Positions 1 through 41,813 of a DNA stretch of 41,813 bases are shown piece after piece; position 1 is the stretch's first letter, and every line of letters starts with the position of its first letter. The position numbers and the translations under genes were made by a program. Under the pieces are notes generated by a model that saw nothing but the letters and a program-made list of their open reading frames with translations, had not been told where the DNA came from and made no database searches. The stretch is from Streptomyces albus subsp. chlorinus (GTDB taxonomy: Bacteria; Actinomycetota; Actinomycetes; Streptomycetales; Streptomycetaceae): positions 2,281,859 through 2,323,671 of the forward strand of contig NZ_VJOK01000001.1 in NCBI RefSeq assembly GCF_013302895.1, in the 5' to 3' direction.

Positions 1-178
1 CCTTGGCCGCCACCTGCCGTCCGCTGAGCGCCGCGGCCTCGCCGGCGTTGCGCACCGCGGGGTTCTGCGCGATCCTTCGCGCGCCCTTCCTCAGCTGCTC
101 GTAGCGCTCGCGTCCGGCGCGGGCCCCGAGCACGTAGCCGACGGCCAGTCCGGACACGAACGTGAGCCGGTAGCGCAT
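1..178 (-). CDS. YtxH-like small membrane protein, N-terminal part (3' end outside window)
   Basis: Read on the minus strand, the protein starts MRYRLTFVSGLAVGYVLGAR and continues with AGRERYEQLRKGARRIAQNP. This is the usual start of the small YtxH-domain proteins of Streptomyces: one N-terminal membrane segment with glycine spacing (about residues 4-20), a basic AGRERYEQ stretch, then an amphipathic helix. The family has no defined biochemical role. The ATG at 176-178 is preceded by a good Shine-Dalgarno (GAAGGAG, about 8 nt away), which fixes the start. The gene runs off the left edge, so only about 59 codons are visible. It is transcribed away from the tRNA-Asn gene. Confidence 0.75.
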   Translation of the reverse strand, partial: MRYRLTFVSGLAVGYVLGARAGRERYEQLRKGARRIAQNPAVRNAGEAAALSGRQVAAK

Positions 179-284
179 GACTTGCTCCTTCTCTCGGCGA
201 CTGGTCCTTCTCCTGGCACCCCGGCGGCGTCGCAGCTGTCGGGGCGCCTCAAGGGGTACCGCGCACGAGCGGCGGCAATACCGA

Positions 285-315
285 TTTCGGAGCACCCCCT
301 GGCATGCGCTAATGT
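285..315 (+). promoter_or_regulatory. putative tRNA-Asn promoter
   Basis: TAATGT at 310-315 is a good -10 hexamer. A weak -35-like TTTCGG lies at 285-290 (19 nt spacer). Transcription would start near 322, giving a processed leader of about 48 nt before the tRNA at 370. The call rests mainly on the -10 and its position. Confidence 0.35.
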
Positions 316-369
316 ATTCCCCGTCGCAAGGGAGCGCCCCGGCCACCGGGAGCGCGACCGACGAGACGG

Positions 370-442
370 TCCCGTGTAGCTCAATCGGCAGAGCAGCCGG
401 CTGTTAACCGGCAGGTTACTGGTTCGAGTCCAGTCGCGGGAG
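370..442 (+). tRNA. tRNA-Asn (anticodon GTT)
   Basis: A full cloverleaf can be drawn: acceptor stem TCCCGTG (370-376) pairs with CGCGGGA (435-441), the anticodon loop is CTGTTAA with anticodon GTT, and the T-loop reads GGTTCGAGTCC. The discriminator is G442 and CCA is not encoded. A terminator follows directly, so this tRNA is a single transcription unit. Confidence 0.95.
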
Positions 443-451
443 CATCACTCG

Positions 452-474
452 AAAGGGCCCCACCGGGGCCCTTT
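452..474 (+). terminator. intrinsic terminator of tRNA-Asn
   Basis: AAAGGGCCCC, loop ACC, GGGGCCCTTT followed by another T: a 10-bp perfect stem ending in a short T run, 9 nt after the mature tRNA end. Confidence 0.85.
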
Positions 475-639
475 TCCGTGTCCTCTCCCCCTCACCGCCC
501 GCCCGACGGGAACCCTCGCAGGGCACGTCGTCGTCGGTCTTCGCGGAAGTTGGCCGGGAGCGGGAACCGATCACCCCTTGTTCGGGGTCCTCACCTGCGT
601 AGATCTCCCCCGGCGCGGGCGGCAGATCCTATGAACGGT

Positions 640-674
640 TATGCTGCGGCAGACGGCGCGCACAGATGTGCGCG
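640..674 (+). promoter_or_regulatory. putative promoter -10 and leader hairpin of the CAT tRNA
   Basis: TATGCT at 640-645 is a plausible -10 placed about 40 nt upstream of the tRNA. Between it and the tRNA lies a perfect 8-bp hairpin, CGCGCACA-GA-TGTGCGCG (657-674), which would be in the 5' leader removed by RNase P. I see no convincing -35. Confidence 0.3.
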
Positions 675-686
675 GCGCGCCGTTGC

Positions 687-760
687 GGGGCGGTAGCTCA
701 GCCGGTTAGAGCAGCGGACTCATAATCCGTCGGCCGTGGGTTCGAGTCCCACCCGCCCCA
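687..760 (+). tRNA. tRNA with CAT anticodon (Ile2 or elongator Met)
   Basis: Acceptor stem GGGGCGG (687-693) pairs with CCGCCCC (753-759), discriminator A760. The anticodon stem-loop GCGGA-CTCATAA-TCCGT gives anticodon CAT. The first acceptor pair (G-C) excludes initiator tRNA. CAT can be elongator Met, or Ile2 whose C34 is changed to lysidine by TilS. The sequence alone does not settle which, though an A discriminator fits either. Confidence 0.9.
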
Positions 761-1149
761 CCGTGCACAGCGGACCGAGCGCTTTCCGCTGTGGAGGTCG
801 AAGGCCGTGGCGGACCGTGGCGGCCTTCGACACGGGCCGCCTCCACTCTCCTCCGTGGAACATTCCGTGCGCCGTTCGGCGCGCTCGGTCCGGTGCAGGA
901 CGCGGCCCGTGGATTCCCGGAGCGCGCGTAGCGGTCCGGGGTGCCGCCGGTCCCTCCCGAGAACACCGTCGCCCTGGCCCGTCCTCCCTCAACTCGCCCC
1001 GCACCCTTGCGCGTCGGACGGCCGGCTCGTGGCTCGCCAGGACGACCGGCGAACGTGCGCCCCGCCCGGCCGGAACCGGCCACCACCCTCTTCCCCTCCC
1101 CCCTCTCCCCGCATCGCCCCCCTTCTCCCGTCGCACCACCCCCGGTCGC
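761..1149. other. non-coding stretch with a large nested inverted repeat
   Basis: No convincing gene. The first 130 nt hold a nested inverted repeat: outer arms 771-782 and 881-892 (12 bp, perfect), middle arms 791-797 and 840-846 (7 bp), inner arms 797-806 and 822-831 (10 bp). There is no T run after it, so it is not a classical terminator; a structured RNA downstream of the tRNA or a relic element is possible. From about 900 to 1149 I see only GC-rich, later C-rich, unstructured DNA. Confidence 0.6.
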
Positions 1150-1192
1150 GTCAACAACGGTTGACACGCTCTCTTTGTCACCCTAAGTTGAC
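1150..1192 (+). promoter_or_regulatory. leaderless promoter with two GTCAAC-N4-GTTGAC operators
   Basis: Two copies of one inverted repeat are seen: GTCAAC-AACG-GTTGAC at 1150-1165 (perfect) and GTCACC-CTAA-GTTGAC at 1177-1192 (one mismatch), 27 bp centre to centre. TTGACA (1161-1166) lies in the first and TAAGTT (1184-1189) in the second, with a 17-nt spacer, so the operators sit on the -35 and -10. The start point would fall on the A of the ATG at 1196, i.e. a leaderless mRNA. Autorepression by the HTH protein encoded at 1196 is the simplest reading. Confidence 0.75.
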
Positions 1193-1195
1193 ACC

Positions 1196-1429
1196 ATGGC
1201 AGGTACCGAAGCGCAGGAAGCGGTGGACACCGCGCAGGCCGCCATGAACGGTGACCCGGCGGTCGGACTGCGGGCCGTCGCGGCGCTGCGGCGGCTCACC
1301 GAGCGGCTGGAGGCGCTCCAGGTGGACAGCGCCCGTCGGCAGGGCTGGTCCTGGGACGAGATCGGGGCGGCCCTCGGCGTCAGCAGGCAGGCCGTCCACA
1401 AGAAGCACGCGAAGCGGACAGGGAGGTAG
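1196..1429 (+). CDS. small HTH DNA-binding protein, partner of Clp-N protein
   Basis: A 77-residue protein. The C-terminal part, about residues 48-71 (QGWSWDEIGAALGVSRQAV), is a clear helix-turn-helix; the N-terminal 45 residues are an Ala/Leu/Arg-rich helical region likely to dimerise. The ATG at 1196 has no Shine-Dalgarno and lies 7 nt after a -10 hexamer, so translation is probably leaderless. The stop is 5 nt before the GTG of the Clp-N gene, so the two are one operon. The role is inferred: an autoregulator binding the two inverted repeats over its own promoter. I do not recognise a named homologue. Confidence 0.85.
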   Translation: MAGTEAQEAVDTAQAAMNGDPAVGLRAVAALRRLTERLEALQVDSARRQGWSWDEIGAALGVSRQAVHKKHAKRTGR

Positions 1430-1434
1430 GGCCG

Positions 1435-2034
1435 GTGTTCGAACGGTTCAGCAGGGAGGCGCGGGACGTGGTGATCCGCGCGCAGGACGAGGCCAACACG
1501 CTCGGGCACGACCGGATCGGCACCGAGCACCTGCTGCTCGCGGTGCTGCACCACCCGGAGCAGCCGGGGGCAGCCGCTCTCGTCCGGCTCGGTGTCACCC
1601 CGTCCGCGTGCCGGACGGCGGTGGCAGGGGTGGTGGCCGGCACCCGCGACGGTCTGGGCCCCCTGGACGCCGAGGCGCTGCGCGCGCTCGGCATCGACCT
1701 GGAGGAGATCCGCCGGCGGACGGAGGAGACCTTCGGTGAGGGTGCGCTGGATCCGCCGCCGGCGGCGGACGTCCGGCGCGGGCGGGGGCGCGGGACGGGC
1801 ACCGACACCCCCGTCCGGCACCTTCCCTTCGCCGCGCGGGCCAAGAGGGCCCTGAAGGAGGCGCTGCGCGAGGCGACGGCACGCAAGGACCGGTGCATCG
1901 GGGTGGCCCATGTGGTGCTCGCGCTGCTGCGCTGCGACGACGCCCTCACCCGGACGCTCTTCACCCGGCTGGGCGTCGAGCCGGACCGGGCCCGCGAGCA
2001 GGTGCTCGGCGACCTGCGGGAGTTCCCCGCCTGA
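1435..2034 (+). CDS. stand-alone Clp N-terminal (double Clp-N repeat) protein
   Basis: A 199-residue protein made of two Clp-N repeats and nothing else. Repeat 1, residues 1 to about 70, starts MFERFSREARDVVIRAQDEA and contains GTEHLLLAVLHHP. Repeat 2, about 125-195, contains FAARAKRALKEALREA and GVAHVVLALLRCDD. In ClpC and ClpA this domain docks adaptors and substrates; here the AAA+ ATPase modules are missing, so the protein cannot unfold substrates and more likely acts as an adaptor, decoy or regulator of a Clp machine (inference). GTG start with GGGAGG about 8 nt upstream, coupled to the HTH gene. Confidence 0.85.
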   Translation: MFERFSREARDVVIRAQDEANTLGHDRIGTEHLLLAVLHHPEQPGAAALVRLGVTPSACRTAVAGVVAGTRDGLGPLDAEALRALGIDLEEIRRRTEETFGEGALDPPPAADVRRGRGRGTGTDTPVRHLPFAARAKRALKEALREATARKDRCIGVAHVVLALLRCDDALTRTLFTRLGVEPDRAREQVLGDLREFPA

Positions 2035-2318
2035 CACGGGGAGGGCGGAGCAAGGGGACGGACCGGCTCCGTGCGGTGACGAGAACAGCCCGGCCCTCCG
2101 TGGGCGCCGGCACGTCCCGGTCCCGGCGGCGCCGCGCGGTCGCCAACACCCCCTGGCCGCACGGAGATGCCGTGCACGACGTACAACCCCTCGGGGGGCC
2201 GATGTGTCTTACTGGGTATCCGGCGCATCCACCGCATGACGTGAATGCCTCGGATGTCTCTGATACCTCGAATGCCGTGCATTGGGGGTATCTTCACGAC
2301 AGAGGGGGAAATGTCATC
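2035..2318. other. spacer and promoter region of secreted protein A
   Basis: No gene. Near 2241-2297 are short related motifs: GATACC (2262-2267) and GGTATC (2287-2292) as inverted arms, GTGAA (2241-2245) and TTCAC (2293-2297) as outer arms, and GAATGCC twice. They could be a regulator site or a leader hairpin; I see no strong -35/-10 pair. The Shine-Dalgarno GAGGGGG precedes the GTG at 2319. Confidence 0.35.
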
Positions 2319-2873
2319 GTGTTTTCCATACGCTCTCGGCGTTCCACACGCCTGAACAAGGGCGCGCTCGTCGCCGCGACCTCCGCACTGGTGCTGCTGC
2401 CGGCCGGTGCGGCGTACGCGGGCAGCGGCCCGGCCACCCCGCCCTCCCACCCGCAGAAACCGGCCCGCTCCACCGCTCCCTCCCCCGAGGGGAACCCGGC
2501 CAGCCGGCTGGCGCGGACCGCGGGCGTCTGCGACGACGCCGTGCCGATCGGCGAGCGCGGGCTGATCAAGCGGGGGACGGAGACCATCGCCTCCGTGAAG
2601 CAGTTCTACTCGAAGAAGTGCGACGAGAACTACGGCTACGTGTGGGTGTGGGACAGCTTCCACAAGACGGCCGCTCCCTACGACGTCACCGCGGGGGTCT
2701 ACAGCTACAGCGACGACACCGTCCACGCGGCCACGTCGTGGAACGGGACCAAGCAGCAGGAGTTCTGGACGGACGGTGCCAAGACGGTGGACCAGTGCAC
2801 CTCCGGCATCGGTTCCCTGCGCCCGGCGGGCACCCCGCAGGCCTACCAGGCGGCGTCCCAGAAGCGCTGCTGA
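2319..2873 (+). CDS. secreted cysteine-containing protein A (paralogue of the gene at 3104)
   Basis: 184 residues. Signal peptide: basic MFSIRSRRSTRLNKG, hydrophobic ALVAATSALVLLPAGA, cleavage probably after AYA (residue 34). A Pro/Ser-rich linker (about 36-65) is followed by a compact domain with Cys at 71, 101, 160 and 184, the last being the C-terminal residue, probably two disulfides. Core motif ETIASVKQFYSKKCDENYGY. It faintly recalls the DUF2690 secreted proteins of Streptomyces, but I cannot confirm that. The GTG start is chosen for its Shine-Dalgarno (GAGGGGG) and the signal peptide. Two hairpins follow as terminators. Function unknown; cell-wall or extracellular. Confidence 0.8.
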   Translation: MFSIRSRRSTRLNKGALVAATSALVLLPAGAAYAGSGPATPPSHPQKPARSTAPSPEGNPASRLARTAGVCDDAVPIGERGLIKRGTETIASVKQFYSKKCDENYGYVWVWDSFHKTAAPYDVTAGVYSYSDDTVHAATSWNGTKQQEFWTDGAKTVDQCTSGIGSLRPAGTPQAYQAASQKRC

Positions 2874-2885
2874 CCCGGTCGCCGT

Positions 2886-2920
2886 CCGGCCGTGCGGGCG
2901 GTGGCCGCCCGTACGGCCGG
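2886..2920 (+). terminator. hairpin downstream of secreted protein A (first)
   Basis: A 16-bp stem (one G-T pair) with a TGG loop: left arm 2886-2901, right arm 2905-2920. GC-rich and without a T run; it probably acts together with the terminator at 2949. Confidence 0.55.
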
Positions 2921-2948
2921 GACCGGCGGTCCGTATGGCCCAATCCCC

Positions 2949-2985
2949 GGGGCCCGGCACCACGTTGGTGGTGCCGGGCCCCTTT
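2949..2985 (+). terminator. strong intrinsic terminator downstream of secreted protein A
   Basis: A perfect 15-bp stem, left arm 2949-2963, loop GTTG, right arm 2968-2982, followed by TTT. It separates the two paralogues into different transcription units. Confidence 0.85.
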
Positions 2986-3103
2986 CCACGCGACCCGCCG
3001 TAGCGGGTGCCAATCCCCTCCGAGGGCACCGGGGACTCTTACTCTATGCCCGAATCCGGCCGTTATGTCCGGAAGATCCCGTTCTCCCTCAAGGAGGAGA
3101 CCC

Positions 3104-3658
3104 ATGCGCACGCTCTCGCCCGTCAAGGGCGCTCTCGTAACGGCCGCCTGTGCGATGGCCCTGCTGCCCGCCGGCGCCGCCCAGGCCGGCAGTAACCCGG
3201 CCCCCGCCCCGGAGGCGGACCGCGGGGCGATGTCCACCGCCATGGCGGACCAGGACGGTTCCATGGCGGACCAGGACGGTTCCATGGACGAGGACTCCCT
3301 GCGGGCCCTCCCCTGCAACGACGCGTACCAGATCGGCTCGACCGGCCACATCAAGCGCAAGGGCCAGGTCATCGCGTCGGTCAAGCAGTTCTACTCGCCG
3401 CGCTGCAAGCGGAACTACGGCTACCTGTACGTGTGGAAGAGCTTCCGCCAGAACCACAAGAACTACGCCACCAACATCGCCGTCTACGACTTCAACACCA
3501 AGAAGCTGGTCGGGCTGCGGGTCTGGAACCGCACCTCCGCCGCCTCCTTCTGGTCCTACCCGGCGAACACCGTGCGCCACTGCACCGCCGCCCGCGGCGC
3601 CGTCCGCGCGATGGGTGACAGCAAGCAGAGCTACGCGTACTCGTCCAAGCGCTGCTGA
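3104..3658 (+). CDS. secreted cysteine-containing protein B (paralogue of the gene at 2319)
   Basis: 184 residues, the same length as protein A. Signal peptide MRTLSPVKGALVTAACAMAL then LPAGAAQA, with the same A-X-A|GS cleavage context. The linker holds a tandem 7-residue repeat MADQDGS (DNA 3242-3262 and 3263-3283, 21 bp, identical). The mature domain aligns with protein A without gaps: Cys 71, 101, 160 and 184 are at identical positions, and IASVKQFYS, RNYGYLYVW and the C-terminal KRC match. A clear AAGGAGG Shine-Dalgarno precedes the ATG. The spacer before it (2986-3103) also has GGTGCC/GGGCACC arms. Function unknown; recent duplication followed by divergence of the linker is inferred. Confidence 0.85.
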   Translation: MRTLSPVKGALVTAACAMALLPAGAAQAGSNPAPAPEADRGAMSTAMADQDGSMADQDGSMDEDSLRALPCNDAYQIGSTGHIKRKGQVIASVKQFYSPRCKRNYGYLYVWKSFRQNHKNYATNIAVYDFNTKKLVGLRVWNRTSAASFWSYPANTVRHCTAARGAVRAMGDSKQSYAYSSKRC

Positions 3659-3681
3659 CGCGCCACCCACCCCCTGGGCAC

Positions 3682-3714
3682 GGACCCGTGACCGCGAGGA
3701 GCGGTCACGGGTCC
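3682..3714. terminator. bidirectional terminator between convergent genes
   Basis: GGACCCGTGACCGC (3682-3695), loop GAGGA, GCGGTCACGGGTCC (3701-3714): a 14-bp perfect stem between the stops of secreted protein B (+) and the C-S lyase (-). Confidence 0.85.
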
Positions 3715-3756
3715 GCCTTGTGCCCGCGTCCCACAGGGCCCGCGGGACGCGAGGGC

Positions 3757-4983
3757 TCACAGCGCGGAGGCCATCCGATGGACCGCCTCCTGGAGGATCT
3801 GAGGGGAGGTCGCCAGGTTGAGCCGCACATGGCCCGCTCCCCCGGTGCCGAAGGAGGGCCCGGAGTTGAGGGCGACCCGGCCGCGCTCCAGGAAGACCGC
3901 CGCGGGGTCGTCACCCAGGCCGAGGTCGCGGCAGTCCAGCCAGGCCAGGTAGGTGCCCTCCCCCGGGCGGTAGCGGACACCGGGCAGCCGGCGTCCGAGC
4001 AGTTCGCCCAGGAGCCGCCGGTTGCGGTCGAGCCCCGCCAGCAGGCCGTCGAGCCAGTCGGTGGCGTGCCGCAGGGCGGCCACGTGGGCGAGGACGCCCA
4101 GGTGGCTGGGACCGTGGCCGACCTCCTCCGGCATGGCCGCCAGTTCGTCCGCCGACCCGCTGCCCGCGACGGCCAGCGCGGCCTTGAGTCCGGCCAGGTT
4201 CCACGCCTTGGAGGCGGACATCAGCGAGAAGCCCGTCGCGCTGCCCGGCACCGAGAGATAGGGCACGTGGCGGGCCCCCGGCAGCACCAGGGGCGCGTGG
4301 ATCTCGTCCGCGACCACCCGGACGCCCGCGTCGTCGGCGAGGGCGGCGACGGCGGCGAGTTCGTCGGCGGTGTGCACGGTGCCGGTGGGGTTGTGGGGGC
4401 TGCACAGCAGGTAGGCGGCGCGGCGCCCGCCCTCGGTGGCGCGGGCGAACGCCGCCTCCAGCGTCGTGAGGTCCAGCCGCCCGGCCGCGTCCAGCGGAGC
4501 CTCCGCCACCCGGCGGTCCAGGTGCGTGACGAACTGGTAAAAGGGCGTGTAGACGGGTGCATTGACCACGACCGTGTCGCCGGGCGAGGTGATGAGCTTG
4601 AGCACCTCGACGATGCCGAGCATCACGTCCGGGACGAGGGCGGTCCGCGCGGCCGGGACGCGCCATCCCCAGCGGCGGTGTGCGAAGTCGTCCAGCGCCT
4701 CCGCGTAGGCGGTGCCCGCCGGGTAGCCGGTGTCGCCCAGCCGTACCGCCTCATGGAGCGCCTCGGCGACCGGTTCGGCCAGGGGCACGTCCATCTCGGC
4801 CACCCACAGGGGCAGCACGTCCGGGTCGTGGGTGCGCCACTTCATGCTGGTGCGGCGGCGCAGGTCGGCGAGGGTGAGCCGGCACAGGGGGTCGGGCTCG
4901 GGTGCGGTGCCGGGCTCGTCCGGTTCCAGGGTGGGCAAGGGGCTCCCCTTCCGGTCGTCGGGTGCCGTACGGGCTGCTGACAC
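3757..4983 (-). CDS. MalY/PatB-type PLP-dependent C-S lyase (class I/II aminotransferase fold)
   Basis: 408 residues. Fold-type I PLP enzyme of the MalY/PatB family, which cleaves C-S bonds in cystathionine or cysteine conjugates. Visible motifs: [11 protein letters not shown] (about 55-65, substrate entry), [10 protein letters not shown] with the PLP-contacting Asn (198), [11 protein letters not shown] with the Asp (226) that binds the pyridine nitrogen, and [14 protein letters not shown] with the Schiff-base Lys (259). The far C-terminus has the carboxylate-binding VRLNLATS. The GTG at 4983 gives a slightly long N-terminus; the next in-frame Met (residue 47) would cut into the family domain, so the long form is preferred. 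Stands alone on the minus strand, divergent from the sugar kinase. Confidence 0.88.
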
Positions 4984-5133
4984 GCTAGGCCGCGCGGGCT
5001 CCCGGCGCGACGGTACGGAAACGGACGGAAGGAGCGGCAGGGGGAGCGGCGCGCGGACGTGGCAGGTGAGGCGTGGGTCACGCGGGTGGGGTACCAGGGC
5101 CGGTACGGGCGGCTATGAGGCATCATTCCGGCC

Positions 5134-6543
5134 ATGGGGATAGTCGCCGGACTGGACAGCTCAGCCGAGTACACAAGCATCGTCGTCTGCGACGCGGAGA
5201 CCGGCGCGGTCCTCAGGCACGGTCACGCCGAGCACCCCGGGGAGCGCGACGACCCGCAGTCCTGGCTGCTCTCCCTCGGCGAGGCGGCGGGCGGCGGCCG
5301 GCTCACCGACGTGCAGGCCATCGGCGTCTCCGCCCAGCAGCAGGGCCTCCTCGCACTGGACGCCGCCGGCACCCCGGTCGGGCCCGCGCTGCTCGGCAAC
5401 GACCAGCGGATGCAGACGGCCGCGGCCGATCTGGTGGACGCGCTGGGCGGGCGCGCGGCCTGGGCGCAGGCGGTGGGCACGGTGCCGCAGGCCGGCCACC
5501 CGGTCTCCAAGCTGCGCTGGCTGGCCCGCGAACAGCCCGGGGCCGCCCGGCGGGTGGCCGAGATCATGCAGCCGCACGACTGGCTCGTCTGGCAGCTGCT
5601 GGGCCGTCCCGAGCGGCGGGTGACCGACCGGGGGGACGCCTCGGGCACCGGGTACTGGTCGGCTGCGGCCGAGTCCTACCGGCCGGACCTGGTCGAGCTG
5701 GCCCTCGGCCACCAGGTGCGGCTGCCGGAGGTCGTCAGCCCCTCGCAGCCCGCCGGGTACACACCCGAGGGCCTGCTGATCTCCGCCGGTACGGGGCAGA
5801 CGATGGCCGCCGCCTTCGGGCTGGGGCTGGGGCTGGGCGACGCGGTCATCTCGCTGGGCGCCACCGGCTCGGTGTGCGCCGTCCACCACGAGGCGCTCAC
5901 CGACCCCTCCGGCACCATCGCCTCCTACGCCGACGCCACCGGCATCCACCTGCCCGTGGTGCGCACCCTCAACGCGACCCGGGTGCTGCGCGGCGCCGCC
6001 GGGATGCTGAGCACCGGTCTGGAGGGGCTGTCCGAACTGGCGCTGGCCTCCACCCCCGGCTCCTCCGGACTGGTGCTGCTGCCGTACCTGGAGGGTGAGC
6101 AGACGCCGCAGCTTCCGCACACCGCGGGCTCCCTGCACGGGCTGCGCCGCGAGAGCATGAAGCCCGAATTCCTGGCGCGCGCCGCGGTGGAGGGGATGCT
6201 GTGCGGGCTGGCCGACGCGCTGGAGGTGCTGCGCTCCCGGGGCGTGTCCGTCCGCCGGGTCTTCCTGCTGGGACAGGCCGCGGGTCTGGAGGCCGTGCGC
6301 GCCGCGGCGCCCGCGCTGCTGGACGCGCAGGTCGTGGTGCCCGAGCCCGCCGACTACGCCGCGCTCGGTGCCGCCCGCCAGGCCGCCTGGGCCCTGTCCG
6401 GCTCCGGCTACCCGCCCCAGTGGCCGGCCGCCGCCTGCCAGGTGTTCGAGGCCGCCGACGACGACCGTGCCATCGGGCAGGCCGTGCGCCAGCAGTACGC
6501 GACCGTGCGCGAGGAGATGTACCCGGGCGCCCTGCGGGTGTAG
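5134..6543 (+). CDS. FGGY-family carbohydrate kinase, xylulokinase-like
   Basis: 469 residues, a little shorter than typical xylulokinases (about 480-500). FGGY_N: MGIVAGLDSSAEYTSIVVCD (phosphate 1 motif), AIGVSAQQQGLLALD, LLGNDQRMQT, HDWLVWQLLG and GDASGTGYW. FGGY_C from about 245: ISLGATGSVCAV (phosphate 2 region), then VFLLGQAAGLEAVRAAAPAL and DYAALGAARQAAWA (adenosine binding). The reaction is ATP-dependent phosphorylation of a ketose such as D-xylulose; the exact sugar cannot be read from sequence, and no sugar transporter or isomerase is adjacent. The ATG at 5134 lacks a Shine-Dalgarno, with -10-like TATGAG (5114) or CATCAT (5121) just upstream, suggesting a short or absent leader. Confidence 0.85.
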   Translation: MGIVAGLDSSAEYTSIVVCDAETGAVLRHGHAEHPGERDDPQSWLLSLGEAAGGGRLTDVQAIGVSAQQQGLLALDAAGTPVGPALLGNDQRMQTAAADLVDALGGRAAWAQAVGTVPQAGHPVSKLRWLAREQPGAARRVAEIMQPHDWLVWQLLGRPERRVTDRGDASGTGYWSAAAESYRPDLVELALGHQVRLPEVVSPSQPAGYTPEGLLISAGTGQTMAAAFGLGLGLGDAVISLGATGSVCAVHHEALTDPSGTIASYADATGIHLPVVRTLNATRVLRGAAGMLSTGLEGLSELALASTPGSSGLVLLPYLEGEQTPQLPHTAGSLHGLRRESMKPEFLARAAVEGMLCGLADALEVLRSRGVSVRRVFLLGQAAGLEAVRAAAPALLDAQVVVPEPADYAALGAARQAAWALSGSGYPPQWPAAACQVFEAADDDRAIGQAVRQQYATVREEMYPGALRV

Positions 6544-6683
6544 CCGGTTCCTCGTCCTTTGCCCGGCCTTGAGCGCGGTGGCACCCGGAGAACGCCGAAA
6601 ATGGGAGCGCCTGAGAGCCGCCCGCAGTTACGCTCTTCGACCCCCGCCTTCCGAACACCCTCCTTGACCATGAGGACATCCGT

Positions 6684-8417
6684 GTGCTGATCCGCCTACT
6701 GAGCGCCCGGCTGCGCCCTTACAAGCAGCCGGTCGCGCTTCTCGTCCTGCTCCAGCTCATACAGACCTGCGCCACCCTCTATCTGCCCACCCTCAACGCC
6801 GACATCATCGACAACGGTGTCGTCCGCGGGGACACGGGCTACATCCTGGAGTACGGCGGCCTCATGCTGGCCGTCTCCGTGGTGCAGGTCGTCTGCAACA
6901 TCGGTGCCGTCTACCTGGGCGCGCGGACCGCCGCCGCGATCGGCCGGGACATCCGGGCGGGCGTCTTCGACCGCGTCCAGTCCTTCTCCGCCCGCGAGGT
7001 CGGCCGGTTCGGGGCGCCCTCGCTGATCACCCGCACCACCAACGACGTGCTCCAGGTGCAGATGGTCACGCTGATGGCCTTCACGCTGATGGTCACGGCG
7101 CCGATCATGTGCTTCGGCGGCATCTTCATGGCGCTCGGCCAGGACGTGCCGCTCTCGGGCGTGCTGCTGGGTGTGGTGCCCGTGCTCGGCGTCACCGTCG
7201 GGCTGATCGTGCGCCGTATGCGGCCGCTGTTCCGCTCCATGCAGGAGCGGCTGGACAACGTCAACCGCATCCTGCGCGAACAGATCACCGGCGTCCGCGT
7301 CATCCGCGCCTTCGTCAAGGACGACTACGAGCGGCGCCGCTTCCACCGGGCCAACACCGAACTGACGGATGTGCAGCTGCGCACCGGCCAGCTGATGGCG
7401 CTCATGTTCCCCGTCGTGATGACCGTGGTGAACCTCTCCAGCGTCGTGGTGGTGTGGGCCGGCGCCCACCGCATCGACGACGGCGCCATGGAGATCGGCT
7501 CGCTGACCGCCTTCCTCGCCTATCTGATGCAGATCGTCATGTCGGTGATGATGGCCACCTTCATGTTCATGATGGTGCCCCGCGCCGAGGTGTGCGCCGA
7601 GCGCATCCAGGAGGTGCTGGAGACCTCCTCCAGTGTCGTCCCGCCCGCCTCCCCCGTCCGCCGGCTGCGGCGCCACGGCCATCTGGAGCTGCGCGGCGCC
7701 GGGTTCGGCTACCCCGGCGCCGAGGCACCCGTGCTGCAGGGCGTCGACCTGGTGGCGCGCCCCGGTGAGACGACGGCCGTCATCGGTTCCACGGGCAGCG
7801 GCAAGTCGACGCTGCTGGGGCTGGTGCCCCGGCTGTTCGACGCGACCGAGGGTCAGGTGCTCGTCGACGGCGAGGACGTGCGCACCCTCGCCCCCGAGCT
7901 GCTGGCCTCCACAGTGGGCCTGGTGCCGCAGCGGCCGTACCTCTTCTCCGGCACCGTCGCCTCCAATCTGCGCTACGGCCGGCCGGACGCCACCGACGAG
8001 GAGCTGTGGGAGGCCCTGGAGGTGGCGCAGGCCAAGGACTTCGTGGAGCGGATGGAGGGCGGCCTCCAGGCGGCGATCTCCCAGGGCGGCAGCAACGTCT
8101 CCGGCGGGCAGCGGCAGCGGCTGGCCATCGCCCGCGTGCTGGTGCACCGGCCGGAGATCTACCTGTTCGACGACTCCTTCTCGGCCCTGGACTACGCGAC
8201 CGACGCGGCGCTGCGGGCGGCGCTCGCCAGACGGACCGCCCAGTCGACCGTCGTCATCGTCGCCCAGCGCGTGGCCACCATCCGCGACGCCGACCGCATC
8301 CTCGTCCTGGACGAGGGCCGCGTGGTGGGGACGGGCCGGCACGAGGAGCTGATGGCGAGCAACGAGACGTACCGGGAGATCGTGCTCTCCCAGCTGACGG
8401 AAAGCGAGGCCGCCTGA
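6684..8417 (+). CDS. ABC exporter half-transporter, degenerate-NBD subunit
   Basis: 577 residues; an N-terminal six-helix exporter TMD (about 15-305) and an NBD (about 333-577). Walker A GSTGSGKST (368-376), Q-loop VPQRPYLFSG, canonical signature NVSGGQRQ (471-478), and Walker B YLFDD, with Asp497 where the catalytic Glu should be. The switch His is replaced by Gln (IVAQRV, Q528). It therefore supplies the degenerate ATP site of a heterodimeric exporter of the TM287/288 or BmrCD kind. GTG start with GAGGA about 8 nt upstream; its stop overlaps the ATG of the partner (ATGA-type, 8415-8419). Substrate unknown, possibly a drug or peptide. A promoter may lie near TTACGCT (about 6627). Confidence 0.92.
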   Translation: MLIRLLSARLRPYKQPVALLVLLQLIQTCATLYLPTLNADIIDNGVVRGDTGYILEYGGLMLAVSVVQVVCNIGAVYLGARTAAAIGRDIRAGVFDRVQSFSAREVGRFGAPSLITRTTNDVLQVQMVTLMAFTLMVTAPIMCFGGIFMALGQDVPLSGVLLGVVPVLGVTVGLIVRRMRPLFRSMQERLDNVNRILREQITGVRVIRAFVKDDYERRRFHRANTELTDVQLRTGQLMALMFPVVMTVVNLSSVVVVWAGAHRIDDGAMEIGSLTAFLAYLMQIVMSVMMATFMFMMVPRAEVCAERIQEVLETSSSVVPPASPVRRLRRHGHLELRGAGFGYPGAEAPVLQGVDLVARPGETTAVIGSTGSGKSTLLGLVPRLFDATEGQVLVDGEDVRTLAPELLASTVGLVPQRPYLFSGTVASNLRYGRPDATDEELWEALEVAQAKDFVERMEGGLQAAISQGGSNVSGGQRQRLAIARVLVHRPEIYLFDDSFSALDYATDAALRAALARRTAQSTVVIVAQRVATIRDADRILVLDEGRVVGTGRHEELMASNETYREIVLSQLTESEAA

Positions 8418-10336
8418 TGTCCGGGCCGGGGATGGGAGGGGCGCCGCCGCGGCGCTCCATGGACTTCAAGGGGTCGGGGAAGCGGCTGCTGGGGCAGTTC
8501 CGGCCGGAGCGGGGCCGGCTGCTGCTGATGCTGGCGGTGCTCGTCGCCAGCGTCGGGCTCAGCGTGATCGGCCCGAAGATCCTCGGGCACGCGACCGACC
8601 TGGTCTTCGGCGGTTTCATCGGCGGCCGGATGCCCGACGGCCTCACCAAGGAGCAGGCCCTGGAGGGGCTGCGGGAGCGGGGCGACAGCGGGGCCGCCGA
8701 CATGCTCGCGGGGCTGGACTTCACCCCGGGGCAGGGCATCGACTTCGGCGCCGTCGGCGGCGTCCTGCTGACGGTCGTCGCCGTCTACGCGGCCTCCGGG
8801 CTGCTGATGCTGTGGGCCGGGCGGATCTCGACGCGGGTCATCACCCGCACCGTCTTCCGGATGCGCGAGGGGGTCGAGGCCAAGCTGTCGCGGCTGCCGC
8901 TGTCCTACCTCGACAAGCAGTCCCGCGGCGAGGTGCTCTCCCGCGTGACCAACGACATCGACAACCTGGGCCAGACGCTCCAGCAGACCATGGGCCAGCT
9001 CACCACCTCGCTGCTGACGATCGTCGGCGTGCTCGGGGTGATGTTCTGGATCTCGCCCCTGCTGGCGCTGGTCGCGCTGGTGACCGTGCCGCTCTCGGCG
9101 CTGGTGGCCACCCGGGTGGGCAAGCGGGCGCAGCCGCAGTTCGTGGCGCAGTGGAAGTCCACGGGCGCGCTCAACGCGCACATCGAGGAGATGTACACCG
9201 GCCACGGGCTGGTGAAGGTCTTCGGCCGGCAGCGCGAGTCGGCCGAGACCTTCGCCGTGCAGAACGAGGCGCTCTTCAAGGCCGGTTTCATGGCGCAGTT
9301 CATCAGCGGGATCATGCAGCCGGCGATGATGTTCGTCGGCAACCTCACCTACGTGCTCGTCGCCGTCGTCGGCGGGCTGCGGGTGGCCTCGGGGACGCTG
9401 TCGATCGGTGACGTGCAGGCGTTCGTCCAGTACTCACGGCAGTTCAGCCAGCCGCTGACCCAGGTCGCCTCGATGGCCAACCTCATCCAGTCGGGGGTGG
9501 CCTCCGCCGAGCGGGTCTTCGAGCTGCTCGACGCCGAGGAGCTGTCCCCCGAGCCGGACGAGGCGCACGCCCAGCGGCCCGCGGATCCGCGCGGCCGGGT
9601 GGAGCTGGAGAACGTCTCGTTCCGCTACACCGAGGACCGGCCGCTGATCGAGAACCTCTCGCTCACCGTCGAACCCGGCCAGACGGTGGCCATCGTCGGC
9701 CCCACCGGCGCGGGCAAGACGACACTGGTCAACCTGCTGCTGCGGTTCTACGAGGTAGGCGGCGGCCGCATCCTGCTGGACGGCACCGACATCGCCGCCA
9801 TGTCCCGCGAGGAGCTGCGCGCGGGCATCGGCATGGTCCTTCAGGACACCTGGCTGTTCGGAGGCACCATCGCCGAGAACATCGCGTACGGCACCGGGAG
9901 CGCCACCCGCGAGCAGGTGGAGGAGGCCGCCCGCGCCGCGCACGCCGACCGTTTCATCCGTACCCTGCCGGACGGCTACGACACGGTGCTGGACGACGAG
10001 GGCGACACGGTCAGCGCCGGCGAGAAGCAGCTCCTCACCATCGCCCGCGCCTTCTTGTCCAACCCGGTGATCCTGGTGCTGGACGAGGCGACCAGTTCGG
10101 TGGACACCCGCACCGAGGTGCTGATCCAGCGGGCGATGGAGCGCCTGGCCGCCGAGCGCACCAGCTTCGTGATCGCCCACCGCCTGTCCACCATCCGCGA
10201 CGCGGACGTCATCCTGGTCATGGAGAACGGCTCGATCGTCGAACAGGGCGACCACGAGAGCCTGCTGGCGGCCGGGGGTGCCTACGCGCGGCTGTACAGG
10301 TCGCAGTTCGCGGCGGCGGTGGCGGAGGTGGAGTAA
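8417..10336 (+). CDS. ABC exporter half-transporter, catalytic-NBD subunit
   Basis: 639 residues. TMD about 30-355, with a long periplasmic-side insertion after TM1 (about 65-110) that is common in the second subunit of these pairs. NBD about 395-639: Walker A GPTGAGKTT (428-436), Q-loop LQDTWLFGG, non-canonical signature TVSAGEKQ (531-538), canonical Walker B VLDEATS (Glu557) and switch His588 (IAHRLST). The consensus ATP site is built from its Walker motifs and the VSGGQ of the first subunit; the degenerate site is the mirror. Translationally coupled to the first gene, so an obligate heterodimer. The ATG at 8417 is chosen by the 1-nt overlap with the upstream TGA. Confidence 0.93.
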   Translation: MSGPGMGGAPPRRSMDFKGSGKRLLGQFRPERGRLLLMLAVLVASVGLSVIGPKILGHATDLVFGGFIGGRMPDGLTKEQALEGLRERGDSGAADMLAGLDFTPGQGIDFGAVGGVLLTVVAVYAASGLLMLWAGRISTRVITRTVFRMREGVEAKLSRLPLSYLDKQSRGEVLSRVTNDIDNLGQTLQQTMGQLTTSLLTIVGVLGVMFWISPLLALVALVTVPLSALVATRVGKRAQPQFVAQWKSTGALNAHIEEMYTGHGLVKVFGRQRESAETFAVQNEALFKAGFMAQFISGIMQPAMMFVGNLTYVLVAVVGGLRVASGTLSIGDVQAFVQYSRQFSQPLTQVASMANLIQSGVASAERVFELLDAEELSPEPDEAHAQRPADPRGRVELENVSFRYTEDRPLIENLSLTVEPGQTVAIVGPTGAGKTTLVNLLLRFYEVGGGRILLDGTDIAAMSREELRAGIGMVLQDTWLFGGTIAENIAYGTGSATREQVEEAARAAHADRFIRTLPDGYDTVLDDEGDTVSAGEKQLLTIARAFLSNPVILVLDEATSSVDTRTEVLIQRAMERLAAERTSFVIAHRLSTIRDADVILVMENGSIVEQGDHESLLAAGGAYARLYRSQFAAAVAEVE

Positions 10337-10426
10337 CCCGCGTCCGCCGCGACGGCGAGCAGCCACCGAGGACGAGTCCGGCGGTGCCGTTCCGGGCGTG
10401 ACCCCCGCGAGAACGCCAGGGGGCCA

Positions 10427-10443
10427 CGGCCGGAACCCGGCCG
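10427..10443. terminator. possible bidirectional terminator
   Basis: CGGCCGG-AAC-CCGGCCG, a 7-bp stem with a 3-nt loop, between the convergent ABC exporter and protease genes. No T run; weak. Confidence 0.4.
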
Positions 10444-10450
10444 ACAGGAG

Positions 10451-12738
<2,288 letters not shown>

Positions 12739-13058
12739 CGCTCACCAGTGTGGGGCAGGACACACTCCTGCCACGAGAGGCGTGCGCGCAGTTTTTCCGC
12801 CAAACGTCACCCTCAGCGCACGGCCCGCTACGCGGGAGCGGGGCGGAGGGGGCGGGTGGGTCTCCCGTGCCGCCGGAAGGCACGCGTTCGCCGGCGGCGC
12901 ACCGAGGGACCGCTCGGCCGGCGCCCGCTGAGGACCACCGCCGGCCACGCGGGAGCACGGCCGCCCGGGAGCGGTCGCACGGGAACGTCCGCCGGGAGCC
13001 CGGCCGTTGGAAGCACGGCCGGCGCAAGCACGGTGGCGCCGCCGCGCGCGGGTCCGGC
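12739..13058. other. hrdA upstream region and dnaG 3' spacer with degenerate repeats
   Basis: No gene. A perfect inverted repeat GGCAGGA-CACAC-TCCTGCC (12754-12772) lies 16 nt upstream of the hrdA start and could be an operator or leader hairpin. From 12942 to 13030, just after the dnaG stop, are six degenerate tandem units of 13-16 nt (12942, 12958, 12974, 12988, 13001, 13016), most built as CGGCC-N-GGGAGC or CGGCC-N-AAGCA. Confidence 0.5.
12942..13030. repeat. degenerate 13-16 nt tandem repeat downstream of dnaG
   Basis: Six units starting at 12942, 12958, 12974, 12988, 13001 and 13016. The best preserved are units 1-2 (CGGCCACGCGGGAGCA, CGGCCGCCCGGGAGCG) and units 5-6 (CGGCCGTTGGAAGCA, CGGCCGGCGCAAGCA). 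It begins about 28 nt after the dnaG stop. Confidence 0.6.
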
Positions 13059-14972
13059 TCAGAGCGCGGCGGCTCCCCGTTCCCGCAGCGCCGTGCCGTA
13101 CTGCTGGAGCGTCCAGATCTGCTGGCGCACCCCCGCCGACCGCTCGTACTCCTGGCGGGCCTCCAGGCGGCGGGCCGTGCCCTCCAGCTCGGTGATGCGG
13201 GCGCGCACCGCGGCGAGCCGCACGGCGACCAACTGCTCGCCCGCGTACGCCTCGTCGACCTCCCGGCTGCGGGCGCTGTGCAGCGGTTCGACGGCCAGCT
13301 CGGTGATCAGCGACCGTACGGTGTCGTCGGGCGCGGCGTCCCGCACCCGGCCCAGGTAGCCGGTGTCCGCGGTGCCCGCCTCGGCGCCGCCCGCCGCCTC
13401 GATGGCCTGCCGCACCACCGCGTAGGGCGGCGCGGTGAACTCGTCGGCCCCATAGGCGTCGAACGCCGGCGAGACCAGCTCCGGGCGCTGCAGGGCCAGT
13501 TTCAGCAGCTCCCGCTCGACGCGGTGCGCGGGGCTGCGCAGATTCAGATCGGGGCCGCGCGGCACGAAGGGCGCCCGCACGGCGGGGGCCTCGCGCACCC
13601 GCGCGGACTGGGGCGCGCGGGCAGGCGCCTGGCCGCGCTCGCGCGCCCACCGGGCCAGCTGGGCGACACGGCGGACGACGAACTCCTCGTCCACGATGCC
13701 CAGCAGCCCCGCGAGCCGGACCGCGTAACCGCGCCGGATGGACGGGTCCTTGATCTGCACCACGACGGGTGCGGCCTCCTCCAGCGCCGCCGAACGCCCC
13801 TCCGCCGTGTCGAGGTTGTGCCGGTCCACGATCGAGCGCATGGCGAAGTCGAAGAGCGGGGTGCGGCCCTCGACGACCTTGGCCACGGCCTCGTCCCCCT
13901 GGGACAGCCGCAGGTCGCACGGGTCCATGCCGCCAGGCGTGATGGCGATCCAGGTGCGGGCCGCGAACTTCTGGTCGTCCTCGAAGGCGCGCAGCGCCGC
14001 CTTCTGGCCCGCCGCGTCGCCGTCGAAGGTGAAGACCACCTCGGACTGGGAGTTGTCCATCAGCACCCGGCGCAGGATCTTCACGTGCTCCCCGCCGAAG
14101 GCGGTGCCGCAGGTGGCGATCGCCGTGGTGACGCCGGCCAGGTGGCAGGCCATCACGTCCGTGTACCCCTCGACGACAACGGCGCGGTTGGCCTTGGCGA
14201 TCTCCCGCTTGGCCAGATCGATGCCGTAGAGCACCTGGGACTTGTGGTAGATCGGCGTCTCGGGGGTGTTGAGGTACTTCGGCCCCTGGTCGTCCTCGCG
14301 CAGCTTGCGGGCGCCGAAGCCGACGACATCGCCGGTGATGTCGCGGATGGGCCACATCAGCCGGCCGCGGAAGCGGTCGATGGGCCGCCCGTTGCGGGCC
14401 TCCTGGGCGAGCCCGGAGAGCGTCAGCTCCTTGTCCGTGAAGCCCTGGCCGCGCAGATAGCGGACCAGGTGGTCCCACCCGGCCGGCGCGTACCCGATGC
14501 CGAAGTGCTCGGCGGCCCGCTGGTCGAAACCCCGCTCGGCCAGGAAGCGCCGCCCGATCTGTGCCTCGGGCCCCTCCAACTGCTCGGCGTAGAACCGGGC
14601 GGCGATCCTGTGGGCCTCCACCAGCCGGGTGCGCTCGCCCTGCTGCGAGGCGCGGCCGTAGCCGCCCTCCTCGTAGCGCAGCGTGATCCCGGCGCGGGCC
14701 GCGAGCCGCTCGACCGCCTCGGAGAAGGACAGGTGGTCGACCTTCATCACGAAGTCGAGGGTGTCCCCGCCCTCCTGGCAGCCGAAGCAGTGGTAGAGGC
14801 CCTTGCTGGGGCTGACGTGGAAGGAGGGGGACTTCTCGTCGTGGAAAGGGCACAGCCCCTTCAGGTTGCCGCCGCCGGCGTTGCGCAGCTGGAGGTACTC
14901 GGAGACGACGGAGTCGATCGGGACCGCGTCCCTGACCGCCTTCACGTCCTCGTCATTGATCCTGCCAGCCAC
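13059..14972 (-). CDS. dnaG: DNA primase DnaG
   Basis: 637 residues, normal length for actinobacterial primases. Synthesises RNA primers at the replication fork with DnaB. CHC2 zinc finger at 41-65 (Cys41, His44, Cys62, Cys65; CPFHDEKSPSFHVSPS). Catalytic core about 110-350 with the TOPRIM acidic residues Glu268 (VVVEGYTDVMA) and Asp317/Asp319 (FTFDGDAAGQKAA). The C-terminal DnaB-binding helicase-interaction region is from about 480. GTG start at 14972; no Shine-Dalgarno, but TAGACT (minus strand, 14979-14984) sits 7 nt upstream, so a leaderless start is likely. Lies between poxB-like and hrdA genes on the same strand. Confidence 0.97.
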   Translation of the reverse strand: MAGRINDEDVKAVRDAVPIDSVVSEYLQLRNAGGGNLKGLCPFHDEKSPSFHVSPSKGLYHCFGCQEGGDTLDFVMKVDHLSFSEAVERLAARAGITLRYEEGGYGRASQQGERTRLVEAHRIAARFYAEQLEGPEAQIGRRFLAERGFDQRAAEHFGIGYAPAGWDHLVRYLRGQGFTDKELTLSGLAQEARNGRPIDRFRGRLMWPIRDITGDVVGFGARKLREDDQGPKYLNTPETPIYHKSQVLYGIDLAKREIAKANRAVVVEGYTDVMACHLAGVTTAIATCGTAFGGEHVKILRRVLMDNSQSEVVFTFDGDAAGQKAALRAFEDDQKFAARTWIAITPGGMDPCDLRLSQGDEAVAKVVEGRTPLFDFAMRSIVDRHNLDTAEGRSAALEEAAPVVVQIKDPSIRRGYAVRLAGLLGIVDEEFVVRRVAQLARWARERGQAPARAPQSARVREAPAVRAPFVPRGPDLNLRSPAHRVERELLKLALQRPELVSPAFDAYGADEFTAPPYAVVRQAIEAAGGAEAGTADTGYLGRVRDAAPDDTVRSLITELAVEPLHSARSREVDEAYAGEQLVAVRLAAVRARITELEGTARRLEARQEYERSAGVRQQIWTLQQYGTALRERGAAAL

Positions 14973-14978
14973 GCCACG

Positions 14979-14984
14979 AGTCTA
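14979..14984 (-). promoter_or_regulatory. putative -10 of a leaderless dnaG promoter
   Basis: Minus-strand TAGACT, 6 nt before the GTG. No recognisable -35 (GTAACC at the expected distance). Confidence 0.35.
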
Positions 14985-15068
14985 CGGGCCGCCGCTGACA
15001 TGGTTACCCCCTCCCATTGGTACCGGGGGCGCCCCGGCCGCCCCTCGTTCCGGGGAGGGGGTGCCCCT

Positions 15069-15150
15069 GACCGCCGGGCGCGGGCCGCGTGAGCGCCGTG
15101 GCTGAGCGCGCCGTTCCCCGCGCCCCTGACGGGGCGGCGGGGGGCGCGGT
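15069..15150 (-). repeat. degenerate copy of the dispersed Streptomyces intergenic repeat
   Basis: Read on the minus strand the poxB 3' spacer carries CCCCGTCAGGGGCGCGGGG, then AACGGCGCGCTCAGCCACGG, close to the sequence I know as a very frequent element between Streptomyces genes (GGGGCGCGGGGAACTGCGCGA then CCAGCCACGACG). The CCCCGTCAGGGG part also forms the hairpin that likely ends poxB transcription. Confidence 0.5.
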
Positions 15151-16893
15151 TCAGGGGCGGGGGATGTTGCGGAGGTTCGAGCGTGCCATCTGGATCATGC
15201 GCCCGACGCCGCCGTCCAGCACGGTCTTGCCCGCCGAGAGGGCGAACCCGCTCACCTGCTCGCGGGTGATCTTCGGCGGGAGGGAGAGGGCGTGGGGGTC
15301 GGTGACGACGTCGATCAGGGCCGGGCCCTTGTGCTTCAGCACGTCCCGCAGCGCGCCGCGCAGGTGCTTGGGCTTCTCGACGCGGACGGCGTGGGCCCCC
15401 GCCGCCCGGGCCAGCGCCGCGAAGTCCGGGTTGCGGTTGCTCGTCCCGTGTGCGGGCATGCCGTCCACCATCATCTCCAGCTCGACCATGCCGAGCGAGG
15501 AGTTGTTGAAGAGCACCACCTTCACCGGCAGGTCGTACTGGACCAGCGTGAGGAACTCGCCCATCAGCATGGCGAAGCCGCCGTCGCCGGACATGGAGAC
15601 GACCTGGCGGTTCCGGTCGAGGAACTGGGCGCCGATGGCCTGCGGCACCGCGTTGGCCATCGAGCCGTGGCTGAACGAGCCGATCACCCGGCGCCGCCCG
15701 TTGGGGGTGAGGTAGCGGGCCGCCCACACGTTGCACATGCCCGTGTCCACGGTGAAGACCGCGTCGTCGTCGGCCTCCTCGTCCAGGATCGAGGCCACGT
15801 ACTCGGGGTGGATGGGCACGTGCTTGTCGACCTTGCGGGTGTAGGCGGACACGACGCCCTCCAGCGCGTCGGCGTGCTTCTTGAGCATCCGGTCGAGGAA
15901 GGCGCGGTTCGTCTTGACCGGCACCCGCGGGGTCAGACAGCGCAGCGTCTCCCGGACGTCGCCCCAGACGGCCAGGTCGAGCTGGGTGCGGCGGCCGAGG
16001 TGCTCGGGCCGCACGTCCACTTGGACGATCTTGCAGTTCTTCGGCAGGAACGCGTTGTACGGGAAGTCGGTGCCCAGCAGGATCAGCAGGTCGCACTCGT
16101 GGGTGGCCTCGTAGGCGGCGCCGTAGCCGAGCAGCCCGCTCATGCCCACGTCGTACGGGTTGTCGTACTGGATCCACTCCTTGCCGCGCAGCGCGTGCCC
16201 GACCGGCGACTTGATCCGCTCGGCGAACTCCATGACCTCCGCGTGGGCGCCCGCCGTGCCCGCGCCGCAGAAGAGGGTGATCTTCTCCGAGCTGTCGATC
16301 ATGCGCACCAGCGCGTCGATCTCCGCGTCACCGGGCCGCACCGTGGGCCGGGAGGTGACCAGGGCGTGCTCGACGGGGGTCTCCGGCGCCGGCTGCGAGG
16401 CCAGGTCGCCGGGGAGGGCCACGACGCTGACGCCCTGCTGTCCGACGGCGTGCTGGACGGCCGTCCGCAGGACGCGGGGCATCTGCCGGGGGCTGGAGAT
16501 CAGCTCGCTGTAGTGGCTGCACTCCACGAACAGACGTTCGGGGTGGGTCTCCTGGAAGAAGCTGGTGCCGATCTCGCTGCTGGGGATGTGCGAGGCCAGC
16601 GCGAGCACCGGCGCCATGGAGCGGTGCGCGTCGAAGAGGCCGTTGATCAGGTGCAGATTGCCGGGGCCGCACGAGCCCGCGCACGCGGCGAGTTTCCCGG
16701 TGAGCTGCGCCTCGGCGCCGGCGGCGAAGGCGGCGGCCTCCTCGTGGCGCACCTGGATCCAGTCGATGGCCGGATTGCGCCGGATGGCGTCGACGACCGG
16801 ATTGAGACTGTCCCCCACCACTCCGTACAGGCGCTCGACCCCCGAGCGCACCAGGGTGTCGACGAACTGCTCGGCCACCGTCTGCTTCGCCAT
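15151..16893 (-). CDS. poxB: thiamine-pyrophosphate pyruvate dehydrogenase (quinone) / pyruvate oxidase
   Basis: 580 residues. Decarboxylates pyruvate to acetate and CO2, passing electrons to FAD and then the quinone pool at the membrane (PoxB family; acetolactate-synthase fold). Domain order: TPP Pyr domain with the activating Glu in QVRHEEAAAFAAGAEAQLTG (about 50), central FAD domain (about 190-335), TPP PP domain with GDGGFAML...VKVVLFNNSSLGMVE, the GDG-N30-NN signature (about 440-470). The C-terminus (SAGKTVLDGGVGRMIQMARS) would carry the lipid-binding helix of PoxB. ATG at 16893, no strong Shine-Dalgarno seen. Same strand as dnaG, with the flavoprotein gene upstream. Acetolactate synthase is unlikely as there is no small subunit nearby. 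Confidence 0.88.
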   Translation of the reverse strand: MAKQTVAEQFVDTLVRSGVERLYGVVGDSLNPVVDAIRRNPAIDWIQVRHEEAAAFAAGAEAQLTGKLAACAGSCGPGNLHLINGLFDAHRSMAPVLALASHIPSSEIGTSFFQETHPERLFVECSHYSELISSPRQMPRVLRTAVQHAVGQQGVSVVALPGDLASQPAPETPVEHALVTSRPTVRPGDAEIDALVRMIDSSEKITLFCGAGTAGAHAEVMEFAERIKSPVGHALRGKEWIQYDNPYDVGMSGLLGYGAAYEATHECDLLILLGTDFPYNAFLPKNCKIVQVDVRPEHLGRRTQLDLAVWGDVRETLRCLTPRVPVKTNRAFLDRMLKKHADALEGVVSAYTRKVDKHVPIHPEYVASILDEEADDDAVFTVDTGMCNVWAARYLTPNGRRRVIGSFSHGSMANAVPQAIGAQFLDRNRQVVSMSGDGGFAMLMGEFLTLVQYDLPVKVVLFNNSSLGMVELEMMVDGMPAHGTSNRNPDFAALARAAGAHAVRVEKPKHLRGALRDVLKHKGPALIDVVTDPHALSLPPKITREQVSGFALSAGKTVLDGGVGRMIQMARSNLRNIPRP

Positions 16894-17022
16894 CGCTCAC
16901 TCGTCCCTTGTCGGTCGGCTCACCGCGCGCGGGCGGCGCTGGGGGCACCGGGCACCGAGCGCTCCGGCGAGCGCTCCCGTGGGCCCTCTACAGGAACGTA
17001 ACCCCCACGCGCCGCCCGGGCA

Positions 17023-18285
17023 TCACGCGGTACCCAGCGACTCCAGGGCCACACCCGGGTCGGCCAGCGCGTGCGGGTCCACCGCGGCACCGGAGCGGAT
17101 CAGGTCCTGGATCGGGCCGGCCACGTCCCAGACGTTGACGTTCATCCCGGCCAGCACCCGGCCCTCCCGCAGCCAGAAGGCGATGAACTCCCGCTTGCCC
17201 ACATCACCCCGGCACACCACCTGGTCGTACGAACCGGGCGGGGCGTAACCGGAGTACTCCATGCCCAGGTCGTACTGGTCGGAGAAGAAGTACGGCACCC
17301 GGTCGTAGGTGACCTCCTTGCCGAGCATGGCCCGGGCCGCGGCCGGCCCGCCGTTGAGCGCGTTGGCCCAGTGCTCGACGCGCAGCCGGGTGCCCAGCAG
17401 CGGATGCATGACGGCGGCCGCGTCCCCGGCGACATGGATGTCCGGATCGCTGGTGCGCAGCGACGCGTCCGCGGCGATGCCGCCGACCGGGGCCCCGGCC
17501 AGTTCCAGACCCGCCGCCTCGGCCAGCGCGGTGCGCGGCGCCGCGCCGATGGCGGCCACGACGTCGTGCGCGGGGTGCTCGTCCCCGTCGTCCGTGCGCA
17601 CGCTCTGCACCATGCCGTCCGTACCGGTGATCTCCGTCAGCCGCGCGCCGAAGTGGAAGCGGACGCCCTTCTCGCGGTGCAGGTCGGCGAAGAGCGCGCC
17701 CAGCTCCGGGCCCAGCACGGAGTGCAGCGGGCTGGGCTCCGGCTCGACGACGGTGACCTCCGCGCCGTAGGTGCGCGCGGCGGCGGCCACCTCCAGCCCG
17801 ATCCAGCCGGCGCCCGCGATCACCAGGTGGCCGTTCTCCTGGCCGAGCGCCGTGAGCACCCCGCGCAGCCGCTCCGCGTGCGCGAGACGGCGCAGGTGGT
17901 GCACGCCCGCCAGATCGGTGCCGGGGATCTCCAGGCGGCGCGGCTCGGCGCCGGTGGCCAGCAGCAGCTTGTCGTAGTGGACGCGGGTCCCGTCGCCCAG
18001 CCGCACCGACTTCCCGGCCCGGTCGAGCTGGACGGCCGGCTGCCCCAGGTGCAACTCGATGTCGGCGCCCGCGTACCAGGCGGGCTCGTGCACGAAGACG
18101 CTGTCGCGCTCGGCCGAACCGGTGAGATAGCCCTTGGAGAGCGGGGGGCGCTCGTAGGGATGGTCGCGCTCGTCACCGATCAGGATCACGCGGCCGGTGA
18201 AACCCTCCGCGCGCAGGGTCTCGGCGGCTTTCGCCCCCGCCAGCCCCCCGCCGACGATGACGAACGTACGGTGTGCGTCGACCAC
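17023..18285 (-). CDS. FAD-dependent oxidoreductase, ferredoxin-NAD(P) reductase-like
   Basis: 420 residues. Pyridine-nucleotide-disulfide reductase fold. FAD motif TFVIVGGGLAGAKAAETLRA (about 7-26), NAD(P) motif LVIAGAGWIGLEVAAAARTY (about 155), second FAD motif HVAGDAAAV (about 278), and a C-terminal reductase domain. It resembles reductases that feed cytochrome P450 or dioxygenase ferredoxins (CamA/BphA4/rubredoxin reductase type). No ferredoxin or P450 gene is adjacent, so the partner is elsewhere. GTG at 18285 chosen because GGAGGAGG lies 7 nt upstream and the FAD motif starts right after. Two 24-bp direct repeats precede it. Confidence 0.88.
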   Translation of the reverse strand: MVDAHRTFVIVGGGLAGAKAAETLRAEGFTGRVILIGDERDHPYERPPLSKGYLTGSAERDSVFVHEPAWYAGADIELHLGQPAVQLDRAGKSVRLGDGTRVHYDKLLLATGAEPRRLEIPGTDLAGVHHLRRLAHAERLRGVLTALGQENGHLVIAGAGWIGLEVAAAARTYGAEVTVVEPEPSPLHSVLGPELGALFADLHREKGVRFHFGARLTEITGTDGMVQSVRTDDGDEHPAHDVVAAIGAAPRTALAEAAGLELAGAPVGGIAADASLRTSDPDIHVAGDAAAVMHPLLGTRLRVEHWANALNGGPAAARAMLGKEVTYDRVPYFFSDQYDLGMEYSGYAPPGSYDQVVCRGDVGKREFIAFWLREGRVLAGMNVNVWDVAGPIQDLIRSGAAVDPHALADPGVALESLGTA

Positions 18286-18326
18286 TTGTAGCCTCCTCCT
18301 CGAAGACGCTGCCCCCTGTGGGCCGT

Positions 18327-18374
18327 CCTGTCCCCCGTCGTGCACACGTGCCTGTCCCCCGTTGTGCACACGTG
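18327..18374. repeat. 24-bp tandem direct repeat upstream of the flavoprotein gene
   Basis: Units 18327-18350 and 18351-18374 differ at one position (CGTCG versus CGTTG) and each contains GTGCACACGTG. They lie 42-90 nt upstream of the GTG at 18285, in promoter position; an operator pair is the likely meaning. Confidence 0.75.
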
Positions 18375-18525
18375 AGCGTCCCGCATCCCACCAGGCGCGG
18401 GAAGAGGCAGGGGGCGCGGAAGGGACGTGTGCGCGCCATGACGGGTTCCGTGACGCGGCGTACCGCCCCGGTGCCCGCTGCCCACCCCGGTGTCCTGCGG
18501 GCCCGCCGCCCGATCCCGCCACCGC

Positions 18526-19980
18526 TCATCGGGCGGTCCCCCCTCCCCGGCGGCCCCGGCGGCCCCGGCGGACCCGGCGGGCGCCGTCCGCACCCGCTCC
18601 GGCACCCCGGCCCCTGCCCGCGCCCCGGCCCGGATCCGTCATCACCCGGTGCAGGCCGCGCGCCGCGGCGTCGGTGAGCGTCGAGATCTGGTCGACGACG
18701 ACCCGCAGCCGCGCCGCCTCGCCATCGGCGCCCCCGCCCGCCGCCGCGTACAGGTCCGCGTACTGCGCGTCCAGGCCCTCGGGGGCGCGGGACAGCAGCG
18801 CCTCGGCCAGCTCCTGGAGGAGGACGCGCTGCTCGCCGCGGAGCCGCTCCAGGTCGGGGCGCTGCATCACATGGCGGTCGACCACCGCCTTGAGCACCGC
18901 GCACTCCAGCCGGGAGGGCTCCGGCACGATCAGCTCGGCCGCGTACCGGGTCAGCGGACCGGAACCGTGGGCGGCACGGGTGGCCGCCTCGGCGGCCATG
19001 CAGAAGCGGCCGATCAGCTGGCTGGTGGCGTCCTTGAGCCGGGCCTGCGCCAGCGCCGAGCCGTCGTGACCGTGCGGCCACCACTCCTGCGCCAGCAGCC
19101 GGTCGAGCGCGGCGGCCAGCTCCGCCTCCTCGGCGCCCGGCGCGTACCGGGCGGCGGCGCAGGCGAAGATGTCGCGCCGCTCCGGCCCGGACAGCAGCAG
19201 CCCCGGGTCCAGGTGCCCGGCCCTGATGCCGTCCTCCAGGTCGTGCACCGAGTAGGCCACGTCGTCCGACCAGTCCATCACCTGCGCCTCGAAGCAGGTA
19301 CGGCCCTCGGGCGCGCCCTCGCGCAGCCAGCGGAAGACGGGCAGGTCCTCGTCGTAGACGCCGAACTTGCGCGAGGCCGGGTCCGCCGGGTGCCCGCCGC
19401 GCCGCCACGGGTACTTGGTGGCGGCGTCCAGCGCGGCACGGGTGAGGTTGAGGCCGACGTGCTCCTGGCCGCCCGGCTCGGCCGAGAACCGCTTGGGCTC
19501 CAGCCGCGTCAGCAGCCGCAGCGACTGGGCGTTCCCCTCGAAGCCGCCCACCGGCGCGGCGATCTCGTCGAGCACCGCCTCGCCGTTGTGGCCGAAGGGC
19601 GGGTGGCCCAGGTCGTGCGCCAGGCACGCGGTCTCCACCAGATCGGCGTCGCAGCCCAGCGCGGCCCCCAGCTCGCGGCCCACCTGCGCGCACTCCAGGG
19701 AGTGGGTCAGGCGGGTGCGCGGCGTCGCGTCCCATGAGTCGGCCGCCGCGTCGGGGGCGACGACCTGCGTCTTGCCCGCCAGCCGGCGCAGCGCCGCCGA
19801 GTGCAGGACGCGGGCCCGGTCCCGCTGGAAGGCGGTACGCCCCGGCCGCTTGTCCGGCTCCGGCACCCAGCGCTCGATGTCGGAGGGCGCGTAGGCGGGC
19901 CCGTACGCGGTGCCGCCCGGGTGGGGCCCGTACGCGGCGCCGCCGCCCTCCGCGGCCGGTGTGCCGTCCATGGCGTGCAT
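18526..19980 (-). CDS. dgt: deoxyguanosinetriphosphate triphosphohydrolase-like HD protein
   Basis: 484 residues. Hydrolyses dGTP (or dNTPs) to the nucleoside and triphosphate, adjusting dNTP pools; near dnaG in gene order. HD-domain metal ligands: His in [18 protein letters not shown] and His-Asp in [17 protein letters not shown], and further Asp in [18 protein letters not shown]-terminal [20 protein letters not shown] is the family start. The ATG at 19980 has no Shine-Dalgarno, but minus-strand TACGGT (19987-19992) is 7 nt upstream, so it may be leaderless; the second Met (codon 4) is another choice. The last about 35 residues are a Gly/Arg-rich low-complexity tail. cutA lies 29 nt upstream. 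Confidence 0.9.
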
Positions 19981-20009
19981 AGGGCGACCGTAACCAAAAA
20001 GGCGGCGGC

Positions 20010-20342
20010 TCAGGACGGCCGGGAGGGCCGCGTCTCCTTCTCCACCCACCGCAGGTAGGCGTCACCGCCCCGCACGACGGGTGCGGCGATGATCTCCGGC
20101 ACGTCGTAGGGGTGCGCCTCGCGCAGGTACGCCTCCAGCGCGTCGTACCGCGCCGCGCTCGTCTTGAACAGCACCCGCCACTCCGGTTCCGTCCGCACGG
20201 CGCCCTCCCAACGGAACACGGAGGTGACGGGCCCGTCGATCTGCGCGCACGCCGCCACACGCCGCTCGACGGCGCCCGAGGCCAGCGCCTGGGCGTCCTC
20301 CTGGGAGCCGGTGGTGGTCAGCACGGTGAGGATCTCGGCCAT
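20010..20342 (-). CDS. cutA: divalent-cation tolerance protein CutA
   Basis: 110 residues, the standard size of the trimeric CutA1 family. Visible family motifs: [40 protein letters not shown] (with the conserved Cys), [20 protein letters not shown] and [13 protein letters not shown]. In E. coli cutA affects copper tolerance; the bacterial role in Streptomyces is unproven. ATG at 20342. Upstream is dispersed tandem-repeat DNA rather than a clear promoter; downstream 29 nt is the dgt-like gene, so the two are probably co-transcribed. Confidence 0.92.
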
Positions 20343-20381
20343 CCACCCACCGTAACGGTGCCCACTTCCCGGGTCCGCCGC

Positions 20382-20447
20382 GCGGGTGCGGTTCGGTCAC
20401 CGTGCAGGTGCCCTGCGGATGCGGTTCGGTCACCGTGCGGACGCCGC
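20382..20447. repeat. 33-bp tandem repeat between cutA and the VOC gene
   Basis: Units 20382-20414 and 20415-20447 share GCGG-N-TGCGGTTCGGTCACCGTGC and differ at about six positions. A decayed third unit follows (20448 to about 20492, with GTGTGGTCC and GGTCTCCGTGCGGACGCCG). Located in a divergent intergenic region, so it could hold regulatory sites. Confidence 0.7.
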
Positions 20448-20545
20448 GCGGGTGTGGTCCGCGTGCGATCCGGTCTCCGTGCGGACGCCGTCCGGCCGCC
20501 GCGCGGGGCGTCCGATTCGTTCAAGACCCGGCCGGGGAGCGGGCC

Positions 20546-20551
20546 TAGCGT
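20546..20551 (+). promoter_or_regulatory. -10 of the leaderless VOC gene promoter
   Basis: TAGCGT followed by 7 nt and the ATG at 20559; no Shine-Dalgarno. The same TAGCGT-N7-ATG layout occurs at 38765. Confidence 0.5.
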
Positions 20552-20558
20552 GCGGGGC

Positions 20559-20954
20559 ATGACACCTCGATTCGACCTCGTCGGCCTCGTCACCTCCGAC
20601 ATGGCCGCCTCGCTGGCCTTCTACCGGCGGCTCGGACTCGACCTCCCCGCGGACGCGGACACGCAGCCGCACGTGGAGTTCACCGGGCCGGGCGGCGTGC
20701 GGATCGCCTGGGACACCGAGGAGACCGTCCGCTCGTTCGACCCCGGCTGGGCGGCGCCACCGCGCGGTAGCGGGCGCGTCGGGCTCGCCTTCCTGTGCGA
20801 CTCCCCCGCCGGCGTGGACAGGCTCTACGGGGAGCTGACCGACGCCGGATACGAGGGACACCTCGCCCCGTGGGACGCTCCCTGGGGCCAGCGGTACGCC
20901 GTCGTACGGGACCCGGACGGCAACGGCGTGGACCTGTTCGCACCCCACACCTGA
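20559..20954 (+). CDS. VOC-superfamily (glyoxalase/bleomycin resistance-like) protein
   Basis: 131 residues. Two beta-alpha-beta-beta-beta modules of the vicinal oxygen chelate fold: LVGLVTSDMAASLAFYRRLG (about 6-25) and RVGLAFLCDSPAGVDRLYGE (about 74), ending with QRYAVVRDPDGNGVDLFAPH. The family holds metal-dependent glyoxalases, dioxygenases and antibiotic-binding proteins; here only the general class can be given. The ATG at 20559 follows TAGCGT-N7 and has no ribosome-binding site, so a leaderless mRNA is likely. It converges on the AraC regulator at 21048, a common pairing for VOC genes. After the stop are two GGCGTCCGC repeats. Confidence 0.82.
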   Translation: MTPRFDLVGLVTSDMAASLAFYRRLGLDLPADADTQPHVEFTGPGGVRIAWDTEETVRSFDPGWAAPPRGSGRVGLAFLCDSPAGVDRLYGELTDAGYEGHLAPWDAPWGQRYAVVRDPDGNGVDLFAPHT

Positions 20955-21047
20955 CCCCGCGTTTCCGTACGCCCGTCTCCCGGCGTCCGCCCCCGGCGTC
21001 CGCCCCGTCGCGCCGCGCTCTTCCCGGTGCGACGGGGTGCACGGAAG

Positions 21048-21776
21048 CTAGCCCGTCCCGCGCACCAGCTCCCTCATCGGAACGCCCGCCAGGGCGCGGA
21101 CCTCGCGCGACAGGTGGGCCTGGTCGGCGTACCCCGCCCGCAGGGCCGTCTCGGCGAGGGGCACGCCCGAGGCGGCGAGGCGCAGCGCGTGCCGCATCCG
21201 CAGCACGCGGGCCAGCGTTTTGGCGCCGTAGCCGAAGGAGTCCCGGCACCGGCGGTGCAGTTGACGCCCGCTCAGGCCCACGTACCGGGCGGTCTCGGCG
21301 ACCCCGGCACCGGCCCGCAGCCGGGCGACGAGCGCCTCGGTCAGGGCGGCGGCACGCGGATCGCCGCCCGCGCGCCGCTCGGCGGCCAGCCGCGCCGCCG
21401 CGACCGCCTCCAGGACGGCGAGAGGGTCCCGGGCCTGCGCGAGCCCCTCCCGCACTCGCCGCACCTGCCCGGACGGCCACAGAGCGTCCAGCGGCACCCG
21501 CTGGTCGCGCAGCTCCCAGGCCCGTACGCCGAAGACCCTGGGACCGGTGCCGGGCGGCAGGCGCAGGCCGTGCACCGGCAGGCCGCGGCGCTCGGTCGCC
21601 ATGTGCGCGCGGGTGTCCGGGCCCGCGACGACCAGCTCCCCGTTCCACAGCAGCAGGTCCATGCACCCGTCGGGCAGCACCCGTCCCGTGGTGCCGGGGG
21701 AGACGGCACCACGGGTCCACGCCACGGCGCCCGGCAGCCGCGAGGGGCGTTCCTCGTACATGTCCCCAGCATGCAC
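21048..21776 (-). CDS. AraC-family transcriptional regulator
   Basis: 242 residues. N-terminal ligand/sensor domain about 1-140 (starts MHAGDMYEERPSRLPGAVAW, contains VLPDGCMDLLLWNGELVVAG, of the DUF6597 kind found in many actinobacterial AraC proteins). C-terminal double HTH about 150-240: GVAETARYVGLSGRQLHRRC and VPLAETALRAGYADQAHLSR. GTG at 21776 is used; the in-frame ATG at codon 6 is preceded by GGGGA and is an equally good start. Probably regulates the convergent VOC gene or itself. The upstream DNA (21777-21988) is filled with tandem repeats. Confidence 0.88.
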   Translation of the reverse strand: MHAGDMYEERPSRLPGAVAWTRGAVSPGTTGRVLPDGCMDLLLWNGELVVAGPDTRAHMATERRGLPVHGLRLPPGTGPRVFGVRAWELRDQRVPLDALWPSGQVRRVREGLAQARDPLAVLEAVAAARLAAERRAGGDPRAAALTEALVARLRAGAGVAETARYVGLSGRQLHRRCRDSFGYGAKTLARVLRMRHALRLAASGVPLAETALRAGYADQAHLSREVRALAGVPMRELVRGTG

Positions 21777-21800
21777 CCGCCCTCTGACAGCCGGGGCGGG

Positions 21801-21851
21801 CCGGTCACCGGGACGAGCCGGTCACCGGGACGAGCCGGTCACCGGGGCGGG
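21801..21851. repeat. 17-bp tandem repeat, three copies
   Basis: CCGGTCACCGGGACGAG at 21801-21817 and 21818-21834 (identical), and a third copy with three changes at 21835-21851. Sits just upstream of the AraC gene at 21048-21776, in its promoter region; GGTCACC is itself a palindromic core. Confidence 0.85.
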
Positions 21852-21911
21852 CCGGCGGCCGGGCGGCGACGCCGTACGGACCGGCTGCCGGGCGGCGACG
21901 TACTGGTGCGG

Positions 21912-21991
21912 CTACCGGGAGGCGGCGCACAGGCCGACTACCGGGGGCGGCGTGCGGGCCGACTACCCGGGAGCGGCGTGCGGGCCGGCTA
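21912..21991 (-). repeat. 25-26 bp tandem repeat carrying successive TAG stop codons at the 3' end of an AraC gene
   Basis: Units 21912-21937, 21938-21962 and 21963-21988, plus the start of a fourth at 21989, each begin CTACC (or CTACCC) on the plus strand. On the minus strand the CTA at 21989-21991 is the TAG stop of the regulator gene, so TAG recurs at 26, 25 and 26 nt intervals after the real stop. Confidence 0.85.
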
Positions 21992-23014
21992 CCGGGGGGC
22001 CGTATCCGGGGCGAGCTGCGCGCGGTAGGCGCTGGGGCTCACCCCGCGCAGCCGTTTGAACGCGGTGCTCAGGGCGAAACCGTCGGCGTAGCCCACCCGG
22101 CGGGCGACGGCGCCCAGGGTCGCACCCGGCTCCCGCAGCAGCCGGGCGGCCAGGTCGATGCGCCAGCGCGCCAGATAGGCCATGGGCGGCTCACCGACCA
22201 GTTCGGTGAACCGCCGGGCGAGGGCGGCGCGGGACACCCCGGCCTTGGCCGCGAGCCCGGCCACCGTCCAGCCGTGGCCGGGCTGTTCGTGCAGCAGCCG
22301 CAGCGCCACTCCGACGACCGGGTCGCTCTGGGCCCGGTACCAGGCGGGGGCCCATGCCTCCGGGCGCGCGAACCAGGCCCGCAGCACCGACACCAGCAGC
22401 AGGTCGAGCAGCCGGTCGAGCACCATCTGCTGGCCCGGCGCGTCCTTGACGATCTCCGTGGCGACCAGCGGCAGCAGCGCCGCGTCCCACTCGCCCTCCC
22501 GCAGCACCAGCACGGGCGGCAGGACGTCCAGCAGCCGTGCGCTCAGGTCGCCGTGCAGCTGGTAGTTGCCGCTCAGCAGCACCACGGGGTCGTCCGGGTC
22601 GCGGCCCCAGGTGCGCACCCCCAGGGCCAGCTCCTCGCACATGTCCTGGCCGTCCGGTGTGGTGCAGCAGTCGCCCGGCTGGATCAGCAGTCCCGGCTCG
22701 GTCGCGGGGTCGTCGGCCAGCACGTAGGGCGCGGGCCCGCGCAGCACCACCACGTCGCCGGGCACCATCCGGACGGGCTCCGGGTCCTCGGAGTGCCGCA
22801 CCCAGCCCTCGCCGCGCATCATGCAGGCCACCGACAGCGGCGTACCGTCCTGCACCCGTACGCCCCAGGGCGGTGCGAGCACCGCGCGGTGGAAGAGCCC
22901 GCCCCGCGCCCGCGCCCCGCCCAGCACCTCGGTGAGCGCCTCGGTCAGCGCGTCCCCGCCGTCGCCGCTCGCACGGCTGACGCCGCCCTTGTTCTCCTCC
23001 CCTACGCCTGTCAC
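21989..23014 (-). CDS. AraC-family regulator with cupin-like sensor domain
   Basis: 341 residues. N-terminal cupin_6-type domain (about 20-200: GGLFHRAVLAPPWGVRVQDG, VPGDVVVLRGPAPYVLADD, with a CCTTPDGQDMC cysteine pair), C-terminal AraC HTH (about 240-330: GWTVAGLAAKAGVSRAALAR and ATLGAVARRVGYADGFALST). Such proteins usually repress or activate an adjacent oxidoreductase; here the divergent NmrA-like gene starts 81 nt away. GTG at 23014 (codon CAC on the plus strand). The 3' end runs into a tandem-repeat block holding extra TAG codons. Confidence 0.9.
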   Translation of the reverse strand: MTGVGEENKGGVSRASGDGGDALTEALTEVLGGARARGGLFHRAVLAPPWGVRVQDGTPLSVACMMRGEGWVRHSEDPEPVRMVPGDVVVLRGPAPYVLADDPATEPGLLIQPGDCCTTPDGQDMCEELALGVRTWGRDPDDPVVLLSGNYQLHGDLSARLLDVLPPVLVLREGEWDAALLPLVATEIVKDAPGQQMVLDRLLDLLLVSVLRAWFARPEAWAPAWYRAQSDPVVGVALRLLHEQPGHGWTVAGLAAKAGVSRAALARRFTELVGEPPMAYLARWRIDLAARLLREPGATLGAVARRVGYADGFALSTAFKRLRGVSPSAYRAQLAPDTAPR

Positions 23015-23094
23015 GGCAGCAGCGTAGACGCTGGGACATGGAGGTGAGCCGATAGACGATGTTCCCGCTCGCGTTCAGGGCGTTGGCTGGAGCC

Positions 23095-24087
23095 ATGACA
23101 CACACCAGTCAGCGGACCGCGGAGAACACCGCCGAACAGAGCACCACCGCACACAGCGCCACCACACACGAAACTGCCGCACTGAGCAGCACCGCACACA
23201 GCACCACCGCACAGAGCAGCAGCGCACACAGCACCGCCGCGCGGGGGGCCGGCGCGCCGCAGCCCTCTAACGCCCCTGTCCTCGTCCTGTGCGGCACCGG
23301 CAAGAACGGCAGGAGGGTCGCCGCGCGGCTGCGCGAGAAGGGCCACCCGGTGCGGGTGGGGACGCGGTCGGGGACGCCGCCCTTCGACTGGGAGTCCCCC
23401 GGCACCTGGGACGGGGCGCTGGACGGGGTGGGCGCCGTCTTCGTCGTCTGCCAGCCCGACGTGGGGGCACCGGGGACCGCCGAGGCGGTGCGTGCCTTCT
23501 CCCGGCGCGCCGCCGAGAAGGGGGTGCGGCGCCTGGTGCTGCTGTCGGCGCGCGGTGAGGACGCTGCCGAGGCCACGGAGCGGGCGGTGCGGGAGGCGGG
23601 CACCGAATGGACCATCCTGCGCACCAGCTGGTTCTTCCAGAATTTCAGCGAAGGCGTCTTCCTGCCGCAGGTCCTGGAGGGCGAACTCCCCTTCCCCGCC
23701 GGGGACGTGCGCGAGCCGTTCATCGACGCGGGGGACATCGCCGAGGTCGCCGCCGCCGCGCTCACCGAGGACGGGCACCACGGCCGCGTCCACGACCTGA
23801 CGGGCCCGCGCCTGCTCACCTTCGGTGAGGCGGTGGCCGAGGTGGCGGCGGCGAGCGGGCGCCAGGTGCGCTACCTGCCGCTCGGCCCCGAGGAGTACGG
23901 CGCATGGCTGGCCGGCCAGGGTCTGCCCGCGGATCTGGTGGCGTTCCTGGGCGGACTGTTCGGGCAGCTGCTGGACGGGCGCAACGCGGCGGTCTCGGAC
24001 GGCGTACGCGAGGTGCTGGGCCGTCCGCCGCGGGACTTCACCGACTTCGCGCGGGAGGCGGCGGCCGAGGGCGCCTGGAACGGCTGA
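23095..24087 (+). CDS. NAD(P)-binding NmrA-like / atypical SDR with low-complexity N-terminal extension
   Basis: 330 residues. From residue about 60 it is a normal NmrA/SDR-a5 Rossmann protein: APVLVLCGTGKNGRRVAARL (GxxGxxG nucleotide site), RRLVLLSARGEDAAEATERA, TEWTILRTSWFFQNFSEGV, LTGPRLLTFGEAVAEVAAAS. Residues 1 to about 58 are an odd Thr/Ser/His/Ala stretch (for example QSTTAHSATTHETAALSSTA) encoded by short repeats of AGCACCGC/ACACAGC type. No alternative start exists between that stretch and the Rossmann fold. ATG at 23095 with GGAG just upstream. Divergent from the AraC regulator. The stop region is tandemly duplicated. Confidence 0.88.
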   Translation: MTHTSQRTAENTAEQSTTAHSATTHETAALSSTAHSTTAQSSSAHSTAARGAGAPQPSNAPVLVLCGTGKNGRRVAARLREKGHPVRVGTRSGTPPFDWESPGTWDGALDGVGAVFVVCQPDVGAPGTAEAVRAFSRRAAEKGVRRLVLLSARGEDAAEATERAVREAGTEWTILRTSWFFQNFSEGVFLPQVLEGELPFPAGDVREPFIDAGDIAEVAAAALTEDGHHGRVHDLTGPRLLTFGEAVAEVAAASGRQVRYLPLGPEEYGAWLAGQGLPADLVAFLGGLFGQLLDGRNAAVSDGVREVLGRPPRDFTDFAREAAAEGAWNG

Positions 24088-24124
24088 CTCGCACGGTCGC
24101 GCCTGGAACGGCTGACCCGCACGG
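24071..24124 (+). repeat. 26-nt direct repeat spanning the stop of the NmrA-like gene
   Basis: 24071-24096 and 24099-24124 are identical except for one base (GACTCG versus GACCCG); period 28. The first copy codes the end ...GAWNG plus the TGA; the second lies in the 3' untranslated region and repeats that TGA. Confidence 0.9.
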
Positions 24125-24158
24125 GCGGAATCGGCGGCGCTCCGCGCGGGTCGCCCGG

Positions 24159-24186
24159 TTGCGTCATGTGGCGTGCGGGGCACGAT
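24159..24186 (+). promoter_or_regulatory. leaderless promoter of the cupin gene
   Basis: -35 TTGCGT (24159-24164), 16-nt spacer, -10 CACGAT (24181-24186), then 6 nt to the ATG at 24193; no Shine-Dalgarno. Confidence 0.45.
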
Positions 24187-24192
24187 GGACGT

Positions 24193-24516
24193 ATGGATGA
24201 TGTGAGCGCACTGGCAGCCGAGCACCTGGCGCTGGCGAGGAAGGACCCGCACGGCCGCAGCGCGTACCTCTTCCTGCACGACGGGCCACTGCGGCAGTCG
24301 GTCATCGCGCTGACCGAGGGCTCGTCCCTGGAGGAGCACAACACGCCCCCCGCGGCCAGCGTCCACGTCCTCCAGGGCAGCATCCGGCTGACGGAGGGCA
24401 CCGCCGACCAGGACGTCGGGGCGGGGCAGATCCAGCGCGTCCCGCACCTGCGGCACGGTGTTCTGGCCCTGGAGGACGCGGTCTTCATCCTCACCGCGGT
24501 GACCGGCACCGAATAG
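24193..24516 (+). CDS. small cupin-domain protein
   Basis: 107 residues, a single cupin beta-barrel. N-terminal helix MDDVSALAAEHLALARKDPH, then VIALTEGSSLEEHNTPPAAS and VHVLQGSIRLTEG (cupin motif 1), and QRVPHLRHGVLALEDAVFIL (motif 2, few metal ligands). Small cupins of this kind may bind metals or small metabolites; no reaction can be assigned. The ATG at 24193 is preferred over the upstream ATG at 24166 because of the leaderless promoter and the family start. Converges on aroQ; the spacer has a hairpin. The stop region shows a 16-nt tandem duplication. Confidence 0.82.
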   Translation: MDDVSALAAEHLALARKDPHGRSAYLFLHDGPLRQSVIALTEGSSLEEHNTPPAASVHVLQGSIRLTEGTADQDVGAGQIQRVPHLRHGVLALEDAVFILTAVTGTE

Positions 24517-24539
24517 CGCCGCCACCGGACAGCGCCACC
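24508..24539 (+). repeat. 16-nt tandem repeat spanning the stop of the cupin gene
   Basis: ACCGAATAGCGCCGCC (24508-24523, with the TAG stop) and ACCGGACAGCGCCACC (24524-24539) agree at 13 of 16 positions. The TAG is CAG in the second copy. Confidence 0.6.
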
Positions 24540-24550
24540 GTCCCGCGGGG

Positions 24551-24580
24551 CCCGCGGACCCCTCCGCCCGGCTCCGCGGG
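24551..24580. terminator. hairpin between cupin and aroQ genes
   Basis: CCCGCGGA (24551-24558), 14-nt loop, TCCGCGGG (24573-24580). It lies between two convergent stops and can serve both directions; no T run. Confidence 0.5.
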
Positions 24581-25087
24581 TCACTCCGGCTGCGGCTTGA
24601 GCGCGCCCCACTCGGCGATCCGGTGCAGCACCGAGCGCAGCGCCAGCTCGTATCCGAAGACGCCGTGTCCGGAGACCATGCCCTGGCACACGGGGGCCGT
24701 CACGGAGGTGTGCCGGAAGGGCTCGCGGGCGTGCACGTTGGAGATGTGCACCTCTACGCACGGGATGCCGAGTCCCGCCACGGCCTCCAGCGCGTCGCGC
24801 AGCGCGTAGCTGTAGTGCGCGTAGGCGCCCGGGTTGAAGACGATGCCGTCGTCGCTGCCGCGTGTGGCGTGGATCAGGTCGACGAGCGTGCCCTCGCTGT
24901 TGCTCTGCGCGCACCGTACCCGGGCTCCCAGCTCCGCGCCGAGAGCCGTGGTGCGCTCCTCGACGTCCTTGAGCGTGGTGCTGCCGTAGGTGTCACGGTC
25001 GCGCTCTCCCAGCAGGTTGAGATTGGGGCCGTGCAGGAGCAGCACGCGCGGGGCCGGGGAGGCGGCTGAGGGAGAAGTCGCGTTCAT
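24581..25087 (-). CDS. aroQ: 3-dehydroquinate dehydratase, type II
   Basis: 168 residues. Third step of the shikimate pathway: 3-dehydroquinate to 3-dehydroshikimate; cytosolic dodecamer. Family hallmarks: LHGPNLNLLGERDRDTYGS (catalytic Tyr in a flexible lid, and Arg before it), QSNSEGTLVDLIHA, NPGAYAHYSYALRDAL (catalytic His), EVHISNVHAREPFRHTSVTA and QGMVSGHGVFGYELAL. The ATG at 25087 gives an N-terminal tail of about 12 residues before the fold starts (RVLLLHGPN). Not clustered with other aro genes here, so its role in this setting (biosynthetic or quinate use) is open. Confidence 0.95.
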   Translation of the reverse strand: MNATSPSAASPAPRVLLLHGPNLNLLGERDRDTYGSTTLKDVEERTTALGAELGARVRCAQSNSEGTLVDLIHATRGSDDGIVFNPGAYAHYSYALRDALEAVAGLGIPCVEVHISNVHAREPFRHTSVTAPVCQGMVSGHGVFGYELALRSVLHRIAEWGALKPQPE

Positions 25088-25225
25088 GGGGGCAGCCTAG
25101 ATCCCTCGACCACGAGCGTTGTCCACAGCGGGCGGCGGAGGCGTGCGCAAGGCCGGCGAGGCCGGGGTGCCCGACTCGCGGGGCTCGGTACCCGATGGGG
25201 GAAGTGCGGTACTCGGCATGGGGAG

Positions 25226-25834
25226 TTACGCGCGGTGGGGTGGCAGGCCGAGCAGGGGAAGCCACACCTCGTCCACGATCTCGACGATCGATTCGTCGGG
25301 TACCGGCCCCATGTTCATCAGCATGTCGTGACGCACCAGGTCGAGGGGCAGGTTCACCAGGCGTGCGGTGCGTGGCGCATCGGGGAGTTCGCCTCGCTCG
25401 ACCGCACGGGCGACGATCTGTCCGAAACCGGGTACCTGCCCGGCGGGGAGGAGGCGGTCGCGGAGCTCGTTGAAGCTGGTGCCCGTCTCGCGGAAGTAGT
25501 CGGCCAGCTGGATGCGCATGAGTATCACCGTGCGACCGCGCTCGGCGTTGACCGCGCGCAGGAGCGTCAGCGCGTCCTGGCGCAGGCTGCCGGTGTCGGG
25601 GAGGTCGAGCGGGCGCCAGTGGTGGGCGAGTGTGGCGAGGAGCAGGTCCTCACGCCGGGGCCAGCGCCGGTAGAGGACGGGTTTGCTGGTTGCGGCCCGC
25701 GCTGCGACGGCCTCGTAGGTGAAGCCGTTGTAGCCCTGCTCGACCAGTACGTCCCAGGCGGCTCGCAAGATGGCGTTCCGCAGGGCGGCCCCCCTGCGGC
25801 GGGTGGCGGTTCCCCCTGCGTCCTGCCCACTCAT
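25226..25834 (-). CDS. TetR/AcrR-family transcriptional regulator
   Basis: 202 residues. N-terminal TetR HTH (about 15-62): LRNAILRAAWDVLVEQGYNG and FTYEAVAARAATSKPVLYRR, followed by a C-terminal effector domain of the TetR_C kind (QLADYFRETGTSFNELRDRL). ATG at 25834. Divergent from the MDR oxidoreductase at 26070; the shared spacer carries two perfect palindromes, so it most likely represses both itself and that gene. The DNA after its stop (25130-25225) has weak GTACCG-type repeats. Ligand unknown. Confidence 0.92.
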   Translation of the reverse strand: MSGQDAGGTATRRRGAALRNAILRAAWDVLVEQGYNGFTYEAVAARAATSKPVLYRRWPRREDLLLATLAHHWRPLDLPDTGSLRQDALTLLRAVNAERGRTVILMRIQLADYFRETGTSFNELRDRLLPAGQVPGFGQIVARAVERGELPDAPRTARLVNLPLDLVRHDMLMNMGPVPDESIVEIVDEVWLPLLGLPPHRA

Positions 25835-25880
25835 AGGTGCCCCCTTCGCCTCGGTCCGGCGCTTCCACTCTACCCGGTTG

Positions 25881-25896
25881 GAAACGCTTGCGTTTC
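25881..25896. promoter_or_regulatory. palindrome GAAACGC-TT-GCGTTTC, probable regulator site
   Basis: Perfect 7-bp arms with a TT centre, 47 nt upstream of the TetR start. Could be the autoregulatory operator or a LacI-like site. Confidence 0.65.
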
Positions 25897-25927
25897 TTAA
25901 TTGCGCGCCGTACTCTCGGGATCATTG

Positions 25928-25943
25928 GATACGGAGTCGTATC
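25928..25943. promoter_or_regulatory. palindrome GATACG-GAGT-CGTATC, probable TetR operator
   Basis: Perfect 6-bp arms with a 4-bp centre between the divergent TetR and MDR genes; this size and form is typical of TetR operators. The promoter hexamers for the + gene are unclear. Confidence 0.7.
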
Positions 25944-26069
25944 TTAGGAGTGCGGCCGAGGCGGACGCGGTCACCACGTGCCGGGCCGGCTCCTCCACGG
26001 CGCCCGCGCCCTGCCCAAGCCGGGGAGAGACGCCGGCACCTCATCCGGGCCGCAGAGAAAGGAGACCCC

Positions 26070-27029
26070 ATGTCCGTGATCAAGGCCGCGCTCGTGGAGT
26101 CCTTCGACCAGCCACCGCGCTTCCGCTCCCTCCCCTCGCCCGAGGCCGGGCCCGGCCAGGAAGTGGTGGACGTCCTCGCGGTCGGCGTGCACCCCGCCAC
26201 CCGCGGCATCGCCGCCGGCAAGCACTACACCAGCCCCAAAACCCTGCCCGCACCGGCCGGCGCCGACGCCGTCGTGCGCCGGCCGGACGGCCGCCTCGCC
26301 TACGTCATGGTGATGGGCGCCGGCACCCTGGCCGAGCGCATCGTCATCGACCCGGCCGCCGCGATCCCGGTGCCCGACGGGGCGGACGCCGCAATCCTGG
26401 CCGCCACCATGAACCCGGCCCTGTCCTCATGGATCGCGTTGCGCACCCGCGTACCGTTCCAGGCCGGTCAGTCGGTCCTGGTGCACGGCGCGACCGGCAA
26501 CGCCGGATCGATGGCCGTCAAGGTCGCCCGGCACCTCGGCGCCGGCCGGGTGGTCGCCGCCGGACGCAACCGCAGCCGCCTGGACGTCCTCGAGGCCGGG
26601 GGCGCCGACGCCGTCGTCCAGCTCACCCCCGACGAGGACGCCACCGCGACCGCGCTCGCCGAGGCCGCCGCAGAGGTCGACGTGGTACTGGACTACGTAT
26701 GGGGCCCGCCCACCGAACTCGCCATGCGCGCCGTCCTCGGCGCCCGCACCCGGCACACCCGCCTCCTGGACTGGGTGCAGATCGGCGGCATGGGCGGTGA
26801 CGCCGTCACCCTGTCCGGGCACGCCCTGCGCTCCAACGCCTTCCGCGTGCTGGGCAGCGGGTTCGGCTCCGTCGCCACGGACGTCATGCGGCGGGAGTTC
26901 ACCGATCTCGTCGCCGCGATCGCCCAAGGCGCCATGGCCGTGCGCCCGCGGCCGTTCCCGCTCGCCGACGTCGAGAAGGCATGGGCCCATGAGGACGCGC
27001 CGGGCGAGCGCACCGTCATCCTCCTGTGA
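26070..27029 (+). CDS. MDR-family quinone oxidoreductase-like protein (zinc-type alcohol dehydrogenase superfamily)
   Basis: 319 residues. Medium-chain dehydrogenase/reductase of the quinone-oxidoreductase type: N-terminal GroES-like domain about 1-130, NADPH Rossmann domain about 130-265 with VLVHGATGNAGSMAVKVARH (nucleotide-binding AxxGxxG) and VVAAGRNRSRLDVLEAGGAD. No structural-zinc cysteines are seen, fitting the zinc-free group. The ATG follows AAAGGAGA at 7 nt. It reduces an unknown carbonyl or quinone; expected to be controlled by the divergent TetR. The last 20 nt are tandemly repeated after the stop. Confidence 0.88.
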   Translation: MSVIKAALVESFDQPPRFRSLPSPEAGPGQEVVDVLAVGVHPATRGIAAGKHYTSPKTLPAPAGADAVVRRPDGRLAYVMVMGAGTLAERIVIDPAAAIPVPDGADAAILAATMNPALSSWIALRTRVPFQAGQSVLVHGATGNAGSMAVKVARHLGAGRVVAAGRNRSRLDVLEAGGADAVVQLTPDEDATATALAEAAAEVDVVLDYVWGPPTELAMRAVLGARTRHTRLLDWVQIGGMGGDAVTLSGHALRSNAFRVLGSGFGSVATDVMRREFTDLVAAIAQGAMAVRPRPFPLADVEKAWAHEDAPGERTVILL

Positions 27030-27051
27030 GAACCGCCGTCCTCCCGTGAGA
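27012..27051 (+). repeat. 20-nt tandem repeat spanning the stop of the MDR gene
   Basis: ACCGTCATCCTCCTGTGAGA (27012-27031) and ACCGCCGTCCTCCCGTGAGA (27032-27051) agree at 17 of 20 positions. Both carry TGA; the first is the stop. Confidence 0.8.
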
Positions 27052-27386
27052 CAGGCCCCGGACCCCCGTATCCCGCCCTGGGCGTCAGGGGCAACCCGCT
27101 CACGCGCGCCTGCGCCACCACCGAGGCACCCCTCACCGATCACCCACCGCAGTGGACGGGCAGCCGCCCGTCAGGGACCCCGCGGGCCGCTGCACCTGGT
27201 TCCCGCCACGGGGAAGCACCGGGGGGGCGTCGGCCTCGACCGTCCGCGCAGGTGCCGCTAGCCTCCGGTGCGGGGGCCCGTCGCGGGCCGTCCCGGCCGT
27301 CGCGGGCCGCCGGAAGGGCGCGCCGTGACCGCCCGGGCCGCCACGGGCCGCCGAAGGCGCCGGACGAGGCGAGGAGCAGGCGAGCT
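27052..27386 (+). promoter_or_regulatory. spacer and putative promoter of the SDR/response-regulator operon
   Basis: No gene. A promoter is likely at -35 TCGACC (27236-27241), 17-nt spacer, -10 TAGCCT (27259-27264), leaving a leader of about 115 nt. That leader has a two-copy repeat of CCGTCGCGGGCCG (27279 and 27298, 19-nt period). GAGGAG (27371-27376) is the Shine-Dalgarno for the SDR. Confidence 0.5.
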
Positions 27387-28307
27387 ATGGGCTGGACAGC
27401 GCGGAACATCCCCGACCAGAGCGGCCGTACGGCGGTCGTGACCGGCGCCAACAGCGGCATCGGCTTCGTGACGGCCAGGGAGCTGGCGCGGCGCGGCGCG
27501 CGGGTCGTCCTGGCGTGCCGCAGCGAGGAGCGCGGGCAGCGGGCCCGGGACGAGCTGGTGCGGGAGCTGCCCGAGGCCAAACCGCGCACCGAGCTGCGCC
27601 GGCTCGACCTCGGCGACCTGTCCTCGGTGCGCGCCTTCGCCAAGGAGCTGCCCGACGACCGGGTGGACCTGCTGGTCAACAACGCGGGGGTGATGGCGCT
27701 GCCGTACGGCAGGACCGCGGACGGTTTCGAGACCCAGTTCGGCGTCAACCACCTGGGGCACTTCGCCCTCACCGGGCTGCTCCTGGACAGGCTGCTGGCC
27801 GCCCGGGAGCCGCGGGTGGTGACCGTCTCCAGCCAGCTCCACGCGCTGGCCAACATCGACCTCACCGACCTCAACAGCGCGCGCTCCTACCGCCGCTGGC
27901 TCGCCTACGCGCGCTCCAAGACCGCCAATCTCCTCTTCACCCACGAGCTGGCGCGCCGGACGGCCGGCACCCCGCTGGTCGCGGCCGCCGCGCACCCCGG
28001 CTACGCGTCCACCAATCTCCTCACGGCCAGGTCCCGCATGGAGGGCAGGAAGGTCCTGGAGCGGGTCATCGAGCTGGGCAACCGGACCGTCGCGCAGTCG
28101 GCCGAGGCGGGTGCGCTGCCGACGCTGTACGCGGCGACGGAGCCCGGGGTGGGCGCCGACTCCTTCACGGGGCCGCGGTTCCTGTCCTGGCGCGGCGGGC
28201 CCGCCCCGTCGTGGCGGGCGCCCTGGACCCTCAGCGACGAGGCCGCCGCACGGCTGTGGGCGGCCTCCGAGCGGCTGACGGGGGTCGGCTACGGGACGCC
28301 CGCGTGA
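27387..28307 (+). CDS. short-chain dehydrogenase/reductase
   Basis: 306 residues, in the retinol-dehydrogenase-like branch of classical SDRs. NAD(P) motif TAVVTGANSGIGFVTARELA (TGxxxGIG, about 15-30), Asp at the end of strand 3, NNAGVMALPYG (NNAG), the catalytic Ser in VVTVSSQLHAL, and the YxxxK active site in WLAYARSKTANLL. ATG at 27387. The gene overlaps the response regulator gene by 4 nt (GTGA), so the two proteins are made together. Substrate unknown; oxidoreduction of a lipophilic alcohol is a family-level guess. Confidence 0.9.
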   Translation: MGWTARNIPDQSGRTAVVTGANSGIGFVTARELARRGARVVLACRSEERGQRARDELVRELPEAKPRTELRRLDLGDLSSVRAFAKELPDDRVDLLVNNAGVMALPYGRTADGFETQFGVNHLGHFALTGLLLDRLLAAREPRVVTVSSQLHALANIDLTDLNSARSYRRWLAYARSKTANLLFTHELARRTAGTPLVAAAAHPGYASTNLLTARSRMEGRKVLERVIELGNRTVAQSAEAGALPTLYAATEPGVGADSFTGPRFLSWRGGPAPSWRAPWTLSDEAAARLWAASERLTGVGYGTPA

Positions 28308-29089
28308 TCCGGGTGCTGGTCGTCGACGACGACTTCATGGTGGCCCGGCTGCACAGCACCCTGGTCTCCCGGGTGCCCGGCTTCGAGGTGGCGGGCGTCG
28401 TGCACAGCGGCACCGAGGCGCTGGCCCTGGTGCGTGAGCTGTCCCCCGACCTGGTGCTGCTGGACCTGTACCTGCCCGACGTGAGCGGGCTGGAGGTGCT
28501 GCGCGGGCTGCGCGGCGACGGTGCGCCGGGGGGCGGTCCCGACGTGCTGGTGGTCACGGCGGCGCGGGACGCGGCGAGCGTGCGGGCCGCGCGGCACGGC
28601 GGGGCTGTGCAGTACATCGTCAAGCCGTTCGAGGGGCGGCTGCTGGCGGAGCGGCTGGAGCGGTACGCGCACCAGCGGCGGGAGTTCGAGGCGCTGACCG
28701 CGCCCGGCCAGGAGGAGCTGGACCGGGTCTTCTCCCCTGGCGGGACGGGCGTGCCCGGCCCCGCCGCCGCTCCCGAGGCGCGGCAGCCGCAGCCCACGCG
28801 GCAGGGGCGGCAGGAGCCGCGGGCTCCGGTGGGCGCCCTCGCCACGGACCGGCCCGCCCCGCTGCCCAAGGGGCTGACCGAGCAGACGGCGGCGCTGGTG
28901 CGGGCGGTGCTGGACGACAGCTCTGCCCTGACGGGGGTCTCCGCCTCCGAGTGCGCCGGGCGCAGCGGTCTGTCCCGGGTGAGTGCACGGCGCTACCTGG
29001 AGCACTTCGTGGCCGCCGGCACGGCGCGGGTGACGCTGCGGTACGGCACGACGGGGCGGCCCGAGCGCCGCTACCACCGGGTGCCCTGA
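28304..29089 (+). CDS. CitB/DcuR-type response regulator (orphan)
   Basis: 261 residues. Receiver domain about 1-120: acidic pair VVDDD (8-10), phosphorylated Asp54 (LLDLYLP), and Lys in QYIVKPFEG. A Pro/Gln-rich linker (about 140-185) is followed by a C-terminal HTH of the CitT/DpiA kind (SASECAGRSGLSRVSARRYL, about 210-230). Normally its partner is a CitA-like sensor kinase for di- or tricarboxylates in the adjoining gene, but none is here; the neighbour is the SDR it overlaps (GTGA). Start GTG 28304 is set by that coupling. Pyruvate phosphate dikinase, a carbon-flow enzyme, lies convergent downstream. Confidence 0.88.
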   Translation: MIRVLVVDDDFMVARLHSTLVSRVPGFEVAGVVHSGTEALALVRELSPDLVLLDLYLPDVSGLEVLRGLRGDGAPGGGPDVLVVTAARDAASVRAARHGGAVQYIVKPFEGRLLAERLERYAHQRREFEALTAPGQEELDRVFSPGGTGVPGPAAAPEARQPQPTRQGRQEPRAPVGALATDRPAPLPKGLTEQTAALVRAVLDDSSALTGVSASECAGRSGLSRVSARRYLEHFVAAGTARVTLRYGTTGRPERRYHRVP

Positions 29090-29402
29090 CCGGGGCCGTC
29101 GCATTGACGTCGGCGTCGGCCCCTGGCACGCGCGGCGCCACGCGATGCCTCATGCGGAAAGCGACGCGGCGCACGGTGACGGCACGGGAAGCGCAACGGG
29201 AGGAAGCGCCGGACGCGGATCGGGAGCCGGCCCGGCCCGCGGGTGCCCCCCTCCGCGCGCGGACCGTCGTCCGGAGGAGCCGCGACCGGCGTGAAGGAGG
29301 CGGCACCCCCGCACGGGTGCCGCCTCCTTGGGGACCGGGCCCTGTCCGCGGTGAGGGTTCGGGTGGCGGACAGGCGGCCCGGAGGGGGTGGGGAGGGAGC
29401 CG
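29090..29402. other. spacer between convergent response regulator and ppdK genes
   Basis: No gene. The single clear element is a strong hairpin at 29294-29329. Upstream of it the DNA is GC-rich with no repeats or open frame that I trust. Confidence 0.5.
29294..29329. terminator. bidirectional intrinsic terminator
   Basis: AAGGAGGCGGCACCC (29294-29308), 6-nt loop, GGGTGCCGCCTCCTT (29315-29329): a 15-bp perfect stem with A and T ends for both directions. Confidence 0.85.
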
Positions 29403-32150
<2,748 letters not shown>

Positions 32151-32240
32151 CGCACTCGGCTCCTCGTGGTCGGTTGCCCTGACGGCGGGGAGCGTACCCA
32201 GATCAAAGGCGTACGAGTACGTCCAGCGGCATGTCACACG

Positions 32241-32290
32241 GCCGTAACCACCCGTCTGCCGAGAGATCGAAAGTGCACCGTGGTTACGGC
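32241..32290. repeat. 11-bp inverted repeat GCCGTAACCAC / GTGGTTACGGC with 28-nt spacer
   Basis: Left arm 32241-32251, right arm 32280-32290, perfect. Located 91-140 nt upstream of the ppdK start. Either two sites of one regulator 39 bp apart or a long hairpin. Confidence 0.8.
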
Positions 32291-32442
32291 TGATTGGCCG
32301 TGCCATTCAGAAGCCGAACGCATGATGACGCTGAGACACGCCGGTCACCCACTTGCGCACGCTGAGCGAACCGCGCCTACGACAACGGAACCAAGGGCCG
32401 GTAAAACCGGCACCTGCTCCTTGGAGAGATACACCCCTCATT

Positions 32443-32460
32443 TGAGCGCTCATATGAGCG
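32443..32460. promoter_or_regulatory. overlapping palindromes TGAGCGCTCA and CGCTCATATGAGCG
   Basis: TGAGCGCTCA (32443-32452) and CGCTCATATGAGCG (32447-32460) are perfect palindromes that share CGCTCA. Another TGAGCG half-site is at 32363. Looks like a cooperative operator; the regulator is not evident. Confidence 0.65.
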
Positions 32461-32538
32461 TCACCCTTATCAAGGTGGCGCGAATCACGCCTCCATTCGC
32501 GTGACCGTCTCACCATGCGGACAGCGTTCGGGCCGCAG

Positions 32539-32544
32539 TAGATT
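32539..32544 (+). promoter_or_regulatory. -10 of a leaderless promoter for the GGCT-like gene
   Basis: TAGATT, then 6 nt, then the GTG at 32551; no Shine-Dalgarno. A weak TGCGGA (32516-32521) fits as -35 with 17-nt spacing. Confidence 0.45.
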
Positions 32545-32550
32545 GCGCGC

Positions 32551-33141
32551 GTGAGCGACCCGACGAACGGCGGTACCCCCGCCGCACGCCTCGCGCCCGT
32601 GGACCCCGCCTCCGACACGCTCTTCGTCTACGGGACCCTCCGCTTCCGCCGCATACTGACGGCGCTTCTCGGCCACGTCCCGTCCGCCGCGCCCGCGACC
32701 GTCACCGGCTGGCGCACCGCGGCCCTGCGCGGCAGGCCCTACCCCGGCCTCGTCCCGGCCCCCGGCCGGACGGCACACGGGCTGCTGCTGACCGGACTGG
32801 ACGCCCGCGCCTGGCGGGTACTGGACGCGTTCGAGGACGACGAGTACGCACTGCGCCGCCTCACCGCCCGGACGGCGGCCGGGCCCGCCGCAGGGCCGGG
32901 GACCCCCGTGCCGGCCTGGTCCTACACCTGGACGAGCCCCGCGCAGGTCCGCCCCGACGACTGGGAGGCCGACACCTTCGCCGGGCAGCTGCTCGACGGA
33001 TACGCGACCCGGCTGGAGCAGGCCGCGCACCATGCGCCCCGGAGGGGCACGGGCAGTGGCACACCTGGCCGCGGCTCCTCCGGGGACCGCGACGCACACA
33101 GAGGGGCCGCCCCTCGGCAGGGCCGCCCCGGTTCGGACTAA
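32551..33141 (+). CDS. gamma-glutamylcyclotransferase / AIG2-like protein
   Basis: 196 residues. GGCT-fold domain about 22-155: DTLFVYGTLRFRRILTALLG (YGTLR substrate loop), GLDARAWRVLDAFEDDEYAL (Glu/Asp near the active site), and VPAWSYTWTSPAQVRPDDWE. Such proteins release 5-oxoproline from gamma-glutamyl dipeptides or act on gamma-glutamylamines. The last 40 residues are a Gly/Arg/Ser-rich tail that contains the hairpin sequence for dusB termination (33101-33115). GTG start at 32551 is leaderless. The stop TAA shares its bases with the TAG of dusB on the other strand (33138-33141). Confidence 0.82.
   Translation: MSDPTNGGTPAARLAPVDPASDTLFVYGTLRFRRILTALLGHVPSAAPATVTGWRTAALRGRPYPGLVPAPGRTAHGLLLTGLDARAWRVLDAFEDDEYALRRLTARTAAGPAAGPGTPVPAWSYTWTSPAQVRPDDWEADTFAGQLLDGYATRLEQAAHHAPRRGTGSGTPGRGSSGDRDAHRGAAPRQGRPGSD
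33101..33115 (-). terminator. possible dusB terminator inside the GGCT-like 3' end
   Basis: GAGGGGC-C-GCCCCTC, a 7-bp stem with almost no loop, 23 nt past the dusB stop on the minus strand and inside the tail of the convergent gene. Confidence 0.4.
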
Positions 33142-34277
33142 CCTCCCGAGGTGTCCAGTTCGGCGTCGGCGCTGATGCCCGCGGAGCACTCGTACGGGTC
33201 CTCCAGCCAGCCGTCGGGCAGGACGACCTTGTTGCGGGAGTGGGTACGGCCGCGGGGGCCGTCGGCGCCGGGGGGCCACTCCTGGGACAGGTCCAGCTCG
33301 TCCAGCAGTGCGCGCAGTTCGGCCAGGGAGCCGGCGACGGCCAGCCTCTTGCGCATCTCGGAGCCCACCGAGAAGCCCTTGGTGTACCAGGCGACGTGCT
33401 TGCGGAAGTCGATGACGCCGCGCGCCTCGTCACCGAGCCACTCCCCCAGCAGCCGCGCGTGCCGCACCATCACGTCGGCGACCTCGCGCAGGGTGGGCCG
33501 GGCGTAGGCGCCGGAGCCCTCGCCCGAGAGCGCGGCCACCAGATCGGCGAACAGCCAGGGCCGCCCCAGGCAGCCGCGGCCCACCACGACGCCGTCGCAG
33601 CCGGTCTCGCGCATCATGCGCACCGCGTCGTCGGCCGACCAGATGTCGCCGTTGCCCAGCACCGGGATCTCGGGGACGGCCTCCTTGAGGCGTGCGATGG
33701 CCTCCCAGTCGGCGGTGCCGCCGTAGTGCTGCGCGGCGGTGCGGCCGTGCAGGGCGATGGCGGTGACGCCCTCCTCGACGGCGATGCGCCCGGCGTCCAG
33801 ATACGTCAGGTGGTCGTCGTCGATGCCCTTGCGCATCTTCATCGTCACCGGGAGGCCGCCCGCGTTGCTGACGGCCTCGTGCAGGATGGCGCGCAGCAGC
33901 GGCCGCTTGTAGGGCAGTGCGGAGCCGCCGCCCTTGCGGGTCACCTTGGGGACGGGGCAGCCGAAGTTGAGGTCGATGTGGTCGGCCAGGTCCTCGTCCG
34001 CGATCATCCGCGCGGCCTTGCCGACGGTCACCGGGTCCACGCCGTACAGCTGGATGGAGCGCGGCTTCTCGCTCGCGTCGAAGTGGACGAGCTGCATCGT
34101 CTTCTCGTTGCGCTCTACCAGCGCCCGGGTGGTGATCATCTCGCTGACGAACAGTCCGCGGCCCCCGGAGAACTCCCTGCACAGGGTCCGGAACGGAGCG
34201 TTGGTGATCCCAGCCATCGGTGCCAGCACGACGGGCGGGTCGACGACGTGCGGTCCGATGTGCAGCGGCTGGGTCAT
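33138..34277 (-). CDS. dusB: tRNA dihydrouridine synthase (DusB family)
   Basis: 379 residues. FMN enzyme that reduces uridines in the tRNA D-loop. TIM barrel with VVLAPMAGITNAPFRTLCRE (N-terminal FMN motif), HIDLNFGCPVPKVTRKGGGS with the catalytic Cys, VTMKMRKGIDDDH, IALHGRTAAQHYGG, and IPVLGNGDIWSADDA (FMN phosphate). The C-terminal RNA-binding helices are from about 270. ATG at 34277 chosen (AAGGA upstream, conserved start MTQPLHIGPHVVD); a longer reading to 34334 lacks family support. The XRE gene lies 82 nt upstream on the same strand. The 3' end shares CTAA with the GGCT-like gene. Confidence 0.94.
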   Translation of the reverse strand: MTQPLHIGPHVVDPPVVLAPMAGITNAPFRTLCREFSGGRGLFVSEMITTRALVERNEKTMQLVHFDASEKPRSIQLYGVDPVTVGKAARMIADEDLADHIDLNFGCPVPKVTRKGGGSALPYKRPLLRAILHEAVSNAGGLPVTMKMRKGIDDDHLTYLDAGRIAVEEGVTAIALHGRTAAQHYGGTADWEAIARLKEAVPEIPVLGNGDIWSADDAVRMMRETGCDGVVVGRGCLGRPWLFADLVAALSGEGSGAYARPTLREVADVMVRHARLLGEWLGDEARGVIDFRKHVAWYTKGFSVGSEMRKRLAVAGSLAELRALLDELDLSQEWPPGADGPRGRTHSRNKVVLPDGWLEDPYECSAGISADAELDTSGG

Positions 34278-34359
34278 ACGGCGGCGTCCTTCTGTGCTCT
34301 CGGCGGGCGGGGACAACATCCCATTGTCACCCATCCGGCCCGTGCCCCCTCCCCGCGGG

Positions 34360-35301
34360 CTACGCGCCCTCGGTGACCAGCCGGTGCAGCCGCTCCACCC
34401 GCTCCCGCGTCTGCTCGTCCCGCGGTACGTACACCCCCATGCGGGCGCCCTCGGCCGGGCTCAGCCACAGCCCGTGGTAGGTGAAGGACAGCATCCCCAC
34501 CAGGGGGTTGAGGAACCGCTTGCCCTTGTCCACCGCGCGGGCCACCTCGTGCCGCTGCCACAGCTCGCGGAACTCCGGCGAGGTCTGCTCCAGGCGTGCG
34601 AGCAGGGCCTTCCACGCGGGCTCCGCCAAGTGCTCGGCCATCCGGGAGCGGAAGCGGGCGACCATCAGCCGGATGGTCTCCTGGTGGTCGGGCATGGCCG
34701 TCCTCCACCCGGTGTCGGTGAAGGCCAGCCACATGCAGTTGCGGTCCTCGGCGGGCACCGCGTCCAGATCGCCGAGCAGGCGGCCATAGGTGCGGTTGTG
34801 GGCGAGGATGTCGTACCGCGCGTTCTGCACACAGGCCGGGAACGGCTCCAGCTGGGTGAGCATCTGGCGGACGCCGGGCGGCAGCGCCGTCGTCTCGGCC
34901 GCGGGCGTCGGGTCGGCGACGCCCGCGAGCGCGAACAGGTGCGCCCGCTCGCTGGCGTCCAGCATCAGCGCCCGGGAGAGGGAGTCCAGCACCTGGGCCG
35001 ACACCTGGATGTCGCGGGCCTGCTCCAGCCACGTGTACCAGGTGACGCCGACCGCCGACAGGTGCGCCACCTCCTCGCGGCGCAGCCCCGGCGTCCGGCG
35101 GCGCGGGCCGCGCGGGAGCCCGACCTGCTCGGGGGTGATCCGCTCCCGCCTGCTGCGCAGGAACGCGGCCAGTTCCTCGCGGCGCTCGCTGTCGGCGGCC
35201 CAGGCGGCGCCGGGCGCGGGCTCGGGCGTCGGCTCAGGTGCCCGCTTGTGCCGCGGCGGAGCGGCGGCCTCCGGTGACGGTGAGGGGTCGGTGACGGTCA
35301 T
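34360..35301 (-). CDS. XRE-family regulator with MmyB-like ligand-binding domain
   Basis: 313 residues. After an N-terminal Pro/Glu-rich segment (1 to about 37), an XRE HTH (about 43-105: ELAAFLRSRRERITPEQVGL, RRTPGLRREEVAHLSAVGVT and WYTWLEQARDIQVSAQVLDS) and the MmyB-like domain (about 130-300: CVQNARYDILAHNRTYGRLL, RNCMWLAFTDTGWR), which in the family binds fatty-acid-like ligands. ATG at 35301. Divergent from the MFS exporter with CTGGTACCAG-type palindromes between, so it most likely represses exporter and itself; a streptomycete MmyB-exporter module. Confidence 0.92.
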   Translation of the reverse strand: MTVTDPSPSPEAAAPPRHKRAPEPTPEPAPGAAWAADSERREELAAFLRSRRERITPEQVGLPRGPRRRTPGLRREEVAHLSAVGVTWYTWLEQARDIQVSAQVLDSLSRALMLDASERAHLFALAGVADPTPAAETTALPPGVRQMLTQLEPFPACVQNARYDILAHNRTYGRLLGDLDAVPAEDRNCMWLAFTDTGWRTAMPDHQETIRLMVARFRSRMAEHLAEPAWKALLARLEQTSPEFRELWQRHEVARAVDKGKRFLNPLVGMLSFTYHGLWLSPAEGARMGVYVPRDEQTRERVERLHRLVTEGA

Positions 35302-35302
35302 G

Positions 35303-35375
35303 CCACCAGGATGGAGCACCGCTCATTCTGGTGCCAGGTAGTCGTCATACCAGGATGAGGAGCGTCTGGTACCAG
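35303..35375. promoter_or_regulatory. CTGGTRCCAG operators between the XRE and MFS genes
   Basis: CTGGTGCCAG (35328-35337, one mismatch from a palindrome) and CTGGTACCAG (35366-35375, perfect), 38 bp centre to centre. ACCAGG half-sites also occur at 35305 and 35349, so four related sites fill the 100-bp spacer. Confidence 0.8.
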
Positions 35376-35402
35376 GCTGGCAGGTCGCTGAGGCTCGTAG
35401 CC

Positions 35403-36872
35403 ATGAGTCACGATGTCGCCACCACCCGGCCGGGTGCGGCCTCCTCCCCCGGTACCGGGTCCACGCGGCCGCCCTCTCCCGCGGCCGGTACGGAGCTGCG
35501 CCCGCTCGGCCTGTTCACGCTGCTGCTGGGCGCCGCCCTGCCCATGATCGATTTCTTCGTCGTCAACGTCGCGTTCCCGGGCATCGAGAGCGACCTCGAC
35601 GCCTCCCCCGCCGCCCTGGAGATGGTCGTCGCCAGCTACGCCGTCGCCTACGCCGCCCTGCTCGTCCCCGGCGGACGGCTCGGCGACACCTACGGACGGC
35701 GCAAGCTCTTCCTGTGGGGCGTCGCCGCCTTCGGCCTCACCTCGCTCGCCTGCGGCTCCGCACCCGGCGTGTGGTGGCTGGTCGGCGCCCGGCTCGCCCA
35801 GGGCGCCGCCTCCGCACTGCTGTTCCCGCAGGTCCTCGCCACGATCCACGCCACCACCCAGGGGCGCTCCCGGGCCCGCGCCATCGGCCTGTTCGGCTCG
35901 GTCGGCGGCATCTCCATGGTCACCGGCCAGGTACTCGGCGGGGTACTGGTCGCCGCCGACCTGGCGGGCACCGGATGGCGGATGATCTTCCTGATCAACG
36001 TGCCCGTCGTCGTGGTCGCCCTGGCACTCGGACTGCGCACCGTCCCCGACAGCCGTTCGGCCTCCCCCGCACGCGGAGACGTGGCCGGAGCGGTGCTGCT
36101 GGCCTGCGGGCTCACCGCCCTGCTGCTCCCGCTGACGGAGGGCCGCGCGGCGGGCTGGCCCTGGTGGTCGCTGCTCCTGCTGGCCGCCGCGTGCGTACTG
36201 GCCTGGGCCTTCCTCACCGTCGAACGCCGCGAGGAACGGGCCGGCCGCAGTCCGCTGCTGCCGCCCTCACTGCTGCGGGAGCCGGGCGTACGGCGCGGAC
36301 TGCTGGCCGGGGCGCCGATCTTCCTGGGCTTCAGCAGCTTCATGTTCGAGAGCGCGCTGGTGTGGCAACACGGATTGCGTTTCGGCGCGTTGACGGCGGG
36401 CCTCACGCTGGTCCCCATGGGCCTGGCACAGTTCGCCGCCTCCATGTCCGCGCCCCGGGTGACCGAACGCCTCGGCACCGGACGCGTACTGGCGCTCAGC
36501 GCCGTGGTGCAGACAGCCGGACTGGGAACCCTGCTGCTGGCCCTGCTCGCGGCGTGGCCCGGCCTGTCACCGCTCGCCCTCGCCCCGGGCCTGCTGCTGT
36601 GCGGACTGGGACAGGGGCTCCAACTGCCCACCTACTACCGCGTCCTGCTCTCCGGCGTCCCCGCCGCCCGGGCCAGTGCCGGCAGCGGCCTGGCCGCCAC
36701 CGCCCAGCAGTCCGGTCTCGCCCTGGGCGTGGCCACCCTCGGCTCCCTCTTCCTCGCCCTGACCCCGCACCTGGGCATGCGGGAAGCCTTCGCCGCCGTC
36801 CTGGCCGTCCAGGCGTGCGGCCTGCTGCTGCTCGCCGTCATCGGCCTGCGGATGCCGCGCCCCGCGGACTGA
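35403..36872 (+). CDS. MFS exporter, DHA2 family (EmrB/QacA-like, 14 TM)
   Basis: 489 residues with 14 predicted hydrophobic segments. Motif A GGRLGDTYGRRKLF after TM2, motif C-like GQVLGG in TM5 (VGGISMVTGQVLGGVLVAAD), and Asp at TM1 (LLLGAALPMIDFFVVNVAFP), all as in DHA2 drug/proton antiporters. Exports small toxic compounds; substrate unknown, not obviously linked to a biosynthetic cluster. ATG at 35403. Probably repressed by the divergent MmyB-type regulator. Its last 306 nt (36567-36872) are overlapped in antisense by the reading frame of the ATP-binding protein gene. Confidence 0.93.
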   Translation: MSHDVATTRPGAASSPGTGSTRPPSPAAGTELRPLGLFTLLLGAALPMIDFFVVNVAFPGIESDLDASPAALEMVVASYAVAYAALLVPGGRLGDTYGRRKLFLWGVAAFGLTSLACGSAPGVWWLVGARLAQGAASALLFPQVLATIHATTQGRSRARAIGLFGSVGGISMVTGQVLGGVLVAADLAGTGWRMIFLINVPVVVVALALGLRTVPDSRSASPARGDVAGAVLLACGLTALLLPLTEGRAAGWPWWSLLLLAAACVLAWAFLTVERREERAGRSPLLPPSLLREPGVRRGLLAGAPIFLGFSSFMFESALVWQHGLRFGALTAGLTLVPMGLAQFAASMSAPRVTERLGTGRVLALSAVVQTAGLGTLLLALLAAWPGLSPLALAPGLLLCGLGQGLQLPTYYRVLLSGVPAARASAGSGLAATAQQSGLALGVATLGSLFLALTPHLGMREAFAAVLAVQACGLLLLAVIGLRMPRPAD

Positions 36873-37301
36873 GGACGCGGACCCTTCCTCCTGGTTGCCG
36901 GCGGCCCCGCTCACCGCGAGATGGACCCACACCGTCTTGCCCGGCCCCGAGCGGGGCCGCACCCCCCACGCCTGCGCGAGCGCGTCGACGAGCAGTAATC
37001 CCCGGCCGGACGTCTCCTCGGGCCCGGGCTTCCGGAGTTCCGGCATCCGCCACTCGAAGGAGTCGGACACCTCCAGCACGAGGACGCCCGCGCGGCGGCG
37101 CAGTGCCAGCTCGAAGTAGTCCCCGATCCCCCGCGCGGCGTGGGCGACCACATTGGTCGCCAACTCACTGGTGACGAGCGCCGCCTCCTCCGCGAGGTGC
37201 CCGAGCTTCCACTCTCTGAGCACCTGCTCCACATGCCTCCGCGCTCTCGGCACGGACGCCGCACGGATACGGAACCTCACGACTGCTGTTCGCCCGGTCA
37301 T
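36567..37301 (-). CDS. ATP-binding (HATPase_c_2, anti-sigma-like) regulatory protein with unusual C-terminal extension
   Basis: 244 residues. Residues 1 to about 133 form the usual GHKL/HATPase_c_2 domain of small Streptomyces regulators (N box ALVTSELATNVVAHAARGIG; G1 box region VSDSFEWRMPE; G2 SGRGLLLVDALAQAWGVRP; end KTVWVHLAV). Such proteins are normally about 140 residues. Here no stop follows: translation runs about 110 more codons as Gln/Gly/Glu-rich sequence entirely or mostly antisense to the MFS gene. ATG at 37301. Partner of the WhiJ-like XRE and DUF397 genes, which lie divergent. The long form may be real or a lost stop (mutation or frameshift). Confidence 0.78.
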   Translation of the reverse strand: MTGRTAVVRFRIRAASVPRARRHVEQVLREWKLGHLAEEAALVTSELATNVVAHAARGIGDYFELALRRRAGVLVLEVSDSFEWRMPELRKPGPEETSGRGLLLVDALAQAWGVRPRSGPGKTVWVHLAVSGAAGNQEEGSASSVRGARHPQADDGEQQQAARLDGQDGGEGFPHAQVRGQGEEEGAEGGHAQGETGLLGGGGQAAAGTGPGGGDAGEQDAVVGGQLEPLSQSAQQQARGEGER

Positions 37302-37399
37302 TGGGCCTCCGGGGGCGGCTCGATGGAATGGGACTCACTTTGCGTGCCGTACCGCACGCGCTGCGTGACGGATCTCACGCTACGGCGCAATGTCGGTTC

Positions 37400-37431
37400 T
37401 TGGCAAGTGAGCGAATTGGCAAGCTTGCCAG
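37400..37431. promoter_or_regulatory. palindrome TGGCAAGCTTGCCA plus a TTGGCAAG half-site
   Basis: TTGGCAAG at 37400-37407 and 37416-37423 (direct, 16-nt period), and CTTGCCAG (37424-37431) makes a perfect 14-bp palindrome (37417-37430) with the second. It sits between the divergent ATPase-protein and XRE genes, 78 nt upstream of the XRE ATG, the probable WhiJ-like operator. Confidence 0.75.
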
Positions 37432-37508
37432 TCACACTGAGTCTCAAACTCCTGTCCCAGTCGGCCGGTTGCCGTGCAGACTTGGGAAAGCACAGATGGG
37501 GAGGACAC

Positions 37509-38384
37509 ATGCCCTCGGACCGGAAGCCCACCATGCGCGGCAGGCGGCTCGGCTCCGCCCTGCGGCAGTACAGGCTGGCCGCGAAACTCGACCAGGAGCA
37601 CGCGGCCGAGGCGCTGGGCTGCTCGACGGCGAAGATAAGCCGCATCGAGTCCGGGGCGAACTGCGCCCGCGTCGCGGAAGTCCGCTACCTGCTGGACCTC
37701 TACGAGGTGAAAGACAGGACGACCCGGTCCCAGCTCGAACGACTGGCCCGCAGCGCGACCAAGCGCGGCTGGTGGGTCAACCAGCCCGTGCCTGTCCCGG
37801 ACAAGCTGGGTGACTACCTCGCGCTGGAATCCGACGTCACGTTCATCCGCACCTGGCAGACGGCGCTGGTACCAGGGCTGTTGCAGACGGCGGAGTACAC
37901 CAGAGCGCTGACCACCGCGAATCCCGCGATCGAGGACGAGGCGGAAGTGGACCTCGTGGTGTCGGTGCGCCAGGAACGGCGCAAACAGTTCCTGGCTTCC
38001 GGCGCCCGGCTGGCCGCCGTGATCTGGGAACCCGCCCTCACTTCGTCCATGTCCAGCCCCAAGACCCACCGGGCCCAACTACTCGACCTGCTGTGGCTCC
38101 AGCAGCAGCCGTTGATCACCTTGCAGGTGCTGCCCCTGAACGAATGGGCGGCGGCAACGAACGCGCCACCGTTTGTCATGCTGTCCTACGACGGGGAGTG
38201 GGCACCCTCCGCGGTCGTCCAGGACACGCACCAGGAGAGCGTCGTCCTGGAGGACGACCACCTCACAGCTCTCTACGGACACACCTTCGACACCCTGCGG
38301 TCCGCCGCACTGACACCTGAACAATCCCGCGACTTCATCCAGAAGCTCATCACCACCATCCCCCAGGAAGGCGAACCCACGTGA
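37509..38384 (+). CDS. WhiJ-like XRE regulator with DUF5753 domain
   Basis: 291 residues. N-terminal XRE HTH about 10-70 (RRLGSALRQYRLAAKLDQEH, AAEALGCSTAKISRIESGAN), then the DUF5753 domain about 100-280 (IRTWQTALVPGLLQTAEYTR, VVSVRQERRKQFL, WLQQQPLITLQVLPLNEW, FVMLSYDGEWAPSAVVQD). Members of this group, such as WhiJ, pair with small DUF397 proteins and HATPase proteins and influence development in Streptomyces. ATG with GGGAGGA 5-11 nt upstream. Overlaps the DUF397 gene by 4 nt (GTGA). Confidence 0.92.
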   Translation: MPSDRKPTMRGRRLGSALRQYRLAAKLDQEHAAEALGCSTAKISRIESGANCARVAEVRYLLDLYEVKDRTTRSQLERLARSATKRGWWVNQPVPVPDKLGDYLALESDVTFIRTWQTALVPGLLQTAEYTRALTTANPAIEDEAEVDLVVSVRQERRKQFLASGARLAAVIWEPALTSSMSSPKTHRAQLLDLLWLQQQPLITLQVLPLNEWAAATNAPPFVMLSYDGEWAPSAVVQDTHQESVVLEDDHLTALYGHTFDTLRSAALTPEQSRDFIQKLITTIPQEGEPT

Positions 38385-38587
38385 ACAGCAAGAGCATCGT
38401 CAGCCCCTTCTCCAAGTCGTCGTACTCCGGCGGGGGTACGGCCAATGAATGTGTGGAGGTGGCCCACACCTCGGACGGAGGGCGGGCCGTCCGTGACAGC
38501 AAGGAGCCCGGGCGCGGGGTGGCGCACTTCGCGCCGGGGGCGTGGCGGGCGTTCCTCACCCACCTGAACCGGACGCAGGCCCTGTAA
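38381..38587 (+). CDS. DUF397 (BldB/AbaA-like) small protein
   Basis: 68 residues. Typical DUF397 pattern: FSKSSYSGGGTANECVEVAH, then AVRDSKEP and HFAPGAWRAFLTHL. DUF397 proteins act with XRE-DUF5753 regulators, apparently by binding them. GTG start overlaps the regulator's TGA. With the divergent HATPase gene this makes the known three-part developmental module. The stop region is repeated once: CCCTGTAACCGCACC (38580-38594) and CCCCGTAACCACTCC (38595-38609) agree at 12 of 15, each with TAA. Confidence 0.9.
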   Translation: MNSKSIVSPFSKSSYSGGGTANECVEVAHTSDGGRAVRDSKEPGRGVAHFAPGAWRAFLTHLNRTQAL

Positions 38588-38609
38588 CCGCACCCCCCGT
38601 AACCACTCC
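38580..38609 (+). repeat. 15-nt tandem repeat spanning the DUF397 stop codon
   Basis: Two 15-nt copies, 12 of 15 identical, both holding TAA. C-rich sequence makes chance similarity more likely than in the other cases. Confidence 0.45.
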
Positions 38610-38617
38610 CCCAGCAG

Positions 38618-38631
38618 ACCGACCGGTCGGT
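38618..38631. promoter_or_regulatory. perfect palindrome ACCGACCGGTCGGT, possible TetR operator
   Basis: 14-bp perfect palindrome of the ACCGACCGGTCGGT type seen in TetR-family operators; no TetR gene is next to it. The downstream membrane protein gene starts at 38778. Confidence 0.55.
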
Positions 38632-38691
38632 TCCTCTCGCACACATCCCCCACGTCCCGCACGTGCCGCACGTGCCCGCAGAGGAACAACA

Positions 38692-38729
38692 CCAACTCGC
38701 CCCCCTACCCCGGTAGGGGGGCGAGTTGG
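38692..38729 (+). terminator. very strong hairpin upstream of the membrane protein gene
   Basis: Left arm 38692-38709, loop CC, right arm 38712-38729: an 18-bp perfect stem. No T run on the plus strand (GCTCC follows), so it may be the terminator of the DUF397 operon or a site for the next promoter. Just upstream are two CCGCACGTG repeats (38657-38676). Confidence 0.7.
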
Positions 38730-38764
38730 CTCCGTGGTGTGACGTGCGGCGGGCCGTCGCTCCC

Positions 38765-38770
38765 TAGCGT
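38765..38770 (+). promoter_or_regulatory. -10 of a leaderless promoter for the membrane protein gene
   Basis: TAGCGT, 7 nt, ATG 38778; the same arrangement as at 20546. TGACGT (38740-38745) is a possible but distant -35. Confidence 0.45.
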
Positions 38771-38777
38771 TCCGGGC

Positions 38778-39398
38778 ATGAGCCTTCCGCACGGTACCCG
38801 CACCTCCGCCCCCACGACGTCCCCCTCCCCCTCCCCCTCGCCCTCGCCCTCACCGGCGGGCCGACGGTCCGCGTTCGCGCCGGCCTTCTGGCGGCGGCAG
38901 GGGCGGCGCGTCGGCACGGGGCTCGTCCTGCTGCCCCTGGGGGTGTACGCGGGTGCCGCCGCGCTCGTCGGACGGACCGGGGCGGCCCGCCGGGCGCTGC
39001 GCGCGGAAGCCGGCCCGCAGAGCCCGTCCGCGGGACCTGTGCGCGTGGTGGCGCACTCCGCGATGACGGCGCTCCTGGGGGTGCTGGCCGTGCTGCCGGC
39101 CGGGCTGCTCGTGCTGTTCGTCGCCCGCGGCGTGCTGTACGGGTTCGTGGACGACGGCCCCTATGACACCTCGTGGGGCGGCCCCACCAGGGCGGGTGCC
39201 TGGCTCGCGCACTTCGCGGTGAGCGTGCCGTTCGCCGCCGCCGCGCTGGCGCTGCTGGCCGGTCTGGCCGGGCTCCAGCGTCGGGCGACCGCGCCGCTGC
39301 GCGGGGAGCGCCGGCCCGGATGGGTGCTGCCGGTGATGCTGCTGGGCTGCGTGGCGGGCGCGCTGTTCACGGTCGCGTTCGTGCACCAGCTGAACTGA
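38778..39398 (+). CDS. small integral membrane protein of unknown function
   Basis: 206 residues. An N-terminal Ser/Pro repeat TSPSPSPSPSPSPAGRR (about 13-30, encoded by CCCTCC/CCCTCG hexamers) is followed by four hydrophobic segments: LVLLPLGVYAGAAALVG, MTALLGVLAVLPAGLLVLFV, VSVPFAAAALALLAGLAGL and VLPVMLLGCVAGALFTVAFV. No catalytic motif and no family I recognise. The loop GFVDDGPYDTSWGGPTRAG between TM2 and TM3 is distinctive and probably outside the membrane. The ATG has no Shine-Dalgarno; promoter TAGCGT-N7-ATG. Confidence 0.75.
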   Translation: MSLPHGTRTSAPTTSPSPSPSPSPSPAGRRSAFAPAFWRRQGRRVGTGLVLLPLGVYAGAAALVGRTGAARRALRAEAGPQSPSAGPVRVVAHSAMTALLGVLAVLPAGLLVLFVARGVLYGFVDDGPYDTSWGGPTRAGAWLAHFAVSVPFAAAALALLAGLAGLQRRATAPLRGERRPGWVLPVMLLGCVAGALFTVAFVHQLN

Positions 39399-39455
39399 GC
39401 CGTGCCGTCAGACGCCTGACGGCGGGCGCCCCGCCACCAAGCGCCCTTCCGCAAG

Positions 39456-39500
39456 GCACCGTGCCGTCAAAGCGGTGCCGTCGGGAGCGGTGCCGTCAGG
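39456..39500 (-). repeat. 15-nt tandem repeat spanning the stop of the OYE-like gene
   Basis: AGCGGTGCCGTCAGG (39486-39500), AGCGGTGCCGTCGGG (39471-39485) and a decayed GCACCGTGCCGTCAA (39456-39470). On the minus strand the first holds the TGA stop (39496-39498); the second has CGA there and the third TGA. Confidence 0.8.
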
Positions 39501-40596
39501 AGCGGTGGTACTGGATCGGGCGGCGGGGTTCGGCGCCCAGTTCCGCCGCCGCCTCGTTCGCCCAGTACGGGCGGCGCAGCAGTTCACGGCCCAGCAGGAC
39601 CGCGTCGGCCTGTCCGGAGGCGACGATCTCGTCGGCCTGCCGAGGCTCGGTGATCAGGCCCACGGCGCCGACGCGCATGTCGGTCTCCTTCTTGACCCGC
39701 TCGGCGAACGGCACCTGGTAGCCGGGGGCGGCCTCGATGCGGGCGTCGGGCGCGTTGCCGCCGGTGGAGGTGTCGAGCAGATCGACGCCGCGCGCCAGCA
39801 GTTCCTTGGCGAAGCGGACGGTGTCGTCGCCGGTCCAGCCCTCGCGGCCGTCCTCGGGGTTCTCCGTCAGCCAGTCGGTGGCGGAGATGCGGAAGAACAG
39901 CGGGAGTTCCTCGGGCCACACCGCGCGTACGGCGTCGACGACCTCCAGCGCGAAGCGCGTACGGCCCTCGAAGGAGCCGCCGTACGCGTCGGTGCGGCGG
40001 TTGGAGAACGGCGAGAGGAACTCGTTGATCAGGTAGCCGTGGGCGCCGTGGATCTCCACGACCTTGAACCCGGCCGCGTGTGCGCGGCGGGCGCTGTCGG
40101 CGAACTGCCGCACCAGTGCGGCGATGTCGTCGTGGGACAGCTCGGTGGGCGTGGTGTGCCGCTGGTCGAACGGCACCGGGCTGGGGGCGACCGGCTGCCA
40201 GCCGTGGTCGCGGCCGGGGGCGAGGGGCCCTCCGCGCTCCACCCAGGTGCGCTCGGTGGACGCCTTGCGGCCGGCGTGCGCGAGCTGGATGCCGGGGACG
40301 GTGCCCTGCTCGGACAGGAAGCGGGTGACGCGGGCGAAGGCCTCCTGCTGGCGGTCGTTCCACAGGCCCAGGTCGTAGGGGCTGATCCGGCCCTCCGGGG
40401 TCACCGCCGTCGCCTCGGTGAGGGCGAGGCCCAGGCCGCCGACGGCGCGCGAGCCGAGGTGGGTCAGGTGCCAGTCGGTCGGTACGCCCTGCTCGGGTCC
40501 CTCGGGTGCGGCGGAGTACTGGCACATCGGCGCCATCCAGACGCGGTTGGGCACGGTCACCGACCGCAGGGTGAGGGGCTCGAACAGTGCGCTCAC
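39496..40596 (-). CDS. NADH:flavin oxidoreductase, Old Yellow Enzyme class (YqjM-like)
   Basis: 366 residues. FMN TIM barrel that reduces activated C=C bonds with NADPH. Markers: RVWMAPMCQYSA with the Cys (25) typical of the thermophilic-like YqjM class, PGIQLAHAGRKAS, EIHGAHGYLINEFLSPFSNR with the paired His, GGSFEGRTRFALEVVDAVR, and VGLITEPRQADEIVASGQAD at the phosphate site. The GTG at 40596 is taken: GGAGAG lies 6 nt upstream. An in-frame TTG at 40608 falls on the Shine-Dalgarno and is rejected. Divergent from an ArsR-type regulator, a usual arrangement. Confidence 0.92.
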   Translation of the reverse strand: MSALFEPLTLRSVTVPNRVWMAPMCQYSAAPEGPEQGVPTDWHLTHLGSRAVGGLGLALTEATAVTPEGRISPYDLGLWNDRQQEAFARVTRFLSEQGTVPGIQLAHAGRKASTERTWVERGGPLAPGRDHGWQPVAPSPVPFDQRHTTPTELSHDDIAALVRQFADSARRAHAAGFKVVEIHGAHGYLINEFLSPFSNRRTDAYGGSFEGRTRFALEVVDAVRAVWPEELPLFFRISATDWLTENPEDGREGWTGDDTVRFAKELLARGVDLLDTSTGGNAPDARIEAAPGYQVPFAERVKKETDMRVGAVGLITEPRQADEIVASGQADAVLLGRELLRRPYWANEAAAELGAEPRRPIQYHRS

Positions 40597-40634
40597 GGCG
40601 CTCTCCAATCGGTCAGGGGGTCTCGGCGTGAATC

Positions 40635-40648
40635 ACGGTAACGACCGT
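40635..40648. promoter_or_regulatory. inverted repeat ACGGT-AACG-ACCGT
   Basis: Perfect 5-bp arms with 4-bp spacer, next to a CGTAGTACG palindrome (40646-40654), in the divergent spacer between the OYE-like and ArsR genes; likely ArsR operator. Confidence 0.55.
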
Positions 40649-40681
40649 AGTACGAGACCTGTCAAATTATGGCGCCTCCCG

Positions 40682-40687
40682 TACCAT
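40682..40687 (+). promoter_or_regulatory. -10 of a leaderless promoter for the ArsR-type regulator
   Basis: TACCAT, 6 nt, GTG at 40694. TGTCAA (40660-40665) is at 16-nt spacing as the -35. Confidence 0.5.
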
Positions 40688-40693
40688 GGCCGC

Positions 40694-41053
40694 GTGCCGA
40701 CCACCACCGCCGTACGCCGACTCCCCCACCCCGCGCGGGAGGAGATCCGCCTGGAGAACGTGCTGCACGCCTTCGCCGATCCGGTGCGGCTGCGTATCGT
40801 CACCACCCTGAGCGCCTACGGCGAGGGGGACGACAGCGGCGCCACCTGCTCCCAGATCGAGCTGCCCGTCTCCACCTCGACCGCCACCCACCACTTCCGG
40901 GTGCTGCGCGAGGCCGGCGTCATCAACCAGTGCTACCGGGGCACCGCGAAGATCAACTGCCTGCGCCGCGCCGACCTCGAGGCCCGCTTCCCGGGCCTGC
41001 TGAGCGCGGTCCTGCGGGCCGCCACGTCGCAGGTTTCCGCAAACCGGAGGTGA
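40694..41053 (+). CDS. ArsR-family transcriptional regulator
   Basis: 119 residues. Winged HTH: ENVLHAFADPVRLRIVTTLS, SQIELPVSTSTATHHFRVLR (recognition helix), EAGVINQCYRGTAKINCLRR (wing). No metal-binding ELCVC-type motif, so it is not an arsenic or zinc sensor; the Cys residues that are present do not fit. The GTG at 40694 is leaderless. It probably controls the divergent OYE-like gene; the inverted repeats at 40635-40654 are the expected site. Confidence 0.9.
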   Translation: MPTTTAVRRLPHPAREEIRLENVLHAFADPVRLRIVTTLSAYGEGDDSGATCSQIELPVSTSTATHHFRVLREAGVINQCYRGTAKINCLRRADLEARFPGLLSAVLRAATSQVSANRR

Positions 41054-41083
41054 GCGGCGCGGTCGGTCTGCCAGGGTTCGGGG

Positions 41084-41813
41084 ATGGACCGACAGACGCG
41101 TTCACTCCTCGCCCACGCCGACCACCCGGTCGCGTCACCGCTCAGCGACTCCTCCGTGGACCGGCTGCTCGCCCGTGCGCTGCCGCGCGGTGACGAGCGC
41201 GTACTCGACCTCGGCTGCGGACAGGGGGCCTGGCTGCTGCGCGCCCTGCGCCACCATCCCGGCGTGACGGCGGTGGGGGTGGACACCTCCGAGGAGGCGC
41301 TGGAGCGCGCGCGACGGAACGCCGAGGAGTCGGGGACCGACAAGCGGCTGACGCTGCACTGCGGCGACGTCGCGACGTTCACCTCCGCGCGCCCCTTCGA
41401 CCTGGTGCTGAGTGTGGGCGCCACCCACGCGTTCGGCGGGCTGCGGCCCACCCTGGACGCCGCCCGCCGCCGGCTGGCCCCCGGCGGCGCCGTCCTGGTC
41501 GGAGAGGCGTACTGGCGACAGGAACCGTCCTCGTGGGCACGGGAGGTGCTGGGCGAGTACGACAGTCTGGCGGGAACGGTCGACCGCGTGACCGCCGACG
41601 GCTGGACGCCCGTGTACGCGCACCAGTCCACCCGCCACGAGCTGGACGACTACGAGTGGAGCTGGACCGGCTCGCTCGCCCGGTGGGCACTCGACAACCG
41701 GGACCACCCCGACAGCGCGGAGGCGCTCCGGGCCGCGGCCGCGCACCGGAACGAGTGGCTGCACGGTTACCGGGACAGCTTCGGATTCGTCTGCCTGCTG
41801 CTGCGCCCCTCCG
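41084..41813 (+). CDS. class I SAM-dependent methyltransferase (3' end beyond window)
   Basis: At least 243 codons with no stop to the window end, ending ...GFVCLLLRPS. Rossmann-like methyltransferase: motif I RVLDLGCGQGAWLLRALRHH (about 41-60), VTAVGVDTSEEALERARRNA (SAM ribose-binding Asp), HCGDVATFTSARPFDLVLSV, and LAPGGAVLVGEAYW. Substrate unknown; family neighbours include small-molecule methyltransferases. ATG at 41084 with a G-rich leader (TTCGGGG), 30 nt after the ArsR stop, so likely co-transcribed with it. Confidence 0.85.
   Translation, partial: MDRQTRSLLAHADHPVASPLSDSSVDRLLARALPRGDERVLDLGCGQGAWLLRALRHHPGVTAVGVDTSEEALERARRNAEESGTDKRLTLHCGDVATFTSARPFDLVLSVGATHAFGGLRPTLDAARRRLAPGGAVLVGEAYWRQEPSSWAREVLGEYDSLAGTVDRVTADGWTPVYAHQSTRHELDDYEWSWTGSLARWALDNRDHPDSAEALRAAAAHRNEWLHGYRDSFGFVCLLLRPS

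Follow-up and report, generated by a model that had tools for sequence, protein, structure and literature searches.

Tandem duplications across stop codons of Streptomyces albus subsp. chlorinus, likely slippage products common between genes and reaching gene ends

Results and Discussion

Stop-Spanning Repeats at the Locus

We analyzed a 41,813-nt stretch of the Streptomyces albus subsp. chlorinus chromosome (hereafter the window), in which six genes have a direct repeat lying over their stop codon. These repeats, together with an extra array in the gap 3' of the first gene, are:

AraC-family gene, 21989-23014, minus strand, TAG stop at 21989-21991; tandem array at 21912-21998, period 25-26, TRF score 121
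Extra array in the AraC 3' gap, 21791-21855, no strand assigned; 17-nt unit, 3.8 copies, AraC stop outside, TRF score 102
NmrA-like gene, 23095-24087, plus strand, TGA stop at 24085-24087; array at 24071-24124, two copies, period 28, TRF score 101
Cupin-like gene, plus strand, TAG stop at 24514-24516; weak 16-nt repeat at 24503-24536, TRF score 47
Zinc-type dehydrogenase (MDR) gene, 26070-27029, plus strand, TGA stop at 27027-27029; two 20-nt copies at 27012-27051
DUF397 gene, plus strand, TAA stop at 38585-38587; weak 15-nt repeat at 38580-38612, TRF score 45
OYE-like gene, 39496-40596, minus strand, TGA stop at 39496-39498; 15-nt array at 39461-39507, TRF score 73

The products carry the Pfam domains HTH_18/HTH_AraC and Cupin_6 (AraC family), NAD_binding_10/NmrA (NmrA-like), ADH_zinc_N (MDR), DUF397 and Oxidored_FMN (OYE-like), while the Cupin_2 match of the cupin-like product fell under the Pfam cut-off.

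A first-pass annotation of this DNA had proposed that these genes end in tandem copies of their own terminal sequence. Each locus was compared with 2000 shuffles, in which codons were permuted upstream of the stop and dinucleotides downstream. None of the shuffles was equally good for the AraC, NmrA-like, MDR and OYE-like repeats, and the proposal stands for these four genes; it is weak for the cupin-like and DUF397 genes, for which 6 and 2 shuffles, respectively, matched the observed repeat. The particulars given for the four stronger loci were reproduced. The 25-26 nt units of the AraC array (period 26 by TRF) place TAG at 0, +26, +51 and +77, which accounts for the four copies reported. TRF and the shuffle test both returned the 26-nt copies of the NmrA-like gene at a 28-nt period with one mismatch, the second TGA being out of frame. 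The two 20-nt MDR units, each with TGA, were recovered with three mismatches between them and are absent from the TRF list at score 40, and the 15-nt OYE-like units were found at the coordinates listed above. The accompanying statement that each unit contains the stop codon was inexact, as the second copy reads CGA where TGA stood in the OYE-like gene and CAG instead of TAG in the cupin-like gene; the second TAA of the DUF397 repeat is in frame. None of the six repeats is perfect, and their units are GC-rich.

Frequency of Stop-Containing Arrays in the Chromosome

We scanned 2.0 Mb of the same chromosome, comprising 1428 predicted stops, using a strict tandem-array rule and, separately, TRF at a score of at least 40. 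Genes were taken from our own gene finder, which covered 71% of unmasked bases, missed some genes and placed starts less certainly than stops. Under the strict rule, 27 of the 1428 stops lie inside a tandem array. When only stops with complete flanks were considered, the count was 28 of 1420, whereas 40 shuffles gave 0.15 on average and 2 at most. Starts were hit less often than stops, both by the strict rule (7 vs. 27 of 1428) and by TRF (22 vs. 98 of 1428), presumably because duplications there would disturb the promoter and the ribosome-binding region.

Compared with its own genome, the window is rich in such stops but within the normal range. Five of its 35 genes have a stop in a TRF array, as compared to 98 of 1428 overall, and a count of five or more is reached in 39 of 273 overlapping windows of 35 genes; by the strict rule the figures are 3 of 35 and 27 of 1428. 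Frame-breaking arrays, those with a period not divisible by three, occur in the window at the genome average (4 per 41.8 kb). The density of such arrays per 100 kb was 9.9 in this genome, 4.5 at other loci from the genus and 1.5 in a relative, G088. In 100 kb of Escherichia coli K-12, a sample too small to give a rate, none of 91 annotated stops lay in a TRF array.

Frame Rule Within and Beyond Genes

All 287 arrays lying wholly within predicted genes have a period divisible by three. This absence of frame-breaking arrays arises partly by construction, since a frame-breaking array would lead the finder to call one gene as two. Among arrays that straddle a gene boundary, the period is a multiple of three in 12 and not in 23, and among the 27 that contain a stop the split is 7 to 20. 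Such freedom from the frame rule is as expected if a duplication that includes the stop leaves the protein unchanged. Periods not divisible by three were likewise found in 37 of 46 arrays in convergent gaps and 41 of 70 in same-strand gaps; the share across all gaps (170 of 357) is lower, probably because missed genes are counted as gaps.

Errors of sequencing or assembly could also create repeats, and the assembly is a four-contig draft. Errors would fall everywhere, in contrast to the 0 of 287 frame-breaking arrays within genes (a result that the finder favors), and such arrays are present in other species as well. With no supporting evidence found, an assembly artifact is a negligible prospect.

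The Stop Codon as the Shoulder of an Array-Bearing 3' Flank

We sought to assess whether stops are themselves the target of these arrays. Metagene coverage by frame-breaking arrays is zero deep in genes and climbs across the stop until it matches that of the 3' flank, with no peak at the stop. The 5' edges of arrays were counted in 12-nt bins around stops that had 150 nt or more downstream of them (672 in all). Between -48 and -13, three bins hold 4, 0 and 2 edges; the bins that follow, beginning with -12 to -1, hold 11, 14, 21, 16, 16, 10, 8, 12 and 11, such that edges are spread about evenly from 12 nt before the stop through 47 nt after it. TRF arrays, which weigh the other way, have denser edges near the stop, with 23-35 per bin from -12 to +47 and 16-19 per bin from +48 to +95. 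Where within the first copy the stop falls is compatible with a uniform distribution (Kolmogorov-Smirnov p 0.21; 23 arrays, the other 4 of the 27 being excluded, as their stops are not fully contained in the first period). No frame-breaking arrays were found where a gene overlaps the following one (180 gene ends). As a point against, 2 of 27 arrays reach one period or more into the gene. On balance, the stop is a shoulder of the array-bearing 3' flank and not its target.

These distributions bear on the suggestion that a process acting specifically at gene ends, such as repair or replication-transcription conflict where transcripts end, makes the arrays. The disparity between stops and starts given above would fit such a process, as would the share of gap DNA within arrays, which is highest in convergent gaps (26% of 31,832 bp) and lower in same-strand (10%) and divergent (5%) gaps. 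The same order is, however, also predicted by relaxed selection away from promoters. In convergent gaps, moreover, array coverage is still climbing at 120-159 nt past the stop, and convergent stops lie in arrays about as often as intergenic arrays would predict under neutrality (9 observed vs. 9.2 expected). The lack of any excess of stop-overlapping repeats over controls, which the first-pass annotation had named as contrary evidence, is seen in one comparison only: stops far exceed shuffles, but in convergent gaps they do not exceed intergenic DNA.

Same-strand stops behave differently, with 15 in arrays vs. 5.8 expected from the arrays of the same gaps, which favors a gene-end process. This excess could also arise because those gaps hold the promoter of the next gene. 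Same-strand coverage has its maximum, 4%, at 20-59 nt past the stop and then declines to 1-3% or less, and the arrays may slightly favor the 50 nt immediately past the gene. Scaling the convergent density to the 474 same-strand stops gives about 13. With no peak at the stop itself, the process at gene ends raised in the first-pass annotation is not supported, and we regard it as unlikely.

A comparison with trinucleotides between genes did not single out gene ends, although the outcome was mixed for stop-like trinucleotides. In convergent gaps, 2.7% of stops are in arrays, lower than the 9.5% of intergenic trinucleotides and 8.6% (38 of 441) of stop-like ones; in same-strand gaps, the 3.2% of stops compares with 4.0% of intergenic trinucleotides and exceeds the 2.0% (32 of 1595) of stop-like ones.

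Functional Readings

Having placed the arrays in the 3' flank, we considered whether they might be kept for a function. Duplicated stops could be selected as back-ups that catch ribosomes reading through the first stop. The AraC array has four TAGs, the third of them in frame, and across the scan the in-frame stop that follows comes sooner in genes with arrays than in others (median 42 vs. 66 codons; 95 vs. 1297 genes), falling within 15 codons in 24% vs. 13% of the same sets. In-frame duplications alone would be expected to bring the next stop nearer without selection. Second stops are in frame in 6 of 26 cases and periods are a multiple of three in 7 of 27, which does not exceed the one-third expected in the absence of selection, and duplicated stops are no better conserved than their surroundings (22 of 26 identical, 0.846, vs. 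428 of 509 other trinucleotides, 0.841). Among the six window genes, only OYE and DUF397 have a period that is a multiple of three, and the second OYE stop is lost. Selection for back-up stops, one of the roles first proposed, accordingly appears highly improbable.

The arrays might instead fold into RNA structures that end or stabilize transcripts, a role that their position in 3' flanks would suit. Folding was no stronger at the 27 array ends (mean z -0.14) than at 120 random other ends (mean z -0.63; p 0.15), and conservation is lacking: the AraC array is missing from 12 relatives, and G088 has no stop array in common with our genome. We consider this second proposed role very improbable.

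Turnover Among Relatives

Comparison of orthologous 3' ends, whose alignment had been suggested as a way to follow copy number, revealed no shared stop arrays. The AraC array was absent from all 12 relatives checked; in five of them the same flank carries other arrays, with periods of 12-20. At both the AraC and NmrA flanks, array periods differ among genomes at the same site. At 201 stops orthologous between this genome and G088, no array was present in both, three were present only in our genome and one only in G088. The OYE-like array is absent in G088, the sole relative compared at that 3' end. The MDR gene had no orthologue at the locus in ten named relatives, and its best match in 60 other genomes was 56% identical. 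A search of plasmids with the AraC-NmrA region recovered AraC relatives.

Another possibility is that the lineage duplicates short DNA unusually fast, its 3' flanks growing by tandem duplication and stops being the first fixed point met. About a quarter of the convergent-gap DNA in this genome is tandem array (26%), several times the share in G088 (3.1%). The corresponding share at other loci from the genus is 18.5%, however, and in 102 gaps that are strictly orthologous the difference is small (arrays in 21 gaps in our genome, 12 in G088 and 5 in both, whether or not of the same kind). The five gaps with an array in both genomes would count against fast turnover. Both the genus-wide share and the small difference speak against a lineage-wide excess, and we hold this explanation to be doubtful. 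Loss of mismatch repair was also considered as a source of many arrays and rejected: NucS (PF01939) is present in all 21 genomes searched, including that of our strain.

Slippage as the Probable Source

Further evidence comes from the ends of the repeat units. Of 76 perfect noncoding duplications with a frame-breaking period, the ten with three or more copies were set aside; in the other 66, the match extends a mean of 4.06 nt beyond the unit, compared with 0.90 by chance. This excess of microhomology points to slippage and lends support to the slippage suggested in the first-pass annotation.

We consider it very probable that the stop-spanning repeats are tandem duplications of the slippage type, common between genes, that reach gene ends and survive there because they are neutral for the protein. 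Replication slippage between short direct repeats would be the likely source of these short tandem duplications, which are frequent in intergenic DNA of the 2.0 Mb scanned and in some cases extend into gene ends. Where the duplicated segment starts in the gene and ends past the stop, the original gene end and stop would stay first, and the extra copy would fall in the 3' flank, its length free of any multiple-of-three rule. A duplicate containing the stop would keep the protein unchanged, so an array would survive there. Neutrality is suggested by three negative results: the stop-spanning arrays follow no frame rule, their duplicated stops are conserved no better than other trinucleotides, and they fold no more strongly than other gene ends.

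If so, a repeat that covers a stop codon need not have a function. As a duplication containing the stop is protein-silent at any length, gene ends would record duplications that genes cannot keep, and counting stop-spanning arrays would show how duplication proceeds without the filter imposed by the reading frame. Given the spread in frame-breaking arrays among our samples (9.9, 4.5 and 1.5 per 100 kb), it would be possible to test for differences in slippage rate.

Relation to Known Tandem Repeats

Slipped-strand tandem duplication during replication is characterized by short units, microhomology at unit ends and variable copy number. We found no feature by which the present arrays differ from it; what is new is only the tally by gene boundary. 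In mycobacteria, MIRU repeats overlap at their ends with start and stop codons of the genes beside them. The AraC array unit, the only one tried, occurs at its own locus only, unlike MIRU: a query of 301 nt that included the AraC array recovered only itself and a 55-nt match to its coding part. MIRU are described as repeats of 40-100 bp at 41 places in one genome, and the rnc-fpg1 gap measures 279-358 bp in the tuberculosis complex and at most 54 bp in the other species shown (PMC2734929). The present arrays resemble the MIRU-VNTR and ETR minisatellites treated there in being lineage-specific tandem repeats between actinobacterial genes (PMC2734929).

Stop-spanning tandem arrays in Streptomyces are not described in the titles and opening lines of abstracts that we surveyed. 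The first-pass annotation knew of no described system of this kind, but tandem repeats that begin within gene ends have already been described in Borg elements of archaea. According to that study, about half of Borg tandem repeats are intergenic or have their first unit within a gene end; units in ORFs are all divisible by three, compared with 14-38% of intergenic ones; partial repeats flank them, turnover is fast and independent, and slippage is discussed (PMC9879509). The likeness extends to the in-gene periods (287 of 287 divisible by three, partly forced by the finder), to noncoding arrays without a frame rule (20 of 27 stop-containing periods not divisible), to microhomology at unit ends (4.06 vs. 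0.90 nt in 66 arrays) and to turnover (none of 4 stop arrays common to our genome and G088 at 201 orthologous stops). The Borg analysis covered regions of at least 50 nt and kept two-copy regions outside its statistics (PMC9879509). As depicted there, Borg repeats are A-rich, perfect and extrachromosomal, whereas those reported here are GC-rich, often consist of two imperfect copies and lie in a bacterial chromosome.

Repeats at Gene Ends and Their Excess over Chance

The strain's 7.61-Mb genome lies in four contigs, with the window at C1:2281859-2323671 (C1 being the contig that bears it), and in the named genome collection its AraC protein points to Streptomyces species as the nearest relatives. 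TRF returned 36 rows across the window, with arrays overlapping the stops of the AraC, NmrA-like, cupin, DUF397 and OYE-like (old-yellow-enzyme type) genes. The repeat at the MDR (zinc-type dehydrogenase) gene is clear, with two copies of 20 nt and three mismatches, and falls under the TRF threshold used. Pfam families match the named gene families; only the cupin hit falls below its cut-off. The first-pass annotation had described tandem copies at these six gene ends, each unit containing the stop codon. Against 2000 shuffles per gene end (codons kept upstream, dinucleotides kept downstream), the copies held for AraC, NmrA, MDR and OYE, whose repeats were never equalled (0/2000 each), while those of cupin and DUF397 were equalled by six and two shuffles, respectively. 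The stop codon is absent from the second copy in the OYE and cupin repeats, so it does not lie within every unit. Of 1421 gene ends in 2.0 Mb, 108 have a repeat score of at least 10 (MDR scores 11); such repeat ends are therefore common in this genome.

TRF also shows, in the gap after AraC (21790-21998), an array of 17-nt units adjoining the 26-nt one, about 200 bp together. A 15-nt unit in 7.6 copies (23127-23240) forms a coding counterpart: it sits in the N-terminal portion of the NmrA-like reading frame, and its period is a multiple of three.

For genome-wide counts we sampled 1.6 Mb plus 0.4 Mb of the same chromosome (50.5 kb of it masked), in which a custom script called 1428 genes whose ends agree with the earlier ones in the window; coverage by gene calls was 71%, so some genes were missed. 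A strict rule (at least two copies, period 12-60, at least 90% identity) yielded 679 tandem arrays. Stops lay in strict arrays in 27 of 1428 cases and starts in 7; at TRF score 40 the figures were 98 and 22 of 1428. Among the 1420 stops with complete flanks, 28 lay in strict arrays against a mean of 0.15 in 40 shuffles, and 94 in TRF arrays, where ten shuffles gave 1 to 7. The excess of arrays at stops over chance is real and large.

Position of Arrays Relative to the Stop

The stops are not the target of these arrays. With our own gene calls, by which a gene bearing an internal frame-breaking array (period not divisible by three) would be split, all 287 strict arrays lying wholly within genes had a period divisible by three; the counts with and without such a period were 187 and 170 for intergenic and 12 and 23 for boundary-crossing arrays. 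Far inside genes, coverage by frame-breaking arrays is zero; it is 0.9% over a gene's final 20 nt and 2.7-3.6% over the first 20 nt counted from the stop. Farther on it climbs to 11% at 120-159 nt past the stop in convergent gaps and to 4% at 20-59 nt in same-strand gaps, dropping in the latter to 1-3% or less.

Stops were compared with their gaps for the 812 of 1428 whose downstream gap was 40-400 nt and unmasked, excluding 357 with gaps below 40 nt (one in an array) and dropping the rest. For convergent gene pairs, arrays held 2.7% of stops, 9.5% of intergenic trinucleotides and 8.6% of stop-like intergenic ones; for same-strand pairs the shares were 3.2%, 4.0% and 2.0%. A protein-preserving duplication would need the stop inside its first copy. 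Under this placement rule, 9 convergent stops in arrays were observed against 9.2 expected, a fit that speaks against a process acting at gene ends, and 15 same-strand stops against 5.8. The same-strand surplus could arise if the promoter of the next gene makes the reference too low: convergent density scaled to the same-strand stops gives about 13 expected. Array 5' edges are near-even from -12 to +47 nt of the stop (small numbers per 12-nt bin: 3, 8, 10, 8, 4 convergent; 9, 4, 8, 7, 11 same-strand), rare deeper in genes and somewhat rarer farther downstream.

Mechanism and Tests for Selection

Replication slippage, one of the origins first suggested, finds support at the unit ends. Among perfect, frame-breaking, noncoding duplications (66 of 76; ten with at least three copies were left aside), the extra match averaged 4.06 nt against 0.90 nt by chance, the trace expected of misalignment between short direct repeats. 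The suggested roles as back-up stops or mRNA-end structure were not supported. Stop positions within the first copy were consistent with a uniform spread (p 0.21; 23 of 27 arrays). Second copies kept 22 of 26 duplicated stops and 428 of 509 other trinucleotides, and 6 of 26 second stops were in frame. Stronger RNA folding was not found at the 27 array ends relative to 120 randomly drawn other ends. The stop-position, stop-retention, frame and folding tests thus gave no hint that selection favors the repeats. Slippage duplications would persist wherever the reading frame stays intact, and the stop-spanning ones would be their visible edge. The repeats are real, and their cause is likely an ordinary one, namely slippage duplications tolerated outside frame breakage.

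Turnover among Relatives and Known Systems

The proposed comparison of orthologous 3' ends showed arrays that differ between relatives. The strain's own AraC array was found in none of the AraC loci of twelve relatives (of which L104 and L137 resemble each other and could be the same species); the stop is TAG in its own gene and TGA in all twelve, and in five of these loci other arrays, of period 12-20, lie close to the stop or downstream of it. Of eight NmrA rows, five were kept, those with frames ending close to the end of the query, and three of these five orthologues carry arrays of other period or sequence. At four other gene ends, relatives carried arrays in 1/12 (cupin), 2/10 (dehydroquinase), 0/12 and 0/11 cases. 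Across 201 orthologous stops in 400 kb of one relative's genome, G088, no array was shared, three were found only in our strain and one only in G088.

The TetR and MDR genes (window 25226-27029) have no orthologue of at least 55% at the locus in ten named relatives, where the neighbors are conserved on both sides; a search of 60 other genus genomes gave a best MDR match of 56% identity. This stretch is likely a lineage-specific insertion.

The present arrays behave as Borg tandem repeats do in the features described for the latter, which are intergenic or start inside gene ends, have ORF units all divisible by three with partial repeats flanking, and turn over rapidly; the A-richness and perfection of Borg repeats are not matched here (PMC9879509). 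Mycobacterial MIRU-VNTRs are also tandem arrays, and among the species compared the rnc-fpg1 MIRU-VNTR is described as confined to the tuberculosis complex (PMC2734929).

Array Load of the Genome and the Window

Frame-breaking arrays numbered 193 in 1.949 Mb of our genome (9.9 per 100 kb) and 6 in 400 kb of G088 (1.5 per 100 kb); the ten named relatives (10 in 200.7 kb) and other genus loci (14 in 334 kb), sets in which a few loci overlap in species, together gave 4.5 per 100 kb. Arrays covered 26% of convergent gaps in our genome and 18.5% in other genus loci; the figure was 5.2% for other actinobacteria, 4.5% for the ten relatives and 3.1% for G088. Across 102 orthologous gaps the difference from G088 is smaller, with arrays in 21 of ours versus 12 of G088. 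Our genome, in which NucS is present, is at the high end of array load, which falls short of showing a raised duplication rate.

Mean orthologous gaps in our genome versus G088 were 127 versus 85 nt for convergent (29 pairs, ours longer in 16), 174 versus 137 nt for same-strand (98 pairs, 41) and 296 versus 307 nt for divergent pairs (30 pairs, 12); the longer convergent and same-strand means rest on a minority of gaps.

With four frame-breaking arrays in 41.8 kb, the window is average for the genome. The proportion of its stops that lie in arrays is on the high side: TRF arrays include 5 of 35, a number reached in 39 of 273 overlapping 35-gene windows, and strict arrays 3 of 35 versus 27 of 1428 in the genome sample. 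Elsewhere on the same contig (G000:C1, approximately 2.44-2.56 Mb), each of six successive 20-kb stretches (L030-L035) holds 3-6 frame-breaking arrays, where the mean is close to 2.
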